A DNA stretch of 64,000 nt. Origin: an uncultured Hellea sp. GTDB lineage: Bacteria; Pseudomonadota; Alphaproteobacteria; Caulobacterales; Maricaulaceae. The notes below the pieces were generated by a model, which did not search any database, had not been told where the DNA came from, and saw nothing but the letters and a program-made list of their open reading frames with translations. The DNA is taken from NCBI GenBank assembly GCA_938007935.1, contig CALLMD010000022.1, positions 1-64,000 on the forward strand, written 5' to 3'. How positions within the stretch are numbered: the stretch's first letter is position 1; each line of letters opens with the position of its first letter. Shown here piece after piece: positions 1 through 64,000 of this stretch. Made by a program: the position numbers and the translations under genes.

Positions 1-26
1 CTACGTTTAGCGTGTCTTGGAATTGG

Positions 27-251
27 CACGTGTACGGGCGTAACTGTGGGATTTTCCAAAGAGGCCGCTACACAAAAATCATCGCCGCAGGGTCAGTGCC
101 TTGTAAAACATCTTAGACTAAATTTGGTATCCATCAGGGTATCTGACTCTGCGGACTGTCCTAGTTGAATTTTTCCGAAAGAAAAAATCAACCGAGGCGA
201 ACGCTTTCACGGATTTTTAAAAAATCCGACTCTGCTCGCAGCACAGAACCG
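27..251. repeat. Left copy of a ~225 bp inverted repeat (pairs with 7277-7522)
   Basis: No coding frame is credible here. The segment matches the reverse complement of 7277-7522 in several blocks: 77-113 against 7445-7482, 126-162 against 7396-7432, and 211-251 against 7277-7317, with a shorter match at the outer edge (about 27-65 against 7493-7522). The spacers between blocks differ in length and sequence, so conservation is focused on the blocks. The two copies face each other and bracket the EamA to Lrp gene block. Bases 1-26 show nothing recognisable. Confidence 0.75.
61..175 (+). ncRNA. Candidate small structured RNA, copy 1
   Basis: Within the left repeat, CCGCAGGGTCAG (85-96) can pair with CTGACTCTGCGG (144-155) over 12 bp with a single G-U wobble, closing a loop of about 47 nt that contains the direct repeat GGTATC-N6-GGTATC. 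A run of five T follows at 171-175. The second copy on the other strand keeps the same pairing with a C-G to U-G change, which supports selection on RNA structure. I do not recognise the family; 6S RNA or another alphaproteobacterial sRNA is possible. Ends are approximate. Confidence 0.4.
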
Positions 252-252
252 T

Positions 253-1161
253 TTAATTTTGCTCTGCGCCTAATCGAGAGACCATCACGCCAAGGACAAT
301 GACCGCAAAGGCAATGACCATGCGCCAGCTAAAGGCTTCGCCTAATAATCCAACCCCAAAGATAACCGAGGCAAGCGGGACAAAATAATTTATCTTGGCC
401 ATGACGCTCGGTCCTGTTTGCTGAATAACATAGAGATAGAGAATGGTCGCCAGCGCGGTAGAGCCGATACCCAAGCCGATGGCCATCAATATCCCCATCA
501 TGGCTGGAAATTCTGTCGGCATCCCTGACCAGAGGCCTGCAATTAAGGCAATAGGCGCGGCGCAAATCAGCATCATGGCGGCGCCGACGCTTGAGGACGT
601 CTCTGGCGCGCGTTTGGCAATAACGGTTGTCACCGCATAACAAAAGGCCGCGATAACAATCAGCAATTGGGCTTTCCAATTACTGACAAGCTCAAGGCTT
701 AAATTATCAGGTAGGAACAGAACGACAATACCGAGAAAGCCGATAACAAAGCCGAGAAGTTTTTGAAAATTTAGTCGTTCATCTGTGAAGTAATGCGCGA
801 GCACAATCGTTAGCAGCGGCATGATACCCACCATGATGGAGGTTATGCCGCTATCCACATCAATTTGTCCTGTGGAGAGGAGAAAAAAAGGAATAACTGA
901 GCCTGTCATGCCCAAAATAGAATACCAGCGCCAGCGTACATCAGAGAGATTAGGCAGTTTCAAGCCTTTGTAATAGACATAGGCCGTGACCAGCGCTGCG
1001 CCTAAAATCAAACGATAAGCAACTAGCCAAATCGGCGTGATGTAATCCACGCCAACCCCGACCATGGTATAGGCGCTGCCCCATATCAGGATGAGCGCTA
1101 CCGCAAGGGTAAGGAATTTAGATCGGCTTAATCCAGAGGAATCAGATGGCGCTATGGGCAT
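253..1161 (-). CDS. EamA/DMT-superfamily inner-membrane transporter
   Basis: A 302-residue, very hydrophobic protein with about ten predicted membrane helices arranged as two EamA repeats, the normal layout of drug/metabolite exporters of the DMT superfamily. The first repeat carries the typical early helix IWGSAYTMVG and the second begins near residue 165. Substrate cannot be told from sequence; relatives export amino acids, nucleosides or other small metabolites. I place the start at the ATG at 1161; a TTG 15 bases upstream is also possible and neither has a strong ribosome-binding site. The gene lies 58 bases downstream of purA on the same strand and may be read through from it, but no function link follows from that alone. 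Confidence 0.85.
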   Translation of the reverse strand: MPIAPSDSSGLSRSKFLTLAVALILIWGSAYTMVGVGVDYITPIWLVAYRLILGAALVTAYVYYKGLKLPNLSDVRWRWYSILGMTGSVIPFFLLSTGQIDVDSGITSIMVGIMPLLTIVLAHYFTDERLNFQKLLGFVIGFLGIVVLFLPDNLSLELVSNWKAQLLIVIAAFCYAVTTVIAKRAPETSSSVGAAMMLICAAPIALIAGLWSGMPTEFPAMMGILMAIGLGIGSTALATILYLYVIQQTGPSVMAKINYFVPLASVIFGVGLLGEAFSWRMVIAFAVIVLGVMVSRLGAEQN

Positions 1162-1219
1162 GAACCGCCGTGCCAATTCCGCCTGAGTCGGTCAATAGGA
1201 TTTGGTACTTAAAAGCGAA

Positions 1220-2512
1220 TTAGGCCTTAAACGGATCGCGCATTAAAATCACGTCTTCACGTTCGGGCGAGGTACTGACCATGCTGACCGGGCAGCCGAT
1301 AAGCTCTTCAATATGACGGACATATTTGACGGCCTCTGCGGGCAGGTCCGCCCAAGAGCGCGCGCCGCGTGTCGAGCCTTGCCAGCCTGGCATGCTCTCA
1401 TAAATCGGTTCGACTGCGGCTTGGTAAGCTGCGCCAGCGGGAAGGCGCTTAATGATCTTACCGTTCAGCTTATAGCCAATACAAATTTTAAGTTCGGCCA
1501 TACCGTCAAGCACGTCAAGCTTGGTCAGGGCGATACCTGAAATACCGCCTGTGATGATGGCTTGCTTGACCATAACGGCGTCAAACCAGCCGCAGCGTCT
1601 TTGGCGGCCTGTAACGGTACCAAATTCATGGCCGCGTTCGCCAAGGCGCTGTCCAATCGCGTCGGTCAGCTCTGTCGGGAAGGGGCCTTCGCCAACGCGC
1701 GTTGTATAGGCTTTGGTGATGCCAAGGACATAATTAAGCGAACGCGGGCCCATGCCTGAGCCCGCGGCGGCTTGACCAGCTATGGTGTTAGAACTGGTGA
1801 CGAAAGGATAAGTGCCGTGATCAATATCGAGCATGGCACCCTGCGCGCCTTCAAAGAGAATACGTTTATCAGAGCGCTGAGCTTCATCCAAAGCATGCCA
1901 AACGGGAGAGATAAAAGGCAGAATTTTAGGCGCGATGTCGAGAAGCTTTTGGTAAAGCTCTTCAGCATCTGTTTCGGGCTGACCTAATCCACGGCGCAAG
2001 GCATTATGATGATGGAGCAGGTTTTTGAGACGGGCAAGGAGATGCTCTTCATCAGATAGGTCACAGACGCGAATAGCGCGGCGCGCGACTTTATCTTCAT
2101 AGGCTGGCCCAATGCCGCGTTTGGTTGTTCCGATTTTAATGCCGTCAACACGGTTTTCGCGAATGCCGTCAAGCTCGGAATGAATGGGCAGAATAAGGGC
2201 CGCAGATTCGGAGATTAAAAGGTTCTCAGGATTGACCTTTACGCCTTGTTCTTTGATGCGTTCGACTTCGGAGAGAAACGCCCATGGGTCAAGGACAACG
2301 CCATTGCCAATGACTGAGAGCTTGCCGCCGCGCACAACGCCGCTTGGTAGAAGAGAGAGTTTATATGTTGTACCGTCAACAACGAGTGTATGACCCGCAT
2401 TATGCCCGCCTTGGAAACGGACAACAACATCGGCGCGACTGGACAGCCAATCGACGATTTTACCTTTTCCTTCGTCACCCCATTGGGAGCCAACAACAAC
2501 AACATTAGCCAT
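1220..2512 (-). CDS. purA: Adenylosuccinate synthetase
   Basis: A 430-residue enzyme, full family length, that joins IMP and aspartate using GTP to give adenylosuccinate, the first committed step to AMP in the cytosol. The N-terminal [11 protein letters not shown] loop (residues 8-18) is the P-loop-like signature with the catalytic Asp, followed by [10 protein letters not shown] with the catalytic His near residue 41. The GTP-binding TKLDVLDG and the C-terminal STSPERED segments are present. The start ATG has a good AAGGAA site upstream. It is transcribed alone or with the transporter below it; a GC-rich hairpin at 2545-2569 lies between it and serA. Confidence 0.98.
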
Positions 2513-2608
2513 ATTAATTCCTTCGGGCTTTTACCCCATAATTAAGGCGCGACAGATACTGCCGCGCCTAAAGAATCTTACTCTTAGACTTTTTCAGTCT
2601 TTAGACAA

Positions 2609-2628
2609 ATTCGCCGCTAAAGGCGAAT
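2609..2628 (-). terminator. Possible serA terminator hairpin
   Basis: ATTCGCC-N6-GGCGAAT forms a perfect 7-bp stem just downstream of the serA stop codon on the minus strand. The following minus-strand bases are T-rich only in part (TTGTC), so this is a weak intrinsic terminator or an mRNA-end stabilising hairpin. A second hairpin with 7-bp GC-rich arms (AGGCGCG/CGCGCCT) sits at 2545-2569, closer to purA. Confidence 0.4.
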
Positions 2629-2644
2629 CGAAATTCGGACTTAT

Positions 2645-4219
2645 CTACAAGCAAACAGCGTCAACGATTTTAACTTGCTCAATCGCGGCGATTTCTTCGC
2701 AAACTGACGCTGGAGGGCAATCGTCAACTGAGACGAGACAAACGGCTTCGCCGCCCTGTTCCATGCGCCCCATAGAGAAGGTCGCGATATTGATTTTTGC
2801 ATCACCCAAAAGATTGCCAAGTTTGCCAACAAATCCGGGACGATCATCATTGCGAATATAGAGCATATTCTCTGAGAAAGCCGCATCCATAGGAACGCCA
2901 AAGAGACGTACAATGCGCGGCTCACCGCGATAAATAGTCCCGACAATTGCAAATTTGCGCTCCGTTGTTTCTACGGTGAGACGGATTAAGCTATCTGCGC
3001 GTTCGGCTTCATTGATGTAGCTTTCTTTGACTTCAATGCCGCGTTCTTTTGCTAGAACGGGCGCTGAAACCATGTTGGCCTCTGGCATAGCTGTTTTCAA
3101 AAGGCCTGCTAAAGCCGCAGCAGACATCGGTTTCGTATTAAGCTGGGTTATTTCACCCTTAAAGGTCAATTCGACATTTTTGGCGGGTGAGTGCAGTAAT
3201 TGCCCCATCAAAGTCCCAAGCTTGCTGGCAAGGTCAACCCATGGCTTAAGGCGCGGCGCTTCTTCGGCCGAGATAGACGGCGTATTCAGCGCGTTTGAAA
3301 CAGCGCCAGTTAAGAGGTAATCCGCCATTTGCTCAGCGACTTGAACAGCAACATTTTCCTGCGCCTCAAGCGTTGAAGCGCCAAGATGCGGGGTCGCGAT
3401 GAAGTTTGGCGTTCCAAAAAGCGGATGCTCTTTGGCAGGTTCAACCGCGAAGACGTCCAAAGCGGCCGCTCTGACATGCCCGGCCTCAAGTGCGTCTTTA
3501 AGCGCTTCTTCATCGACAAGACCACCGCGGGCGCAATTGACGATGATGACGCCTTTCTTGGTCATGCCAAGGCGTTCGCGATTAACGATATTCTTTGTAC
3601 TTTCAACTAAAGGCGTGTGCAAAGTGATGGCATCAGCGCGCTGGAAAAGCGCATCAAGTTCAACTTTCTCAACACCTAATTTTACCGCGCGTTCCTCCGT
3701 AAGATAAGGATCATATGCGATGACTTTCATCTTAAGGCCCAAAGCGCGTTCAGCAACGAGCGCGCCTATATTTCCGCAGCCGATAAGTCCGAGTGTTTTG
3801 TTAAACAGCTCAGTGCCTTTAAAGTCAGATTTTGGCCATTCACCATTCTGCGTGCGAGTAGACGCAGATGGAATTTGCCGCGCGGCTGAGAAAAGCATGG
3901 CAATGGCATGTTCCGCCGTGGTGACGGCATTTCCAAAAGGTGTGTTCATGACGACGACGCCATGATCTGTCGCGGCTTTGATATCAATATTATCGACGCC
4001 AATACCGGCGCGGCCGATAACTTTGAGGTTTTTAGCCGCAGTAATAATTTCAGCATCCGGGCGCGTTGATGAGCGTACAGCAAGGCCATCATAATCAGGA
4101 ATGATTTTCATAAGTTCGTCTTTGTTAAGACCCGTAATAACGTCAACATCAACGCCGCGATTTTTAAAAACTTCCATCGCGGAAGGCGACATTTTATCTG
4201 CAATCAGAACTTTAGGCAT
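2645..4219 (-). CDS. serA: D-3-phosphoglycerate dehydrogenase (long form)
   Basis: A 524-residue NAD-dependent enzyme that oxidises 3-phosphoglycerate to 3-phosphohydroxypyruvate, the entry to serine synthesis. The dehydrogenase part (about 1-310) has the nucleotide-binding GLIGCGNIGALVAERA loop, the active-site RGGLVDE Arg region and the catalytic ATPHLGAST His. An intervening ASB domain (about 320-450) and a C-terminal ACT domain (about 450-524, starting LYIRNDDRPGFVG) make this the long, usually serine-regulated type. The gene starts 8 bases inside the end of serC on the same strand, so the two are translationally coupled and supply consecutive reactions. Confidence 0.97.
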   Translation of the reverse strand: MPKVLIADKMSPSAMEVFKNRGVDVDVITGLNKDELMKIIPDYDGLAVRSSTRPDAEIITAAKNLKVIGRAGIGVDNIDIKAATDHGVVVMNTPFGNAVTTAEHAIAMLFSAARQIPSASTRTQNGEWPKSDFKGTELFNKTLGLIGCGNIGALVAERALGLKMKVIAYDPYLTEERAVKLGVEKVELDALFQRADAITLHTPLVESTKNIVNRERLGMTKKGVIIVNCARGGLVDEEALKDALEAGHVRAAALDVFAVEPAKEHPLFGTPNFIATPHLGASTLEAQENVAVQVAEQMADYLLTGAVSNALNTPSISAEEAPRLKPWVDLASKLGTLMGQLLHSPAKNVELTFKGEITQLNTKPMSAAALAGLLKTAMPEANMVSAPVLAKERGIEVKESYINEAERADSLIRLTVETTERKFAIVGTIYRGEPRIVRLFGVPMDAAFSENMLYIRNDDRPGFVGKLGNLLGDAKINIATFSMGRMEQGGEAVCLVSVDDCPPASVCEEIAAIEQVKIVDAVCL

Positions 4220-5384
4220 TAGACAACTCCGCTAGTTTAGTTTCAAAGGCCCAATCAAGCCATGGTGTAAGCGCCTCAAGGTCTGACTTTTCAATTAAGC
4301 CAGAGGCCCAGACGCGAAAGCCTGCTGGCGCGGTCTTGTAAGATCCGAAATCAAGCGCAACGTTTTCATCGCTTAAGAGTTTGACGATTGATTTCGCGAA
4401 AGCGGCTTGTTCGTCTTTAGGAAGGCTCGTGATGCGTTCATCGACAATTTTCATGCAAACGCCTGTGTTGGAGCGTTCTTCCTCTTTCTCCGCGAGGTTG
4501 GCAATCCAATCCGTACGCGCAATCCAGTCATAGAGTACTTGTGCATTTGCATCCGCGCGATCATGCATGAACTGCAATCCGCCATTATCTTTCACCCAGT
4601 TTAGGGCATCAAGATGGTCTTCAGCACAAAGGAGTGATGGCGTGTTGATTGTTGAACCTTCAAAGAGGGCTTCATTGAGCTTACCTTTGTTGGTCATGCG
4701 GAAGATTTTTGGAAGGGGCCAAGGCGGTGTATAGCTCTCTAACCGCTCAACAGCGCGCGGGCTTAAGATAAGCATACCGTGACCTGCTTCACCGCCCATA
4801 TTTTTCTGCCAGCTATAGGTTAGAACATCAACTTTGGACCATTCAATTTGTTGCGCATAGACGGCAGATGTCGCATCGCAAATTGTGATGCCTTCGCGGT
4901 CGGCGGGAATGAAATCAGCATTGGGGACGCGCACGCCTGCCGTTGTGCCGTTCCAAGTAAAGACCAAATCACGATCGCCTGTATATTCATGAAGCGGAGG
5001 AAGCTGACCATAAGGCGCTTCAAGAATACGCAAATCGTCAAGTGGGAGTTGGCTCTTGGCGTCTGTAATCCAGGCATTTCCGAAATTCTCCCATGCCGCC
5101 ACATCAACACCGCGCGGGCCAAGCATCGACCACATAGCCATTTCTACCGCGCCTGTATCTGAGGCAGGTACAATCGCGATGCGGTAATCGGCGGGAACTT
5201 CGAGAACCTCGCGGGTCAAATCAATGACTTCTTTTAATTTGGCTTTGCCCAGCGCAGAGCGGTGAGATCGGCCCAAGGCGGCATCGCTTAAGGCATCTAG
5301 AGTCCATCCGGGACGTTTCTTTGTGGGACCCGCACTAAAGCGGGGATCGACGGGTTTTACCGTCGGCTTAGCGGCTATCGCCAT
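4212..5384 (-). CDS. serC: Phosphoserine aminotransferase
   Basis: A 390-residue PLP enzyme that transaminates 3-phosphohydroxypyruvate with glutamate to O-phosphoserine. The alphaproteobacterial subtype is recognised by the opening PVDPRFSAGPTKKRPGW and by the PLP lysine in SWQKNMGGE. An upstream in-frame ATG at 5396 exists, but its ATGGAG forms the Shine-Dalgarno GGAG for the ATG at 5384, and the family normally starts close to that point, so I use 5384. It is first in a serC-serA operon, preceded by a TTGACA-type promoter and a structured leader. No serB phosphatase is in this window. Confidence 0.96.
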   Translation of the reverse strand: MAIAAKPTVKPVDPRFSAGPTKKRPGWTLDALSDAALGRSHRSALGKAKLKEVIDLTREVLEVPADYRIAIVPASDTGAVEMAMWSMLGPRGVDVAAWENFGNAWITDAKSQLPLDDLRILEAPYGQLPPLHEYTGDRDLVFTWNGTTAGVRVPNADFIPADREGITICDATSAVYAQQIEWSKVDVLTYSWQKNMGGEAGHGMLILSPRAVERLESYTPPWPLPKIFRMTNKGKLNEALFEGSTINTPSLLCAEDHLDALNWVKDNGGLQFMHDRADANAQVLYDWIARTDWIANLAEKEEERSNTGVCMKIVDERITSLPKDEQAAFAKSIVKLLSDENVALDFGSYKTAPAGFRVWASGLIEKSDLEALTPWLDWAFETKLAELSNA

Positions 5385-5396
5385 GATATGCTCCAT

Positions 5397-5490
5397 ACGC
5401 TGCGTTTTTGTACAGCATCTAAAGTGCGCTCCAGTGGGGGAGCGTGACCCAAGCGCGCTTTAGAATAGAGATGTAAGAGCTGTCAAGAGT
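5397..5490 (-). promoter_or_regulatory. serC promoter and structured leader (candidate serC RNA motif)
   Basis: Reading on the minus strand, a TTGACA -35 element is followed after about 16 bases by TCTAAA. The early transcript can form a long hairpin: CTAAAGCGCGCT (complement of 5453-5464) pairs with AGCGCACTTTAG (complement of 5419-5430), with an alternative inner stem GCTCC/GGAGC sharing part of the same bases. A conserved two-hairpin element upstream of serC operons is known in Alphaproteobacteria (the serC motif described with other alphaproteobacterial RNA motifs). Mutually exclusive stems fit an attenuator-like role; assignment to that motif is from memory of its placement, not from alignment. 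Confidence 0.45.
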
Positions 5491-5500
5491 GCAAAGGCGC

Positions 5501-6679
5501 TCAAGAAATCGATATCAAGTTTGCCTTTGTTTCATCACGATGTTTCTTAAGATATTTCATAAAGGGCGTACCGCCTGTGCCGACATTTGTGTCATTACCC
5601 GCTGCACTTTTGCCCTGCTTGTTGATATAGCTAGCCGCATATTCCAGATGGCGTGTACGAAAATCTGATATAGCTTGCACATTACCATTATAGGCGTCCG
5701 CGAGACCTTTATGACCTGCTTTTTCAACAAAGCTGCGTAGCTTGCTGTGCGAGCGCACATCATCAATAAATCGCCTATGCTCCGTAGGACGGTAAACATG
5801 GAGCTGATCTAAATAAGCTTTCAAGGGGTCAGCGGCATGACCGATCCCCAGAAGGGCATCCATTGCAGGTACAATTGATGATTGAGACCCCGTCTGTCCA
5901 CGAAAGGCTTGGGCTTCATTGCCAAATCGCGTGCCTTCATAAATCACGCCATTTGGCAAAGCTGGGTTATCGCGCCACCCATGAATATAGGGCCGCACGC
6001 GTTCAAAATAAACATAAGGATCACAGCGTTCCGGCATGCGGTCGAAGATGGCATTTATCTTGCCCCAGATGGTGGCCATGTCTTCGAGTCTAGCTTGCAC
6101 GTCTATTAAATCCTCATTGCCAATTGCGTCAATTATTGGTCCCATAAGTGCAAGCGCAGCGCCTGCTTGGGCTTCAATCGCAACATGAATAAGCACAAAC
6201 CAAGCTTCGTCTTGACCGCCGAGAAAATGCTGGAGCATATAGATATTATCTAGATCAACCGCGCCCGATTTATCAAATCGTCCCCAATTATCGAGCACGT
6301 AACTACTATATGGCAGAAGTGGTTGCTGCCCCAAATGATCAGCAACTGCAACCATTGGCATAGCGAGGCAGCGTGGCAAAACCGTCGGCGCCTTGGGTTC
6401 ACCCCAAACATAGGATTGCACCATAAAGGAATAATGCACCATTAAGCGCCTCGCTTGGGCATCTGAACATGTTGCCAAAGCGTCTTTCAAATCGGTTTCA
6501 GGCAAGCTGGATATGAGGATATCGCGCACGCGTCCTGTCGGCAGAATTTGCGGCAAGCGCATGGCGACATCGCGAATGTCTCCTAGTTCACCGGAAAGTT
6601 CAACGTCTTCGGCATCAAAACGGCAAAGATAACCACGCTCCGCCGACATATCATAGGCGTCTAAATTCAGGGTTCCCAT
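5501..6679 (-). CDS. Indoleamine 2,3-dioxygenase-like heme enzyme
   Basis: A 392-residue protein of the IDO family, which opens the indole ring of tryptophan to N-formylkynurenine using heme iron and O2 in the cytosol. The diagnostic C-terminal features are present: the TRHLEYAASYI segment near residue 340, whose His is the proximal heme ligand in the family, and the substrate-gating GTGGTPFMKYLK motif near residue 367. The middle WGKINAIFDRMP region also fits IDO. Bacterial IDOs are scattered, and most bacteria use the unrelated tryptophan 2,3-dioxygenase. No kynurenine-pathway genes follow. It is divergent from an Lrp-type regulator, which probably controls it. Confidence 0.88.
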   Translation of the reverse strand: MGTLNLDAYDMSAERGYLCRFDAEDVELSGELGDIRDVAMRLPQILPTGRVRDILISSLPETDLKDALATCSDAQARRLMVHYSFMVQSYVWGEPKAPTVLPRCLAMPMVAVADHLGQQPLLPYSSYVLDNWGRFDKSGAVDLDNIYMLQHFLGGQDEAWFVLIHVAIEAQAGAALALMGPIIDAIGNEDLIDVQARLEDMATIWGKINAIFDRMPERCDPYVYFERVRPYIHGWRDNPALPNGVIYEGTRFGNEAQAFRGQTGSQSSIVPAMDALLGIGHAADPLKAYLDQLHVYRPTEHRRFIDDVRSHSKLRSFVEKAGHKGLADAYNGNVQAISDFRTRHLEYAASYINKQGKSAAGNDTNVGTGGTPFMKYLKKHRDETKANLISIS

Positions 6680-6704
6680 GACCTATCCTTTACAATTAAT
6701 CTTT

Positions 6705-6760
6705 ATAACGCAATTATAGTTGGATATTGACACAATTATACGTCTTTATAGGATTATAAA
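6705..6760. promoter_or_regulatory. Divergent promoter with paired CAATTATA repeats (IDO/Lrp)
   Basis: CAATTATA occurs at 6711-6718 and 6733-6740, 22 bp apart, about two helical turns, on the same DNA face. On the minus strand each repeat contains a perfect TATAAT that can serve as -10 for the dioxygenase gene. On the plus strand TTGACA (6727-6732) with TAGGAT 16 bases later can drive the regulator. Overlap of repeats and promoter elements suggests operator sites for the adjacent Lrp-family protein; this is inference. Confidence 0.45.
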
Positions 6761-6778
6761 TGAGAATTTTTGCAATAA

Positions 6779-7249
6779 ATGACTGAAATTGATGGCATAA
6801 GCTCCCAAATATTGTCTGTACTCGAAAGAGATGGCCGCATTAGCAATATTGACCTCGCTGTCCGAGTCGGTCTTTCGCCCTCGGCCTGTCTGCGCCGCGT
6901 CCAAGAGCTTGAGCGTAGCGGCGTCATTAAAGGCTACCGTGCAGTTATAGACCGCGCCGCCACGGGCACGGCCTTTACGATTTTTGTGACGGTCGGATTA
7001 TCAGGCCAGCTTAAAAAGCACGCCCAAAGCTTCGAAGCTGTTATGGCCGCCACACCCAGCGTGCGTGAGTGCCACAATATTACGGGCTCGGTCGAATATC
7101 TGCTTCGCGTCGACGTCGCAGACCTCGCCACCTATAAGGATTTTCACGCCAATGTCTTAGGCACCCTTTCACAAGTCAGCAGCATCACCTCCCATATCTG
7201 CCTCGGTTCGCCCAAAGATGAGCGTGACTTGGTTATGGGACGCAGATAG
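6779..7249 (+). CDS. Lrp/AsnC-family transcriptional regulator
   Basis: A 156-residue protein with the two-part Lrp/AsnC architecture: an N-terminal winged helix-turn-helix (about 1-60, with LAVRVGLSPSACLRRVQELE as recognition region) and a C-terminal effector-binding, oligomer-forming RAM/AsnC domain (about 65-150). The family senses amino acids, and the gene is divergent from the tryptophan-cleaving IDO-like enzyme with 99 bp between starts, so a tryptophan- or kynurenine-responsive switch is the simplest reading. The effector is not shown by the sequence. An earlier short frame at about 6760 ends just inside the gene and is not a start. Confidence 0.93.
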   Translation: MTEIDGISSQILSVLERDGRISNIDLAVRVGLSPSACLRRVQELERSGVIKGYRAVIDRAATGTAFTIFVTVGLSGQLKKHAQSFEAVMAATPSVRECHNITGSVEYLLRVDVADLATYKDFHANVLGTLSQVSSITSHICLGSPKDERDLVMGRR

Positions 7250-7276
7250 GCCGAAAATAACGAGAAGAATTGAAGA

Positions 7277-7522
7277 CGGTTCTGTGCTGCAAGCAGAGTC
7301 GGATTTTTAAAAATCCGCAAAAAAATTCCGCGCGACGGGCAGCATGAAAATCATTGATTTCAGCACGGTCGGCGGCGGCGCGCCACAAAAAAAATGGACA
7401 GTCCGCAGAGTCAGATACCCTGATGGATACCAAGTTTTTTTCTAAAATGTTTTACAAGGCCCTAACCCTGCGGCGATGATTTTATATGCAAGGGCCTCTT
7501 AATCCCGAAGTCTTACCCGTAC
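7277..7522. repeat. Right copy of the inverted repeat (pairs with 27-251)
   Basis: Reverse-complement match of 27-251. Block order is 7277-7317 (contains GGATTTTTAAAAATCC, a palindrome), 7396-7432 (GGACAGTCCGCAGAGTCAGA and onward), 7445-7482 and 7493-7522. Its variable spacer 7318-7395 is GC-rich and longer than the left copy's, and shows no reading frame of interest. The two copies are about 7.0 kb apart and oppositely oriented, so homologous recombination between them would invert the intervening genes. Confidence 0.75.
7387..7490 (-). ncRNA. Candidate small structured RNA, copy 2
   Basis: On the minus strand, the complement of 7462-7473 (CCGCAGGGTTAG) pairs with the complement of 7403-7414 (CTGACTCTGCGG) over 12 bp with two G-U wobbles, and an uninterrupted run of eight T (complement of 7387-7394) follows 8 bases after the stem. 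That is a more terminator-like end than in copy 1. The C-to-U change relative to copy 1 keeps the pair. The transcript would point towards the Lrp gene, opposite to it. Confidence 0.4.
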
Positions 7523-8192
7523 GATAGCTGTCGCTACCTAAGTAAGCCGGTTGGGCCTAACACCTCACACAGACCCGGCACAGGCTTGGTCGTAATGTGC
7601 CTTTGCTAATTCAATTACATCTCGCAAATGAACCAGCAAATACACTCAAGCTGCTCAGTCTCATCGTCCCATCCAACAGTAAGTAACGTACTCTTACCTG
7701 TCCTCTTGAATGAAAACTAATATCACCGAGGGTGGTTTCCCGATGACACAAGAAATATAGGCCAGTTCTCGTCAGTGAGGATTAATCTCTTTGATTTTCC
7801 GATAAGGTCTTGAAAAGAGGTGGTTTTTAAGTGGGATAAGTGAGGATTGAGTTTATTATCCAGCATTTTCAGAACACTGTCATACCGCCGCGACTCCCTA
7901 GGAGACGCCCGGTATCCATATCTCGGACTTTTAAATTAGTGTCGACCTTTAAGGTATGGGCATCGGGCAAGTCTACGACTTGCGGCGGTGTGACTTAATC
8001 AAGCCTCGTCATCCCAGCGCGAGGGCCGAGATGAAAATATTTTGTGAGGGTTAGTTGTGGCCCGTTGTAGCTTCGCGAAGCGAAACGCAACATGCACAGC
8101 AAACGCAACAGTCGTCGCTTAAACCTCGAAAGCTGACATCAAATAAGGTATCATTTTGGGAAATCTTAAGACATTATCGGTAAGAGATCTTA
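7523..8192. other. Gene-poor intergenic stretch
   Basis: About 670 bp without a supportable gene on either strand. 7523-7878 holds only short open frames; AGTGAGGATT occurs twice (about 7776-7785 and 7840-7849). 7879-7994 is a palindromic element listed separately. At 8070-8081 GCTTCGCGAAGC is a perfect 12-bp palindrome. The region looks like a landing zone of repeats between the housekeeping block and the RES gene. Confidence 0.6.
7879..7994. repeat. Large imperfect palindrome (possible extragenic repeat element)
   Basis: GTCATACCGCCGCG at the left end is complementary to CGGCGGTGTGAC at the right end, and an inner pair GCCCGGTATCCATA/TATGGGCATCGGGC also matches with few mismatches, so the whole 116 bp can fold as one long hairpin. 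It is followed at about 8006-8032 by CGTCATCCCAGCGCGAGGG, a sequence style common in small dispersed alphaproteobacterial repeats. Whether it recurs elsewhere in the genome cannot be seen here. Confidence 0.5.
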
Positions 8193-9083
8193 CTACCAAT
8201 GGCACTCTTTATATGGCGAATAGCCTTTAAATGCTTGCTCTGATACCCAAACAGATCCTTCTTTGTTAAATTTTATTTTGGTGTCTCGAGGGATTGTTAT
8301 GAAAGCTGTCGATGAATTTTCTCGCCATTTTAATTGGTTACTCTCAGAAATCCCTTCTTGACTCAAAGAACCTTCTGCAATGCTTCTAACGACACAAGAA
8401 TTGTCCGTGGATTCAATGACTTCAAAATGGTACCATTCGGACAATTCTAATCCCAGAGCATCAACGGATTGTTTGGACAATGCAAAGTTAGTGAAAGATT
8501 TGTCGTCGCAACTTCTTAAAGTGCTTGGATAACGTATACCATGTATCCACGAAGGATTGCCTGATATTGAAAATTCGTAATTAAGCTCATTACAAACCCA
8601 GTCAGTTGTAGTAGATGTTTGCAGGTAATATTCTTCACCAATGTAATCGAACATCATATTCATAACTTTGTATACTTTGGCAGATTTTGTATTCGTGTTT
8701 TCTTCTTGAGTAGTATCTAAACATCGAAGCTCATCCTTAGTTTTCCAAAGCCCAGCGCGAAATTGAGTCCCATTTTCAAGCTTTTTCGTTTCGGACAAGC
8801 ATGTGCCTAAGTTTTGACTTGCATAAAAAACCTGCTGATTTTGCTTATTACACCTACCTAGTCGACAACTCTCAGGAGCAGGCGGATATCCGAAGTCCTT
8901 AACTGTATTACCACGCTGTGGTAAATCAACTATCCGCCATAAGTTCAGGCCAGCATTATAATATGGTAAATGGGTATTAAATCCGACTTGATTGAAAAGT
9001 TTGCTCAATAACTCTTTTAGCTCTTCTTCATTTGTCGTCTTTTGCAGCTTCTGGACACACTTACGGTTATCCATGAAGCTCAT
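8193..9083 (-). CDS. RES-domain protein (NAD-targeting toxin-like), orphan
   Basis: A protein of about 296 residues (303 if the ATG at 9104 is used; the ATG at 9083 has the better GGAAAAGAG site). The NLWRIVDLP Arg segment, then GRCN, FYASQNLGTCLSE with the Ser and Glu, are the hallmarks of the RES domain, an ADP-ribosyltransferase-like fold whose best-studied members are toxins that break down NAD+ and are neutralised by an Xre-family antitoxin. Here no antitoxin gene lies on either side, and the protein is longer than the usual 150-230 residue toxin. It is AT-rich compared with its neighbours and sits in a gene-poor stretch, which suggests horizontal gain. RES identity is moderately sure; toxicity is inference. 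Confidence 0.7.
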   Translation of the reverse strand: MSFMDNRKCVQKLQKTTNEEELKELLSKLFNQVGFNTHLPYYNAGLNLWRIVDLPQRGNTVKDFGYPPAPESCRLGRCNKQNQQVFYASQNLGTCLSETKKLENGTQFRAGLWKTKDELRCLDTTQEENTNTKSAKVYKVMNMMFDYIGEEYYLQTSTTTDWVCNELNYEFSISGNPSWIHGIRYPSTLRSCDDKSFTNFALSKQSVDALGLELSEWYHFEVIESTDNSCVVRSIAEGSLSQEGISESNQLKWRENSSTAFITIPRDTKIKFNKEGSVWVSEQAFKGYSPYKECHW

Positions 9084-9286
9084 ATTGTTAGCTCTTTTCC
9101 ACATAGACTGTGGTTACGACTTTAAAAGAAGGGTGTCGAGCAGCAGTATAGCATGGTTGTGGATTGTATGAGTGATTTAAGCTTCTCATCTTATGCCCGC
9201 TAAGCCAGAAGACTCTTTTCTAGAGCGACATGTAAAAAAATCCAAACCAGCCTTATTTCGGACGTTAAGTTGGTGTATGGGGGATT

Positions 9287-9556
9287 ATGCGTTTATTTAT
9301 TTTGGTTTGTTGTTTGACGTTTACGGCGAGTTTGTCCTTTGTCTCAACGGCGCAGGATGAGACAGTTTCGTCTAAGAAGGCCCGGGCGCAATCTTCTGAA
9401 AGTAAGCCAAGTAGTGAAAATTCTAAAACCGATAAGAAGACTGAAACTCAAAAGGTTGAGGATGAGAGTTTTGATTTGGATAGCTTTTTTAAGCAGGGTG
9501 AAGAGAACGCCAAAAATGGGCCGAGCTGTTCTAAGCCGCCAGACCCTGTAGTCTAG
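9287..9556 (+). CDS. Small secreted, charged low-complexity protein
   Basis: An 89-residue product starting with a clear signal peptide (MRLFILVCCLTFTASLSF, predicted cleavage after STA near residue 21). The mature part is polar and rich in Ser, Lys and Glu, likely disordered, with one Cys near the C-terminus (GPSCSKPPDP). A GGGGG-type ribosome-binding site precedes the ATG. It ends 4 bases into the convergent RHH gene. I do not recognise a family; codon use and the signal peptide argue that it is real. Confidence 0.6.
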   Translation: MRLFILVCCLTFTASLSFVSTAQDETVSSKKARAQSSESKPSSENSKTDKKTETQKVEDESFDLDSFFKQGEENAKNGPSCSKPPDPVV

Positions 9557-9765
9557 GCTTGTAGCCGCTTTAACACCCAGACCCGTAAGTAAGAGGCGAG
9601 ATTTTGCTGCGTTCCGCTTTCGGTGCGCCTATCGTCTAGCTCTCTGATGAAGCGGGCGAAGGATTTACCGCTTTCTGTGACGGCGGCGTCTATGACCTCC
9701 CAAAACTCTGCTTCTAAGGCCAAAGATGTTCTATGACCGTGAATAGATATCGAGCGTTTAATCAT
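9553..9765 (-). CDS. Ribbon-helix-helix domain protein
   Basis: A 70-residue protein beginning IKRSISIHGHRTSLALEAEFWEVI, the beta-strand and first helix of the ribbon-helix-helix family (PF13467-like) found next to fumC in many alphaproteobacteria. The RHH fold normally binds DNA as a dimer, but no target is known to me for this small family. Its ATG overlaps the end of the DUF4169 gene by 8 bases, so the two are translated together at the end of the sspB-fumC-DUF4169-RHH operon. Confidence 0.85.
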   Translation of the reverse strand: MIKRSISIHGHRTSLALEAEFWEVIDAAVTESGKSFARFIRELDDRRTESGTQQNLASYLRVWVLKRLQA

Positions 9766-9964
9766 CAGTTTTTGGCGTATCTTTTTGTGAGCCTAGCTTA
9801 TGCCCGTCTAGCTTTTTCTGGAGCTTGCGGGTCAGCTCTGCGGTTTTTTCTTTTTCTGATTTTTTGCGGCCAAATTTTACGCGGTTTTCCGCCGCCTTAA
9901 TCACCTTTTTATGGCGGGCCTTGGCTTTACGGGCCTTGTTAAAATTGACGACATTATCGTTCAT
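9758..9964 (-). CDS. DUF4169 family protein
   Basis: A 68-residue, strongly basic protein. The NFNKARKAKARHKK start, NRVKFGRKKSEKEKT middle and LDGHKL end are the conserved features of DUF4169, a short alphaproteobacterial family of unknown function that is found beside an RHH gene and fumC. It is probably largely helical. It begins 11 bases after the fumC stop on the same strand and overlaps the RHH gene. Confidence 0.88.
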   Translation of the reverse strand: MNDNVVNFNKARKAKARHKKVIKAAENRVKFGRKKSEKEKTAELTRKLQKKLDGHKLGSQKDTPKTDD

Positions 9965-9975
9965 CTTACGGCTTA

Positions 9976-11367
9976 TCAGCGCGGCTTAATCATGAGTTCA
10001 GGGCGCACGACTTTGTCGAATTCTTTCTCCGTGACAAAGCCAAGTTTTACAGCTTCTTCGCGTAGTGTTGTACCGTTTTTATGCGCGGTCTTGGCGACTT
10101 TTGTGGCGTTGTCATAACCGATGGTTGGGGCCAGGGCGGTGACCAGCATGAGCGAGCGGCCGAGCAAATCGGCGATGCGGTCCTCATTGGCTTTGATGCC
10201 TTTGACGCATTTATCGGTAAAGGCGTGGCAGCTGTCAGTCAGCAATGTGATGGATTGCAGCATGTTATAAGCCATGACGGGCTTATAGACATTAAGCTCG
10301 AAATGCCCCTGTGAACCCGCCATAGACATGGTGGTATGATTGCCCATGACTTGGGTGCACACCATCGTCAGAGCCTCGCATTGGGTGGGGTTGACTTTGC
10401 CGGGCATGATGGATGAACCAGGTTCATTGGCGGGCAGGCTTATCTCGCCAAGTCCTGAGCGAGGACCTGAGCCTAAGAATCTGATATCATTGGCTATTTT
10501 AAATAGGCTTCCTGCAACAGTATTAAGCGCGCCATGGGCAGAGACATAGCTATCATGGGCGGCAAGAGCTTCGAATTTATTGCCGGCGGTGCGGAAAGGG
10601 AGCTTGGTAAATTTACCGACTTCTGCCGCGAACCCGCCAGCAAATCCGGGCTTGGCATTCAGGCCAGTGCCAACCGCTGTACCGCCTTGGGCGAGGGGAT
10701 ATAATTCTTTCAGCGCGGCTTTGGTGCGGGTGATGCCTTTTTTAATCTGCGCGGCATAACCTGAGAATTCTTGTCCCAATGTCACGGGGGTTGCGTCTTG
10801 GGTATGGGTGCGTCCGATCTTAATGATCTTGGAAAACTCTTTGGCTTTTTTATCCAGCGCGGCGTGAAGTTTTTCGAGCGCCGGGATAAGCTTGTGGTGA
10901 ATTTCTTCGGCCGCTGCAATATGCATAGCGGTCGGGAAGGTGTCGTTAGAGCTTTGGCTGCGATTGACATGATCATTGGGGTGAACCGGATCTTTGGAAC
11001 CAATTTTACCGCCCAAGATTTCGATGGCGCGGTTAGAGATAACTTCATTGGCATTCATGTTTGACTGCGTGCCCGACCCCGTTTGCCAGACCGAGAGAGG
11101 GAAGTTATCGTCAAATTTGCCTTCAGCGACTTCTTTGGCGGCGCGCGCAATGGCGTTGGCGCGTTTGGCATCAAGGTTTTTTAGGTTTTTATTTGTCAGA
11201 GCTGCAGAGCGTTTAATAATGCCAAGCGCGCGGATAAGGGCAGGGGGCATGGTTTCCATGCCGATAGGGAAATTAATCAGGCTTCGCGCGGTTTGCGCGC
11301 CGTAGTATTTATCGGCAGGCACTTCCAGCGGTCCGAAGCTATCGGTTTCCGTACGCATTTTTGTCAT
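9976..11367 (-). CDS. fumC: Class II fumarate hydratase
   Basis: A 463-residue iron-independent fumarase that interconverts fumarate and malate in the TCA cycle. The superfamily signature [11 protein letters not shown] is near residue 317, and the substrate-site segments [11 protein letters not shown] and [16 protein letters not shown] are present in the expected order. Length is normal. The start ATG at 11367 is preceded by AAAGAG at good spacing; an ATG three codons further in is the only alternative. It is the second gene of a minus-strand operon after sspB. Confidence 0.97.
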
Positions 11368-11391
11368 CAGTAACTCTTTTAGTTTGAGAGG

Positions 11392-11931
11392 TTATTTCTT
11401 GCGAAAGCTATCGAGGCTGACAACTTTATTGGCCGGTTCTTCTGCCGTTGGCGTTGCGGTCGTCTCTTCTTTTTTCGTCTCTTTGGCTTTTTTCTTCGTT
11501 TTAGAGGCTTTGGGCTTATCCGCTTTGGCAGGCTTTAGCTTGGCCAAGATTGGCGCGGCAGGTTCCATTTCTTTAGGTGGGTCAAATTGTAGAGCAAATC
11601 CGACGCTAGGGTCATGAAAGCGCGTGACCGCATGATAAGGCACTTTGAGATATTTTGGGATGCCGCCAAATTTTAGCGTGACTTCAAATTCGTCTGCATG
11701 GGCTTGTAGGTCCCAATATTGATGCTCCAATACGATTGTAATTTCGTCTGGGTATTTCTTCGCCAAGCTTTCATCGATTTCGACGTCAGGATAGCGCGTC
11801 AAAAAGGTAATATAGAAGTGATGCGCGCCGGGCAGGCCGTCTTCGCGGATAACGCGGCGAATAGCATCGCGAACAACGCCTCGCAGAGCGAGTTGTGTCA
11901 TTTGTTCGTAATTCATTAAGTCTTGACTCAT
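11392..11931 (-). CDS. sspB: ClpXP adaptor SspB, alphaproteobacterial type
   Basis: A 179-residue protein. Residues about 1-125 (YEQMTQLALRGVVRDAIRRV, HHFYITFLTRYPDVEI, FGGIPKYLKVPYHAVTRFHDPS) form the SspB substrate-binding domain; the tail is Lys/Ala/Glu/Thr-rich and ends in LDSFRKK, the kind of short terminal motif that docks on ClpX. SspB hands ssrA-tagged proteins from stalled ribosomes to ClpXP. Notably the tmRNA gene that makes those tags lies only about 2 kb away. It leads the sspB-fumC-DUF4169-RHH operon. Confidence 0.92.
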   Translation of the reverse strand: MSQDLMNYEQMTQLALRGVVRDAIRRVIREDGLPGAHHFYITFLTRYPDVEIDESLAKKYPDEITIVLEHQYWDLQAHADEFEVTLKFGGIPKYLKVPYHAVTRFHDPSVGFALQFDPPKEMEPAAPILAKLKPAKADKPKASKTKKKAKETKKEETTATPTAEEPANKVVSLDSFRKK

Positions 11932-12008
11932 GGCCCTATCCTAAATCACTCAGGGCTTGGGTCAACAGGCGTTTTGAGTTTTGGAACTAGCTCTTGAGGG
12001 TAAACTAT

Positions 12009-13388
12009 ATGAGAAAGACTAAGACGCCGCCCAGTTCTGGATTTTTCTACCCGCCACATGCCAAACCTTTGACGGGAAAAGAAGGTACTTTGCGCGCAAC
12101 ATGGATATTTCTACGCAATCCCATAGAAGGCTTTGGGCCTATGGCTTATAATCAACCCATAGTCAGCGTGCCAAGTTTTGGGAAAAAGCTACATGTTATA
12201 ACTGACCCGGAGGGGATGATGCAGGTTTTGGCGGCTGAAGCCAAAAAATTCACCAAAACCGCGATCGATGCCCGTATTTTAGGGCCCGCCACAAAAGAAG
12301 GACTTCTTTCTGTTCATGGGGAACAATGGAAGCGGCAACGTAAATCCGTCGCGCCCATGTTCGCCAAACGTCACATGGCGGATCTTGCGCCCATGATTGC
12401 GGATGTGATGCGCGAGTTTAAAGCGCGGCTGGATGTTAAACCTGATGTTGAGCTCAACGCGGCCATGGCAGAGCTCACATTTGATGTACTGGCCAAAGCT
12501 TTGCTTGGCAATCCGCAAGGGCTTGATAAAGACCGCCTCAAATTTGCGACGCGTAAAGTCGTGACCTCGGCGGGGACATTACGGCCAGATGATTTGCTGC
12601 CGCTGCCGCGCTGGATGCCGCGCCCGATTTCACCAAAAGGGTCTTCCGCGCTTAAACAGCTTAAGCAAGCCGCGGATGATTTGCTTGATAGCCGCGATAA
12701 AGACAATCCGGGAGATGATCTCGTTGGGCTTTTGATTTCGGCTGTTGATCCCAAGACGGGGCAGGGACTGTCGCGCCGTGAGCGCCGCGATAATTTGATA
12801 GGGTTCTTTATTGCTGGTCATGAAACCACCGCGTTAACCCTGACTTGGGCTTTATATTTAGTCGGGATGCATAGACCTACGGCTGAGCGTATCCGCGCAG
12901 AGGTGCAAGAGGTTTGCGGGGATGGGGACATTACATATGAGGATATGGAGAAGCTAGCCTTTACCCGAGCAGTGATTGATGAAACCATGCGGCTTTACCC
13001 GCCCGCTCCGATGCTCAATCGTGAATGTCATGAGGAAACGGAAATTTTAGGCCGCAAGATAGCCGTAGGGGATACGTTTTTACTTTGTAATTACGTCATG
13101 CACCGCACGGAACGGCTTTGGGAGAACCCAAATGCTTTTGATCCTGACAGGTTTATAAGAAAGCCAGAGCTAAAAGCGAAAGGCGCGCCCTATATGCCAT
13201 TTGGCGCAGGGCCGCGTATTTGTGTGGGTATGGCCTTCGCCGTGATGGAGGCCGTTATGGCGCTTGGCACTTTAGTGCGGGATTATAATATTCAAATCCC
13301 AAGCGATTGCTATCCACGGCCGCTAATGACGGTGACACTAAGACCAGAGGGCGGGGTGCCTGCGCGGTTGGTGAGGCCGTCAAACTAA
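12009..13388 (+). CDS. Cytochrome P450
   Basis: A 459-residue heme monooxygenase with no membrane anchor. The oxygen-binding I-helix motif is AGHETTA near residue 274, the K-helix ETMRLYPP near 329, and the heme-Cys loop FGAGPRICVGMAFA near 400. The style resembles bacterial class CYP110/CYP102-like fatty-acid or terpene hydroxylases, but substrate cannot be assigned. I use the ATG at 12009, which has GAGGG eight bases upstream; an earlier TTG at 11994 overlaps that site. It stands alone, without ferredoxin or reductase beside it, so it must borrow electrons from elsewhere, possibly the ferredoxin at 21650. Confidence 0.95.
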   Translation: MRKTKTPPSSGFFYPPHAKPLTGKEGTLRATWIFLRNPIEGFGPMAYNQPIVSVPSFGKKLHVITDPEGMMQVLAAEAKKFTKTAIDARILGPATKEGLLSVHGEQWKRQRKSVAPMFAKRHMADLAPMIADVMREFKARLDVKPDVELNAAMAELTFDVLAKALLGNPQGLDKDRLKFATRKVVTSAGTLRPDDLLPLPRWMPRPISPKGSSALKQLKQAADDLLDSRDKDNPGDDLVGLLISAVDPKTGQGLSRRERRDNLIGFFIAGHETTALTLTWALYLVGMHRPTAERIRAEVQEVCGDGDITYEDMEKLAFTRAVIDETMRLYPPAPMLNRECHEETEILGRKIAVGDTFLLCNYVMHRTERLWENPNAFDPDRFIRKPELKAKGAPYMPFGAGPRICVGMAFAVMEAVMALGTLVRDYNIQIPSDCYPRPLMTVTLRPEGGVPARLVRPSN

Positions 13389-13449
13389 CTTGATAAGTTG
13401 GCCATTGCCCGTATTTAAATTCTGAACAGAACTTACAAAGGGCGTTGAA

Positions 13450-13839
13450 GTGCAAATCCTCAGGCTAGATCATGTTAATATTCGCACCATGCAACTTGAT
13501 GCAATGGTCAAGTGGTACACTGAACTTCTTGATTTGCGGATAGGCCCCAGGCCTAACTTCCCGTTCGCTGGAGCCTGGCTTTATGCGGGAGACATCGCCA
13601 TTGTTCATTTGGTTGTCATTGATGATAAAAACGCTATGGGCGCAGAGCAAAGTTTAAAATTAGAACATTTTGCGCTCAGAGGCTCCGGATTAAGCGCATT
13701 TGAAGCAAAGCTAAATGAACGTAATGAGCCTTATAGGCGAAGCGATATTACTGATTTTAATACAGCGCAATTCAACATTTGGGATCCAGATGGAAACCAT
13801 ATTCACGTGGATTTTGAAATCAACGAAATTTTTAAGTGA
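13450..13839 (+). CDS. VOC-superfamily (glyoxalase/dioxygenase fold) protein
   Basis: A 129-residue single-module vicinal oxygen chelate protein. LDHVNIRT near the start supplies the first metal-ligand His, and the last strand FNIWDPDGNHIHVDFE carries the terminal Glu, with LEHFALRG between them. Members include lyases, isomerases and resistance proteins; none can be chosen here. The start is a GTG codon with a poor ribosome-binding site. It follows the P450 gene by 61 bases. Confidence 0.85.
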   Translation: MQILRLDHVNIRTMQLDAMVKWYTELLDLRIGPRPNFPFAGAWLYAGDIAIVHLVVIDDKNAMGAEQSLKLEHFALRGSGLSAFEAKLNERNEPYRRSDITDFNTAQFNIWDPDGNHIHVDFEINEIFK

Positions 13840-13868
13840 ATTGAAAGAGGTCTCTCCAGAAACAAAGT

Positions 13869-13894
13869 GGAGGTTTCTGTTGCCAGCTACCTCC
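13869..13894 (-). terminator. Terminator of ssrA
   Basis: On the minus strand GGAGGT pairs with ACCTCC around a 14-base loop and is followed by the T-rich ACTTTGTTTCT. It lies just past the coding piece of the tmRNA, where the transcript should end. On the plus strand the same hairpin is 30 bases after the VOC stop. Confidence 0.55.
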
Positions 13895-14193
13895 GAAGCC
13901 CGCCTAGGCGTATGACGGCCTAGGAGTTAAAGTGCGAGTTGATCGCGCTGCTTACGCGGCGAGAGCGAACTCTTCATTAGAATTGTCATTTGCAATTACT
14001 AAAATTAGGCATTTAACGATACCAAATCGGATGAAAGCAAACTTCTTTAGACGTCTGTCGATCCTATTTCGGCCCCATCAAAAATTCTCACGGCCATTGG
14101 CGAGTGAGGACTTATGGTGGAGCCGCCGGGTACCGCCCCCGGGTCCAGTCCGCTTATTACAAGCGCGTTTATCATCATAGCTAGCGAGCTAGC
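13895..14193 (-). ncRNA. ssrA: Transfer-messenger RNA, circularly permuted two-piece form
   Basis: On the minus strand the order is acceptor piece, linker, coding piece. The acceptor piece ends GGCGGCTCCACCA (complement of about 14115-14127) after a T-arm-like GGACCCGGGGGCGGTACCCG. The coding piece opens with GGGGCCG, which pairs with CGGCTCC of the acceptor end, followed by GATCGACAG. The reading frame GCA AAT GAC ... GCC GCG TAA (complement of 13949-13990) encodes ANDNSNEEFALAA, giving the tag AANDNSNEEFALAA, close to the known alphaproteobacterial tag AANDNFAEEFAVAA. A further hairpin (CCTAGGC/GCCTAGG) follows the tag. Processing removes the linker to give two RNAs. Ends are approximate. 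Confidence 0.95.
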
Positions 14194-14199
14194 TTGATT

Positions 14200-14227
14200 A
14201 ATATAGAGGGAGAATGTTAAGAATCAA
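14200..14227 (-). promoter_or_regulatory. ssrA promoter
   Basis: On the minus strand TTGATT (complement of 14222-14227) and TATATT (complement of 14200-14205) are separated by exactly 16 bases, placing transcription start near 14193, directly before the acceptor piece. Confidence 0.7.
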
Positions 14228-14461
14228 AGTGATATTAAGAGGGAATTCTGCAATTATTACCGATGAATTAAGGGATTAAGCCTGAATATTAACCATAGAT
14301 GAACCATATCGTGTCTTTTCGGACACAAACTCTAAAAAACTAAGAAAAATGAGAAAAAAAGATGATAATTTCGCTTTTAAAGTGGAAAACAATATGTCAT
14401 ATGACCTCAAATTCCTCTAAATGGGGGGTAAGTTGTGGGTTTATTAACAAGGATGCCTAAG
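14228..14461. other. AT-rich region upstream of the OmpA-like gene
   Basis: No gene is seen. The stretch is A-rich near 14330-14365 and contains GGGGGG at 14423-14428, which would fit a GTG start at 14435, as well as AAGGA at 14449-14453, which better fits the ATG at 14462. It presumably carries the promoter of the OmpA-like gene; no clear -35/-10 pair stands out. Confidence 0.4.
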
Positions 14462-15661
14462 ATGAAAACGAAACTAATGATGACGGCAATTGCAAGTGTC
14501 GCGGCTTTGGCGGCGACATCCGCCAGTGCTCAATCTGTAGAGAGTATTAGGGAGGTTGTATATTACAACTTTGATAGCGCTCAGTCTGCTGAAGTCGAAG
14601 CACAAATGCAAAAGATTACTGATCTTGCAACTTCACGTAACGCGCGCAGCATTCAGGTTGTGTGTCATACAGATACAACTGGTTCTGCTGCTTACAACCA
14701 AAGCCTTTCTGAGCGCCGTGCTGCTGACGTACTTAACGCTCTTGTTGCACGTGGTATTTCAAGCAACATCATCTCCTCATCTGGTATGGGTGAAACATCT
14801 CCACTTGTACCCACTGGTGATAATGTTAAAGAGCAGTTAAATCGCCGTTGTGAAATAGACCTTCAGCTTGATGCTGCTGTCGTCGAATATACACAGCCAG
14901 TTGAAACATATACAGAGACTTACACACAGCCAACTCAAACATACACTGAGACGGTTGTAGAGCAGGCGCCTTATCAGGCACCAACACCAATTGAGTCTAC
15001 ACAAGTTGTTACTCAGGCACCTTATCAGGCTCCGACACCCGTAACAACAACTGTTCCTTCAACACCAGTCACGTCTACACCGGTTTCTGCGCCTTCAGCG
15101 CCTTATGTGCCGGCATCTTCTCCACCGCCATTACCCCCCGTTTCTACAGGAGCTGGTCTTGGTGGAATCAGCACACCAGTGTTGCTCGGTGGTCTTGCTG
15201 CTGTGGTTGGTGCTGGTATCCTGATTGCGGATGGTGGTGATGATGACAATGGTGAAGCCGAAGCCGCTTTGGCTGCCGCTCAAGCCGACGCTGCTGCTGC
15301 TCAGGCCGCTGCCGCGGCCGCTCAAGCCGAAGCTGCTGCTGCTGCTGAAGCTGCTGCTGCTGCTGATGCCGCTGCTGCTGCTGCTGCTGAAGAAGCCGCT
15401 GCTGACGCTGCTGCTAATGATGAAGAATTAGCCGCAAAAATGGCCGCATTGGCTGAAGCTGAAGCCGCTGCCGCAGAAGCCGCTGCCGCTGCCGCTGCCG
15501 CGGAAGCAGAGTTAGCTAATGCACAGAGCGATTTTGGTGCTTCCCAAGATGCACTAGCTGCTGCGCAAGCCGAGTTAGCTGCTGCGGAAGCTGCATTGGC
15601 TGATGCACAAGACGATTTTGGTGACCTTCAAGACCAACTAGACGCTCTAAACAGCCCATAA
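14462..15661 (+). CDS. OmpA-domain envelope protein with Pro/Thr linker and Ala-rich coiled-coil tail
   Basis: A 399-residue exported protein. A signal peptide ends near ATSASA (about residue 24). An OmpA-like peptidoglycan-binding domain follows directly (about 30-140: VYYNFDSAQ, HTDTTGSAAYNQSLSERRA, NRRCEIDL), instead of at the C-terminus. Next comes a Pro/Thr/Gln-rich linker with a repeated QAPYQAPTP unit, then a Gly/Val-rich hydrophobic segment (about 235-265), and finally about 130 residues dominated by Ala and Glu with Asp that should form a long helix or coiled coil. The order suggests a protein held to peptidoglycan at one end. Start choice: ATG with AAGGA eight bases upstream. A strong terminator follows. 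Confidence 0.85.
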   Translation: MKTKLMMTAIASVAALAATSASAQSVESIREVVYYNFDSAQSAEVEAQMQKITDLATSRNARSIQVVCHTDTTGSAAYNQSLSERRAADVLNALVARGISSNIISSSGMGETSPLVPTGDNVKEQLNRRCEIDLQLDAAVVEYTQPVETYTETYTQPTQTYTETVVEQAPYQAPTPIESTQVVTQAPYQAPTPVTTTVPSTPVTSTPVSAPSAPYVPASSPPPLPPVSTGAGLGGISTPVLLGGLAAVVGAGILIADGGDDDNGEAEAALAAAQADAAAAQAAAAAAQAEAAAAAEAAAAADAAAAAAAEEAAADAAANDEELAAKMAALAEAEAAAAEAAAAAAAAEAELANAQSDFGASQDALAAAQAELAAAEAALADAQDDFGDLQDQLDALNSP

Positions 15662-15681
15662 ACTTGAAGATAAATGTTTTT

Positions 15682-15712
15682 AAAACGCTCGTTTATTCGG
15701 GCGTTTTTTTTT
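15682..15712 (+). terminator. Intrinsic terminator after the OmpA-like gene
   Basis: AACGCTCG-N6-CGGGCGTT stem followed by a run of nine T, 21 bases after the stop codon. A textbook Rho-independent terminator. Confidence 0.92.
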
Positions 15713-15809
15713 GGCGTGATAACACTTGTTTCTGATGGACGCCATATCTGTATTTTAAGGTTTCGACTTGTTTGATTTGTACTAGTTCGTTACCGCAAGA
15801 CGGGAGGCC

Positions 15810-16910
15810 ATGATCGATCCAATTCTAGATAACACTTTGCTTTGGCTAGAAAAATTAGTTGCCTTTGATACGCGCAATGGTACCGGGGATGAAATTGCCT
15901 GCCTCGATTTTTTAAAGTTAGCTCTTGAGCAGCATTCCCCAGACGAAATTATCTTAGATAAGGTGAACCGGTCACGTGGTAAGCCTAAAAGTGGTTATGT
16001 GATGGCCAGATGGGGGGAACCCAAAGTTCTGCTTAATGTTCATATTGATACAGTCCCAAGTGGTGAGGGCTGGATATCTGACCCCTTAAAATTAATACGG
16101 GAAACCGACCGCGTTATTGGCCTTGGTACAAGTGATATTAAGGGCGCGGCCGCGTGTATTCTGAGCGCAATAGAGCGCGTCTCACCTAAAGATGTTGCAG
16201 TATTATTTTCTGGTGATGAAGAGCATGGCAGTGAAGTCATGCCTGAGATTATCAAGCGTGGCCATTATGGCGGTGCAAACACAGCGATCGTTTGCGAGCC
16301 AACCAATTGTGAAGTCGGTCGGCGTCATCGTGGGATGCTTGCCGTTACAGCTGAGTTTACAGGGCGAGGCGGACATAGCTCACTATCAGATGTGACTGAA
16401 CGCCCACTACTGCAAGCGGCTCGTCTCGCGGCAGCTTTTGGCGATTACGGAGATGAATATATAGATTTTGGGCAGGCTCCATATAAAGGGCTTTGCTTGA
16501 ATATTGGCGATATAGAAAATGATGGGGCTTATAATGTAATTCCGACGCGCTCAAAGCTTTGGTCTTCGATGCGTCCACCGCCTGGTGACAATGTTAAATC
16601 CAGAGAAACTGATTTGCTGCAGATTATAGCTAAGCTCACCCCGGAGGCGATTACCGATACTATTGTAGCTTTTGAACCTTTTGAGACACGGGATATAAAT
16701 GCTTTTCAGCCTATATTCACAGATACCCCGATAGTGGATTTACCTTATTGGACCGAAGCTGCAATGTTATCTGAAGCTGGATTAAATGTTGTTGTATATG
16801 GTCCAGGAGACGTAGAGCAGGCACATAAACCCAATGAGTTTGTTTCACATGCCCATTTGATGATGGCCTCACAGCTTTATCAAAAGGCAGTTTCAGGAGA
16901 CTATCTATGA
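15810..16910 (+). CDS. M20-family N-acetyl-ornithine/N-acetyl-citrulline deacetylase-like enzyme
   Basis: A 366-residue zinc aminoacylase. Metal-site segments are in order: NVHIDTVP (His), GTSDIKGAA (bridging Asp), FSGDEEHGS (Glu pair), VCEPTNC (Glu) and the C-terminal VYGPGDVEQAH His. The C-terminal WTEAAMLSEAGLNVVVYGPGD and DIKGAAA segments closely resemble the Xanthomonas-type ArgE' (acetylcitrulline deacetylase). The next gene, overlapping by 4 bases (ATGA), is a NAG kinase/synthase-like fusion, as in Xanthomonas arginine loci, so a role in arginine synthesis is likely. Whether the substrate is acetylornithine or acetylcitrulline is not decidable; no carbamoyltransferase is in the window. 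Good GGGAGG site before the ATG. Confidence 0.85.
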   Translation: MIDPILDNTLLWLEKLVAFDTRNGTGDEIACLDFLKLALEQHSPDEIILDKVNRSRGKPKSGYVMARWGEPKVLLNVHIDTVPSGEGWISDPLKLIRETDRVIGLGTSDIKGAAACILSAIERVSPKDVAVLFSGDEEHGSEVMPEIIKRGHYGGANTAIVCEPTNCEVGRRHRGMLAVTAEFTGRGGHSSLSDVTERPLLQAARLAAAFGDYGDEYIDFGQAPYKGLCLNIGDIENDGAYNVIPTRSKLWSSMRPPPGDNVKSRETDLLQIIAKLTPEAITDTIVAFEPFETRDINAFQPIFTDTPIVDLPYWTEAAMLSEAGLNVVVYGPGDVEQAHKPNEFVSHAHLMMASQLYQKAVSGDYL

Positions 16911-18043
16911 GCGCGGCCATTCGAGAAACGGTTCTACGTAGCCTTTCGGCTATTGGCGCGATTGAAGAAGCCAATTTTTATGCAGAGCTTTTTTCATCTC
17001 AAGATGCTGAACGTTTTGCTTTAATCGTTTTAGATCCGCGTTGCCTCAAAGATCCACTCCTTGAAGCCCTCATTAGTAATTTACGAATTTTATCTGACCT
17101 TGGCTTATCGCCAATACTCTTAGTTGGGGCTTTGGATGATGATCGTACTTCAGTGAAATTTCAGGCGCAAAGGCTTTCCAAAGAACTTGAGCAAGCCTCG
17201 GTGAAAAGGGCAAAATTGAACACTGCGAGCTATCAGCTTATACCTGAGGTTCGCCAAAAAGCCCGCAAAGGCATGGTAACAATTTTGGAGATGACAGAAC
17301 GGCGCGGTAAAATGAATCTCATGACTTTAGTCACTGAGCTTAAAGCCAAGAAGGTTATTTTCTTGCAGCCTTCTGGCGGCATAACACTCAATAATAAACG
17401 CCTTTCAAATATAAATTTGGATCAGTTGAGCGCCGGAGCCTTACTAGATAGCTTATCTGCGGGACAGATGCGTTTTATCGCTTTGGTTCAAGAACTTTCC
17501 AAGAATAAATCCAATCGTGCTGTTTACGTTATCGCCTCGCCGCTGAATTTGCTGCCTGAGTTATTCACGACAAAAGGCTCAGGAACCATGATAAGGCGAG
17601 CTGTGAAGATCAAGAAAGTACCCACTCTCGCGCGCCTTAAAAAGAACGAATTGAAATTATCTATTGAAGAGGCATTTAGTAAATCAATAAAGCCGATTTT
17701 CTTACGCAGTAAAATCTATAAGGGGTTTATTGAAGAAGATTACCGCGGCGGCGCGATTTTCACAGAGCTTGCAGGGCTGCCATATCTATCAAAATTTTGG
17801 GTTACCAAAGAAGCCCGCGGTGAGGGGATTGCGCGCGATATATGGGAGGCCATGATTGATGATATTCCTGCATTTTTCTGGAGATCTCGCATGGAAAATC
17901 CATTTAATGACTGGTACATGCGCGCTTGTGATGGGATGCAAATTAGTGGAAATTGGCGCGTATTTTGGAAGGGACTACATGCCCCTGAAGTTCCTGGCGC
18001 AATTATTGCGGCGTCTTCAGCCCCAGATGACTTTCTAACTTAA
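16907..18043 (+). CDS. N-acetylglutamate synthase with degenerate kinase-like domain
   Basis: A 378-residue protein. The C-terminal part (about 230-378; FIEEDYRGGAIFTELAG, FWVTKEARGEGIARDIWEAM) is the vertebrate-type acetyltransferase domain of bifunctional NAGS/NAGK enzymes known from Xanthomonas and Maricaulis. The N-terminal part (about 1-220) aligns in general layout with an amino-acid kinase domain, but where the kinase should have its conserved Lys and GG near the start it reads ALIVLDPRCLKD, so kinase catalysis is probably lost. That would leave it as a synthase with an N-terminal regulatory domain. It overlaps the deacetylase gene by 4 bases. Confidence 0.78.
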   Translation: MSAAIRETVLRSLSAIGAIEEANFYAELFSSQDAERFALIVLDPRCLKDPLLEALISNLRILSDLGLSPILLVGALDDDRTSVKFQAQRLSKELEQASVKRAKLNTASYQLIPEVRQKARKGMVTILEMTERRGKMNLMTLVTELKAKKVIFLQPSGGITLNNKRLSNINLDQLSAGALLDSLSAGQMRFIALVQELSKNKSNRAVYVIASPLNLLPELFTTKGSGTMIRRAVKIKKVPTLARLKKNELKLSIEEAFSKSIKPIFLRSKIYKGFIEEDYRGGAIFTELAGLPYLSKFWVTKEARGEGIARDIWEAMIDDIPAFFWRSRMENPFNDWYMRACDGMQISGNWRVFWKGLHAPEVPGAIIAASSAPDDFLT

Positions 18044-18055
18044 AGATAGCGATTT

Positions 18056-19180
18056 ATGACTCTTCAAATTACCTCGGCCTTTGATGGCGGAAATATCATC
18101 GTTCACAGTCAAAACGATCCTACTAATATTCGCCTTTCTATTCGACCCGACAATGCCTCCGATTTTTATCAGTGGTTCTATTTCCGTGTAAGCGGCGCCA
18201 AAGGCCAAGAGCTTCGTCTCGTCATAGAAAACGCAAAAAACGCAGCTTTTACAGGCGGTTGGGAGGGCTACCAGGCCTGTGCAAGTTATGATCGGCAGAC
18301 ATGGTTTCGGATTGAGGCAACCTCTTATGTTGATGGAAACCTCATAATTGAGCATGAGCCCGATCATGATAGCCTTTATTATGCCTATTTTGCGCCTTAC
18401 TCTATGGAGCGCCATGCAAATGTAGTTGCCGAAGCGGCCCTTCATGAGGCGTGCTCATTACGCGTACTTGGCCAAACTGTAGAGGGGCAAGACCTTGACT
18501 GTCTTTCCATTGGAAGTGGTAAGAAAATTATCTGGGTCATCGCGCGCCAGCACCCCGGCGAGACGATGGCTGAGTGGTGGATGGAAGGTTTCCTTGCACG
18601 GCTTCTTGATGATGAAGACGATGTATCCCTCTCCCTTAGAGAAAAAGCGACCTTTCATATCGTGCCTAACATGAACCCTGACGGGTCTCGGAATGGAAAT
18701 TTACGTACCAACCATGCCGGCGCAAATCTAAACCGTGAATGGGGCGTTGCGGCCATTCAATCCGCCCCAGAGGTTTATCACACAATCGCAGCGATGGACT
18801 CAGCGAAACCCGATCTCTGCTTAGATGTGCATGGCGATGAAAGTCTGCCTTATAATTTCATTGCTGGGGCCGAAGGCATTCCAGGCTACACGCAAAAACA
18901 GGCAGATAATTTAGCAGCGTTTCTCTCGGCTTATAAGACGGCATCACCTGATTTTCAGACAGAGCATGGCTACCCCAAAAATAAACCGGGGACAGCTAAT
19001 TTGACGATGTGCACAAATTATACGGCCCATGCCTATGATTGCCTCGCCATGACTTTAGAAATGCCGTTTAAAGATAATGCCGATGCGCCTGACCCGAAGT
19101 ATGGGTGGAGCCCTGACCGCAGCGCCGATCTTGGCGGTGCCGTTCTGGACGCAATGCTAGCTGTTGTGGATGAGTTGTAA
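18056..19180 (+). CDS. M14-family carboxypeptidase, cytosolic carboxypeptidase type
   Basis: A 374-residue zinc carboxypeptidase. The N-terminal beta domain (about 1-130; FDGGNIIV, YQWFYFRVSGAKGQ) is typical of the cytosolic carboxypeptidase (M14D) subgroup. The zinc motif is HPGE in ARQHPGETMAEWW (near residue 165), with the third ligand His in CLDVHGDE (near 260) and the catalytic Glu in LEMPF (near 341). NMNPDGSRNGN and NLNREW supply substrate-carboxylate binding. There is no signal peptide. It starts 12 bases after the NAGS-like gene, but substrate relation to arginine synthesis is not evident. Confidence 0.9.
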   Translation: MTLQITSAFDGGNIIVHSQNDPTNIRLSIRPDNASDFYQWFYFRVSGAKGQELRLVIENAKNAAFTGGWEGYQACASYDRQTWFRIEATSYVDGNLIIEHEPDHDSLYYAYFAPYSMERHANVVAEAALHEACSLRVLGQTVEGQDLDCLSIGSGKKIIWVIARQHPGETMAEWWMEGFLARLLDDEDDVSLSLREKATFHIVPNMNPDGSRNGNLRTNHAGANLNREWGVAAIQSAPEVYHTIAAMDSAKPDLCLDVHGDESLPYNFIAGAEGIPGYTQKQADNLAAFLSAYKTASPDFQTEHGYPKNKPGTANLTMCTNYTAHAYDCLAMTLEMPFKDNADAPDPKYGWSPDRSADLGGAVLDAMLAVVDEL

Positions 19181-19222
19181 GAGCACTCGCACGAATCATC
19201 TTTTCGGGCTAAGGCTTAGGAT

Positions 19223-20017
19223 ATGCAGCAATATCTCGACCTTCTTTCTCATGTTATGGAAAACGGCTCCGACCGTATGGATAGAACGGGGACAGGGACG
19301 CGGGGGGTCTTTGGGTATCAAATGCGCTTTGATCTTGCGGATGGTTTTCCGATGGTCACGACTAAGAAACTACATAAGAAATCCATTGTTCATGAGCTCA
19401 TCTGGTTTTTGGCGGGTGATACTAACATCAAATATTTGCAAGATAATAAAGTTCGTATCTGGGATGAATGGGCAGATGATAACGGCGATCTTGGCCCTGT
19501 ATATGGTAAGCAATGGCGCCGCTGGGAAGGACCAGATGGCGCGGTGATTGACCAAGTTGATAAGGTTATAGAGGCGATTAAAACCAATCCTTATTCACGC
19601 CGCCATATTGTCAGCGCGTGGAACCCCGCCGATGTCGATGATATGGCGCTCCCGCCTTGTCACTGCCTCTTCCAATTTCACGTGGCTAATGGGAAACTCT
19701 CTTGTCAACTTTACCAACGCAGTGCTGATATTTTTCTAGGTGTGCCGTTTAATATAGCAAGCTATGCGCTTCTTACTCATATGATGGCGCAGGTTTGTGG
19801 CCTGAAGGTAGGGGATTTTGTCCATACATTTGGAGATGCCCACATTTACTCCAATCATTATGAGCAGGTGAAGGAGCAGCTCACCCGCGCCCCCAAACCC
19901 TTACCAAGGCTAAAACTCAATAAAGATATAACCTCAATATATGACTTTAAATATGAAGACGTGAAAATCTTTGGCTATGACGCGCACCCCCATATTGCTG
20001 GGAAGGTCGCAGTTTAG
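19223..20017 (+). CDS. thyA: Thymidylate synthase
   Basis: A 264-residue ThyA-type enzyme that methylates dUMP to dTMP with methylenetetrahydrofolate. The catalytic Cys lies in [11 protein letters not shown] (near residue 146), followed by the dUMP-binding [18 protein letters not shown], with DRTGTGT near residue 22 and the expected length. folA, which often follows thyA, is not next; a SIMPL-domain gene is. Confidence 0.98.
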
Positions 20018-20067
20018 TCATTTTCATGCCGTAATCACTTTCTACCTTTTGAGTGAAAGGAAGCAAT

Positions 20068-20787
20068 ATGAGTACTTCATCATCTCCAAAAGGTAGCGTT
20101 TGGATTATCAGCTCGGCGCTTTTGGCGCTTGGATTTATTATCGGGAGCTTTCTGATAAGTGGTTTGGTCCTCAAGGCCCGTCTAGCCGACCGAAGCGTAA
20201 CAGTTCGCGGACTGGCGGAACGAGAGGTATTGGCCGATCTGGCGACATGGACTTTGGCTTATTCGGCGCAGGGCGATAGTCTCAAAGCCGTTCAGGCCGA
20301 TATTGATAAAGATACGCAAGCAATAAATGCTTTTTTCAAAGAGCTGGGATTTGCTACTGACGAGCTACGTCCAACTGGCGTTGGTGTAAATCAACGTAAT
20401 AATAATTACGGAAAACCAGTTATCAATATCCGTCAAAGGATTACTTTGCGTACGGATAATATTACGCTCGCGCAAAAGGCTGTCTCTCAGCAATTCGAAC
20501 TCATACGCCGCGGCGTGGTTCTCGAAGATGGTTCAGGCATGACCTACACGTTTACCAAACTTGATGAAGTCAAACCCGAAATGGTGGCCGAAGCGACGCA
20601 AGATGCCCGCCGCGCCGCCCAGCAATTCGCTCAGGACTCAGGGGCAAATGTTGGCGGTATAAAGTCTGCCACACAGGGCTATTTTTCAATCCGTTCGCGC
20701 GACGGCGATAGAGGCGGCTATGGCGTTTCAGATACGCCTTATAAAAAGGTGCGCGTTGTAACCACAGTCAATTTTTACTTGCGTTAA
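20068..20787 (+). CDS. SIMPL-domain (DUF541) periplasmic protein, membrane-anchored
   Basis: A 239-residue protein with one N-terminal hydrophobic segment (about 10-32) that serves as an uncleaved signal anchor, followed by the SIMPL/DUF541 domain (SVTVRGLAEREVLADLATW at its start). The family forms periplasmic assemblies; molecular function is poorly known. I chose the ATG at 20068 because AAAGGAAG lies just upstream; a GTG five codons earlier would overlap that site. It ends convergently, overlapping the hydrolase gene by 4 bases. Confidence 0.88.
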   Translation: MSTSSSPKGSVWIISSALLALGFIIGSFLISGLVLKARLADRSVTVRGLAEREVLADLATWTLAYSAQGDSLKAVQADIDKDTQAINAFFKELGFATDELRPTGVGVNQRNNNYGKPVINIRQRITLRTDNITLAQKAVSQQFELIRRGVVLEDGSGMTYTFTKLDEVKPEMVAEATQDARRAAQQFAQDSGANVGGIKSATQGYFSIRSRDGDRGGYGVSDTPYKKVRVVTTVNFYLR

Positions 20788-21650
20788 AGCTTCGTTATCC
20801 AAGTGTCTAACTTTTTGCAAAGCGGCTCAATCGAGCTAAAGGCGAAGTGGTTATGACCTGTTGTGTCTAAGATTACAGTTTGTGTGCTGGGGGCGTTTAT
20901 AAAGGCCTTAGGTACGTCTTTCGGGGGAATGCCGATGTCATGATCCCCAAAAGCAAAGAATAGAGGGACGTCTATGGCTTCGGCTTCTTTGCGAAAGCTA
21001 CCGCGCATCATGCTCATCATCGCGCCCGCTGCGTTCATTTCACAGGCTACGTCACAAAGACGTTGATTAAGCTCGGTTGTTTCGCCGCCAAATACGATAG
21101 ACTCGCCACTTGGGCCGTTACCTGCAGGGATCATAGAGCGTCCAAATTTGGCGAGGGAAAGGGCCTCGATATCGCGGGCAAAGTTTTCGGGTTTATTTAT
21201 GTAAGCTTTTTCGTCCTCAGTGAGGCCCCAATCCAATCCACCTGCGCTGGAGCCAAAAAGTCCAAGGCCTTTAAAAGGGGCATGAAGGCCCTGCATAAGC
21301 ATGATCATCATCCCGCCTAAGGAATGTCCGATGCCGATAATTGGGTTTTGTATATCCAATTGCTTTAAGGCCTTAGCCATGTATCCTGCCGTATCGCGAG
21401 GCGTATAAAAGATGTGACTATCTGGCATAGGGTTAGAAGCAATACCCGGATGATCCATTGTGATGACGTCATATCCAAGGGCGCACATACGGTCAGTGAA
21501 ACTAAATTCTGGCGCAAGATCAAAATAGTCTTTAGACAGTCCGCCCCCTGGAAGGCAAAACAAGGTAATATTTTTGGGCGTAGTCTTAGCTCTGTAGAGA
21601 TCAGCCCGTAAGGTGAAACTATCGAAACTAGCTGTAAGCTCGGCTGACAT
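20784..21650 (-). CDS. Alpha/beta-hydrolase
   Basis: A 288-residue serine hydrolase. The oxyanion region LPGGGLSKDYFD is near residue 33, the nucleophile elbow is GHSLGG (near 108), the acid lies in FAFGDHDIG (near 238) and the His in TGHNHF (near 268). No signal peptide. Its ATG shares one base with the ferredoxin stop (TAATG), so the two are translated together. The position at the edge of the CoA-catabolic cluster suggests an ester, lactone or ring-opening hydrolase for the same substrate, which is inference. Confidence 0.88.
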   Translation of the reverse strand: MSAELTASFDSFTLRADLYRAKTTPKNITLFCLPGGGLSKDYFDLAPEFSFTDRMCALGYDVITMDHPGIASNPMPDSHIFYTPRDTAGYMAKALKQLDIQNPIIGIGHSLGGMMIMLMQGLHAPFKGLGLFGSSAGGLDWGLTEDEKAYINKPENFARDIEALSLAKFGRSMIPAGNGPSGESIVFGGETTELNQRLCDVACEMNAAGAMMSMMRGSFRKEAEAIDVPLFFAFGDHDIGIPPKDVPKAFINAPSTQTVILDTTGHNHFAFSSIEPLCKKLDTWITKL

Positions 21651-21964
21651 TAAGCCTCGGGTGCAATGGCAATCTTAATCCCGTCATGAGCCTGCGTGAC
21701 TTTGACTTGGCAGGAAAGACGAGAGCCGTCTTTGATTTCGACGAAATCAGCAAGGCCTTCCAGCATATAGCCTTCATCTTCTGTGTGTTCGCCAGCCATC
21801 TGTTTATCAGGAAAATAGACATGACATGTCCCGCAACTGGCAACACCGCCGCATGTGCCTTCGACAAGGCCCGCATCGCGTAGAGCCTCCATCATCATCG
21901 TGCCTGGGCTGGCCTCCACGGTTTTATCTTCGCCATCGATGGTGGTGATGAGAAGTTCTGCCAT
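21650..21964 (-). CDS. Adrenodoxin/putidaredoxin-type [2Fe-2S] ferredoxin
   Basis: A 104-residue electron carrier. The cluster ligands are in GTCGGVASCGTCHVYF (C-x5-C-x2-C, about residues 39-48) and LSCQV (near 85), the spacing used by ferredoxins that serve P450s and some Rieske oxygenases. A longer in-frame extension to 22135 exists but has no family support, while the ATG at 21964 has AAAGAGGAC upstream. It is divergent from the large CaiB gene across an operator shared with the TetR gene, so it is the probable redox partner of the cluster P450 (32133) and perhaps the KshA-like oxygenase (33558). No ferredoxin reductase gene is in the window. Confidence 0.95.
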   Translation of the reverse strand: MAELLITTIDGEDKTVEASPGTMMMEALRDAGLVEGTCGGVASCGTCHVYFPDKQMAGEHTEDEGYMLEGLADFVEIKDGSRLSCQVKVTQAHDGIKIAIAPEA

Positions 21965-22010
21965 ATTTGTCCTCTTTATGGTTGACTGCAAAGGTGCTAG
22001 CCCTATTTTA

Positions 22011-22023
22011 CGAACAGCGTTCG
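22011..22023. promoter_or_regulatory. Operator CGAAC-AGC-GTTCG (site 1)
   Basis: A 13-bp perfect inverted repeat in the divergent ferredoxin/CaiB promoter region, followed by GAAAG. The same core with 7-bp arms occurs at 31403-31419 upstream of the TetR gene. The reuse of the palindrome in two divergent promoters of one cluster marks it as the probable TetR-family operator. Confidence 0.65.
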
Positions 22024-22064
22024 GAAAGTCCCTAACGCGGTCAATATAAATGCGCAAGGTGATT

Positions 22065-24479
22065 ATGACAGGTGTTCTCGGCGGTGTAAAAGTCCTTGAT
22101 TTATCGTGGGGGATAGCAGGGCCGATGACGGGCATGTTACTGGCTGATCACGGGGCGGATGTAACCCGTATTGAACGGCCTCAAGGCGACCCTTTTGCTG
22201 GGCTCTTGGGATATAAGGTCTGGCACCGCGGAAAGAAAAATGCAGTTCTGGATTTAACAGCTGCCGATGATTTGTCTGTTTTTAAAAAGCTCGTCGCTGA
22301 GGCTGATGTTCTAATTGAAAGTATGTCGCCGGGGAAAACCAAGACACTGGGCATTGATTATGAGGCCATGGCCAGGCTTAATCCCAAACTGATATACTGC
22401 TCTATAACGGGTTACGGTGAAGATGATGACCGCCCGGGTTATGACGCGCTTGTCGCGGCCAGCTCTGGCCTGCAATGGGAACAACGCGGCTGGCCCGAAG
22501 GCGCGCTCAATCATATGGCCGGAGAAGAAGACCCTTTTGCTGATGCGGTGGAGATCGACCCCAATCATGTGCAAGGGGCCAACCGTGAAGGCCCGCTTCA
22601 TGTGGCCTCAAAATGGCCGAGTATGGGGGCTTTTTTCTCGGCTTTAACAGGTATATCTGCCGCGCTTTTTGCCCGCGAGAGAACAGGGCGCGGCCAGAAA
22701 GTCAGTACCTCATTACAACAAGGCGCTATGGCCTGCGGGAGCGGCGTGTGGCAACGCGCTGAAGACATTCATGCACAGGGCTTTAACACATGGATTATGG
22801 GTAGCCGTTCGCCCAAGGGCCATTTTCAATGCGCCGATGGCAAATGGCTTCATAATTGGGTGCCTAATCCACGTTTTATTTTAGAGGCGTCTAAAGGGGA
22901 AAAGCTTGATGCTTCGCCTGATTTGACGGTGCAAAATGATCCTGACCGTTTTGGTATTGGCCCTGAAGAACTTCTCGTTATGGCGCATTATCAACCGATT
23001 TTGGCAGATGCGGTTAAAAAGTTTAATTGCGATGATTGGGTACAAGCCGCTGCTGACGGTAATATGACGATGCAGCCCTGCCGGACTTTAGAAGACAGCC
23101 TGACAGATCCCTTATTAATGGGGGATAATGCGGTTGTGACAGTTGATGACCCAGAACTTGGACCGATTAATCAGGTCGGCATCACTTACCGCTTAGAGAA
23201 TAGCCAAGGCGTTATTCAAGGTCCCATGCGGGTTACAGGGGCTGATACCGAGGCTGTGAAAGCTTATGCAGCGGGATTGCCTGATACAGAAACTCATAGC
23301 CTGCCTGCTACGCCCACAGGCAAAGGGCCGCTTGACGGTATCCGTGTGCTGGATTTGGGCCTTGCCATTGCGGGGCCATTTGGCTGTCAGCTGCTCTCGG
23401 ATATGGGCGCTGAAGTTATCAAAATGAATACGCTCTGGGATAGTTTTTGGCATCGTTGCCATATTGCTTATATGGCTAATCGCGGTAAGCGGTCTTTGGC
23501 AGTGATGCTCAAACACCCCAAAGGCATGGAGGCGATTATGAAAACAATCGCGACCTGTGATGTGGTGCAGCATAATATGCGTTATCCCGCCACCCAAAGA
23601 TTGGGCTTGGACTATGATAGCCTTAAAGAGAAGTTCCCGCGTTTGATTTATTGTCACTCGCGCGGCTTTGAAGAAGGGCCACGTAAAAATTTACCTGGGA
23701 ATGATCAAACTGGGGCCTGCCTTGCTGGCGTTCAGCACGAAGACGGCGCGCTCCATGCGGGGGCAGGGACACATCCTTTCTGGTCCCTTACGTCACTTGG
23801 CGATACTGGAAATGGGTTTCTGACGGCTGTGGGTATTTGTAATGCGTTGATGGAGCGCGAACGTACTGGTAAAGGCCAATTTGTTGATACCTCTATCGTC
23901 AATGCGTGTTTGCTTAATACGAGTTACGGCGTTGCTAAGCCTGATGGATCTGCGGTTGAGCGGCCACGGCTGAATAGCGATCAAACGGGTTACGGGGATT
24001 ATTACCGTCTCTATCAATGCGCGGATGGCCACTGGATACAAGTTGCCGCGATTAATAAGGCGCAACGCTCAGCTTTGGACGCGCTGGCAGGGGATAATAA
24101 AATCTCTGCCTTTGCAGGACGGTCCTCAGCCGAATTAATGACGGACTTGGCCAAAGCTAACATCCCCGCCGCGATTTCAGATAGTGAAGCTTCTCGCAAG
24201 CTATTTGATAATGCGGATTACAAAGCCAAAAACTGGACGACGGAATATCATCATCCTTATGTTGGTAAGCTTGAACAAATCGGTGCGACCTATGATTTGT
24301 CGGATACGCCTGCTGTGATGCAATCTGCCCCGCTTATTGTCGGGGATGAAACCAAAGCGATTTTAGAAGAGCTTGGATATTCACATGATGAAATTTTAGC
24401 GATGGCCAATGAAACAGCCATACTGTGTGACCCACCTTTGCCGGGCCAAAAAGAAATGAAAAACCCTTGGGGCTTGTGA
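22065..24479 (+). CDS. Double-domain CaiB/BaiF (class III) CoA-transferase
   Basis: An 804-residue tandem fusion of two CaiB/BaiF CoA-transferase modules (about 1-405 and 415-800), each starting with the family opening (VKVLDLSWGIAGPMTGMLLADHGAD and VLDLGLAIAGPFGCQLLSDMGAE in parts). The catalytic Asp that forms the acyl anhydride is present only in module 2 (GQFVDTSIV, near residue 608); module 1 has GQKVSTSL at that place, Ser for Asp (near 214). So one module is probably catalytic and the other structural. It transfers CoA between carboxylates. I use the ATG at 22065, preceded by GCAAGG, rather than 22050. First gene of the plus-strand operon. Confidence 0.9.
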   Translation: MTGVLGGVKVLDLSWGIAGPMTGMLLADHGADVTRIERPQGDPFAGLLGYKVWHRGKKNAVLDLTAADDLSVFKKLVAEADVLIESMSPGKTKTLGIDYEAMARLNPKLIYCSITGYGEDDDRPGYDALVAASSGLQWEQRGWPEGALNHMAGEEDPFADAVEIDPNHVQGANREGPLHVASKWPSMGAFFSALTGISAALFARERTGRGQKVSTSLQQGAMACGSGVWQRAEDIHAQGFNTWIMGSRSPKGHFQCADGKWLHNWVPNPRFILEASKGEKLDASPDLTVQNDPDRFGIGPEELLVMAHYQPILADAVKKFNCDDWVQAAADGNMTMQPCRTLEDSLTDPLLMGDNAVVTVDDPELGPINQVGITYRLENSQGVIQGPMRVTGADTEAVKAYAAGLPDTETHSLPATPTGKGPLDGIRVLDLGLAIAGPFGCQLLSDMGAEVIKMNTLWDSFWHRCHIAYMANRGKRSLAVMLKHPKGMEAIMKTIATCDVVQHNMRYPATQRLGLDYDSLKEKFPRLIYCHSRGFEEGPRKNLPGNDQTGACLAGVQHEDGALHAGAGTHPFWSLTSLGDTGNGFLTAVGICNALMERERTGKGQFVDTSIVNACLLNTSYGVAKPDGSAVERPRLNSDQTGYGDYYRLYQCADGHWIQVAAINKAQRSALDALAGDNKISAFAGRSSAELMTDLAKANIPAAISDSEASRKLFDNADYKAKNWTTEYHHPYVGKLEQIGATYDLSDTPAVMQSAPLIVGDETKAILEELGYSHDEILAMANETAILCDPPLPGQKEMKNPWGL

Positions 24480-24537
24480 TGCAATCGATTGAGTATCGAT
24501 TTCATCACAAGCGGTTATCAAGCTTGCCAGATAACCG
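24477..24537. other. Two consecutive hairpins between CaiB and DUF35 genes
   Basis: Starting in the CaiB stop codon, GTGATGCAATCGAT and ATCGATTTCATCAC form a near-perfect hairpin (24476-24508, one mismatch, loop TGAGT). Directly after, CGGTTATC (24512-24519) pairs with GATAACCG (24530-24537). Neither has a T-run, so they look like mRNA-stability or operator elements rather than intrinsic terminators. Confidence 0.5.
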
Positions 24538-24567
24538 TCTCAATGGTGACGGAACTGAAAGAAAAAT

Positions 24568-24960
24568 ATGAGACCAGACCCCATACAGCGCATTGATACA
24601 GCCTTCTTTTGGGAGGCGTGTGAGCGGGGTGAATTCGTCGCGCAGAAATGCGAGCCTTGTAATAAGCTCTGGCATCCGCCGCGGCCTATGTGCCCTGACT
24701 GTCATTCGCTAGAAAAGTCTCATGCAAAACTTTCGGGTAAAGGCACGGTCATGTCATGGGTGCGCCAAGTACGTCCCGCTAGTTTTGGATTTAAAGAAAG
24801 CCCCTTCGTTATTCTGGTGGAGCTTGAAGAGGGGCTGCGCTTTGTTTCCAATTTCGAGAGTGAGGATGCGCCAGAAATTGGTATGGCCGTCCAAGTTGAT
24901 TTTGCGAAAACATCAGGTGGTAAAGCCGTACCTGTTTTCAAGAAAGCGTCAAGCGTATGA
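24568..24960 (+). CDS. DUF35 / OB-fold acyl-CoA-associated Zn-ribbon protein
   Basis: A 130-residue protein with a rubredoxin-like zinc ribbon (CEPCNKLWHPPRPMCPDC, four Cys, about residues 29-46) followed by an OB fold (about 55-125; VMSWVRQVRPASFGF, FVILVELEEGLRFVSN). Proteins of this type pair with thiolase-like partners, for example ChsH2-type DUF35 domains with Ltp2 aldolases in steroid side-chain breakdown, and bind the CoA end of the substrate. The thiolase-like gene follows with a 4-base ATGA overlap, which supports a complex. Confidence 0.9.
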   Translation: MRPDPIQRIDTAFFWEACERGEFVAQKCEPCNKLWHPPRPMCPDCHSLEKSHAKLSGKGTVMSWVRQVRPASFGFKESPFVILVELEEGLRFVSNFESEDAPEIGMAVQVDFAKTSGGKAVPVFKKASSV

Positions 24961-26114
24961 GCTCAGCATCACAGCAAGCCTGCATTGTTGGTATAGGCCA
25001 AACCGAATTTTCTAAAGCCTCTGGCCGCTCCGAGCAGCAGCTTGCAGCGGAGGCCGTTCTGCTCGCCTGTCAGGATGCGGGGATTGATCCAAAGTCCATT
25101 GACGGGATGATAACCTATGCGCTCGATCATTCGGATGAAGTCGATATTATGCGCTCATTAGGCTGTGAAGAAATTAAATATACGACCCGTCTTCCGCAAG
25201 GCGGGGCTGCCTCTGTGTCCACAATTGTGCATGCTAAAAACGCTGTTGAGAGCGGTATTTGCGATACGTTCCTGATATTTCGCGCTATGAATGAGCGTAG
25301 CCAATACCGTTTTGGTCAGCCGCATTTTAATCTTTCTCCGGATGCCCATAGCTCGACATTTATGGAATGGTGTTTTCCTTTTGGCGCGCAGACTCCAGCG
25401 GCATGGGAAGCACTTTCGTGCGGGCCTTACTTACATAAATATGGCATCACTTCAGAAGACCTTGGTCGCATAGCTGTGACCTTCCGTAAGGCGGCGGCAA
25501 GTAATCCTGCAGCGTGGTTTTATGAAAAACCGATTACCCTCGATGATCATCAAAATTCTCGCTGGATTGTCGAGCCAACTTTGCGCCTCTTAGATTGTTG
25601 TCAGGAGTCTGATGGCGGTGTTGCTTTGATTATAACGCGGGCTGATAAAGCTAAAGACCTTAAGCAAATGCCAGTGCGAATATTGGGAGCCGAATATTCC
25701 ATGTTCTTTAATCACGAAATTATATCCGATTTTTACGCAGGTGATTTGATCAGGACGGAAAATAGCGAGTCTGTCGCAGACCGTCTTGAAGCGGTTGCAG
25801 GCATTGCGCCCAAAGATACAAATGTTGCGATGATATATGATAATTTCACGCCGCAAATTCTACGTCAGCTCGAAGGGTTTAAATATTGCGGTATTGGAGA
25901 GGCCAAGGATTACGTCAAAGATGGTCATTTGGAACTTGATGGAAAAACACCCCTCTCGCCTAATGGTGGCTTGATGGGAGAGGGCTATATTCACGGCATG
26001 AATAATATTACAGAAGGTGTCCGCCAGATTCGCGGCACTGCGGCTAATCAAATTAATAATGCGCAAACGGCTTTCCTCGCCTCGGGTGTGGCCGGCGCAA
26101 TCATAGGAAAATAG
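24957..26114 (+). CDS. Thiolase-like / lipid-transfer (SCP-x/Ltp) acyltransferase or aldolase
   Basis: A 385-residue thiolase-fold protein (CIVGIGQTEFSKASGRSEQQLAAEAV at its start is split here as a family marker: VGIGQTEFSK). The non-canonical subclass is close to SCP-x/Ltp2. HGMNNITEGVRQIRG near the C-terminus carries a conserved catalytic-region His. Ltp2-type members act as retro-aldolases rather than thiolases, working with a DUF35 partner, exactly the neighbour here. Overlaps the DUF35 gene by 4 bases and is followed after 2 bases by the small cysteine protein. Likely role: carbon-carbon cleavage of a CoA-bound intermediate. Confidence 0.88.
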   Translation: MSSASQQACIVGIGQTEFSKASGRSEQQLAAEAVLLACQDAGIDPKSIDGMITYALDHSDEVDIMRSLGCEEIKYTTRLPQGGAASVSTIVHAKNAVESGICDTFLIFRAMNERSQYRFGQPHFNLSPDAHSSTFMEWCFPFGAQTPAAWEALSCGPYLHKYGITSEDLGRIAVTFRKAAASNPAAWFYEKPITLDDHQNSRWIVEPTLRLLDCCQESDGGVALIITRADKAKDLKQMPVRILGAEYSMFFNHEIISDFYAGDLIRTENSESVADRLEAVAGIAPKDTNVAMIYDNFTPQILRQLEGFKYCGIGEAKDYVKDGHLELDGKTPLSPNGGLMGEGYIHGMNNITEGVRQIRGTAANQINNAQTAFLASGVAGAIIGK

Positions 26115-26116
26115 AT

Positions 26117-26422
26117 ATGGGTGTTGTTTTTAAACCGGGCGTAAAGCTCTCAAGCACGGTCTGTAAAACACAGATTATGGTACTGCGCGTGCCTGCGGTT
26201 GAGCTTGATATTAGCTGCGGCGGCGCGCCGATGCAAATCGGCGATCCAGCCGAACTTGGTGACATGAGCGGAGAAAATTCAGGCACAATGGTCGGCAAAC
26301 GCTATACTGATGCCGATGAGACTATGGAGTTTTTGTGCACGCGCGGCGGAGATGGCACGCTCGCCATTGCAGGATATGTCATAGATATAAAAGCGGCTAA
26401 GAAACTGCCTAGCTCTGACTAG
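26117..26422 (+). CDS. Small conserved cysteine-containing protein of the CoA-ligase operon
   Basis: A 101-residue soluble protein of unknown function. It has FKPGVKLSSTVCKTQIMVLR at its start, then ELDISCGGAPM and a C-terminal FLCTRGGDGTL, giving three Cys. Similar short proteins with a K-S-x-VC-T-[EQ]-V/I-M start and a CGG-PM motif are, as far as I recall, found directly before acyl-CoA ligases in actinobacterial and sphingomonad catabolic operons. It sits with 2 bases before and none after, between the thiolase-like and ligase genes, so it is surely co-expressed and may bind metal or the ligase. Confidence 0.75.
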   Translation: MGVVFKPGVKLSSTVCKTQIMVLRVPAVELDISCGGAPMQIGDPAELGDMSGENSGTMVGKRYTDADETMEFLCTRGGDGTLAIAGYVIDIKAAKKLPSSD

Positions 26423-27871
26423 ATGAATATTCACCTGCTTCTTCAAATGGCTAGCGAAGCCATGGGTTACCGCGAAGCGGTGGTTTGTGGTAACATGCGC
26501 CTGACATTTGAAGAGCTTGGTGAGGCCGCAAAATCTGTTGCGGCGAAACTTAAAACTGGTGAAAAACTTGGCTATCTGGCAGAAGGCCATCCCGCATTTC
26601 CAGCGGCTTTATTCGGCGCGGCCTTAGCCGGAACGCCTTTTGTTTCGCTCAATTACCGCCTTTCAGACGAACAATTAGCGGCGCAGATTGCTCGTATTAC
26701 GCCTGCGCAATTTATCACCGATACAAGCACTAAGGCCGAGGGCCTCACACTCATGAGTCCAGAGGCTTCTATCATTGGCCCCGCTTTTGACGGCGAAGCG
26801 CCAAATGAGGACGGCGCTATAGCGGTCGAGCTCTTTACAAGCGGGACAACGGGCGAGCCAAAATCCGCTGTGCTGCGTCATTCCAACCTTATGGCCTATA
26901 TTTTTGGCACGGTTGAATTTATGAGTGCAGAGGAAGATGAAGCCGCGCTCTTAACAGTGCCGCCTTACCATATAGCGGGCATTGCCGCTGTGCTCAGCTC
27001 GACCTATGCAGGGCGGCGTATGGTACAGCTTCCGAGTTTTACGCCCGAGGCTTGGATAAATCTGGCGCGAAAAGAAAACGTCACTAATGCTTTTCTTGTT
27101 CCGACTATGTTGCAGCGTATTGTCGATTATGCGGGTGATAAACTCGACTTACCGCACATGCGAAATATCGCCTATGGCGGGGGAAAGATGCCGCGCCAAA
27201 CGATTGAGGCGGCTATGGCTCTCTTGCCTCACGTCAATTTTACTAATGCTTATGGGCTGACCGAAACAAGTGCCACAATATGTATGCTTAGCCCTGATGA
27301 TCACCGCGAAGCTTTTACCAGCGATGATCCGGCTATCAAACGCAGGCTTGGCTCTGCGGGTATTCCTATTCCAACGATCGAGCTTCAAATCCGCAGTGAA
27401 GAGGGCGCTATATGCGCCGCAGAAGAAACTGGACTTGTTTGGGTGCGAGGCGATCAAGTGAGCGGCGAATATAAAGGCCTTGGGTCTCAGCTCGATGATG
27501 AGGGTTGGTTCCTCACCAAAGATCGGGGGTTTGTGGATAGCGGTGGTTATCTCTTTATAGATGGCCGCGCCGATGACGTTATCGTGCGGGGCGGGGAGAA
27601 TATATCGCCCGGCGAAATCGAAGATGTGCTGCGAAGTCACACCGCTATCAAAGATGTGGCGGCTGTGGCTGTGGCCGATACAGAATGGGGCGAGACTGTC
27701 GGCATAGCTATTGTCTGCAAATCGGAAGTTAGCGATGCAGAGCTTTGCGATCTTGTGCGCGCCAATTTGCGTTCCTCTCGTGTGCCCTCTGTGATAAAAC
27801 GCATGGATGAGCTTCCTTATAATGAAACAGGCAAACTCCTGCGCCGTGTTATCAGAGACGGATTTGCCTAA
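26423..27871 (+). CDS. AMP-dependent acyl-CoA ligase
   Basis: A 482-residue member of the ANL superfamily, which activates a carboxylic acid with ATP and then CoA. The phosphate loop is LFTSGTTGEPKSA (near residue 138), the adenine motif YGLTETSA (near 277), the hinge DRGFVDSGGYLFIDGRADD (near 375) and the catalytic Lys lies in ETGKLLRR at the end. The N-terminal part is short (starts MNIHLLLQMASEAMGYREAV), making it about 30-60 residues shorter than typical ligases. It begins on the base after the small Cys protein gene. It is the probable entry step of the cluster. Confidence 0.93.
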   Translation: MNIHLLLQMASEAMGYREAVVCGNMRLTFEELGEAAKSVAAKLKTGEKLGYLAEGHPAFPAALFGAALAGTPFVSLNYRLSDEQLAAQIARITPAQFITDTSTKAEGLTLMSPEASIIGPAFDGEAPNEDGAIAVELFTSGTTGEPKSAVLRHSNLMAYIFGTVEFMSAEEDEAALLTVPPYHIAGIAAVLSSTYAGRRMVQLPSFTPEAWINLARKENVTNAFLVPTMLQRIVDYAGDKLDLPHMRNIAYGGGKMPRQTIEAAMALLPHVNFTNAYGLTETSATICMLSPDDHREAFTSDDPAIKRRLGSAGIPIPTIELQIRSEEGAICAAEETGLVWVRGDQVSGEYKGLGSQLDDEGWFLTKDRGFVDSGGYLFIDGRADDVIVRGGENISPGEIEDVLRSHTAIKDVAAVAVADTEWGETVGIAIVCKSEVSDAELCDLVRANLRSSRVPSVIKRMDELPYNETGKLLRRVIRDGFA

Positions 27872-29129
27872 AACGCATCACGCGGCAAATTATGCCAATC
27901 ATTTGCTCAGCGAATTAGGATGCTTAGAGCAGGTCTCAGCTTTATCAGATCATCCTGCCATTGCGTGGCGGCGCTCAGGTCTATTACGCACCACCAAATT
28001 AATGCTGCCAGTACCACTTACCGCTCATGTTGATGGTGTTTTAATGGCCCTGCGCGCCTTGTGCCCCAAGGCTGATTTACCCGATAGCGGCGCGCTGCTG
28101 ATGGGAGAGCGGGCACGTCTTCGAAAAACGATAAGAAATGGCCGTCAATGCGCGGGCGGATATGGGCGGCTTATGGACACGGCAAATGGCCGTATAGCGG
28201 TTAATCTCGTACGCGAAGATGATTGGGGGCTTATTCCAGCATGGCTGGAAGACGCCGCCGAGGATTGGGACGGCATTACTAAGATAGTCGCAAAAAAAGA
28301 CACAGCTTTTCTAGTAAACCGAGCCGCAGAAATTGGCTTGGCTGTTGCAGAGGATAAATTACCAGATCGACCGAAAAGTTGGGTATCTATTAAGCGATTT
28401 GAAAAGGCACCAAGAAAAACGAACCCACTCATCGTTGACCTTTCAGGTTTATGGGCAGGGCCTTTGGCCTCAAGTTTATTGGCGATGTGCGGGGCCAAGG
28501 TCGTCAAAGTTGAAAGCCCGACACGGCCTGATGGTATGCGACTGGGGCATAAAGGATTTTATGCACTGCTGAATGCCGGCAAAGACTGTGTGGCCTTGAA
28601 TTTTAGAGACGCAAATGATCTGGCCAAGCTTAAAGCATTATTAGACCGCGCCGATATTGTTATCGAAGCCTCACGCCCCCGTGCTTTACGCCAACTCGGT
28701 ATTATCGCAGAAGAATTTGTTTCCCGAAAACCAGGCCAGATTTGGGCGCGGCTTACGGCCTATGGCCAGTCTGCAAACCGTATAGGATTTGGTGATGATA
28801 TTGGCATATCGGCAGGGCTCGCTTCGGTTATGGAGGCCGCTCATGGTGAGCCCTGTTTTGTAGGTGACGCTATAGCGGATCCTGTCAATGGTGTGCATCT
28901 GGCCATTGCTATTCAAGCCATGCTTAGTCAAGGCGGCGGGGCGGTTATCGATATGTCTATGCGTGATGTGCTGCGTCACGCTATCGGGGATGTTGCAAAC
29001 GATTTGAGTATAATCGCTAAAACATGGAAGGCTATTGCGGATGAGGATAAAGCCGCGCTTTATCCTCTGCGAAAACCGCAAGGGGAGGTAAAAGCGCTAG
29101 GGGCGGATAATACGGTTTGGCAATGTTAA
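27807..29129 (+). CDS. CaiB/BaiF CoA-transferase with degenerate N-terminal half
   Basis: A protein of up to 440 residues. The C-terminal half (about 200-400; LIVDLSGLWAGPLASSLLAM, CGAKVVKVESPTRPDG) is a recognisable CaiB/BaiF module, with the catalytic-type Asp in AVIDMSMRD (near residue 385). The N-terminal ~190 residues are only weakly related, with WRRSGL and a hydrophobic PVPLTAHVDGVLMALRAL, and look like a worn remnant of another module. The start is uncertain: ATG 27807, ATG 27822 or GTG 27846; all overlap the ligase gene by 26-65 bases. It also overlaps the amidohydrolase start. Confidence 0.8.
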   Translation: MSFLIMKQANSCAVLSETDLPKTHHAANYANHLLSELGCLEQVSALSDHPAIAWRRSGLLRTTKLMLPVPLTAHVDGVLMALRALCPKADLPDSGALLMGERARLRKTIRNGRQCAGGYGRLMDTANGRIAVNLVREDDWGLIPAWLEDAAEDWDGITKIVAKKDTAFLVNRAAEIGLAVAEDKLPDRPKSWVSIKRFEKAPRKTNPLIVDLSGLWAGPLASSLLAMCGAKVVKVESPTRPDGMRLGHKGFYALLNAGKDCVALNFRDANDLAKLKALLDRADIVIEASRPRALRQLGIIAEEFVSRKPGQIWARLTAYGQSANRIGFGDDIGISAGLASVMEAAHGEPCFVGDAIADPVNGVHLAIAIQAMLSQGGGAVIDMSMRDVLRHAIGDVANDLSIIAKTWKAIADEDKAALYPLRKPQGEVKALGADNTVWQC

Positions 29130-30442
29130 TTCGTAATGTTGACCTAAAAGGAACAATTGTAGATGTGTTCATAACCCAAGGCATTATTCGCGATATTGGC
29201 CCTAATCTCAAATATGATGATAAGATTTTCCTTGAGGGGGCAGGCGGCGCACTCCTTCCCGGACTGCATGATCATCACATCCACTTAAATGCGAGCGCGG
29301 CGGCGATGAATTCCTTAAGTTGCGGTCCGCCAGATATAGTGAATAAAACCGCGCTGATAAATACGCTTCATGCTGCGCAATCGGATTTCATTCGGGGTGT
29401 AGGTTATCATCCAAGTGTTGCAGGTGAAATTGACCGAATGTGGCTGGATGATAACGGCCCAAAAAAACCCATCCGTATCCAGCATCGCAGTGGACGTCTT
29501 TGGATTTTAAATTCATTGGCGATGCAGGCTAATGGATTAATCGTGCCTGCTAATGGACGTTTGCTTGATAGCGATTCGGATATTCGTGGGGCAAGCCAGT
29601 TTCCAGATTTGAAACCGCTGATCAATCGTCTTTTGGGATATGGCATTACGGGGGTGACTGAGGTGACGCCAAGTAATGGCGCAGAGGAGCTTGCGCATTA
29701 TTTAAAACATGCGCAGCCCTTACGACTTTGTATTATGGGCAAGGCAGACTTATCAAATTTGAATGATCCGCATATTGGCCCGCTAAAGCTCCATTATCAT
29801 GACCATAACCTACCGGCCTTGGATGATTTGGCCGCAGAAATAAAAGCCGCTCATAAAGCTGGCCGTAATATGGCGGCGCATTGTGTGACGCGGGCGGAAC
29901 TCATGCTGACTTTGGCCGCAATTGAACAAGCGGGCGTAATGGCAGGAGATAGAATTGAACATGCTGCGATTGCTGATGATGCCACGATAGATTGGATGAA
30001 ACGGCTTGGGGTAATCGTTGTAACACAGCCCAATTTTATAGCCGAACGGGTAAAGGCATATCGCAAAGATGTCCCGCTTAAGGAACATGGTAATTTGTGG
30101 CGTTTAAAGGCCTTCGAAACTGCAGGGCTGCCTATGGCCGCGGGAAGCGATGCGCCATTTGGTGACGCTAATCCATGGGCGGCAATGGCGGCGGCGGTTA
30201 CCCGTCCTAGCGGCTTTGAAGCGGAGGCCGTCTCGCCCGAGACTGCCTTGGCGCTTTACACGAAACCTTGCCATGATGCGGGCGCGCCAGCGCGGCGCGT
30301 TGAGGTGGAGGCTATAGCCGATTTATGCTTGATAGATAGGCCATGGGCAGAGGCTCGTATGAATTTAGGCGATGTTAAAGTCAAAGCCACATGGGTAGGA
30401 GGCAGCTTAGTCTATAATGGCGTCAATGAGGCCCCAGTCTAA
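29123..30442 (+). CDS. Amidohydrolase-superfamily metal hydrolase (YtcJ-like)
   Basis: A 439-residue protein. The metal motif is GLHDHHIHLN (HxH near residues 51-53), later ligands are AAHCVTRAE (His near 250) and RIEHAAI (His near 279), and the catalytic Asp is in AAGSDAPFGDANPW (near 340). These are typical of the YtcJ/DUF3876-type exo-amidohydrolases. The natural bond may be an amide, lactone or ester. The ATG at 29123 overlaps the CaiB stop; a TTG two codons earlier is possible. Its 3' end overlaps the convergent crotonase gene by 36 bases. Confidence 0.87.
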   Translation: MLIRNVDLKGTIVDVFITQGIIRDIGPNLKYDDKIFLEGAGGALLPGLHDHHIHLNASAAAMNSLSCGPPDIVNKTALINTLHAAQSDFIRGVGYHPSVAGEIDRMWLDDNGPKKPIRIQHRSGRLWILNSLAMQANGLIVPANGRLLDSDSDIRGASQFPDLKPLINRLLGYGITGVTEVTPSNGAEELAHYLKHAQPLRLCIMGKADLSNLNDPHIGPLKLHYHDHNLPALDDLAAEIKAAHKAGRNMAAHCVTRAELMLTLAAIEQAGVMAGDRIEHAAIADDATIDWMKRLGVIVVTQPNFIAERVKAYRKDVPLKEHGNLWRLKAFETAGLPMAAGSDAPFGDANPWAAMAAAVTRPSGFEAEAVSPETALALYTKPCHDAGAPARRVEVEAIADLCLIDRPWAEARMNLGDVKVKATWVGGSLVYNGVNEAPV

Positions 30443-31375
30443 GGCTGTTTTTGCGCGAATTTTCTCCATAGATAGCGCCATATAGGCCGTGCGGTGCCGT
30501 CCAATGCGGCGGGGCAGGCTAGCTGTACCTCCGGCGCCCGGAATGAGACCATATTTAAGTTCGGGCAATTGAAACCAGGCCTCTTTTGATGCCGTGATAT
30601 GTTGTCCGAACGCCGCGATTTCAGCTCCCGCGCCAATAGCTGCGCCGTCAACATGGATATGGAGTTTGTCTTGCAACCTTGCGAGCCGCCATGCGGGTAG
30701 ACGTAAGCTGCGCACCCAATGCGCGGTGGCAGGGTCAGAGATTTCACCAAATTCTTCGATAGCTCCGCCAGTTGAAAATGTGCGGCCTGCGCCTGTCAAA
30801 TACACGCGCTCAATTGCGGGGTTGGCCATGGCAAGATCAAGCGCTTCACATAGCGCGTCGCGCATTTCGGTGCCAATGGCATTATGCGTATCTGGGCGGT
30901 TAAAGGCTAGCGAGAGCTGATTGTCAGACATCTCTATTTGTAAATGAGGGTATTCGGAATTGGGTAGTTTTCGTTTTTCATAACCGCTGAGCCATGTTTT
31001 AAATTCTGGCCCTGTTTGCAGCGCCGCATAAGCAAAGCTTTCAGCAGTTAGAGCGTCGGTAAGGGAAAGAGGCTCACTAGCGCGTAAATGCTGCACAAGC
31101 GCCATCGAGGCGAGTGGAGCCTGTATTATATTGTTTGAAATAGTTTCAAGTTTAGTGGTGCTGTCCAAAACAACATCACAGCAAGGAGCAATTGGGACAT
31201 CGCCAATTCCGATAACGGGACAGGGGAGACCGCGTAGCCATTTCGTTAAAAGCTTATCTTCTGGGCCTTGCTCAAAGACGATGAAAGGGTTTTTTGACTG
31301 AGGGCCGAAATGGTCTCGCGCAGGGTGAGACGCCGCCAAATCTCGAATTTCGTTATACGTTAACGGGTTTTGCAT
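30407..31375 (-). CDS. Enoyl-CoA hydratase/isomerase (crotonase) with extra N-terminal domain
   Basis: A 322-residue protein. The crotonase domain is about residues 140-322: LAFNRPDTHNAIG, LTGAGRTFSTGGAIEEF, HVDGAAIGAGAEIAAF and the ELKYGLIPGAGGTASLPRRIG active-site region with a Glu at the start. Ahead of it are about 135 residues that resemble the end part of a second crotonase (APLASMALVQHLRAS, ALTAESFAYAALQTGPEF), so the gene looks like a worn tandem fusion. I use the ATG at 31375 with GGAG five bases upstream; the longer frame to 31411 would run through the operator. Divergent from the TetR gene. Confidence 0.85.
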   Translation of the reverse strand: MQNPLTYNEIRDLAASHPARDHFGPQSKNPFIVFEQGPEDKLLTKWLRGLPCPVIGIGDVPIAPCCDVVLDSTTKLETISNNIIQAPLASMALVQHLRASEPLSLTDALTAESFAYAALQTGPEFKTWLSGYEKRKLPNSEYPHLQIEMSDNQLSLAFNRPDTHNAIGTEMRDALCEALDLAMANPAIERVYLTGAGRTFSTGGAIEEFGEISDPATAHWVRSLRLPAWRLARLQDKLHIHVDGAAIGAGAEIAAFGQHITASKEAWFQLPELKYGLIPGAGGTASLPRRIGRHRTAYMALSMEKIRAKTALDWGLIDAIID

Positions 31376-31402
31376 TGACTCCGACTTAGGCTTGCGTGAA
31401 TA

Positions 31403-31419
31403 TCCGAACAACGTTCGGA
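31403..31419. promoter_or_regulatory. Operator TCCGAAC-AAC-GTTCGGA (site 2)
   Basis: A perfect 7-bp inverted repeat with a 3-bp centre between the divergent crotonase and TetR starts, ending 9 bases before the TetR ATG. It shares CGAAC-N3-GTTCG with site 1 at 22011-22023. Its position over the TetR leader fits autoregulation together with control of the crotonase gene. Confidence 0.7.
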
Positions 31420-31428
31420 AATGTGTCT

Positions 31429-32133
31429 ATGAGTTCTTCTACAGCTAAAAATTCAGCAAAACAAACGTCATATGGACGTCCGCGTTTATTATCTCATGAA
31501 GAGATTTTGGACGGCGCGGTTGAGTTGGGGCTTGAGGGATTGACGATGAAAAAACTAGCGACCCATCTAAATGTGGGGACAGCTACTTTGTACCAATATT
31601 TCGATAGCCGTAAAACTTTGATGCGGGCCGCCGCCGTACATTCTTTGTCGGACGTTGCGCTTCCTGAAGATAAAGGCCAGCACTGGTCTGATTTGGCTGT
31701 GGAATATGTCCAGAGCTTACAAACATTGCTGGCGGAAAACCCATCCTTCATCCATAGTCACCAGCATTCCGATTATGGATTTGAAGTGCATTTTCGCCTT
31801 ATCGAGCCTTTTCTCACCTCAATGGAACAAAGGGGTTTTGACCCACGGCAGGGTATGGAGGTTTTTAATATAATTGGCATGGCAGCCTTTGCTGGCGCAA
31901 TTGAAACTGTGCGTCACCGCGAATTTGAATTTCAGGACGAAACAATGGAAGTCGTCGCGCGGCGTCAATTTGATCGTTTGGACGCAACAGCCTTTCCGCT
32001 TTTATCGCAAGCCTTTTCAACCTTCACCCAAAGTCCTGAGCAAAAAGTTCACAGCCTATTGCGCGCCGCCTTCACGACTATTGCGCGGGGGCGCGGTGAA
32101 GATGAAGCAAATTTATTTAAGGGTGAGGTGTAA
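31429..32133 (+). CDS. TetR-family transcriptional regulator of the cluster
   Basis: A 234-residue TetR-type repressor: N-terminal helix-turn-helix (about 20-66; LTMKKLATHLNVGTATLYQYF) and a variable ligand-binding C-terminal part with a TetR_C-like layout. The ATG at 31429 has GGAAA upstream, within 12 bases of a perfect inverted repeat; a GTG at 31396 would put the operator inside the gene. It is first in a tightly packed operon (TetR, P450, Rieske, SDR, propeller, VOC) and its stop overlaps the P450 start (TAATG). Ligand is probably a CoA-thioester or the substrate acid; not determined. Confidence 0.93.
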   Translation: MSSSTAKNSAKQTSYGRPRLLSHEEILDGAVELGLEGLTMKKLATHLNVGTATLYQYFDSRKTLMRAAAVHSLSDVALPEDKGQHWSDLAVEYVQSLQTLLAENPSFIHSHQHSDYGFEVHFRLIEPFLTSMEQRGFDPRQGMEVFNIIGMAAFAGAIETVRHREFEFQDETMEVVARRQFDRLDATAFPLLSQAFSTFTQSPEQKVHSLLRAAFTTIARGRGEDEANLFKGEV

Positions 32134-33548
32134 TGGTCGCGCAATTAGATACAGCCAATAGCGAGACAATTCAGCCCGCCAGTGCCATTCCTAACGTTAA
32201 AGGTATCCCCTTTATAGGCAGTACCTTGGAGATGGCGAAAGACCCAGCTGCGTTTTTTGTCAGAGCTTATCGAGATTATGGCCCCGTTTACCGCGTGAAT
32301 GTTTTTGGACGCAAACAATATTGTATTGCCGGTGTTGAATCCGCGAAATTAATGTCAACGAAAAAGGGGCGCGATGGATTGCGCTCTAAAGAGTTCTGGC
32401 AAGATTTTGTCGATCATTTTGGCGCGTCTAAAACGCTGACACAGATTGATGGTGAGGAACACCGCAAGATGCGCGCCATTATGCGCAAAGGGTTTTCGCG
32501 CGAAGCTGCGGCTGGCAAATATCATATGCTGACTGAAATAGGCGATAAGTCGATTACTCGAGATTGGAAAGAGGGCGAGAGCGTTCCTGTGGTCGAAGCG
32601 TTTCAGTATATGATTGTCCAAATGATCGGTGAGATGATGAGCGGAGACGCGCCGCTTGAATATGTCAAAGACATTCGCACCAATATCTTATTCTTGCTCA
32701 ATACATTAGTGGCGCGTGTGCGGCCGAAGGTAATGCTAAAATCACCCAAGTTTAAGAAAGCCAGTAAGCGTGTTGATGAGCTTGGTGAGAAACTCATCGC
32801 GCAATTTAAGGCTTATGCTGATAGTGGTGAGCTGCCTGATAATTTGTTGGGTGATGTCTATCAAGCGCATATTGACGACCCTGAATTTGTGCAGGCGAGG
32901 GATTTAAGCGTACTCCTGACGGGGCCTTATGTGGCAGGGTTAGATACGGTTGCTAACACTGTAGCGGCGGCGACTTATGGTATTTTAAAAACGCCAGGCG
33001 TTTTAGAAAAAGTACAAGCCGAGGCAGATGCGCTTTATGCCAAAGATACCGTTACGGAAATGGATATTCGCGGGCTCGATTATATTCAAGGCTGCCTCAA
33101 AGAGGCCATGCGCCTCTGGCCGATTGCCGTGGCACAAATGAGAACAACAAATCATGATCTTGAATTTGAAGGCTATACAATTCCTAAAGACGAGTTGATT
33201 TTTATTGGAACATCTGTTCCTCATTTCATGGAAGAATATTTCCCTGACCCCTTTAAATTTGATCCTGAACGTTTCAATGAAGAGCGCCGGGAGCATATGA
33301 AGCCGGGGGTCTATGCCCCATTTGGGCGGGGACCACATTCATGCCTTGGACAAAATTTGGCTGAAGTTTTGATGGGCGTTATTATGGCAAGGCTTTTCCA
33401 CCGCCTCGACCTCTCGCTTGATCCCCCGGGATATGTTTTAAAAACCAAATCTGCACCGACACCAGGGCCTGCCATGAGCTTTGCCGTGAAGGTAAATGGC
33501 GAGAGACATCCCGCAAAGACCCTTGTTCCAGAAATATTAGAAGCATAG
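32133..33548 (+). CDS. Cytochrome P450 of the catabolic cluster
   Basis: A 471-residue soluble P450. I-helix motif AGLDTVAN (near residue 270; the usual acid-Thr pair is D-T), K-helix KEAMRLWP (near 325) and the heme-Cys loop FGRGPHSCLGQNLAE (near 391). It differs clearly from the P450 at 12009, so they are not recent duplicates. It is cotranscribed with the TetR gene and the Rieske oxygenase gene (9 bases downstream), and the ferredoxin at 21650, under the same operator, is a likely electron donor. Expected reaction: hydroxylation of an unactivated carbon on the cluster substrate. Confidence 0.95.
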   Translation: MVAQLDTANSETIQPASAIPNVKGIPFIGSTLEMAKDPAAFFVRAYRDYGPVYRVNVFGRKQYCIAGVESAKLMSTKKGRDGLRSKEFWQDFVDHFGASKTLTQIDGEEHRKMRAIMRKGFSREAAAGKYHMLTEIGDKSITRDWKEGESVPVVEAFQYMIVQMIGEMMSGDAPLEYVKDIRTNILFLLNTLVARVRPKVMLKSPKFKKASKRVDELGEKLIAQFKAYADSGELPDNLLGDVYQAHIDDPEFVQARDLSVLLTGPYVAGLDTVANTVAAATYGILKTPGVLEKVQAEADALYAKDTVTEMDIRGLDYIQGCLKEAMRLWPIAVAQMRTTNHDLEFEGYTIPKDELIFIGTSVPHFMEEYFPDPFKFDPERFNEERREHMKPGVYAPFGRGPHSCLGQNLAEVLMGVIMARLFHRLDLSLDPPGYVLKTKSAPTPGPAMSFAVKVNGERHPAKTLVPEILEA

Positions 33549-33557
33549 GAGACCCTT

Positions 33558-34580
33558 ATGAACGCACCTGTAAATCCTGATCATATCCAAACAGGCGAAG
33601 AGTTAGAGCGCTGTCCATTCCCCATTCCCTATGGATGGTTTTGTGTTCATTTTTCGCATGAGCTAAAGGCTGGCGATATCAAAATTGAAAAAATGTTCGG
33701 GAAGGAATGGGTTTTATTCCGCGGTGAAGATGGATCTGTTGGCATGACAGATCCCTTCTGTCCGCATTTAGGCGCGCATTTAGGTCACGGCGGTAAAGTC
33801 GTCGGCAATAATATCCAATGTCCGTTTCATAATTGGGAGTTTGATAGCGAAGGCTGGTGCAAGAAAATTCCTTACGGCAAAGTGATGCCAGGAGTCGCGC
33901 GTAAACGCGCTATTCTCCAAGCACTTCCCACGATTGAGAAATATGGCGCGATTTGGGCGTGGTATCATCCAAAGGGTGAGGAGCCTAAATGGGAGCTGCC
34001 ATCGCATCCAGAATTTGAGAATGAGGATGAGCATGTTGAAACGAAGTTCCACTCTTGGGATATAGGCACCTGCCTTCAAGAAATGGGAGAAAACTCTGTG
34101 GATACGCCGCATTTGAAATTTCTTCATGGCGCGCCCATCATTCCTGATGTGACCGCCAAAGCTGACGGTCATATTTGGCATTACGACATTATGGACGGCT
34201 ATATTGTTGGCGAAAGTCATGGCCCGGGTCTCGCGCCTAACCGCCATTCGAAAGACGGCGTCTCTATGCTCATGTATGCTATGCCTTCACCTGTGGATGA
34301 GGAATTGTCCCGCGTTCGCATGATGTTTAAATGGAAGAAGTATCCGGAAGGCTCCAAGGAAGCGGCAATAGGTCAGCATCTTTATGAGCATTCTATTGGC
34401 GAAGCCGAAGGGGAAGAATCTGCTGGTTTTGAATCTGTTGACCTCATTGTTTGGGATAATAAAAAATATCGCCCGAAACCGCTTCTTTGTGATGGTGATG
34501 GGCCGATTTTGGCATGGCGTAAATATTTCCGTCAATTCTATGTTGATTTAGATGAAAACGATCCTGCGGTGGCCATGTAG
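33558..34580 (+). CDS. Rieske non-heme iron oxygenase, KshA-like
   Basis: A 340-residue oxygenase component. The Rieske centre is CPHLGAHLGHGG ... CPFHNWEF (C-x-H then C-x2-H, about residues 67-90). The mononuclear iron site is ENSVDTPHLKFLHG (NxxDxxHxxxxH, about 178-191), the form used in 3-ketosteroid 9-alpha-hydroxylase KshA and related terpene/steroid hydroxylases. Electrons come from a separate reductase that is not in this window; the ferredoxin at 21650 may help. GGAGACC precedes the ATG. Together with the P450 it gives the cluster two different monooxygenation steps. Confidence 0.93.
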   Translation: MNAPVNPDHIQTGEELERCPFPIPYGWFCVHFSHELKAGDIKIEKMFGKEWVLFRGEDGSVGMTDPFCPHLGAHLGHGGKVVGNNIQCPFHNWEFDSEGWCKKIPYGKVMPGVARKRAILQALPTIEKYGAIWAWYHPKGEEPKWELPSHPEFENEDEHVETKFHSWDIGTCLQEMGENSVDTPHLKFLHGAPIIPDVTAKADGHIWHYDIMDGYIVGESHGPGLAPNRHSKDGVSMLMYAMPSPVDEELSRVRMMFKWKKYPEGSKEAAIGQHLYEHSIGEAEGEESAGFESVDLIVWDNKKYRPKPLLCDGDGPILAWRKYFRQFYVDLDENDPAVAM

Positions 34581-35371
34581 TGGCAGGTCGTCTCGAAGGT
34601 AAAGTTTGTATCATCACAGGCGCCGCGCGCGGCATGGGCGAAGCCACGGCGCGCCTCTTTGCGGCTGAAGGGGCTAAGGTCGCCTTAGGTGATGTTATGA
34701 TCAAAGAAGGCGAAGCCGCTGCTAAAGATATAGGCGGTGATGCATTTTTTCAAAAATTAGATGTATCTGACGATGAAAATTGGAAACAATTCTCGGGCGC
34801 TGTCCGGGACAAGTTTGGCACTATTGATGTTCTCGTCAATAATGCCGGACTTGTACATTTTACACCGATTGAACATTTTAATCCTGCCGACGCCGATAAG
34901 ATTTTAGGCGTAAATACAGTAGGGCCTATGCTGGGCGCAAAACATGTTGCGCCAATTATGAAAGAGGCAGGGAAAGGTTCTATTGTAAATATCAGTTCCG
35001 TTGACGGGCTTCGTGGTTGTAATGGGCTGACACTTTACACGGCCAGTAAATGGGCTTTGCGCGGGCTTACAAAATCACTCGCTTATGAGCTTGGGACATC
35101 TGGCATCCGCGTAAATTCTGTGCATCCTGGCGGCGTCAATACGCCTATGGGCAATGCGCGCGGACTACCCGCAGAACAACTCTCAGCGGCTTTCTGCCGA
35201 GTGCCATTGCAGCGTATTGGCGAACCCAATGAAATCGCCAACGCCTCGCTTTTCCTCGCCAGTGATGAGGCGAGTTATGTAACTGGCGCGGAGCTGGCCG
35301 TAGATGGGGGTTGGGGCGCGGGTTATTTCCAGCCTGTCTTGCCAGGTGCGCCCGAGGGTCTTCCTCCATAG
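34580..35371 (+). CDS. Short-chain dehydrogenase/reductase
   Basis: A 263-residue classical SDR. Cofactor motif GAARGMGEA (near residue 15), NNAG (near 89), catalytic Ser in NISSVDG (near 139) and YTASK (Tyr/Lys near 153-157). The Asp in ALGDV after the second strand suggests NAD rather than NADP. The GTG start shares one base with the Rieske stop (TAGTG). The likely task is oxidation of the alcohol made by the P450 or Rieske enzyme. Confidence 0.95.
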   Translation: MAGRLEGKVCIITGAARGMGEATARLFAAEGAKVALGDVMIKEGEAAAKDIGGDAFFQKLDVSDDENWKQFSGAVRDKFGTIDVLVNNAGLVHFTPIEHFNPADADKILGVNTVGPMLGAKHVAPIMKEAGKGSIVNISSVDGLRGCNGLTLYTASKWALRGLTKSLAYELGTSGIRVNSVHPGGVNTPMGNARGLPAEQLSAAFCRVPLQRIGEPNEIANASLFLASDEASYVTGAELAVDGGWGAGYFQPVLPGAPEGLPP

Positions 35372-35376
35372 ACAGA

Positions 35377-36969
35377 ATGAAGACGTTCTTTAAATTCGTT
35401 GTTAAAGCCATCCTCATTTTGGCGCTGCTATTGGCGGCCGCGGTAACTTTCTTTAAATGGCGCATGGACCATGAAGTTGCCGCTGTAACACCTTTGGCGA
35501 TGAGTACAGAAGATGTTGATTTAACGCCATCTATTGATCCGAACTTTATTCCTCAAATATTGCCCCCTACAGGTGAACCGCAACATCCCTTTATGGCAGT
35601 GACAGATACAAGCGCCATGCATGCTGGAAGTTGGGAGAATGATGTCCATCCTGCCAAGGCTGTAAGTTCAACAGATGTTGAGATTATTACCCGGCGTGCT
35701 GGTGGTGGAGCTGCCCGACAATGCGCGACTTTTACATTTATAAAGGCAGGACACCCGCTCATCCTCTGCGGGGGCTTTACGAGTTTCCGGTTGCAACTGG
35801 TTGATAAAGACAGCCTCGAATTGCTCGCCATGTATGATCTGCCCATGCGGCCTTCAACGTTTGAGGCTATGGTCAAGAAAGACACGGATATTATCTTCAC
35901 TGATACTTCGGGCGGGGCCTACATGTATCTGGATAATGAAGACCGCGCTGTCCTCGCCGATGCTAAGCAACGTATTCGCCATATCAAAGCCGAACAGACC
36001 GACAACGGTAAATGGCAATTTCGCGAAACGGATAGCTGGGACATGACGGAGTATGTTCCCAATGATTGCTATAATTGGAATAATTTGCGCCCCTCTGGTG
36101 AGTGCGACGGCATTACTACCGTCATGCCAGACTATAATGGATTGCTCTGGTGGGTGACACGTAATGGACGGGTAGGGTCATTGAATACTGAAACCGGCGA
36201 AGTGGTCGCCACAGACCTAGGAGGCGAAGAAATTCAAAACTCTTTCGCTTTGGATGAAGCCGGCGCTTACATCGTGTCAGATCATGCGATGTATCATATG
36301 AGGCTCGTGGACGGCATGCCCACAGAGCAATGGCGCGTAGCTTATGATCGCGGCTCTGGCCGCAAGGTCGGGTCTATCAATCAAGGTAGTGGAACCTCAC
36401 CGAGCCTGTTTGGAGAAGATTATCTGACCTTCACCGACAATGCAGATGATCATATGAATATCTATGTCGCGCGGCGCGGAGAATTAGGCGAGGGCGAAAG
36501 CCGCGTGATTTGCAAAGTGCCCGTCTTTACCAAGGGCGCGAGTGTAACTGATAATTCCATGATTGCTTATGGCCGCTCAATCATTTTGGAGAATAATTCT
36601 GGCTATACGAACTCAATGATCCAAAAGGATTATAATGATGTCGAAGGCGGCGTAGTTCGCGTTGACGTATTGGAGGATGAAAGCGGTTGCGAAACTGTGT
36701 GGTCAAATCCGCTTAAAGTGCCTTCCGTCGTGCCAAAGCTTTCACTCGGAAATGGCATTGCTTATTTCTATAGTTTTGACCTTCTTGAAAATGGTGATCG
36801 TCTGTGGTCGCTTGTCGGTCTTGATTTTGAAACGGGCAAAGAAGCCGTCCGCATCCCAACAGGCACGGGCGAGGCTTTCAATAATAATTGGGCGAGCATC
36901 GCTATTGCACCTAATGGCGATACATGGGTCGGCACGCGCCAAGGCGTTTTGAAGGTACGGGAAAAATGA
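35377..36969 (+). CDS. Membrane-anchored beta-propeller-like protein of unknown function
   Basis: A 530-residue protein with a single N-terminal membrane segment (FFKFVVKAILILALLLAAAV, about 4-25), so it probably faces the periplasm. The rest is rich in beta strands with recurrent short W/Y-containing and GxV turns (LLWWVTRNGRVGSLNTETGE, DRLWSLVGLDFETGKE), and ends in APNGDTWVGTRQGVLKV, consistent with a six- to eight-bladed propeller like PQQ or SMP-30 proteins. Pairs of Cys are spread through the chain. I do not know the family. The ATG at 35377 is chosen over 35311 because the hydrophobic anchor begins there. It overlaps the VOC gene (ATGA). Confidence 0.8.
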   Translation: MKTFFKFVVKAILILALLLAAAVTFFKWRMDHEVAAVTPLAMSTEDVDLTPSIDPNFIPQILPPTGEPQHPFMAVTDTSAMHAGSWENDVHPAKAVSSTDVEIITRRAGGGAARQCATFTFIKAGHPLILCGGFTSFRLQLVDKDSLELLAMYDLPMRPSTFEAMVKKDTDIIFTDTSGGAYMYLDNEDRAVLADAKQRIRHIKAEQTDNGKWQFRETDSWDMTEYVPNDCYNWNNLRPSGECDGITTVMPDYNGLLWWVTRNGRVGSLNTETGEVVATDLGGEEIQNSFALDEAGAYIVSDHAMYHMRLVDGMPTEQWRVAYDRGSGRKVGSINQGSGTSPSLFGEDYLTFTDNADDHMNIYVARRGELGEGESRVICKVPVFTKGASVTDNSMIAYGRSIILENNSGYTNSMIQKDYNDVEGGVVRVDVLEDESGCETVWSNPLKVPSVVPKLSLGNGIAYFYSFDLLENGDRLWSLVGLDFETGKEAVRIPTGTGEAFNNNWASIAIAPNGDTWVGTRQGVLKVREK

Positions 36970-37472
36970 TAAATCTTGGCCCGATAACACAGCTTGGTTA
37001 TGTGACCGATGATCTTGATAAAACGGCGACGGCTTGGACAAAACTAGGCGTTGGTCCTTTTACTAAAATGTCAGGCGTCAAAATGCCCGCGACGATGGAT
37101 GGCAAGACGGTTGAAATACTTATTGATCTTGCGCTGGCCTATCAAGGCGATGTCCAAATCGAACTTATTCAGCCCTTATGTGGTAGCGCTTCACCCTATC
37201 TTGAAAATAAACAGGCTGGGATATGGGGTGCACATCACACCCAATTCACCGTTGAAGATATAGACGCCGCAATTGCGCAATGCGAAGCGGCAGGTATGGA
37301 GATGGTGTGTGAAATCATATCCGGCGGTGGACGTTATATTTATATGCGCGGCGCGGCGGGGTGGATTGAACTCACCGCGCCAAATTCTGGCCTCGACATG
37401 CTATACGGGATGATCCGTAAAAGCTGCGCGGAATGGGACGGGAAAACGGTTTGGAACGTTTTGGGAGGCTAG
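36966..37472 (+). CDS. VOC-superfamily protein, last gene of the cluster operon
   Basis: A 168-residue glyoxalase-fold protein with two modules: GPITQLGYVTDDLDKTATAW at the start and GAHHTQFTVEDIDAAIAQCE in the middle, ending WIELTAPN. The layout resembles methylmalonyl-CoA epimerase-type and related VOC lyases. Starts 4 bases inside the propeller gene and overlaps the convergent ruvX end by 4 bases. Likely an isomerase or lyase of the same pathway. Confidence 0.85.
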   Translation: MINLGPITQLGYVTDDLDKTATAWTKLGVGPFTKMSGVKMPATMDGKTVEILIDLALAYQGDVQIELIQPLCGSASPYLENKQAGIWGAHHTQFTVEDIDAAIAQCEAAGMEMVCEIISGGGRYIYMRGAAGWIELTAPNSGLDMLYGMIRKSCAEWDGKTVWNVLGG

Positions 37473-37921
37473 CTACGGAGCCTATCAAGAACACCTTGAA
37501 GGATATAGCTGGCGGCTAATTTATCGACATTTTCTTTGCGTTTCTTGCGGCTCATATCTGCCTCTAACATGCCGCGCGTGACCGCCATTGTCGATAAACG
37601 CTCATCCCAGAGGAAAACCGGTACGTCGCGTAACTTCAGAAAGTTAGTACAAAAGTCTCTAACGGACTGCGTGCGGGGGCCGTGACTGCCGTCCATGTTA
37701 ATGGGAAGGCCGACGACTAACCCCTTGGCGTCATTCTCATCATAGAGGCGCAGAATATGCGCCGCATCGAGGCTGAATTTTTCGCGGCTTATAGTTTCTA
37801 AAGGCGAAGCGATTAGCCGTGTGCGATCAGAAATAGCAAGCCCAAATGTTTTCGTTCCTGGGTCTATGCCCAGAAGAACTCCCGTGCTTTGCTGTAAATC
37901 CTCAAGCGTAATAATAGCCAT
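37469..37921 (-). CDS. ruvX: Putative pre-16S rRNA nuclease / Holliday junction resolvase-like YqgF
   Basis: A 150-residue RNase H-fold protein. The opening LLGIDPGTKTFGLAISD carries the first catalytic Asp; GLPINMDGSHGPRTQSVRDF and WDERLSTMAVTRGML are the other family blocks. YqgF trims the 5' end of 16S rRNA precursor in Escherichia coli; the resolvase name is older. Normal length, on the minus strand with the membrane-protein gene and the acyltransferases upstream. Confidence 0.94.
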   Translation of the reverse strand: MAIITLEDLQQSTGVLLGIDPGTKTFGLAISDRTRLIASPLETISREKFSLDAAHILRLYDENDAKGLVVGLPINMDGSHGPRTQSVRDFCTNFLKLRDVPVFLWDERLSTMAVTRGMLEADMSRKKRKENVDKLAASYILQGVLDRLRS

Positions 37922-37929
37922 GGCCGCCC

Positions 37930-38526
37930 TTAGCTGCCTATATGAATGGCGGCAAGGCGAAAGGCCAGTTGCATTAAAACATATAATGCTGCGAGTATGC
38001 CCAGCACGACTTTAGCCCATAATTTTGGAAAGCGTTTCCACAGGACAAAGATAGAAATAAAGGCTATGAACATTTCAACCAATCCCACCCATTGCCCATG
38101 TAAATCGGTTTCATAATACGAAAGCGGAGAGTAAAACCGCCAATCTGAAATGGGCCAGAAATGCCGATATGCATCATGGCCGTGAACGGGCATATCTGTT
38201 GCAAGATGAATCAGCGCCGCAAGAGAAAATATAAAGAGGAGCTTGCCCCAAGTTTTAGCTTTCCCAAGATAACCGATTATGGCCAATGCCCCATAAATTG
38301 GAAATGAATTAAAATAGGCAATAAGGTTTTGCATGGGAGCTTCGAAATAAAGTTTACCCCACATCTCGGAACCGCTGACCCCGTTGACGAATTTTTGGTA
38401 AGGGGCCCAGATATAAATGGCGATATCAGGAATGAATGACCCGATAAATATCGCCCAATTTCGTTTGGTGTGTCCCTTCTTTGACAGCAAGGCTAACGCT
38501 AAGAGGCTATGTGTTGGCGAATTCAC
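37930..38526 (-). CDS. Membrane-bound metal-dependent hydrolase-like protein (YdjM/LexA-regulated type)
   Basis: A 198-residue integral membrane protein with about five helices. The N-terminal MNSPTHSLLALAL and AIHL/ATDMPVHGHDAYRHFWPIS histidine-rich segment resemble the YdjM-type inner-membrane metal-dependent hydrolases. Its start overlaps the stop of the acyltransferase gene upstream by 4 bases. Function is unknown; a lipid substrate is a guess from its neighbours. Confidence 0.75.
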   Translation of the reverse strand: MNSPTHSLLALALLSKKGHTKRNWAIFIGSFIPDIAIYIWAPYQKFVNGVSGSEMWGKLYFEAPMQNLIAYFNSFPIYGALAIIGYLGKAKTWGKLLFIFSLAALIHLATDMPVHGHDAYRHFWPISDWRFYSPLSYYETDLHGQWVGLVEMFIAFISIFVLWKRFPKLWAKVVLGILAALYVLMQLAFRLAAIHIGS

Positions 38527-39119
38527 TTCTGGCGTTCAGGCCGGATGCCAACCCATGTCTCATCCACATAGTTTTTTATAGCCTCATTATCCGCTTTGAT
38601 ATCACCGGTGAGCGGCATGAGCCTGTCTAACACAACATGTTTATTCGGGCCGTCAAAAGCGCAGATGAAAACGGGGACTTTCGCTGCATAGGCGGCGCGC
38701 AAATATCCCGTCTTATATTTTGGTACCAAACTACGTGTGCCTTCAGGCGGGAAACCAACGCAGACTTTCTCTTCGCTTTCAAACAGGGTGGTAATTTGCT
38801 CGACAACATTATTACCTTTAGCGCGGTCAACGGGATAGCCCCCTAGCGCGCGAAATATAGGGCCCATGGGCCAGAAGAACCACTCTTTCTTGATGAGGAA
38901 TGTATATTTAAATCCAGAAGCGAGCATAGCCAGAGAAGCCGCAATCGCGTCCCAATTCGAAGTATGAGGAACGCCAATAATAACGAATTTAGGTGCGTCT
39001 GGCATACGGCCTTTGAGTTTCCAGCCAATAAGTTTTAAGCCCAGTGAGCCTAATCCGCGAGTAAGTTTATTGCCCATGCGCGGGGAGTGTTCGCTCATAT
39101 GAGGATTGTCATATTTCAT
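38523..39119 (-). CDS. Lysophospholipid acyltransferase-family protein (PlsC-like), copy 2
   Basis: A 198-residue acyltransferase. The catalytic HTSNWD (H-x4-D, near residue 53) and the acceptor-site PPEGTRS (near 124) are the family's motifs. It is a clear paralogue of the gene immediately upstream (39133-39777), sharing the segments EHxPRMGN, GWK, PHTSNWD, FFWPxG, LTGDI and GIRPE throughout. Possible substrates are lysophosphatidate or other acyl acceptors. No membrane segment is strong. Minus-strand neighbours follow without gaps. Confidence 0.88.
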   Translation of the reverse strand: MKYDNPHMSEHSPRMGNKLTRGLGSLGLKLIGWKLKGRMPDAPKFVIIGVPHTSNWDAIAASLAMLASGFKYTFLIKKEWFFWPMGPIFRALGGYPVDRAKGNNVVEQITTLFESEEKVCVGFPPEGTRSLVPKYKTGYLRAAYAAKVPVFICAFDGPNKHVVLDRLMPLTGDIKADNEAIKNYVDETWVGIRPERQK

Positions 39120-39132
39120 ATGATCTAAGCCC

Positions 39133-39777
39133 TTAACTTAATTCTGGACGGATGCCCTTAAAATTAGCGTCGTAATAGGCTTTGATGTCACGATTATCAA
39201 CGTCGATATCGCCAGTCAGGGGCCATAATTTATCGAGAAAAACTTCTTTCTTTACAGCGTCCACAGCAACGAGAAAGACGGGCACATTTGCCGCTATGGC
39301 TATCCTTAAATAGCCTTTTTTAAATGTGTCGACTTTTGACCGAGTTCCCTCTGGTGTTATGCCAAGATAAGCTTTGTCTTGCGCAGCAAACCAGTTAGCC
39401 ATTTGTGTTGTGATGTCCGTTTTTGCGCCTCGGTCGATAGGAACACCGCCAAGTTTTTTAAAAAGACCTCCCAGGGGCCAGAAAAAGGCTTGTTTTTTCA
39501 TCATCCATGAACACCGCAAACCAACAGCTTGCATAGCTGCCAGTGCAATAATCAAATCCCAATTCGAAGTATGCGGCGCGCCTATATATACGAGTTTTTT
39601 TTCTTTCGGAAATGCACCAGTGACTTTCCATCCCATGATTTTAAGAACGCCCTCTGCAATACCGCGTGAAAGTGAATTGCCCATTCTCGGGACGTGTTCA
39701 TTTACAAATTGATTATCAAACTTTGCCAAAACTTGCTTTCTTTTTTTGAAATATATGGAACCAAACTGACCCTTCAT
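39133..39777 (-). CDS. Lysophospholipid acyltransferase-family protein (PlsC-like), copy 1
   Basis: A 214-residue acyltransferase with HTSNWD (near residue 74) and TPEGTRS (near 145). It is paralogous to the gene directly downstream and 13 bases away from it. It has an N-terminal extension of about 16 residues relative to that copy (KGQFGSIYFKKRKQV). Tandem, diverged copies suggest different acyl-chain or acceptor preferences. Divergent from the carbonic anhydrase gene. Confidence 0.88.
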   Translation of the reverse strand: MKGQFGSIYFKKRKQVLAKFDNQFVNEHVPRMGNSLSRGIAEGVLKIMGWKVTGAFPKEKKLVYIGAPHTSNWDLIIALAAMQAVGLRCSWMMKKQAFFWPLGGLFKKLGGVPIDRGAKTDITTQMANWFAAQDKAYLGITPEGTRSKVDTFKKGYLRIAIAANVPVFLVAVDAVKKEVFLDKLWPLTGDIDVDNRDIKAYYDANFKGIRPELS

Positions 39778-39820
39778 GAGTAGATTAGCTAGTGTTAATC
39801 ACATTAATTAGGATTTTTAA

Positions 39821-40654
39821 ATGAAAAACAAACTTCTTCTTGCGCTGACGGCTACGGCTCTTGTTGCTTGTCAGGGTGCTGATAAAACGGAAACTGGTAA
39901 AGATGCGTCTGATACTATTGAAAAAGTTAGTGCGGATCTTTGTTTGGATATGGGGCCCCAGACCCCACGTGATATTTCGTCCGTAGCGGGATTAAACCTC
40001 GCTGATTTTCCGATGGCGCCAACTAGCGATGCAATGAATCTGTGTAACATCCATACGCACACCAATGCAGAACATAAGGGACCGGGCTTTTCGGTCTTTG
40101 TCAATGATAGTGATTATGGCGGCTATGCCTGTAATGATAGTGGTAGCCTGACAGATGCCGAGCTTAAAATGCCAGAAGGCGACATGGCTTTTGGTAAAGT
40201 TAAAACTGGCGATACAATTGAGGTTCACTGGGTGCATACATCTTGTGATATTACGCCAGGTGAGGGTCTTGGATCTTGTTTATCAGATACATGTACGGAC
40301 CCCTTATTACGTGTTGAGGCTCAAACATTTTTAGTCGTTAATGATAGTAGCGCAGCTAATTTTATGGACTTTGACTATTCGGGTAATAATGCGGTTGGGT
40401 TGCACCAACCTAAGTCTTTACCTGCTGGAACAGGCGCGCCTGTTGTCTTTCGGGGGTCAACGACAGGACCAAGCTATGATCAAAAAACTTGTTCTCCTAT
40501 GAAAGTGACCTGGAGCGTTCGTCCGCAATGCATGAAAGTTGATATCAACTCCCTTAATGCATGGGCAAAATCGGGCAATGTTTTCAAGGAAAAGAAATCC
40601 CACGGCGTCCGTCAGCTTGTAACGGCACCCGAGCTTCTTTCTCCTATACAGTAA
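39821..40654 (+). CDS. Delta-class carbonic anhydrase-like lipoprotein
   Basis: A 277-residue protein with a lipoprotein signal peptide (MKNKLLLALTATALVAC, lipobox LVAC, Cys at residue 17), so it is membrane-tethered in the periplasm. The DMGPQTPRDI opening, the His-rich CNIHTHTNAEHKGPGF (near residue 75), YACN and EVHWVHTSCD (near 133) are the features of the delta/CDCA-like carbonic anhydrase family first known from diatoms, in which three His bind zinc. Many Cys suggest disulphides. It would hydrate CO2 or dehydrate bicarbonate at the cell surface. Stands alone, divergent from the acyltransferases. Confidence 0.85.
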   Translation: MKNKLLLALTATALVACQGADKTETGKDASDTIEKVSADLCLDMGPQTPRDISSVAGLNLADFPMAPTSDAMNLCNIHTHTNAEHKGPGFSVFVNDSDYGGYACNDSGSLTDAELKMPEGDMAFGKVKTGDTIEVHWVHTSCDITPGEGLGSCLSDTCTDPLLRVEAQTFLVVNDSSAANFMDFDYSGNNAVGLHQPKSLPAGTGAPVVFRGSTTGPSYDQKTCSPMKVTWSVRPQCMKVDINSLNAWAKSGNVFKEKKSHGVRQLVTAPELLSPIQ

Positions 40655-40658
40655 TAGT

Positions 40659-40687
40659 TTTGATGATCTCTAATTTGAGATCATCAA
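40659..40687. terminator. Hairpin between the carbonic anhydrase and the small membrane protein gene
   Basis: TTGATGATCTC pairs with GAGATCATCAA over 11 or more perfect base pairs with a 5-base loop. It lies between two convergent genes and overlaps the end of the minus-strand frame. T-rich on the plus strand only before the stem, and preceded on the minus strand by no long T-run; a two-way terminator or 3'-end stabiliser. Confidence 0.55.
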
Positions 40688-40876
40688 AGCCAATCCTACA
40701 AGAAAGCAGCCTAAAATTGCGTCAAATGTCAATGATGGGTAATGCGTAGAAGATGGAACGCGTTGATACCTTTGTACGGTATCAATGCGTTTATGTATTT
40801 GGAAGCCAACGCGGCATAGTAGCATAACGCCGAATAGAAAACTCACAGCTACAATAGCTATATTATTACTGATCAT
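40670..40876 (-). CDS. Small two-helix membrane protein
   Basis: A 68-residue frame with two hydrophobic segments (IAIVAVSFLFGVMLLC at the N-terminus and ILGCFLVGLALMI at the end) separated by a basic loop (HKRIDTVQRYQR). GGGGGG stands 4 bases before the ATG. No family recognised; the good start site and two clean membrane helices are the only support. Confidence 0.5.
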   Translation of the reverse strand: MISNNIAIVAVSFLFGVMLLCRVGFQIHKRIDTVQRYQRVPSSTHYPSLTFDAILGCFLVGLALMISN

Positions 40877-41070
40877 GTTGCCCCCCGAAAACTCAGAAAA
40901 TGCGCCCTAAAATATAATTGCCGTGACTGAGAACGGCACTGTGCATGCGTAGTAGGGAGCGGTTAAAATTAAGTCAATAAACCAGAAGTCGTTGCAAAGG
41001 CTATTAATCGGGCTTGCCCCGCCTTTCGCCCCCTGCTAACTCGCCCGTTCAAGATATAATGGAGACTCGT

Positions 41071-41373
41071 GTGAGTAACCCTAAAGGCGCGGTGAGCGCC
41101 GAAGACGTAAAGAAAATCGCCCGCTTATCGCGGCTCCATTTAGAGGCCGACCGCCTGCAACCGCTTGCCGATGATTTGAATGGAATTTTGGGCTGGATTG
41201 AGCAGCTGAATGAAGTTGATGTTGAGGGCATAGAGCCCATGACATCGGCTGTCGATATGTCTGCGCCTATGCGTAAGGACGAGATTTCAGATGGCGGTAA
41301 GCGCGATGACATCCTGAAAAACGCCCCGAAAAAAGATGATGGCTTCTTCGTCGTCCCAAGAAGCGTGGAGTAG
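41071..41373 (+). CDS. gatC: Asp-tRNA(Asn)/Glu-tRNA(Gln) amidotransferase subunit C
   Basis: A 100-residue subunit that holds GatA and GatB together. The family blocks [35 protein letters not shown] and FFVVPRSVE are complete. I use the GTG at 41071, which has GGAG six bases upstream; an ATG at 41059 is the alternative. gatC, gatA and gatB follow in order, with one nitroreductase gene between gatA and gatB. Confidence 0.95.
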
Positions 41374-41377
41374 GGAC

Positions 41378-42844
41378 ATGACGGATCTTACCAAACTCAC
41401 ACTCGAGGCCGCGCTAGGCGGCATGGATAAAGGCGAGTTTAGCTCTGTTGAACTGACACAGGCCCATATCGATGCTTGTGCAGGTGCTGGCAAGCTAAAT
41501 GCTTTCATCACGGATACGCATGAACTCGCATTAGAACAGGCCAAGGCCTCTGATGCCCGCCGCGCAAAAGGCGAGGTTGGTCTCCTTGAAGGCGCGCCGA
41601 TTGGTGTTAAAGACCTCTTCTGTACCGAAGGCGTTAAGACCTGTGCAGGGTCTAAAATTCTTGGCGACTTTAAACCGACATATGAGAGCTCTGTCACAGC
41701 AAATATGAAAGCCGATGGCATGGTGATGCTTGGTAAACTCAACCTTGATGAATTTGCGATGGGCTCCTCTAATGAAACTTCGGCTTATGGCCCCGTCATT
41801 AACCCGTGGCGTAAAGGCGAGGACCTTGTGCCGGGCGGTTCTTCTGGCGGTTCTGCGGCGGCAGTTGCAGCTGATTTGTGCTTAGGCGCAACGGCGACCG
41901 ATACGGGCGGCTCAATCCGTCAGCCGGCCTCCTTTACGGGTACAGTCGGGATTAAGCCGACTTATGGGCGCTGCTCACGTTGGGGTACAGTGGCTTTTGC
42001 CAGCTCGCTCGATCAAGCTGGCCCCATTGCCAAGACTGTCAAAGATGCGGCCATATTGCTTGAGAGCATGTCTGGTTATGATGCCAAAGACTCAACATCA
42101 CTTAACGTCGAAGTTCCGAAATGGTCAGAGAGTTGCGGCAAATCTGTCAAAGGTAAGCGCATTGGAATTCCCAAAGAATATTCTATCGAGGGCATGCCAT
42201 CTGAAATTCAATCGCTTTGGGATCAAGGCATTGCGTGGATGAAGGATGCCGGCGCGGAAATTGTGCCGATTACACTCCCGCACACGAAATACGCGCTGCC
42301 AGCTTATTATGTGGTCGCTCCAGCGGAGGCGTCTTCAAATCTCGCGCGTTATGATGGCATGCGTTATGGCCTGCGTGTTGACGGCAAAGACCTCAACGAC
42401 ACTTATGACCGCACACGGACAGAGGGCTTCGGCAAAGAAGTCCGCCGCCGTATTATGATCGGAACTTATGTGCTCAGCGCGGGTTATTATGATGCTTATT
42501 ATCTTCGCGCGCAAAAGGTCCGCACGCGGATTGTCGAAGATTTCGAAAACGCGTGGCAGACATGTGACGCTATCCTAACGCCAACCGCGCCCTCTGCGCC
42601 ATTTGCCGTTGGCCGCAAAGTCAATGACCCCGTGCAAATGTATCTCAACGATATTTTCACCGTTACGACAAATCTCGCGGGATTACCGGGCATTTCCGTT
42701 CCTGCGGGCCTTAGTGATGATGGTTTGCCCCTAGGCTTGCAGATTATCGGTAAGGCGCTGGATGAAGATACGGTCTTTGCCGCGGCAAGCGCGCTTGAAA
42801 AGGCCGCAGGATTTACGGCTAAGCCTAACCGCTGGTGGAAATAG
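41378..42844 (+). CDS. gatA: Asp-tRNA(Asn)/Glu-tRNA(Gln) amidotransferase subunit A
   Basis: A 488-residue amidase-signature subunit that releases ammonia from glutamine for transamidation of misacylated tRNA. The catalytic Lys is in GVKDLFC (near residue 80), the cis-Ser in [10 protein letters not shown] (near 155) and the nucleophile Ser in [11 protein letters not shown] (near 179). Start ATG 41378 has AGGGAC upstream and lies 4 bases after gatC. Full length. Confidence 0.97.
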
Positions 42845-42860
42845 ATAATAGGAGTTTGAT

Positions 42861-43463
42861 ATGAACACGTTGGAAGCTATTCGCGCGCGCCGCGCCGTAA
42901 AACATTATGATCCTGAGTTTACAATCCCTGAGGATCAAATTGCGGAGTTAAAAGACCTCATTCGTCAGGCCCCGACCTCGTTTAATATTCAAAATTGGCG
43001 ATTTGTTTTTGTCAATGACAAAGCCCTGCGCGCTGAAATTCGCGCTGTGGGATGGGATCAGGCTCAAATGACAGAGGCTTCGCATCTGATTGTTTTATGC
43101 GCCGATGTTCAGGCTTGGGCGAAAGAACCCGGCCGTTTTTGGGAAGATGCACCCAAAGAGGCGCAAGATTTCCTTGTTCCCGCAATTGGAAGCTTTTACG
43201 GCGGGCGCGAGTGGCAACAACGCGACGAAGCCATGCGCTCTGTTGGTATCGCTGCCCAGACGATTATGTTAGCTGTTAAAGCCATGGGCTATGACAGTTG
43301 CCCTATGATTGGTTTCGATGCTGATGCGGTGGGTAAGCTCATCAACCTACCAGACGATCATGTTGTCGGTATGATGATAGCTATCGGTAAGGCCAAAACA
43401 CCTGCACAATCTAAGGGCGGATATTTGCCTGACGATGAAATTTTCTTTGAGGACAAGTTTTAA
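42861..43463 (+). CDS. Nitroreductase-family flavoprotein, inside the gat operon
   Basis: A 200-residue FMN protein. [14 protein letters not shown] at the N-terminus binds the FMN phosphate, [14 protein letters not shown] and the C-terminal [18 protein letters not shown] are standard for the family. It reduces quinones, nitro groups or flavins with NAD(P)H; the physiological target is unknown. TAGGAG lies just before the ATG, and the gene sits 16 bases after gatA and 2 before gatB. A second nitroreductase gene is at 46448. Confidence 0.93.
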
Positions 43464-43465
43464 TC

Positions 43466-44959
43466 ATGTTCACAGCAGAACGGGTCGCAGACCCAAAAGA
43501 TTATATTAAAGGCGAGACCGGTGATTGGGAAATCATCATTGGTTTGGAAATTCATGCGCAGGTCGCGTCGAATTCCAAGCTCTTCTCAGGCTCTTCCACC
43601 CAATATGGGGCTGAGCCGAATAGCCAAGTCTCTCTGGTTGATGCGGGCATGCCGGGCATGCTCCCTGTCGTGAATGAGTTTTGCGTTGAGCAAGCTGTCA
43701 AAACGGGTCTTGGGCTGAATTCGAAAATTAATCTGTTCTCGCGCTTTGACCGCAAAAACTATTTCTATGTCGATCTGCCCCAAGGTTATCAGATTTCACA
43801 ATTCGAGCATCCAATCGTGGGTGAGGGTGAGATTGAGGTTTTGCCGATTGACGCTGACGGCAACACAATGGAGCCCGTCTCTGTCGGGATTGAACGCCTG
43901 CATTTGGAACAAGATGCGGGTAAATCAGTCCATGAGCTCTCGCCTGATGAAACTTATGTCGATTTAAACCGTTGCGGCGTCGCGCTGATGGAGATTGTCT
44001 CCAAGCCTGATATGCGCAGCCCCGAAGAGGCCTCTGCCTATGTCGATAAGATACGCGGGATTGTCCGCGCGCTGGGTACATGTGACGGCGATATGGAGAA
44101 GGGCAACTTGCGCGCTGATGTGAATGTCTCTGTGCGCAAACCGGGCGGAGACCTTGGGACGCGCTGTGAGATTAAGAACGTCAACTCTCTGCGCTTTATC
44201 CGTCAGGCCATTAATTACGAAGCCCGACGCCATATCGACATCATCGAAGCGGGTGGTGAGATTGACCAAGAGACCCGTCTCTTTGATAGCGTCAAAGGCG
44301 AAACACGGACTATGCGTTCCAAAGAAGACGCGCATGATTACCGCTATTTCCCTGACCCTGATTTACTGCCGCTTAAGCTTGAGCAAAGCTTTGTTGATAG
44401 GATTAAATCCGAGCTCCCTGAAATGCCTGATGCCATTAAGGCGCGTTTCATGAGCGATTATAATCTCTCTGAATATGACGCGCGCATACTGACCGCGGAT
44501 AAAGGCAAAAGCGATTTTTACGAAGTTGTGGCCAAAGACCGCGACGCCAAAATCGCGGCCAATTGGATGATGGGGGATTTATTCGGCGCGCTGAACAAGG
44601 CGGGCATAGAGCTAGAAGATAGCCCTGTCTCTGCCGATATGCTTGGCGGCTTGATTGACCGTATTGCGGATAAGACAATCTCAGGTAAAATCGCCAAAGA
44701 CGTCTTTGAACGCATGTTCGCAGGTGAAGGCGACGCTGATACAATCATCGAAAAGCAAGGCCTTAAGCAAGTTACAGATACAGGCGAGATTGAGAAAATG
44801 GTCGATGACGCCATCGCCGCCAATGCGGCCCAAGCCGAAAAAGCCAAAGAGAACCCGAAACTCCTCGGTTTCTTCGTCGGACAAGTCATGAAGGCCAGCC
44901 AAGGCAAAGCCAACCCGCAAGCGGTGAATGAGATTTTGCGGGCGAAGTTGGGTCTATAG
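43466..44959 (+). CDS. gatB: Asp-tRNA(Asn)/Glu-tRNA(Gln) amidotransferase subunit B
   Basis: A 497-residue subunit that binds the mischarged tRNA and performs kinase and transamidation steps. Markers are IGLEIHAQV (near residue 26), [19 protein letters not shown] (zinc-site neighbourhood), [11 protein letters not shown] and [10 protein letters not shown]; the C-terminal helical/YqeY-like tail (about 340-497) ends in [11 protein letters not shown]. Full length. Follows the nitroreductase gene directly. Confidence 0.97.
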
Positions 44960-45012
44960 GCTTCTGCAAAGCGCGCTTGCTATAATTTAAATGTGATGAT
45001 TAATTTCATCCC

Positions 45013-46014
45013 ATGAGATTCCGCCGCCCTACCTCTCGCCCTGCGCAAATTTATAGCGATAGCCATGCACGCGAGCATGACCGGTCTAACCAGTTTCAAT
45101 CTTGGCTGATTATCCTCGCCATGTTTGCCTTGCTATGCATCGCAGGCTTTGTGCTTTGGGGTGGCTTGGGTATTATTATGGCGGCAGCCTTTGCAGGTTT
45201 CACCGTGATGTCCGTCAGCCGCGCTTCGCCTAAAATGGTTTTGAAAATGTATAAGGCAAAGGCTTTGGGGCCGCGTGATTTGCCTGAACTTCAAGAGATG
45301 TTTGATCGCTTGGTCGCGCGCGCCGATTTGGAGCATAAGCCAACGCTTTATTATGTGCCGTCAAAAATGCTTAATGCCTTTGCCACGGGACGAGGGGATC
45401 AGACGGTTGTGGCTGTTACGCACGGGCTATTAGATAAAATGAATAACCGCGAAATTGGCGGGGTTTTGGCGCATGAGATATCTCATATCAAACATAATGA
45501 TGTTTGGGTCATGAGTTTGGCTGATGCTTTTTCTAGGCTTACGAATTTTATGGGACAGATAGGTCAGATCATGTTGATTGTCAGTCTCGGCGCGCTGTTA
45601 TTTGGGACGAAGCTGCCTGTGCCCATGGTTGGGGTAGCGGTTTTACTATTAGCGCCAGCGGCAAGTGGTCTTTTGCAAATGGCGCTCTCGCGTTCGCGTG
45701 AATATGAAGCGGATTACGGCGCGGCGCAAATTACGGGTGACCCCGTTGGTATGGCGTCAGCGCTTAAGAAAGTCGATCAGGCACATACAAGCTGGCTTAA
45801 AAAGCTTGTCCTGCCCGGCCGTAAAGTGCCAGAGGCCTCATTGCTGCGTACACATCCCCCAACGCAGGAACGAATAGAGCGCCTCATGGCGATGAAGGAT
45901 TTACAAGAACTGCCGACGCAAATGGAGATGCCGCGCCGTATGGTCAATCCGCCGCCTCAATATGTCGTTCTGCGCCGCCCACGTTGGCATATGATGAGCG
46001 GGCTCTGGTATTAG
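45013..46014 (+). CDS. M48-family zinc metalloprotease (HtpX-like)
   Basis: A 333-residue membrane protease. Two hydrophobic segments lie near the N-terminus (about 28-65), followed by the zinc motif HEISHIKHND (HExxH, near residue 155), two more hydrophobic segments (about 180-220) and the third ligand Glu in SREYEADYGAAQITGD (near 233). HtpX proteases degrade damaged membrane proteins. An N-terminal extension of about 25 polar residues precedes the first helix. It follows gatB by 53 bases; the ribosome-binding site is poor. A hairpin after the stop ends the transcript. Confidence 0.9.
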   Translation: MRFRRPTSRPAQIYSDSHAREHDRSNQFQSWLIILAMFALLCIAGFVLWGGLGIIMAAAFAGFTVMSVSRASPKMVLKMYKAKALGPRDLPELQEMFDRLVARADLEHKPTLYYVPSKMLNAFATGRGDQTVVAVTHGLLDKMNNREIGGVLAHEISHIKHNDVWVMSLADAFSRLTNFMGQIGQIMLIVSLGALLFGTKLPVPMVGVAVLLLAPAASGLLQMALSRSREYEADYGAAQITGDPVGMASALKKVDQAHTSWLKKLVLPGRKVPEASLLRTHPPTQERIERLMAMKDLQELPTQMEMPRRMVNPPPQYVVLRRPRWHMMSGLWY

Positions 46015-46046
46015 AATAATTATCCTGATAGATAAGATTCTAATTT
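46011..46046 (+). terminator. Terminator-like hairpin after the M48 protease gene
   Basis: TTAGAAT-AA-TTATC pairs with GATAA-G-ATTCTAA, a 12-bp stem with small bulges around a 6-base loop, followed by TTT. It overlaps the stop codon. Confidence 0.5.
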
Positions 46047-46071
46047 AGCGCGCAAAGAAAGCTCCGAACCC

Positions 46072-46263
46072 ATGGATGAAAGTAACCAAGCATTATTTAA
46101 TAAGCTGAAAATTATTGGGCCTCTCATTTTCTTCATTGTCGTCTTTGTAACGCTTTATAAATTTACCAATATTGGATTGGGCTTATCCGCTTTGATTGCG
46201 GGCATCATTGCGGTTCTTGACTATTACTTGCTGATTATCGTGATGAAGAAGGTCGGTAAATGA
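46072..46263 (+). CDS. Small two-helix membrane protein, twin A
   Basis: A 63-residue protein with two hydrophobic helices (IGPLIFFIVVFVTLYKF and LGLSALIAGIIAVLDYYLLIIVM) and a basic C-terminus. It resembles the next gene (NIGLGLSAL / NNGLLALGL; VLDYYLLI / IADYILIF), so the two look like diverged duplicates. Its stop overlaps the ATG of twin B (ATGA). Function unknown. Confidence 0.7.
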   Translation: MDESNQALFNKLKIIGPLIFFIVVFVTLYKFTNIGLGLSALIAGIIAVLDYYLLIIVMKKVGK

Positions 46264-46430
46264 AGCTCCAAGAGGGGCCTTTATTTGGGGCCTTAATTAT
46301 CGGCATCGGCGTTACCTTTCTGACCTATAAGAAAACCAATAATGGGCTGCTTGCATTGGGGCTAGGTCTTGGCGTTGCAATCGCCGACTATATTTTAATT
46401 TTCGCCATTAAAGCTGTAACTAAGAAATAA
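46260..46430 (+). CDS. Small two-helix membrane protein, twin B
   Basis: A 56-residue frame that begins ATGAAGCTCCAAGAGGGGCC and ends at TAA 46430. It has helices FGALIIGIGVTFLTY and LLALGLGLGVAIADYILIFAI followed by KAVTKK. The 4-base overlap with twin A and sequence likeness to it support that it is translated. The pair may form a hetero-oligomer in the membrane. It ends 17 bases before the second nitroreductase gene. Confidence 0.65.
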   Translation: MKLQEGPLFGALIIGIGVTFLTYKKTNNGLLALGLGLGVAIADYILIFAIKAVTKK

Positions 46431-46447
46431 TTGAAGAAAGAATAGAT

Positions 46448-47137
46448 ATGCCACTTAATACTGATAAATCGACATCCGTCACCGAGGCGCTCGATACACG
46501 CATAACGGTGAGGGACTTCCTCGATACGCCAGTTCCGCATGATCTACTTCAAACATTATTCACCACGGCGCAGCGCACGGCCTCAGGCGGAAATCTTCAG
46601 CCTTGGCATGTCCATGTCATGACGGGTGATAAGCTTGCAGCTTTTAAGAAGGATGCCTTGGCGCGCGCACAGGGGGGGATAACCGATGTTCCCACCTATC
46701 AGGCCTATCCAAGTCCGTTATGGGAACCGCAGCGTTCTTGGCGCTATAAGCTCGGTGAAGATATGTATGCGCTTTTGGGGATTGAGAAAGACAATAAGAT
46801 GGGTCGCTTGATGTGGTTGATGCAAAACATCAAGTTTTTCGAGGCCCCTGTCGGAATTATTATCACAGGGGATAAGCGTCTGGAGATGCCGCAGCACCTC
46901 GATATTGGGATTTATGTGCAGTCTTTGATGTTACTGGCGCGCGAAGCGGGATTGCATACAGCCCCGCAAGGCTGGTGGCGTAATTGGCATAGCGTTTGTC
47001 ACGATCATCTTGATATTGCGGAGGAGGATGAAGTGCTTGTTGGAATGTCTCTGGGATATGGCAATCCTGACGCGCCCGTAAATAACCTTTATGCTGACCG
47101 TGCCGCCTTAGATGAGAGCGTAAAGTTCTATAAATAA
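46448..47137 (+). CDS. Nitroreductase-family flavoprotein (second)
   Basis: A 229-residue FMN oxidoreductase: ALDTRITVRDFLDTPVPHDL and AQRTASGGNLQPWHVHVM bind FMN, and EDEVLVGMSLGYGNPDAPVN closes the fold. It belongs to a different branch from the gene at 42861 (longer, with an insertion around residues 80-120 holding WEPQRSWRYKLGEDMY). Likely a quinone or nitro-compound reductase. AAGAATAG precedes the ATG weakly. Confidence 0.92.
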   Translation: MPLNTDKSTSVTEALDTRITVRDFLDTPVPHDLLQTLFTTAQRTASGGNLQPWHVHVMTGDKLAAFKKDALARAQGGITDVPTYQAYPSPLWEPQRSWRYKLGEDMYALLGIEKDNKMGRLMWLMQNIKFFEAPVGIIITGDKRLEMPQHLDIGIYVQSLMLLAREAGLHTAPQGWWRNWHSVCHDHLDIAEEDEVLVGMSLGYGNPDAPVNNLYADRAALDESVKFYK

Positions 47138-47522
47138 CGCAGATTTGAGGCTTATTCTCTCGATTTATGTGTCTCATTTTGAGAAAAATAATAAAAAAGA
47201 GCATTATTTTTCGATTATTTGAGGCTCTTTCCGGGCCCATTTGGGAGACCGTTGCTTGAAATTGCGATATGCTATACTTCATATTGTTAAGTATAGTTGA
47301 TAGTGTAATTGTAATTTAACTGAATTTAAATTTCATTTTAACTTGTATTTACTTTATTTAATACAAGTAAAGCTTGATTAACCTTTACGGAATTTAACCT
47401 TATATTTATCTGAGCAGGTCAGATTTCATTTTAAGTGCTGAGGACGAAGATAATTTTCGCCCGGTTGCTGACTTCGAAAGCAAGAGCTTCCGAAGGTATT
47501 AGGTGAAATATAGGGGGAGGCC
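47138..47522. other. AT-rich intergenic region with a long inverted repeat
   Basis: No gene on either strand. The first part (47138-47280) contains a T-rich/A-rich stretch with AAAGAGC...GAGGCTCTTT pairing (about 47193-47229), possibly the terminator of the nitroreductase gene. ACTTGTATT (47341-47349) and AATACAAGT (47360-47368) form a perfect 9-bp inverted repeat. The last 60 bases lead to GGGGGAGG, a strong ribosome-binding site for the Sel1-type gene. TTAA sequences are frequent. Confidence 0.5.
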
Positions 47523-47831
47523 ATGGCCTTTACTGAAGTAGAAGTAAAAGAAGCTGAAGCTGCTATTGTGGCTGGCGCAAAAGCAGAAGATTTATTCCGC
47601 TTAGGATTGATGTATTCAACAGAGCTAGAGGATCGCGGCGTTGATTTTATCGAAGCCCATAAATGGTTTAATTTGGCCGCCTTGATGGGATCATCTCCAG
47701 CTAAAGCTTATCGTGATGAAATTAAAGCTGAAATGAGCGACGAAGATCTAACAGTTGCTCAACGGGTTGCACGTGGTTGGCTTGCTGAAAACCGTGATTT
47801 AATCGAAGCAGACAAAAAAGAAGCGGCCTAA
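47523..47831 (+). CDS. Sel1-like repeat protein, short
   Basis: A 102-residue soluble protein with one clear Sel1/TPR-like repeat (AEDLFRLGLMYS ... DFIEAHKWFNLAALMG, residues about 20-58) and a helical C-terminal part (SDEDLTVAQRVARGWLAE). Sel1 repeats mediate protein contacts. Excellent start context, GGGGGAGG before ATG. It is separated from the export gene by a two-way terminator. Confidence 0.85.
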   Translation: MAFTEVEVKEAEAAIVAGAKAEDLFRLGLMYSTELEDRGVDFIEAHKWFNLAALMGSSPAKAYRDEIKAEMSDEDLTVAQRVARGWLAENRDLIEADKKEAA

Positions 47832-47854
47832 GACTAACTTAGACCGCTTTCTTT
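47821..47854. terminator. Bidirectional terminator between the Sel1 gene and the export gene
   Basis: AAGCGGCCTAAG pairs with CTTAGACCGCTT (one mismatch each side, loop ACTAA), followed by TCTTT on the plus strand and, on the minus strand, by TCTTTTTT. The stem includes the Sel1 stop codon and lies between two convergent genes. Confidence 0.85.
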
Positions 47855-47875
47855 AGCTTATATGTAAGTTCTGAT

Positions 47876-48802
47876 TTAGGGCGAAACGACTGTTGTGCCG
47901 CCGCCATTGCTGCCAAATTGATAGCTCAAGTTAAAGTCAACGGGCAGAGCATTTCTGAAGCTTTGCATCCATGTACCAATCTCAGCGATATTTGACTGAG
48001 GTACATAGATAATATCACCGCGTCGCAGCTGCATATTATCATTATATTCCCGTATATTTAGAAGTCCGTTGCGGATGTTGACTGTCCGCATCATCATCCC
48101 GCCATTGGGCGCGCGCCGCAGAACAGCAACTTTTCGAGCCCGCGCCGTTGGGCGCATGCCGCCTGCCATTAATATAGCTTCCAATGCGCCAATTCGGCTT
48201 GGGATTGTATAAGTGCCAGGCTGTCCGACTTGTCCGCCCACATAAATTTGTTCTGGCGCGTAAGCTCGCGGCGTGACAGCAATCGTCGGATCGCGGAGTT
48301 GTTTAGCCAGTTCCGCAGAGAGTTCACCTTGGACTTGTTGAAACGTACGGCCTGCCGCCATAATGGGGCGTGACATAGGCATGACGACACGGCCATCTGG
48401 CCCAACTGTGAGTGTTCTTGATAGCTCCGGCGCGCTTGAAACAACGATATCGAGCTGGTCACCAGGATGTAGCATGTATTCAGGTTCCCAATTAATCCAT
48501 TGCTGGAACATGCCGGGGCCGGGAGGTGGGGGCGGCATTTGATAGGCAATATGTTTTTCTTTCCGCAAACGAGCCATAATGCCGCTATATTTTTTGGGCC
48601 GTGCTGTATTTTGAAAGCGCGCAGGAACCATATGTCGTGGATTATAGTTAACGTGATGAGCGTTATGGTTAATGGGTTTTGCGTAATTTTGATTCGGTCC
48701 GCCATATCGATTCTGTGCAAATGCAGTCGAATCACACAGTAAAAGTAGGGCTGAAACCCCCGTAATTACTGATATTATCGGTGATTTAGTGTATTTTTTC
48801 AT
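47876..48802 (-). CDS. Wza/HfsD-like polysaccharide export outer-membrane protein
   Basis: A 308-residue exported protein with a signal peptide ending near AFAQ (residue 30). The Poly_export domain (about 110-190; LHPGDQLDIVVSSAPELSRTLTV, VGPDGRVVMP) is followed by one SLBB domain (about 195-285; YVGGQVGQPGTYTIPSR, LRRGDIIYVPQS). The family forms the outer-membrane pore for capsule or exopolysaccharide. There is no lipobox, unlike Wza. It is divergent from the chain-length regulator. By gene content the locus resembles holdfast hfsD/hfsA/hfsC, so HfsD is a likely functional name. Confidence 0.88.
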   Translation of the reverse strand: MKKYTKSPIISVITGVSALLLLCDSTAFAQNRYGGPNQNYAKPINHNAHHVNYNPRHMVPARFQNTARPKKYSGIMARLRKEKHIAYQMPPPPPGPGMFQQWINWEPEYMLHPGDQLDIVVSSAPELSRTLTVGPDGRVVMPMSRPIMAAGRTFQQVQGELSAELAKQLRDPTIAVTPRAYAPEQIYVGGQVGQPGTYTIPSRIGALEAILMAGGMRPTARARKVAVLRRAPNGGMMMRTVNIRNGLLNIREYNDNMQLRRGDIIYVPQSNIAEIGTWMQSFRNALPVDFNLSYQFGSNGGGTTVVSP

Positions 48803-48892
48803 GAAATCGGCCTCAAAGCGGAAGTTTTTTGTCTTTTTTCAATAGTTAACAAGAATGGATAAGGAATTGTTAAATTTTAGGATGTCTTGTGC

Positions 48893-48910
48893 GTTAACGA
48901 ATTCGTTAAC
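48893..48910. promoter_or_regulatory. 18-bp perfect palindrome GTTAACGAATTCGTTAAC
   Basis: A perfect palindrome 12 bases ahead of the chain-length-regulator start, inside the divergent promoter region with the export gene. It contains two TTAA boxes separated by 8 bases, close to, but not the same as, the CtrA consensus TTAA-N7-TTAA. A further GTTAA pair lies at 48845-48850 and 48868-48872. A cell-cycle or EPS operator is possible. Confidence 0.45.
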
Positions 48911-48921
48911 GAGGGAAATCC

Positions 48922-50913
48922 ATGGCAATATTACGCCGTAAGAATAGCAATGCTGGCGGAGGCGGCGGACCGTCCGATAGTTATGCTCCTCGCGCAGGTG
49001 ATTTAACGGTCGGTGATTACGCAAATGGAATGCCTAACATTCGGCTTGCTGAGATGTTCAAGTCATTCGGGCGACAACTTCGTTGGGTCTTGCCCTTATT
49101 GCTTTTAGGAATGGTGGTCGCATGGTTCGCGACGAAAGACTTTAAGCGGACTTATACTGGTGATGGACGTATCTTGGTTCAGCTTGGCGACGAGTATGTT
49201 TATCAACCCATAACTGGCCAGGGAAATCAGGGTGGCCTCATGATGACGCCAGATACAATCGTTTTAAACGAAATTGGTATTATTAAAAATTCTGAAATTA
49301 TTGATCAGGTCATTGGCGAGATGACAGCGACTCAGGCCGATAAAATGGCTTTTGATAAAACTGCGTTTTCAAAAATTGCCAATGCACGCTCAGAAGGTGC
49401 GCGTCAGGAAGCTTATATGGAGCTTCGTAAGAAAGTGGATAAATCCTTTCATGTGGCGCCGCGTCCAAAGTCATCAGTTGTTGATTTAGTGTATAAACAC
49501 GAGAATGGAGATGTTGCTGTTAAAACTCTCAACGCCTTTATTGATGCATATATGACGTATCGCCGTCAGATATTTGTTGAGGGTGCGGGAGATATTATCT
49601 CTGAACGGCGCGTTGCTACAGAAAAGCAACTCAAAGCGAATGAGCGTGCAATTGCGCGTTTTTTGCAAAAGAACAACATATCTGATTTTGGATCCGAACA
49701 GGGCGGCGTTAGAAAGCGTACTGAGGAATTACGAGCAGCGCTCAATCTTCTCAGAGCGCAAATGTCAGAAACCGAAACAGCTCTCGCGACAGTCGAAGTG
49801 CAATTGCGAGGCACAGATCAATCGATTGATCTTTATGTTGATGATCGGGCATCTCAGCGTGTCGCTCAAGCTGAATTGGAATTGAAGCAATTGCTTGCGA
49901 AATATTTGCCGACAAGTAACCCGGTTAAGCAAAAACAATTAGAGCTTTCTGAGTTGAAGTCTTTGCAAAACTCATATGGCGGCAAAGCGGCTGGCGGACG
50001 GCGCGTGGGACCAAATCCTGTTTATCAGGCACTGCTTACGCGTAGAAATACGCTTCAGGCGACAGCTGATAGCTACCGCGAAAAGGAATTTACCTTGCAA
50101 AGGCAGCTAGATAGCGCCGATGCGAAAGTTCGTAGGCTAACATCACTAAATCCTGAATATCAAAATATGCTACGCGAAAGAGATACGCTGTCTGCGCGTC
50201 TAAATACCTATAACGCTAAAGAACAAGAGGCTTTGATTAATAAAGAACAGGCTGAATCCAGTAGTGAAAATATTCGCGTAATCTCATATGCGAAATATCC
50301 AAATAAAGGGCGTAATATGCGTCTTGTGATGTTTGCTCTTGCGACAGTGGCTTGGGGGTTCACACTCTTTATGCTGGCTCTACTCAAGGTCTTCTTAGAT
50401 CCGAAACTTTATGCTAATCCTGGTCCTCAACACCGTGCTTCGGTTCAGGGTTATAATGGAATGGGCGGGTCTCAAATTCCTGAACCTGTCGCGCCTATGG
50501 CACCAGTTGCAGAACCTTATATACCTGCTGCGCAACCCGCAGTCGCGGCATATGCTATGCAGGAATATGGTCAGCACGGATATTCTGACCCGAACGCTGC
50601 GCATTATCCACTAGCAGATGGCTATGCCGCTCAAGATAGTTATGGCGCGCAGGCTTATGCACCATCTCACTATGATCAGGGCATGGCAACAGCGCAATAT
50701 GGCCAAGATCCATATGCACAAAATTACATTCAGCCAGACCCCTATGCTCAGCAACCAGACCAAACGCCCTATGTTGCTGGGCAACATGATTCTGGCGGAT
50801 ATACTGAGGGAAATGCTGCCGTAGATATTTATAATAACCCGTATCTATCAGGACAAACCCAGGCTGGAGCCTTAGATCAAACTTCGCCAACTGACCCGAC
50901 GTCTCAGTCTTAG
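48922..50913 (+). CDS. Wzz/GNVR-domain polysaccharide co-polymerase (HfsA-like) with Tyr/Gln/Pro-rich tail
   Basis: A 663-residue inner-membrane protein. First membrane segment about 57-75 (WVLPLLLLGMVVAW), a Wzz N-terminal periplasmic part, a coiled-coil stretch (about 220-450), the GNVR-type LNPEYQNMLRERDTLSARLN (about 413) and the second membrane segment (about 470-490; LVMFALATVAWGFTLFML). In place of a Walker-box tyrosine kinase the cytoplasmic tail (about 510-663) is a low-complexity region rich in Tyr, Gln, Ala and Pro. No separate kinase gene (HfsB/Wzc) lies nearby. It sets chain length or gates export together with the outer-membrane pore. Confidence 0.87.
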   Translation: MAILRRKNSNAGGGGGPSDSYAPRAGDLTVGDYANGMPNIRLAEMFKSFGRQLRWVLPLLLLGMVVAWFATKDFKRTYTGDGRILVQLGDEYVYQPITGQGNQGGLMMTPDTIVLNEIGIIKNSEIIDQVIGEMTATQADKMAFDKTAFSKIANARSEGARQEAYMELRKKVDKSFHVAPRPKSSVVDLVYKHENGDVAVKTLNAFIDAYMTYRRQIFVEGAGDIISERRVATEKQLKANERAIARFLQKNNISDFGSEQGGVRKRTEELRAALNLLRAQMSETETALATVEVQLRGTDQSIDLYVDDRASQRVAQAELELKQLLAKYLPTSNPVKQKQLELSELKSLQNSYGGKAAGGRRVGPNPVYQALLTRRNTLQATADSYREKEFTLQRQLDSADAKVRRLTSLNPEYQNMLRERDTLSARLNTYNAKEQEALINKEQAESSSENIRVISYAKYPNKGRNMRLVMFALATVAWGFTLFMLALLKVFLDPKLYANPGPQHRASVQGYNGMGGSQIPEPVAPMAPVAEPYIPAAQPAVAAYAMQEYGQHGYSDPNAAHYPLADGYAAQDSYGAQAYAPSHYDQGMATAQYGQDPYAQNYIQPDPYAQQPDQTPYVAGQHDSGGYTEGNAAVDIYNNPYLSGQTQAGALDQTSPTDPTSQS

Positions 50914-50925
50914 GTTAAAGACCCG

Positions 50926-52254
50926 ATGGTCAGCACAATTCATAGTCCAGAAAGCATCGCCCAGCGTAACTATGCGCTGGGGTCGTTGTTTGCGGGTTTC
51001 GAAAATGTAATCTATTTTTTATTAATGCTCTATTTTACAGGGGCTATTGGCGGAATCTTATTTACGGATTTAAATGATCTGGAACGGGATTTTCCAATGG
51101 CGCGCCTAATGTGGTATCCTATATATATTGGAGTCGCGCTTTTAGGGCTTAGATGCTTCCCACAATTTCTGCGTATTTCAGTTTTTAATCCCTTTATTGT
51201 TTTATGTGTAATGCTGTGCGGTATTTCTATGCTGTGGTCTATTGACCCTGGAATTACTTTGCGCCGTGCCGTGGCGCTTATGATGACAACAATTTTCGGT
51301 CTCGTCATAGCGGCGAGATATGATTGGAACGGAATGGTACAGCGTTTCGCTCTAGTTTTTGGAACTTTAGCTATTTTCACATTAATATTTGGCTTCATTG
51401 ATCCTGAACGCGCTACGCATAATGAAATTCATATTGGAGCATGGAGAGGCCCCTGGGTTGAAAAAAACTATTTGGGATCGCAAATGACGCGCGGGCTTGT
51501 TGTCTTAATGTGTGCTTTTGCTATGCGTCCTGACCGCGGATGGTATTGGATACCATTGGGCGTATTATGCTTTATATTGGTTATTTTATCGACATCTAAA
51601 ACGGCTTTATTGGCGTGTCTCGCAGCAATAGGTTTGTTCCTCGTTTTACGTATGTTCAGGCGTTTTCCGGTTCTTCGTATTCCGGTGAGCTATTTTTTCA
51701 TAGCAGGAGTTGTTGGCCTTGGCGCAATGGTAGCAGTTGCACCAGAAGTGCTTTTGGAGCTAATTGGTAAAGATAAAACCCTGACGGGACGCACCGATAT
51801 TTGGGATGCTTTGCTTAGAAGTATCAGGGATAAGCCATGGCTGGGTTATGGTTATGGCGTTTATTGGATGGACCAATTAGGACCTTCATATTATGTGCGC
51901 TTGCAGCTTCAATGGGGTATTCCAACCGCGCATAATGGATGGATAGAAACATGGTTGTCTGTAGGCCTTGCCGGTGTTCTTGCATTTGCAATGTTATTTA
52001 TATGGACAGCTATGCTGGCGTATCAGCGTATTTCTCGCGGCGGGGCAGAAACATATTGGGTTATTCTTGTACTGTCGACTTATTTTATTTTTTCATTATC
52101 CGAGAGTTCAATCTTGCAACAAAACGATTTCAGTTGGGTTATTTTCGTGGCGACAGCTGCAAAGCTCTTTGCTTTTGAAAAACCGTATTGGCGAAATAAA
52201 CCTCGTGAAAATTATTTCACGCAAGTCATTCCGACATTTGTCAAAAAAGATTAA
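50926..52254 (+). CDS. O-antigen ligase/polymerase-type membrane protein (Wzy/HfsC-like)
   Basis: A 442-residue protein with about 11 membrane helices. The Wzy_C domain lies at about 200-370, with the conserved periplasmic region GRTDIWDALLRSIRDKPWLGYGYG (near residue 290) and AHNGWIETWLSVGLAG (near 335). Such proteins polymerise or ligate lipid-linked sugar repeats. It follows the co-polymerase by 12 bases in one operon and is convergent with the glycosyltransferase gene. Confidence 0.88.
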   Translation: MVSTIHSPESIAQRNYALGSLFAGFENVIYFLLMLYFTGAIGGILFTDLNDLERDFPMARLMWYPIYIGVALLGLRCFPQFLRISVFNPFIVLCVMLCGISMLWSIDPGITLRRAVALMMTTIFGLVIAARYDWNGMVQRFALVFGTLAIFTLIFGFIDPERATHNEIHIGAWRGPWVEKNYLGSQMTRGLVVLMCAFAMRPDRGWYWIPLGVLCFILVILSTSKTALLACLAAIGLFLVLRMFRRFPVLRIPVSYFFIAGVVGLGAMVAVAPEVLLELIGKDKTLTGRTDIWDALLRSIRDKPWLGYGYGVYWMDQLGPSYYVRLQLQWGIPTAHNGWIETWLSVGLAGVLAFAMLFIWTAMLAYQRISRGGAETYWVILVLSTYFIFSLSESSILQQNDFSWVIFVATAAKLFAFEKPYWRNKPRENYFTQVIPTFVKKD

Positions 52255-52258
52255 TGGC

Positions 52259-53206
52259 TTAGGCAATACTCGTCGTTGCATTTACGCCGTAAAGCTTTTG
52301 TCTGAAATTGTTCCACCAGAATATTTTTCCTAAGGCCTGTGCACATCTGTTTCTAAAATGGATGTAAAAGGGTTGACCTAACAGCCTTAAGACTAGCCAT
52401 GCTGGCGCAAAAGCGAGAAATTGAACGAGTCCGATAATCATCCATTTTAAAATACCAAGGGCGCCCATAATGCCTTTATCAGCTTCTTCTTGAGCAGGCC
52501 CTTGTCCAAATGCAAAATTGCGTTTCCACATATATTTTGGCGTAGCACGTGCGGCAGGTACGATTTCGAAGCTCTCAGCTTTTATCGCCCATGCAACTTT
52601 GGCCCCACGGCTTGTTAAATGATGGAATAATGCGTCATCTTCTCCGCCTGTTTCATTATGAATAGGATCAAAGGCAGGGCTTGGCATATCACATAAAGAC
52701 AAATCAAGCAGACACCCGCCAGTACCTAGACATTTAGTAATGTACCCCTCTGGGGCATTTGCAATTCGAGAAAAGAAGGGCTCCATGAATGGGTTTAGAG
52801 GATCATCAGCATTTGGCATGACAGCTATAGCAGGTCCAAAGGTAATGCCAGCTTCGTATTTTAATGCGGCTTTTACAAGCTCATCTAGCCACCCAGGTAA
52901 GGCTTTCATATCATCATCAAGAAATGCAATGAAGCGGCCACGTGCGACGCTAAGGGCGCCGTTACGGGCGTTAGACACGCCTGGCTGAGGCACATGTTTA
53001 TAAATGACATCAATAGCCGAGGATTTAGCAAAATTAGCCACAAGGTCTTTGGCACTGGCCTTGGGATCATTGTCAGCAACGACAATTTCTAGCGCGCGTT
53101 TTCCAGCTGATTGTCCAATCAGGCTTTCAAGCGCATTTTTAATACCATCCGGGCGTTTATAAGTTGGGATTACGATAGAAACCCCTTCGTTCCAAATATC
53201 AGACAT
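52259..53206 (-). CDS. Family 2 glycosyltransferase A
   Basis: A 315-residue GT2 enzyme. SIVIPTYKRPDG (near residue 11) begins the nucleotide-sugar fold, the metal-binding motif is FLDDDMKALPGWLDE (near 89), and ETGGEDDALFHHL (near 192) holds the catalytic-base ED. A hydrophobic segment near 240-265 may place it at the membrane. I use the ATG at 53206 with GGAG seven bases upstream rather than 53233. Its start lies 8 bases inside the deacetylase gene. One of two GT2 enzymes in the assembly operon. Confidence 0.9.
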   Translation of the reverse strand: MSDIWNEGVSIVIPTYKRPDGIKNALESLIGQSAGKRALEIVVADNDPKASAKDLVANFAKSSAIDVIYKHVPQPGVSNARNGALSVARGRFIAFLDDDMKALPGWLDELVKAALKYEAGITFGPAIAVMPNADDPLNPFMEPFFSRIANAPEGYITKCLGTGGCLLDLSLCDMPSPAFDPIHNETGGEDDALFHHLTSRGAKVAWAIKAESFEIVPAARATPKYMWKRNFAFGQGPAQEEADKGIMGALGILKWMIIGLVQFLAFAPAWLVLRLLGQPFYIHFRNRCAQALGKIFWWNNFRQKLYGVNATTSIA

Positions 53207-53963
53207 TTTGCATCTCCAAATGTTTAATTGCATTTGCGACCGTCATGACTGCCGCCCCTGATTCCTTTACGGCCGATATGACTGAGCTTAGCTGCTCTGG
53301 CCTGCATCCATATTTGCTGGGTGTTTCTCGCACATCATGTGTGTAAATTGTCATCCAACCTGGTGTGTCCTGAAGTCCTGATATTTCCTTCAACAAAGCG
53401 TTATAGCCTTGCCCAGCATATAGACGATTTGAGTTAATTTGATTAAGATCCGCGCTCGATGAGTGTACACGGCTCATTATCCCACGTGCGCCTTTAAATC
53501 TTTGTTCGACAAGTTTCTTAGAATGTAAACTCACTTGCCCATAAGGATAAGCAAATGTTTCGCTTGCGGGTAAGCCTAGGGCCTTTAGACGTGCTTGGTT
53601 TTTATTGATACTTTGTTCAAATGTTTCAAGCGAAACAGTTGTCGCGTCAATGTGGTCATAAGTATGATCGCCTATCTCATGGCCGCTTTCATGTGCGGCC
53701 ACCACATCGCTTTCAGACATATGTAGCCCGAGGTGATTAGTCGTTCCGCATAAACCCATAGAAATGTAGAGACTTGCGAGCCAGTTCTCATGTTCAAGAG
53801 CGGGCAGGGCGTTATCAACAACAGATTTTGGGCAATCATCAAAGGTAAAACTGACAATGGGTCTGTCGAGTTTAATCGGAATGATGCGCCGGGCTCTAAA
53901 CGGCGTGAGGCGCCGTCCGACTCTCGCCGATAATGAGGTATTAGGTTTATAGACCGTATTCAT
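53199..53963 (-). CDS. Polysaccharide deacetylase (NodB domain; HfsH-like)
   Basis: A 254-residue carbohydrate esterase 4 enzyme. VSFTFDDCPKS (catalytic/metal Asp-Asp near residue 43), HEIGDHTYDHID (H-x3-H near 99-106) and FAYPYGQ (near 148) are the NodB motifs. No signal peptide, so it probably acts in the cytosol on lipid-linked intermediates, as described for HfsH in holdfast synthesis. The ATG at 53963 overlaps the stop of the glycosyltransferase upstream (ATGA). Presence in this operon is the main reason for the holdfast reading. Confidence 0.9.
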   Translation of the reverse strand: MNTVYKPNTSLSARVGRRLTPFRARRIIPIKLDRPIVSFTFDDCPKSVVDNALPALEHENWLASLYISMGLCGTTNHLGLHMSESDVVAAHESGHEIGDHTYDHIDATTVSLETFEQSINKNQARLKALGLPASETFAYPYGQVSLHSKKLVEQRFKGARGIMSRVHSSSADLNQINSNRLYAGQGYNALLKEISGLQDTPGWMTIYTHDVRETPSKYGCRPEQLSSVISAVKESGAAVMTVANAIKHLEMQNV

Positions 53964-54913
53964 GCTGAAGCCTTGAGAGTAAATGCTTCTGCATACCAGC
54001 TTGCGCGCCACATTTTTAAGGCATTAAGACGTAGCCTTATAGGCAACATTTGTAATTTTACAGCAAGTTTCAGTAGCGGACGCATGAGCTTTTGTCCTGG
54101 TATTTTACGCAGCTTTTGAGAGATTTTAAATAAAGCAAGTGTTTTGGCTATATCAGGATGTTTGTCCGTAAATCGAACATAATTTGCGCCGCTACTCTGA
54201 AAGCGTCTTAGAAGGGTTTCTGTGTTTTCCAATCCCAAATGTAGGGCAGGGATATCCGCATGTATGAGTGTATATTTTTTGGCAACGCGGGCGGCCCATT
54301 CACTATCTTCCCAGCCCCAGCCTTTAAATCCGTTGTCAAAACCTTCTTCGAGAAGAACGTCCTTTCGTACACATAGGTTTGATGAGGCTACAAATTGTGG
54401 TCCTGCGGCTTGTCGGGCGGCAAGGGTCAGGCAATCGGAGACTTCGGAGAGGGCGCGGTGAAGCTCTTGATCAGGTGTCTCTGCTTTCGTTGGAACTGTA
54501 AAGCCCCCAAAGATGACATCACCAACACCAGCGCTGATCAGCTGGGTATAATCCTTTAGAAAACTATCAGACACAGGCCGCATATCAGCATCTAGGAACA
54601 ATACCCAATCGGCATTGGCATTTTGTTGAAGGACATTACGCGCCGCAGAGCGGCCCGCATTTTTATCGGCGATAAGAAATTCTACGCGGCTAGGCGCAGC
54701 TTTAACAATTGCTGACACTTTTGCATTTAGATCAGCAAGCGCCGAACCATCATCATAAATCAATATTTCAACAGCTTCATCGGCGCTGGTTTGAGACAGC
54801 AATGATTGTAATAAGTCTGTAGGGTCGTCTTTGTAAAAGGGAATTAGAACAGACAGTTTTGGCTTTGCTGGCGATTGTTTCAGACTGTGAACATGTGTGA
54901 TAGAAACGCTCAT
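53960..54913 (-). CDS. Family 2 glycosyltransferase B
   Basis: A 317-residue GT2 enzyme with an added C-terminal part. LSVLIPFYKDDPTDLLQSLL (near residue 20) and the metal motif VLFLDADMRPVS (near 108) are followed by GWGWEDSEWAARV (near 218), the ED acid/base region seen in chondroitin/teichoic-type synthases (GT2_7 N/C). The amphipathic C-terminus rich in Lys/Arg (about 270-317) may bind the membrane. Overlaps the flippase end by 4 bases and the deacetylase start by 4 bases. Confidence 0.9.
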   Translation of the reverse strand: MSVSITHVHSLKQSPAKPKLSVLIPFYKDDPTDLLQSLLSQTSADEAVEILIYDDGSALADLNAKVSAIVKAAPSRVEFLIADKNAGRSAARNVLQQNANADWVLFLDADMRPVSDSFLKDYTQLISAGVGDVIFGGFTVPTKAETPDQELHRALSEVSDCLTLAARQAAGPQFVASSNLCVRKDVLLEEGFDNGFKGWGWEDSEWAARVAKKYTLIHADIPALHLGLENTETLLRRFQSSGANYVRFTDKHPDIAKTLALFKISQKLRKIPGQKLMRPLLKLAVKLQMLPIRLRLNALKMWRASWYAEAFTLKASA

Positions 54914-56370
54914 GATGTCACCGCTTTCAGTCTACGATTGTTTAGCATTTTATGAATAAGTGTACGCGAATTCGCCGCATTAATACCCATGGATAGGGTC
55001 ATATACACAATTCCGCCAATGCCAGCTTTAATCGAGAGAGCCACAAAATCAGGTGTTGCGTTGGGTAAATTAATAAGCTTGACGACCGCTGCCATACCGA
55101 CACAGCAAAGCGATATTTCGAGGAAAGCCCGAACGGGTACTGGCAAGGGATAAAAACGGCGACCAACTACCATCGCTAGGACAAATCCGAGTGTATAAGA
55201 AATTAACGTGGCGTAGACGGCGCCCATAAGGCCATAAATTGGAATGAGCCATAGGTTCAGGCCAATATTTAACACTACGGGTGGAATCATTGCCCACATA
55301 AACATGCTCGTATGTCCTGAAAGCATGAAGGCGCGTTGCGCATAATAGCTTATCAATCCGTTCATGACCCCTGCAAAGGCAATCAAGGGCATAATCGCCA
55401 CGGCTTCAGCCCGCACCGATTCACCCAAGACAAATCCGAATTCTTTCGCAACTAAGGCAATTCCAGTCGCAGCGGGAAGGGCAATCCATAATAATGTCGC
55501 GCCGTAATCGCGCATAACGCCTTTTGAGGTTTCTATGCCATCTTTTTCCATCATGGTCACGGCAATAGGCGTCGCGGCCATTGAGACCCAAACAAAGATC
55601 ATCTCGATAGAACGATTTGCGAGGTTATACCCAGCATTATATTGACCTGCTGACGACTCTCCCATCAAGACGGCAATAATATACATATCTGCAGAATTTA
55701 ATGCATAAGCCAACAATAAAGATATACAAATCGGCATGCCATATTTGAAATAGATTTTAACCTTTTCTGTTTGAACATTCCCATCACGCATTTTTTTGAA
55801 CATAAAGGGAAGGTCAAAAAGTAACGCCAATATCAGTCCTATGGCAATTCCGACAAAAGGGGCAACTTCTCTGAGTGGCGTAAATAAAATTAATAATATT
55901 CCTAAGGAAAAACTAAATATTGTTTGGGACGAATACATAACGCTATATCGTTTAATACGGTGAGCGGCTTTATGGGCTTCCATCCCTAGGTTCATAAATA
56001 TTTGAATGGTCGTTGCTGTCATTGCCGCCACCAGGATTGTTTTCATGGTAGGATCCAATGGGAGGGCCCAAAGAATAGTCAAAATGACACTAATAGCGGC
56101 GACGCTCGTTATACCCGCATATTTATAAATTGTGCGTAGATGCGAGTTTACATCATTTTCTTTTTCAGCTCGAGCCTGAAAACGGGCCATGGCAGCCTCT
56201 AGCCATGTAAATACGGCCATATGCGTAAAATGCATGGTAACTACAGCGAGGGCATAACGGCCAAATTCTTCGCTGTTGAGTAACCTTGTTAAGACCACAA
56301 TTGTTCCGAAACTCACTAATAAATTAGCGAGATTAACGGGGATATAGGCCAGCATAGAGCGACCCATCAT
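54910..56370 (-). CDS. Polysaccharide flippase, Wzx/MATE type (HfsF-like)
   Basis: A 486-residue membrane protein with about 14 predicted helices in the Polysacc_synt layout: MLAYIPVNLANLLVSFGTIVVLTRLL and FGRYALAVVTMHF at the start, and typical central RSIEMIFVWVSMAATPIAVTMME. It flips undecaprenyl-linked repeat units across the inner membrane. I use the ATG at 56370 with AAAAGGG upstream; the longer frame to 56430 starts with GTG inside the sugar transferase gene. Located between the initiating transferase and a glycosyltransferase. Confidence 0.9.
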   Translation of the reverse strand: MMGRSMLAYIPVNLANLLVSFGTIVVLTRLLNSEEFGRYALAVVTMHFTHMAVFTWLEAAMARFQARAEKENDVNSHLRTIYKYAGITSVAAISVILTILWALPLDPTMKTILVAAMTATTIQIFMNLGMEAHKAAHRIKRYSVMYSSQTIFSFSLGILLILFTPLREVAPFVGIAIGLILALLFDLPFMFKKMRDGNVQTEKVKIYFKYGMPICISLLLAYALNSADMYIIAVLMGESSAGQYNAGYNLANRSIEMIFVWVSMAATPIAVTMMEKDGIETSKGVMRDYGATLLWIALPAATGIALVAKEFGFVLGESVRAEAVAIMPLIAFAGVMNGLISYYAQRAFMLSGHTSMFMWAMIPPVVLNIGLNLWLIPIYGLMGAVYATLISYTLGFVLAMVVGRRFYPLPVPVRAFLEISLCCVGMAAVVKLINLPNATPDFVALSIKAGIGGIVYMTLSMGINAANSRTLIHKMLNNRRLKAVTS

Positions 56371-56407
56371 GATACATGACCCTTTTGATATGTAAAAGAT
56401 GGCTGCA

Positions 56408-58021
56408 TTAGCGGATATTCTCACTATCACCCAATAAACAAGGGAGCGTTTTTAGCATAACCATTAAGTCAAAAAGAGGGCTGCAGCGTTCTATATATTC
56501 CATATCTAAGGTTACACGGCGCTCGACATCAGCCGCATTATGTAGCGGGCCTCTAGATCCATTAATCTGTGCCCAGCCAGTCATACCTGGTTTCATTTTA
56601 TGGCGATGGGCATATTCCTCGACAAGCTTATAACTTTCCGTCTCACCAGTGCGCATACCAACCGCATGGGGTCGTGGGCCCACGAGTGACATCTCGCCTT
56701 TAATGACATTAATAAGTTGAGGGAGCTCATCTATACTTGTTTTGCGGATAAATCGGCCAATTTTCGTCACGCGTGCATCTCCCGCCACTGTTTGCTGAGC
56801 GGCCTCAAGGTCGGCAGCGTCATTGCGCATTGAACGGAATTTATAAACATCAAAAACGCGGTTGTTGAAGCCATGCCGCGGTTGCTTGAACAGGGCAGGC
56901 CCTGGGCTTCCCTTTTTAATCATTAAGCCGATGGCAATGAGAATTGGCGAGAGCACTATTAATGCAGTGCCGGCAATGACAACGTCCATGAGGCGTTTAA
57001 CCGCGACATGGCGTCCACTCATCTGCTTACCGCTAATATCCAGCATGCCGACTTCAGCAATTTGAGAGAGACGTTGTTGGACATGGTTTAAGTCTTCAAA
57101 TTCATCGACAACAAAGGCAATACGGTTTGGCAGCAGACGGATTTGTTCGACAAACTCTTTTTTCCGTGTTTGTGCGATTTTGGGCAGCGTTACAACAATT
57201 TGGTTGATATAGGGCAGTTGGTCCCATTCCAGCAAATCTTTGATTTTTCCGACGACAGGGACGCCGTGAATATTATGCGGGGCTCGTGCTAGTCTTTCAT
57301 CAAAAATAGCCAAAATGTTGAGGTCTTTTGTTTTTGCATTTTCTTCTATAATTCGGCGCGCGGACTCTGTCGCGCCGAGCATAACAATGGTCGGTGCCAG
57401 AGCACGGCGCGCATGAAGCCGCTTTATTTGTGTGTGATAAAGAATGTGAAGAATGAAAAGCACAGCAGAGGCCCCTAACCCAGCTTTTGCCAAAGCATCG
57501 GGTAAGAAGGTATCTGGACGCGTAATCAGAGCTATTGTTAGCCACAGACCAAGCGCGCTAAAGGCTGCGACGAAGATTGTCTTCATATGCTGGTTTAGTG
57601 TTTCGGCAGGCGCAAAGCGGTGCGCACGATTTATGAATAACATCGAAATGAAGACGCCCATGCCGAGTAATGCGGCTGCAATAGGTGCTATGACGTTTTT
57701 CTCATTTATTCCAATATAACCGTTCCAAACGGCCAATGCGATGACGGCTGTAATCCAGAAAATGTCAGAAACCCGTAAAGCAAAACGTAATGCGTTCATA
57801 TTGGTTTGCTTCTGAGGCACATTGATGTCAGAGACGGTTTTACGTTTCCTGCGCCTGTCTGGTTGATGTTTTTTCAGGCCAGGGCGAATGGCTTCGCTAA
57901 AGGCATCAAGCTGCTCGGTTCGCCGAACGTCAGTCTTACGTTTTTGGTCATTGCCGCGAGAAGGTGTTTCACCCATTGGCATATCTCGCTTAGCTTCTAC
58001 TGAATTCTTCTTGTTAAGCAT
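56408..58021 (-). CDS. Initiating undecaprenyl-phosphate sugar transferase (PHPT, HfsE-like)
   Basis: A 537-residue polyprenyl glycosyl-phosphotransferase. A polar N-terminal tail (about 1-75) is followed by four membrane helices (about 83-205), a CoA-binding-like cytosolic domain (about 210-330) and the C-terminal transferase domain with its re-entrant helix (VKRLMDVVIAGTALIVLSPI), KFRSMRNDA, and RKTSIDELPQLINVIKGEMS and GPRPHAVG motifs. It loads the first sugar phosphate on undecaprenyl phosphate. AAGGTGGG precedes the ATG. First gene of the minus-strand operon of five. Confidence 0.93.
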   Translation of the reverse strand: MLNKKNSVEAKRDMPMGETPSRGNDQKRKTDVRRTEQLDAFSEAIRPGLKKHQPDRRRKRKTVSDINVPQKQTNMNALRFALRVSDIFWITAVIALAVWNGYIGINEKNVIAPIAAALLGMGVFISMLFINRAHRFAPAETLNQHMKTIFVAAFSALGLWLTIALITRPDTFLPDALAKAGLGASAVLFILHILYHTQIKRLHARRALAPTIVMLGATESARRIIEENAKTKDLNILAIFDERLARAPHNIHGVPVVGKIKDLLEWDQLPYINQIVVTLPKIAQTRKKEFVEQIRLLPNRIAFVVDEFEDLNHVQQRLSQIAEVGMLDISGKQMSGRHVAVKRLMDVVIAGTALIVLSPILIAIGLMIKKGSPGPALFKQPRHGFNNRVFDVYKFRSMRNDAADLEAAQQTVAGDARVTKIGRFIRKTSIDELPQLINVIKGEMSLVGPRPHAVGMRTGETESYKLVEEYAHRHKMKPGMTGWAQINGSRGPLHNAADVERRVTLDMEYIERCSPLFDLMVMLKTLPCLLGDSENIR

Positions 58022-58315
58022 TTGCTTTAACCCACCTTATATTTTTCTGATGGTAGTAAATGAAATCCACAAATATCTGGTAAACAGAGCGAAAATTTAT
58101 CAATTCAGGATGTGTTTCAAAGTGAAACGAAAACCTTACTTTTCGGCAGATTTCTATGTTTTATGGTAAAGGTCTGGTTAAATTCGAGCTAACTAAAAGT
58201 TTTTCATTTATAAAAATCTATATGTCATCAAATCGCGCACTTATCTTTGAGGTTTATGCTTGCCCTCACATAAACTTTCTGGAAGCATTTAGACTGGGTT
58301 GCAAAGTAGGTTTAA
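58022..58315. other. Divergent promoter region (sugar transferase / acyl-CoA ligase)
   Basis: An AT-rich 294-bp region between the divergent sugar transferase and acyl-CoA ligase genes; it must carry both promoters. No strong palindrome stands out. TAGG six bases before the ligase ATG is its ribosome-binding site. I see no RNA gene. Confidence 0.45.
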
Positions 58316-59845
58316 ATGAAAAATGACTTATATTTCGAGGGGCATAAAACTAAGCGAGAGGACTATCTGAATCGGGCTAAACGCTATGCGTCGATATTGA
58401 AAAGCTACGGCGTAGGCGAGGATGATTCTGTTGCGCTTCTTTTTCGTAATGATACTGTTTATCTCGAACTCACACAGGCTTGCCGCTATGTTGGGGCCTA
58501 TTATGTGACGTTAAATTGGCATGCTTCTGGTGCTGAAATAGTAGATATTCTTGAGGACTCCAAAGCCAAGGTTTTGATTGGCCATAGTGACCTTACTGAA
58601 AAATTCAAAGCTGGTGCCGATTTTAGCGCTGCTCTTCTATCTATTCCAACACCGCAGCAAGTTGTGGATAAATATAAGGTTGATCCAGCATTAGCCCAGG
58701 GGCAAGAAAATTTGTTTGACCTCTTAAAGACGGCCTTGCCCGTTGAGACTGAGCCTCTCAAAAGCCGAGGGCTACTGGCCTATACATCGGGGAGTACAGG
58801 TCGCCCCAAAGGCATTCGGCGTGAGGTAAACCCTGATAGTCCGGATCAGTATGAAACCTATAAAATGCTGGCATCGGCCTTAATGATGCTAAAGCCCGGG
58901 GACAGGTTTTACACATCTGCCCCCCTTTATCATAGCGCGCCAATGGCCTTATCTGGATTTTGCCTCGCGGCGGGGTATGCCGAGCTTTATATCGCTGCAA
59001 AGTTTGATCCTGAGGGTTTTTTAGCTGATATTGAACGCTATAGCATTACGCATTGCTACATCGTTCCAACAATGATGGTACGTTTGCTGAAACTGCCAGA
59101 TTCGGTTCGTGCTAAATATGATACTTCTTCATTACGATTTGGAATTTCAACGGGGTCTGCGTGGCCACAGGATGTCAAACAGGCCATGATTGAATGGTTC
59201 GGGCCGATATTTTACGAAGCTTATGGGGCGAGTGAAATTGGATTTATAACTCTAATTTCTTCAGAAGAAGCTATTCAAAAACCAGGCTCAGTTGGTAAAA
59301 TTTTACAAGGTGGGTCGATAAAAATCATAGACGATAACCAGAATGAATTACCCATCGGCGAAGCGGGCTCTATATATGTGCGATTAAACCAATTCGGAGA
59401 TTTTAAATATTCAAATGCAGACGGTGACCTTAAGGGTCAACGTTATGATGGGCACACAACAGTTGGTGATGTGGGCTATCTAGATGAAGATGGTTATCTC
59501 TATATAAGTGATCGCAAGAAAGACATGATCATCTCTGGTGGGGCGAATATCTTTCCGGCGGAAATTGAAGCAGCATTAATCGAAATGCCAGAGGTCTTTG
59601 ACTGTGCTGTATTTGGTATCCCAAATACCGAATTTGGAGAAATGGTCGTGGCCGCAGTTCAATGCGCGGCAGGTCACGGTCTTAATTTGGAAGATATGCA
59701 AACTTATCTTTCAGACAAGATAGCGCGGTTCAAAATCCCTCAGCAGCTGGATTTACATGACCAACTTCCGCGTGAGGATAGTGGTAAGATATTCAAACAG
59801 CGTTTGAGAGCGCCATATTGGGAGAATACGGGCCGCAACATATAA
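58316..59845 (+). CDS. AMP-dependent fatty-acyl-CoA ligase (FadD-like)
   Basis: A 509-residue ANL enzyme. The phosphate loop is YTSGSTGRPKGIRRE (near residue 156), followed by YHSAPMA, the adenine motif YEAYGASEIGFI (near 302), the hinge DRKKDMIISGGANIFPAEIE (near 402) and the catalytic Lys in REDSGKIFKQRL (near 493). It activates a medium- or long-chain or cyclic acid. It is a different branch from the cluster ligase at 26423. It abuts the integrated element and no partner genes lie beside it. Confidence 0.93.
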   Translation: MKNDLYFEGHKTKREDYLNRAKRYASILKSYGVGEDDSVALLFRNDTVYLELTQACRYVGAYYVTLNWHASGAEIVDILEDSKAKVLIGHSDLTEKFKAGADFSAALLSIPTPQQVVDKYKVDPALAQGQENLFDLLKTALPVETEPLKSRGLLAYTSGSTGRPKGIRREVNPDSPDQYETYKMLASALMMLKPGDRFYTSAPLYHSAPMALSGFCLAAGYAELYIAAKFDPEGFLADIERYSITHCYIVPTMMVRLLKLPDSVRAKYDTSSLRFGISTGSAWPQDVKQAMIEWFGPIFYEAYGASEIGFITLISSEEAIQKPGSVGKILQGGSIKIIDDNQNELPIGEAGSIYVRLNQFGDFKYSNADGDLKGQRYDGHTTVGDVGYLDEDGYLYISDRKKDMIISGGANIFPAEIEAALIEMPEVFDCAVFGIPNTEFGEMVVAAVQCAAGHGLNLEDMQTYLSDKIARFKIPQQLDLHDQLPREDSGKIFKQRLRAPYWENTGRNI

Positions 59846-60017
59846 AGGGAGTGGTGGCGGAGATGAAGTCTATAGAACATACGTTTTTAGGTGTTTTAGA
59901 ACGTTCGTCTTAAGTCCTTATATATAATGGATTTATTTTATAGCTTTCCATAGCCGTCCACTCGTGTTTGTGCTAATAGACGTTCAGTATTAGGACGAAT
60001 ATTAGGACGCGAAGCAA
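59846..60017. other. Junction upstream of the integrase (candidate attL region)
   Basis: Between the ligase stop and the integrase start. It contains ATTAGGACG twice in direct repeat (59989-59997 and 60001-60009), a GAACGTTC palindrome near 59898-59905, and several GTTCG/ACGTTC-type half-sites. These may be integrase arm- or core-type sites. No tRNA gene is present, so an insertion site other than a tRNA must be considered. Confidence 0.4.
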
Positions 60018-61205
60018 ATGGGTAGAGGTCGCCACAAATTAAAGCCGTTACAGGTCGAGCGGTTAAAGAAACCGGGCCGCTATGGCGATGGGCATGGGCT
60101 TTATCTTGTAATTCGCCGCTCTGGCTCAAGGGCGTGGTCTTATGTTTGGATAAGGCAAGGCGTAAGACGTGAGATGGGTCTGGGTGGCTTTCCCAGCATT
60201 GATTTAAAAAGAGCGAGAGAAAAAGCCGATTTTGTAAGGTCGCAAATTGCCGATGGTCTCGATCCTATGTCCGAGCGGGACAAAGATATTACCCTGAAGT
60301 TTTCTGAAGTTGCCGAACTTGTTTTGGAAAAGAAGCGCAAGACGTGGACCAATGCCAAACATGGAGCGCAATGGGAACGGGCCTTAAGAGTATTGTGCAA
60401 ACCGCTTCATTCTGTTTTAGTCAATGAGATTGATACACCTCATGTCTTACGGATTTTAAATCCTGTATGGGAAAAGACGCCTGAAACGGGAAGGCGTTTA
60501 AGGTCACGCCTAGCCCATGTTCTGGACTATGCCACGACGCAAGGTTGGCGAACAGGTGAAAATCCAGCACGGTGGAAAGGTCATTTAGAACATGTCCTAG
60601 AAAGCAAGCTGGGCGAGCGTAAAAACTTCGCCGCTATGCCATATGTTGACCTTCCAGAATTTATAGATGCGCTTCGGGCTAAAAACACAATCCCTTCCAT
60701 CGCCCTTGAATTTACAATCCTAACAGCCGCAAGGACAGGCGAGACTTTAGGCGCGAAGTGGGAGGAGATTGATTTGGAAAATGCTCTTTGGTCTATACCC
60801 GCGAGCCGTATGAAAATGAAAGTTGATCATGATGTGCCCTTATCACCAAGGGTAGTGGAAATACTAAGGGAGTTAAACAAAGACAAATTTTCAAACTATG
60901 TCTTTCCGGGCCAGCGCCCGATTAAACCTATATCCAACATGACCATGACAATGGTTTTGCGGAGAATGGGCTTTGGCCATTTCACAGTACACGGTTTTAG
61001 AAGCACCTTCCGCACATGGTGTGGGGACCAAACTAACTTTCCACGTGAGATTGCCGAGCAAGCCTTAAGCCACCGCATAGGGAACGCCGTGGAGCAAGCC
61101 TATTCGCGAGGTAAGGCGCTGGAAAAACGTAGACGCTTAATGAATAGCTGGGGGGATTTTTGCGCTGGAATTAATTCTAGCCAGATTGTGAGGCTTCATG
61201 GATGA
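60018..61205 (+). CDS. Tyrosine recombinase (P4-type integrase with DUF4102 N-terminus)
   Basis: A 395-residue integrase. The N-terminal DUF4102 arm-binding domain (about 1-85; GDGHGLYLVIRRSGSRAW) and core-binding SAM-like domain (about 95-180) precede the catalytic domain. Catalytic residues are Arg in ARTGETLGAKWEEID (near residue 239), His-x-x-Arg in TVHGFRSTFRTW (near 327-330), His near HRIG (350) and Tyr in QAYSRGKALEKR (near 360). This class directs site-specific integration of islands. Its stop overlaps the next gene by 8 bases. Confidence 0.96.
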   Translation: MGRGRHKLKPLQVERLKKPGRYGDGHGLYLVIRRSGSRAWSYVWIRQGVRREMGLGGFPSIDLKRAREKADFVRSQIADGLDPMSERDKDITLKFSEVAELVLEKKRKTWTNAKHGAQWERALRVLCKPLHSVLVNEIDTPHVLRILNPVWEKTPETGRRLRSRLAHVLDYATTQGWRTGENPARWKGHLEHVLESKLGERKNFAAMPYVDLPEFIDALRAKNTIPSIALEFTILTAARTGETLGAKWEEIDLENALWSIPASRMKMKVDHDVPLSPRVVEILRELNKDKFSNYVFPGQRPIKPISNMTMTMVLRRMGFGHFTVHGFRSTFRTWCGDQTNFPREIAEQALSHRIGNAVEQAYSRGKALEKRRRLMNSWGDFCAGINSSQIVRLHG

Positions 61206-61668
61206 TAAAATCAGGAAGTCTTTGGTCTCGGAAATAGATGATAAGTCCGAGCTTTTACTTTCCACGTTTGCTGAGATTGGTATTAAAACTGGTGATTTAT
61301 CACCATTATCAGACCTTTTAGAATCTACATTTCGTATAGATTGCAGTATTAGGAGGTTACTCATAAAAATGATCAGCCATTCGCATGATTTGGATTATGT
61401 TCTTGAAATACGAAAACATCCGAAACTAAAAGGAAATGCGAAACCTGAACATCAAAAATTAGAAAAAGTATGGAAAGATATAGAAATCGCAGTTTGGATG
61501 CTGTCCATGGGCGTCGATAATAAGGATACTTACTCTTACGCAATCAAGATGGCGTCTAATAAATTTAACCTCGAATATGGGTCGTTGGCTAATATATGGA
61601 CTAAATATCAAAAGGCGGCGAAATATCATATTCAGCAAATTGCTGAAGCGGAGCCGTTACATTTTTGA
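61198..61668 (+). CDS. Hypothetical protein of the island
   Basis: A 156-residue, mostly helical, charged protein of unknown function. Notable parts are the acidic start (MDDKIRKSLVSEIDDKSE), KMISHSHDLDYVLEIRKHPKLKG and QIAEAEPLHF at the end. Overlaps the integrase end by 8 bases, so it is co-translated. I do not recognise a family. Confidence 0.65.
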   Translation: MDDKIRKSLVSEIDDKSELLLSTFAEIGIKTGDLSPLSDLLESTFRIDCSIRRLLIKMISHSHDLDYVLEIRKHPKLKGNAKPEHQKLEKVWKDIEIAVWMLSMGVDNKDTYSYAIKMASNKFNLEYGSLANIWTKYQKAAKYHIQQIAEAEPLHF

Positions 61669-61808
61669 ACTAACCCCGATTCATTATTTTAACGCTCTAA
61701 TTGATTAATGGATGTTGTGGACACCCCTAATTTTGTGCGTATTTAAAGAATTGCTAGCGAATCCTCGCGGCCAGCTAGGGACAGTTTCCCTCACACTGGA
61801 GCAATTAT

Positions 61809-61991
61809 ATGCAAAAAATAACGGTTACAATCTCTGAAGCCTGTAAATTATCAGGATTAGGACGCAGTACAATTTACAAACTTTTTCAGTCGGGAGACCT
61901 TACTCCGCGTAAATGTGGATCGAGAACTCTTATACTGGTGAAAGATCTCGAAAACTATCTAAACAACCTCTCAGTTTCGGACGCAGCGTGA
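61809..61991 (+). CDS. AlpA/MerR-like helix-turn-helix protein (excisionase type)
   Basis: A 60-residue DNA-binding protein with the winged HTH of excisionases and AlpA activators: TISEACKLSGLGRSTIYKLF (recognition region about residues 7-26), GDLTPRKCGSRTLILVKDLENYL. It is typical next to P4-type integrases, where it controls excision or late genes. Its stop shares a base with the next ATG (TGATG). Confidence 0.85.
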   Translation: MQKITVTISEACKLSGLGRSTIYKLFQSGDLTPRKCGSRTLILVKDLENYLNNLSVSDAA

Positions 61992-62350
61992 TGATGCTGA
62001 GTGGTGATACTAAAGCTAATTCTAATTTGTTCGATAGGCATGAAAACAGGGCCTTAGAACCCCGTTTTTTTTCGTTCCATGAGTTGGCTGGGTTAGGGCA
62101 CCCTAATGACCCTTTAAGCGCAATTAGGTCTAAATGCTTGGAGTGTTGCGGTGGATCGCCCGGTGAAGTCAGAAAGTGCGGTATTTATAAATGTGCCCTC
62201 TGGCCGATGCGAATGAAATACAACCCGTTTCACGCAAAATCTAAACACTCACAAAACAAAGAAATAGCCCCGGCAGCCTACAAGCAAACCGAGGCTGTTG
62301 AAATCTCAAAGCAAAAAGAAATATCAGCTAATGTTTACACTAAATCATAA
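61991..62350 (+). CDS. Small Cys-rich phage-type protein
   Basis: A 119-residue protein. The core IRSKCLECCGGSPGEVRKC and then CALWPMRMKYNPF has five Cys in a pattern (C-x2-C-C ... C-x4-C) that I recall from short proteins of alphaproteobacterial phages and islands, presumably a zinc ribbon or finger. The rest is polar and Lys/Gln-rich. I use the ATG at 61991, since the upstream in-frame ATG at 61913 lies within the AlpA gene in another frame. Overlaps the next gene by about 20 bases. Confidence 0.8.
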   Translation: MMLSGDTKANSNLFDRHENRALEPRFFSFHELAGLGHPNDPLSAIRSKCLECCGGSPGEVRKCGIYKCALWPMRMKYNPFHAKSKHSQNKEIAPAAYKQTEAVEISKQKEISANVYTKS

Positions 62351-63047
62351 TTTTAATCAACCACAACAGCCGTCATTCTTAACCCAATATCCAGCTCTTA
62401 AGCGCCATATTAGTATTAAGGGTACACTTAAGCATGAAAGTACATTCATCAGAAAGAGAGCAGCGCAGAACATTCTCAATGCTTTTCACTTTGCTGAGTG
62501 GTTAGTCAAATCGTTTAATGTTTATGTTGTAATTAACCTGAATGATACGATAGCTCAATCATCTACCACCGCCTTTACAAAGATATTAGCTAAGTATCGC
62601 GTATGGTTAGAATACAAACGCACGAAGCAAATAATTCATTGCCCACCGCTATACGTATTCTCGCATGAAAACCCAGCCGCAGATAACCCTCATGTCAATT
62701 GGTGTATCTATATCCCGCCAAGCATAATTGATGAGTTCAATCTAAAGCTTCCCCGTTGGATTGCTGCTGTTCAAGGTGAGTTAGAGAGCAATACAGTCAA
62801 AAGTCAGCTAATAACTGAAGACGAATATTGGGATCGTGCGTACTATATAATCAAAGGGCTTGATCCTGATTTTATAGATCACTTTGGGATGAGATATCTC
62901 TGTGACCAGAAAGGCCCACAGGGGGTCATATACGGCCAGAGAGCGGGTTTTAGTAGGGCGATGGGGCCGGTGGCCATGAAAAGAAAAAATTTTAGCCCAA
63001 AGTTGTATTACAGGATGAAAAGAAGAGATTACTTGCGATCATCGTAA
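62331..63047 (+). CDS. Replication-initiator-like protein (possible degenerate HUH Rep)
   Basis: A 238-residue, basic protein. NPHVNWCIYIPPSIIDEF (near residue 130) has the hydrophobic-His-hydrophobic pattern of the metal motif in HUH rolling-circle initiators, though the second His is replaced (HVN), and AYYIIKGLD (near 175) resembles the Tyr-Lys active-site helix of the same families. An adjacent GVIYGQRAGFSRAMGPVAMKR tail is basic and may bind DNA. The longer frame from 62298 starts within the previous gene. Rep identity is inference; I rate it as plausible. Confidence 0.55.
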   Translation: MFTLNHNFNQPQQPSFLTQYPALKRHISIKGTLKHESTFIRKRAAQNILNAFHFAEWLVKSFNVYVVINLNDTIAQSSTTAFTKILAKYRVWLEYKRTKQIIHCPPLYVFSHENPAADNPHVNWCIYIPPSIIDEFNLKLPRWIAAVQGELESNTVKSQLITEDEYWDRAYYIIKGLDPDFIDHFGMRYLCDQKGPQGVIYGQRAGFSRAMGPVAMKRKNFSPKLYYRMKRRDYLRSS

Positions 63048-63363
63048 ATTTATTTCGAGTGTCTTTAAAGCGTGAAAATAGTCAAAAACCAGCAAAGCTC
63101 ATAATAATGTCAATTTATTCACCTATTTGATAGTCTAGAGGGATTTTAGTGAGTCAGTCCAAACTGTAATTTGGACACTGAGAAAAGTATTCAAAATTCC
63201 CTTTATTGTATGACTGGAGTGAAACATGAAAACAAAAGTAATTTTTTTCTCATATATAAAGTGAGTTTTACCCTATTCTTTTGTATTTTCTCGTAGCCTA
63301 GGTTTTAAATCTATGTGTATCTTCAATAGGATAATTTTGAATTTCAGTGGTTAAAAGGACTTA
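63048..63363. other. AT-rich intergenic region of the island
   Basis: About 316 bp without a gene. GTCCAAA (63157-63163) and TTTGGAC (63170-63176) make a perfect 7-bp inverted repeat that could be an operator or hairpin. The rest is A/T-rich and could hold the promoter for the Sel1 lipoprotein gene. Confidence 0.45.
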
Positions 63364-64000
63364 ATGATGAAGTATCTTAGCATTATTTTTTCAGTTCTTT
63401 TGACCGTAATTCTATTGGGTTGTCAGTCATCAGAAAAACCGAAAGCGATGGAGATAGAATCTAAAATTAGGTCATATGAAAAGTTTGATTTGCCACAACT
63501 GAACAAATTCGCTGAACAGAATGATGCTTTTGCTTTAAGAGAACTAGGGACGAGGTATATAAGCGGCAACGGAGTTAAGAAAAAACCTGAATTTGGTTTT
63601 GATTTGATTCGTCGCGCTGCAAAAGATGGTAATGCGGCGGCCTTAAATACGATGGGGATTGCATATCAAACTGGCCGTGGAGCTAAACAAGATTTCATTC
63701 TCGCAAAGTCGTATTTTGAGAAAGCTATTCTTGCTGGGTCTAGTAGAGGCCATTTAAATTTAGCCAATATTTATTTTGATGGAAATGACAATATTGCTGA
63801 AGACAAGTTAAAGGCATTATACCATTTTGAAGCATGCTCCCTTCTCGGCAAAGACTTTTGCTCTTACATCCTCAGTGACCTTTACTGGAAAGGCGATGGC
63901 GTAAATAAAAATAAGGAATTAGCCAAAGATTATGCGCAACGCGCTATTAATAATGACTACCTTCCCGCCGTAGGACTTCTCGCGGCTTATGAGTTTGGAG
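63364..64000 (+). CDS. Sel1-repeat lipoprotein (partial, runs off the window)
   Basis: An open frame of 212 codons without a stop before the window end. The start is ATG 63364 (the following codon is also ATG). The N-terminus SIIFSVLLTVILLGC is a lipoprotein signal with lipobox LLGC. The rest has at least four Sel1-type repeats: AFALRELGTRYISGNGVKKK, AALNTMGIAYQTGRG, RGHLNLANIYFDGN and CSYILSDLYWKGDGVNKN, each ending in the next helix. It would be membrane-tethered with a protein-binding solenoid. It may be cargo of the island. Confidence 0.8.
   Translation, partial: MMKYLSIIFSVLLTVILLGCQSSEKPKAMEIESKIRSYEKFDLPQLNKFAEQNDAFALRELGTRYISGNGVKKKPEFGFDLIRRAAKDGNAAALNTMGIAYQTGRGAKQDFILAKSYFEKAILAGSSRGHLNLANIYFDGNDNIAEDKLKALYHFEACSLLGKDFCSYILSDLYWKGDGVNKNKELAKDYAQRAINNDYLPAVGLLAAYEFG

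What the first reader, a model, noticed from the sequence alone, without database searches (positions are those of the whole stretch)
20784..37472. A 17-kb CoA-dependent catabolic cluster with two oxygenases and an unknown substrate
The genes together give activation (ligase, two CaiB), C-C cleavage (DUF35 plus thiolase/Ltp), hydration (crotonase), two different hydroxylations (P450, KshA-like Rieske), dehydrogenation (SDR), hydrolysis (amidohydrolase, alpha/beta hydrolase) and electron supply (ferredoxin). Parts match known steroid or terpenoid pathways, but the amidohydrolase, anchored propeller and three partly degenerate double-domain enzymes are not in the classical steroid gene sets I know. 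It may describe an uncharacterised pathway. No acyl-CoA dehydrogenase or ferredoxin reductase is present, so it depends on other loci.
Basis: partly seen in the sequence, partly recalled or inferred. Interest (0 to 1): 0.7.

Follow-up and report, generated by a model that had tools for sequence, protein, structure and literature searches.

The report
Marine steroid-catabolism cluster with rearranged enzymes
A block of about sixteen genes in a marine bacterium appears to be the side-chain-handling arm of a known steroid-eating pathway, and two of its enzymes look as if their parts have been shuffled into a new order, with a function still unknown.

Summary
Window 20784-37472 encodes 16 genes (A-P), including a CoA ligase, a fused double CaiB, a DUF35/Ltp2-like pair, a P450, a KshA-like Rieske, an SDR and an amidohydrolase. 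No acyl-CoA dehydrogenase was found.

The set recurs in Hellea-type marine Alphaproteobacteria. In Hellea balneolensis and one relative it shares a contig with a 9,10-seco steroid island; the window's genome carries such genes on other contigs. Of 17 genomes whose locus carries the P450, 16 have an HsaC-like gene. Best reading: a steroid side-chain arm; substrate unproven.

The new part: genes F-J are a module seen in Proteobacteria, Myxococcota and Rhodococcus. The 'degenerate' J (crotonase) and H (CaiB) look like tandem copies truncated in complementary places, C-terminal-type material now lying first; catalytic residues are invariant in the C-terminal copy. Evidence is good for J, moderate for H. 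The reaction of H-I-J is unknown.

The parts
20784..21650 (-). A: alpha/beta hydrolase
   Evidence: PF00561 44.4 bits; same place in relatives, about 50-63% identity
21650..21964 (-). B: 2Fe-2S ferredoxin (start by orthologue length), likely electron carrier for L or M (inference)
   Evidence: PF00111; orthologues of median 106 aa beside C
22065..24479 (+). C: fused double class III CoA-transferase (CaiB-CaiB), start by orthologue length
   Evidence: PF02515, two stretches, 443 bits; two adjacent separate CaiB genes in a Rhodococcus plasmid region
24568..24960 (+). D: stand-alone DUF35 protein (Zn ribbon + OB), without a MaoC domain
   Evidence: PF12172 and PF01796
24957..26114 (+). E: Ltp2-like protein of the thiolase superfamily, candidate retro-aldolase
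   Evidence: PRK07855 469.7 bits, cut-off 469; PDB 6ok1, E 1.8e-113
26117..26422 (+). F: 101-aa protein of unknown function, part of the widespread module
   Evidence: no Pfam or NCBIfam match; found in 48 of 80 loci
26423..27871 (+). G: acyl-CoA ligase
   Evidence: PF00501 and PF13193; found in 48 of 80 loci
27807..29129 (+). H: rearranged class III CoA-transferase; CaiB N-half at residues 209-390, C-terminal-type material in front of it
29117..30442 (+). I: Amidohydro_3 metal hydrolase, candidate metal ligands intact
   Evidence: PF07969 91.8 bits; H54, H56, K224, H255, H282, D345 invariant in 10 sequences
30407..31375 (-). J: rearranged crotonase; core at residues 155-333, crotonase C-terminal-type helices in front of it (start by orthologue length; residue numbers follow the longer ORF that begins at 31411)
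31429..32133 (+). K: TetR-family regulator, divergent from J (start by orthologue length)
   Evidence: PF00440
32133..33548 (+). L: cytochrome P450; 88-94% identical in 7, 73-75% in 2 and 42.5% in 1 of the 10 fetched loci with a match
   Evidence: PF00067 191 bits; top PDB rows CYP51
33558..34580 (+). M: Rieske oxygenase, KshA-like paralogue
   Evidence: PF00355 and PF19298 77.6 bits; another KshA-like gene of the genome scores 179.6
34580..35371 (+). N: short-chain dehydrogenase
   Evidence: PF13561 226 bits
35377..36969 (+). O: protein with a hydrophobic N-terminus, accessory, fold unverified (start by orthologue length)
   Evidence: no Pfam, NCBIfam or PDB match; 7 of 80 loci
36966..37472 (+). 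P: glyoxalase-superfamily protein, weakly methylmalonyl-CoA-epimerase-like, accessory (start by orthologue length)
   Evidence: PF13669; TIGR03081 at E 1e-6, far below cut-off; 3 of 80 loci

Best explanation
The cluster is the side-chain (or side-group) arm of a 9,10-seco steroid catabolic system in Hellea-type marine Alphaproteobacteria. Proposed order, all steps inferred: P450 L and Rieske M, fed by ferredoxin B, hydroxylate the steroid; SDR N oxidises an alcohol; ligase G or the double CaiB C makes the CoA thioester; crotonase J hydrates or dehydrates; the Ltp2-like protein E with DUF35 partner D cleaves the C-C bond, releasing a short acyl-CoA and a keto-steroid that goes to the nucleus genes elsewhere in the genome; H and I act as a salvage or hydrolysis pair (CoA transfer by H; hydrolysis of a cyclic ester or amide by metal enzyme I). 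Shown: gene content, synteny, physical or genomic linkage to HsaA/HsaC/KshA/FadD3-type genes, intact catalytic motifs, and (by profile statistics and confident models, no experimental structure) the rearranged architecture of J and, less firmly, H. Not shown: substrate, order of steps, expression.
For: E scores 469.7 bits against PRK07855 (cut-off 469); its best PDB match is 6ok1 (382 bits), and its Y294 and Y344 align to Tyr there. HsaC-like, KshA-like and cluster genes share one contig in G007 (H. balneolensis) and in G001, and occur on C12, C14 and C22 of the window genome. In the window genome the HsaC-like gene sits with a FadD3-family ligase (658.2 bits, cut-off 657), an HsaA-like oxygenase (318.7, cut-off 450), acetaldehyde dehydrogenase and 4-hydroxy-2-oxovalerate aldolase, the last two over cut-off. 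HsaC at E <= 1e-50 occurs in 16 of 17 genomes of P450-bearing loci. In the order sample it occurs in 9 of the 10 genomes with a strong H match (E <= 1e-80; the window genome is one of them), against 34 of 398 overall. M carries the KshA_C domain.
Against: D lacks the MaoC domain of ChsH2, and no MaoC hydratase or acyl-CoA dehydrogenase is in the cluster. No HsaC hit in any genome searched reaches the curated cut-off (225 of 450 bits in the window genome), so that name rests on neighbours. F-J also occurs where no HsaC match was found (23 of 49 genomes), and some of the 26 matches there are partial and lower-scoring and may be other extradiol dioxygenases. The PDB rows for L name no known sterol side-chain P450 of bacteria. 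L063 lacks the ligase at this place. Three HsaC-positive members of the same family (G010, G023, G141) have no H match at 1e-20.
Confidence: 0.6

Rival explanations
1. The cluster degrades a non-steroid polycyclic acid (a di- or triterpenoid, for example); proximity to steroid genes reflects clustering of catabolic islands.
For: H-I-J occurs among other catabolic genes in the Rhodococcus DK180 and Sphingobium RAC03 plasmids and beside mycofactocin genes in a Streptomyces plasmid; 23 of 49 genomes with the module lack an HsaC match at 1e-50.
Against: The P450-bearing form nearly always shares a genome with HsaC (16 of 17), and E is closer to 6ok1 than to any other PDB thiolase.
Confidence: 0.25
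2. H and J are ordinary enzymes carrying unrelated N-terminal accessory domains, not rearranged CaiB and crotonase folds.
For: Single-sequence matches of the N-termini are weak (best 12.9 bits for H; only 2 of 64 at 4 bits or more for J). A first crotonase profile from 4 sequences gave one N-terminal hit in 65, outside the C-terminal region. hhalign probability was only 35-37%. VIA rows for J span residues 153-334 only. The rotation test for H was weak: 5, 14 and 8 of 60 at three settings.
Against: All 25 J N-termini with 0 bits or more fall in profile positions 180-266, the crotonase C-terminal region (shuffles average 1.05, of which 0.17 there); all 29 such H N-termini fall in CaiB positions 130-340 (shuffles 1.07, 0.68 there). 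In all 65 J proteins the core match ends at profile position 186-197 of 266 and 0-18 residues follow. hhalign P was 3.5e-4 and 7.1e-5 in two runs.
Confidence: 0.2
3. The cluster serves side-chain removal from C5 bile acids, by the route still unknown for Sphingomonadaceae.
For: PMC8399759 (passages) says Sal1, FadA5, Sad and Sal2/Ltp2 homologues are absent in Sphingobium Chol11 and relatives and that the route is unknown; a cholate-induced cluster of Caenibius contains an amidohydrolase (PMC12882949, section 17).
Against: That review reports no Ltp2 homologue there, whereas this cluster has an Ltp2-like gene. The Caenibius cluster has a monooxygenase, an ACAD pair, MaoC and a CoA ligase, and the section describes no CaiB or crotonase. 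Orthology of the two amidohydrolases was not tested.
Confidence: 0.15

Closest known systems
igr-type Ltp2-ChsH2 steroid side-chain aldolase system (Actinobacteria)
   Same: Ltp2-like protein next to a DUF35 protein, with a P450 in the cluster
   Different: DUF35 stands alone, no MaoC pair, no ACAD, and a P450 whose top PDB rows are CYP51. The igr gene set is recalled.
BbsEF/BbsAB benzylsuccinate enzymes
   Same: Paired CaiB units, and a DUF35-like protein with a thiolase-superfamily partner; NF053627 and NF053628 matched weakly
   Different: Scores far below cut-offs (26.5 of 250; 98.6 of 750); oxygenases in the cluster
bsd I bile-salt cluster of Caenibius tardaugens (PMC12882949, section 17 read)
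   Same: TetR, amidohydrolase, CoA ligase, alpha/beta hydrolase, a monooxygenase
   Different: It has ACAD subunits and MaoC; no double CaiB, rearranged crotonase or Ltp2/DUF35 pair is described in that section
9,10-seco steroid pathway
   Same: Nucleus-type genes are in the same genome, and on the same contig in two relatives
   Different: This cluster is an added arm; three HsaC-positive relatives have no H match at 1e-20

Membership tests
Ltp2-DUF35 steroid retro-aldolase | Ltp2-type thiolase-superfamily protein | tested here: met
   469.7 bits against PRK07855 (cut-off 469), best PDB match 6ok1. That PRK07855 and 6ok1 stand for Ltp2 is recalled; the records say 'lipid-transfer protein'.
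Ltp2-DUF35 steroid retro-aldolase | Two active-site tyrosines (recalled, paper not held) | tested here: met
   Y294 and Y344 align to Tyr in 6ok1 and are invariant in 5 sequences
Ltp2-DUF35 steroid retro-aldolase | DUF35 fused to a MaoC hydratase (ChsH2) | tested here: not met
   D is 130 aa, Zn ribbon plus OB fold only
KshA 3-ketosteroid 9alpha-hydroxylase (M) | Rieske plus KshA_C domains | tested here: met
   PF00355 and PF19298 above cut-off
KshA 3-ketosteroid 9alpha-hydroxylase (M) | Best KshA candidate of its genome | tested here: not met
   77.1 bits, against 179.6 and 94.6 for two others in G000
Sterol side-chain P450 (CYP125/CYP142) (L) | Closest to CYP125/142 | tested here: inconclusive
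   37 PDB sequences at E <= 1e-20, none named CYP125/142; names include CYP51, CYP46A1, CYP120, CYP3A; no tree was built
Class III CoA-transferase (H) | Catalytic Asp | tested here: met
   D358 invariant in 47 sequences (the window and 46 of 59 orthologues, chosen by length and source); aligned column is D in 40 of 45 ordinary CaiBs
Class III CoA-transferase (H) | Canonical domain order in one chain | tested here: not met
   The main match (CaiB positions about 4-12 to 184-253) follows N-terminal stretches that match positions 130-340 in 29 of 60; weak match by match
Crotonase (J) | Two catalytic Glu | tested here: met
   E264 and E284 invariant in 56 sequences (the window and 55 of 64 orthologues); their role is recalled
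Crotonase (J) | C-terminal helices after the core | tested here: not met
   0-18 residues follow the core in 65 of 65; four helices at residues 85-143 of the model lie in front of it
Amidohydro_3 (I) | HxH, Lys, His, His, Asp metal site | tested here: met
   H54, H56, K224, H255, H282, D345 invariant in 10 sequences; assignment as ligands is recalled
bsd I-type bile-salt cluster | ACAD pair and MaoC in the cluster | tested here: not met
   None among the 16 proteins

The most novel reading that the evidence does not exclude
F-G-H-I-J is a previously undescribed CoA-dependent enzyme assembly, spread across several phyla, in which a crotonase and a class III CoA-transferase were both rebuilt by tandem duplication and complementary truncation, and which works with a metal amidohydrolase to open a lactone or ring. 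In Hellea it was recruited into what would be an aerobic sterol side-chain pathway of Proteobacteria.
Probability: 0.3. Interest if true: 0.78.

Novelty: new variant of a known kind. Interest (0 to 1): 0.58.

Why it matters
Steroid-degrading potential of Hyphomonadaceae, and Hellea-assigned hits in sponge metagenomes, are already in print (PMC5790920, passages), but the passages I saw do not describe this cluster. A 2016 survey tied the inability of Proteobacteria to use cholesterol to the absence of CYP125/142 orthologues (PMC4810484, passages). A conserved P450/Rieske/Ltp2-like arm in a named marine strain makes that question testable. The F-J module gives a second question: what reaction needs a rearranged crotonase, a rearranged CoA-transferase and an amidohydrolase side by side in such different bacteria.

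Tried and rejected
Rejected: M as the genome's main KshA; H and J as decayed enzymes (catalytic residues invariant, confident models); the F-J module as strictly steroid-bound (HsaC match in 26 of 49 genomes, two of them P450-bearing; in 1 of the 6 order genomes with middling H matches, E 1e-32 to 1e-48).

Led nowhere: PDB match for O at E <= 1 (none); PDB match for C at E <= 1e-40 (none), so the two copies of C were not checked residue by residue; the alignment is unreliable for copy 1, which by eye seems to lack the catalytic Asp. By eye the N-terminal copy of H also lacks it; not tested formally. A first crotonase profile from 4 sequences gave one N-terminal hit in 65, outside the C-terminal region; it was replaced by one from 35. 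Paper searches, listings only: (amidohydrolase, CoA-transferase, Rieske, P450, steroid degradation, gene cluster) gave 0; (resin acids) and one search gave nothing used; one search gave 1 paper with one mention of each term. Rearranged crotonase or CaiB: 12 of 20 listed, none holding 'circular permutation'; 15 of 388 listed, none holding crotonase or CaiB; 3 papers, judged by title and start of abstract, not opened. No coordinates were available, so the packing of the N-terminal segments was not measured. Absence of a fold from the Foldseek or VIA lists was not used as evidence.
Full report
WHAT IS THERE. A and B run left, C to I right, J left and K to P right. I and J overlap tail to tail by 36 bases. 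Upstream lies thymidylate synthase among others; downstream is RuvX.

IT IS A CONSERVED UNIT. A search with O found orthologues at 76-87% in five of 60 relatives, and the fetched neighbourhoods, with further ones found through H, show the same gene order. Loci with named contigs come from Hellea balneolensis, other Hellea MAGs, Sphingomonadaceae or Sphingomonadales MAGs, Alpha proteobacterium IMCC14465 and a Rhodobiaceae MAG; the last two contigs are short and show only part of the set, and in L078 and L080 extra sequence lies between K and L. Of the fetched relatives with a P450 L match, 7 have 88-94% identity, 2 have 73-75% and 1 (L059, another family) 42.5%. O and P are often absent. L063 lacks the ligase at its place. 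With L as query, 3 of 385 genomes of the class, the window's included, match at 1e-120.

IT BELONGS WITH STEROID GENES. HsaC and KshA_C models were searched in ten genomes. The window genome has an HsaC-like gene on C12 and two further KshA-like genes on C14; the cluster is on C22, so distance is unknown. Around HsaC in the window genome are a FadD3-family ligase (658.2 bits, cut-off 657), an HsaA-like oxygenase (318.7, cut-off 450), acetaldehyde dehydrogenase and 4-hydroxy-2-oxovalerate aldolase; counterparts lie in the same order in G007 and G001. No HsaC hit reaches the model cut-off of 450 bits, so that identity rests on context. In the order sample (398 genomes) 9 of the 10 genomes with a strong H match (E <= 1e-80, window genome included) have HsaC at 1e-50, against 34 of 398 overall; the exception, G302, is 65% complete. 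Among the 80 named loci, 17 carry a P450 at 60% identity or more, and 16 of those 17 genomes have HsaC; the exception is L076. The two counts share at least eight genomes and neither is corrected for ancestry. Three HsaC-positive members of the window's family (G010, G023, G141) have no H match at 1e-20, which fits an add-on arm.

WHAT THE PARTS SUGGEST. E is the strongest clue: its best PDB match is 6ok1 (382 bits), and two tyrosines that I recall as catalytic in Ltp2 are kept. D supplies the DUF35 partner but no MaoC hydratase, so the hydratase would have to be J or lie elsewhere (inference). The top PDB rows for L are CYP51. M is a KshA-like paralogue, not the best KshA candidate of the genome. 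Sulfatase-type genes lie near: an S1-type arylsulfatase next to the C12 genes of the window genome, and a relative of the SdsA1 alkylsulfatase near A in nine cluster-bearing loci, judged from one of them by PDB and one by Pfam, with three more distant members elsewhere. That hints at sulfated steroids but proves nothing.

THE F-J MODULE. Amidohydrolase I was used to scan named genomes: 270 relatives, best 80 kept. Of these 80, 79 have H or J nearby and 62 have H, I and J; F and G are in 48 each (thresholds 34% identity, 40% coverage, 60 bits; many contigs are cut short). Titles include Sphingobium, Novosphingobium, Steroidobacter, Halieaceae and Myxococcota. A plasmid search gave 15 records, 10 of them Rhodococcus and 2 Streptomyces; I opened 5. 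Four of the five have H, I and J (L150 showed no J), and only Rhodococcus DK180 also has F and a close G, with two adjacent CaiB genes and aromatic-type genes. Of 49 genomes with the module, 26 had an HsaC-like match, two of them P450-bearing and some with partial, lower-scoring matches that may be other extradiol dioxygenases. So the module is not steroid-specific.

REARRANGED ENZYMES. In all 65 J proteins the crotonase core match ends at profile position 186-197 of 266, and 0-18 residues (median 2) follow it. N-terminal segments of 64 J proteins, scored alone, gave 25 with 0 bits or more, all in profile positions 180-266; shuffled versions averaged 1.05, of which 0.17 in that range. Only 2 of 64 reached 4 bits. 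Profile comparison gave P 3.5e-4 (probability 37%) and, without realignment, P 7.1e-5 (35%) over a longer, looser alignment. Moving the N-terminal segment behind the core raised the score by 5.0 bits on average (shuffles 0.16), beat all 60 shuffles in 26 of 65, and stretched the match past position 230 in 45 of 65 (1.3% of shuffles). An earlier profile from 4 sequences showed none of this. For H, 29 of 60 N-terminal segments scored 0 bits or more, all within CaiB positions 130-340 (shuffles 1.07, 0.68 in range), up to 12.9 bits; the rotation test was weaker (5, 14 and 8 of 60 at three settings). Many of these sequences are close relatives, so the counts overstate independence. AlphaFold2 models are confident (H pLDDT 93.6, pTM 0.92; J 94.2, 0.91). 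VIA aligns J 153-334 with crotonase residues 2-183 (5zai_A, Z 22.9, rmsd 2.2, 181 aligned) and H 87-440 with Rv3272 (5yiy_B, Z 22.2, rmsd 2.8, 217 aligned; the range gives the ends only). The catalytic Glu pair of J and the Asp of H are invariant in 56 and 47 sequences. I read both as products of tandem duplication followed by complementary loss (inference). The fused double CaiB C shows that CaiB duplication exists in this very cluster.

MECHANISM AND LIMITS. The best-supported statement is 'steroid side-chain or side-group arm'. The sequence of steps, the role of H-I-J and the substrate are inference. A lactone-salvage role for I with CoA re-activation by H or G and dehydration by J is my guess.

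LITERATURE. PMC5790920 (passages) already reports steroid-degradation potential in Hyphomonadaceae and Hellea-assigned hits in sponge metagenomes. PMC4810484 (passages) reports no CYP125/142 orthologues in the Proteobacteria it surveyed. PMC8399759 (passages) calls side-chain degradation in Sphingomonadaceae unknown. PMC12882949 (passages and section 17) describes a different cholate-induced cluster with an amidohydrolase. The listings of searches showed no paper that I recognised as describing this cluster or a rearranged crotonase/CaiB pair; I opened only the four papers named, and the library lacks most subscription journals.

Facts were mended (overlap of the two co-occurrence counts, the 42.5% P450, the nine sulfatase loci not all Hellea, plasmid regions opened, both hhalign runs, J core ends recounted); none required a change of the odds.

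Noticed in passing
L177:8416-10008 (window genome, contig C12): S1-type arylsulfatase beside the steroid nucleus-type genes, 89% identical to one in H. balneolensis.
   Followed up: partly
L066:266-1705 and eight other cluster-bearing loci (L067, L068, L070, L072, L073, L075, L077, L096): Metallo-beta-lactamase-fold protein related to the SdsA1 alkylsulfatase near gene A; not beside A in the window.
   Followed up: partly
window 5504-6679: Indoleamine 2,3-dioxygenase family protein (PF01231, 271.5 bits) on the minus strand.
   Followed up: no
window 11994-13388: A second P450 20 kb upstream, better matched to the albaflavenone monooxygenase model than L is (174 against 112.6 bits), both far below its cut-off of 700.
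   Followed up: no
L085, L086 (IMCC14465) and L087: Genomes or MAGs of only 1.6-1.9 Mb hold P450 L, I and J (H seen in L086 and L087) and an HsaC-like gene.
   Followed up: no
L147 (Streptomyces plasmid): H-I-J lies directly beside a run of mycofactocin genes mftA-G and mftR.
   Followed up: no
L113: A contig titled Klebsiella pneumoniae MAG carries G, J, H and I; the label looks like a binning or naming error.
   Followed up: no
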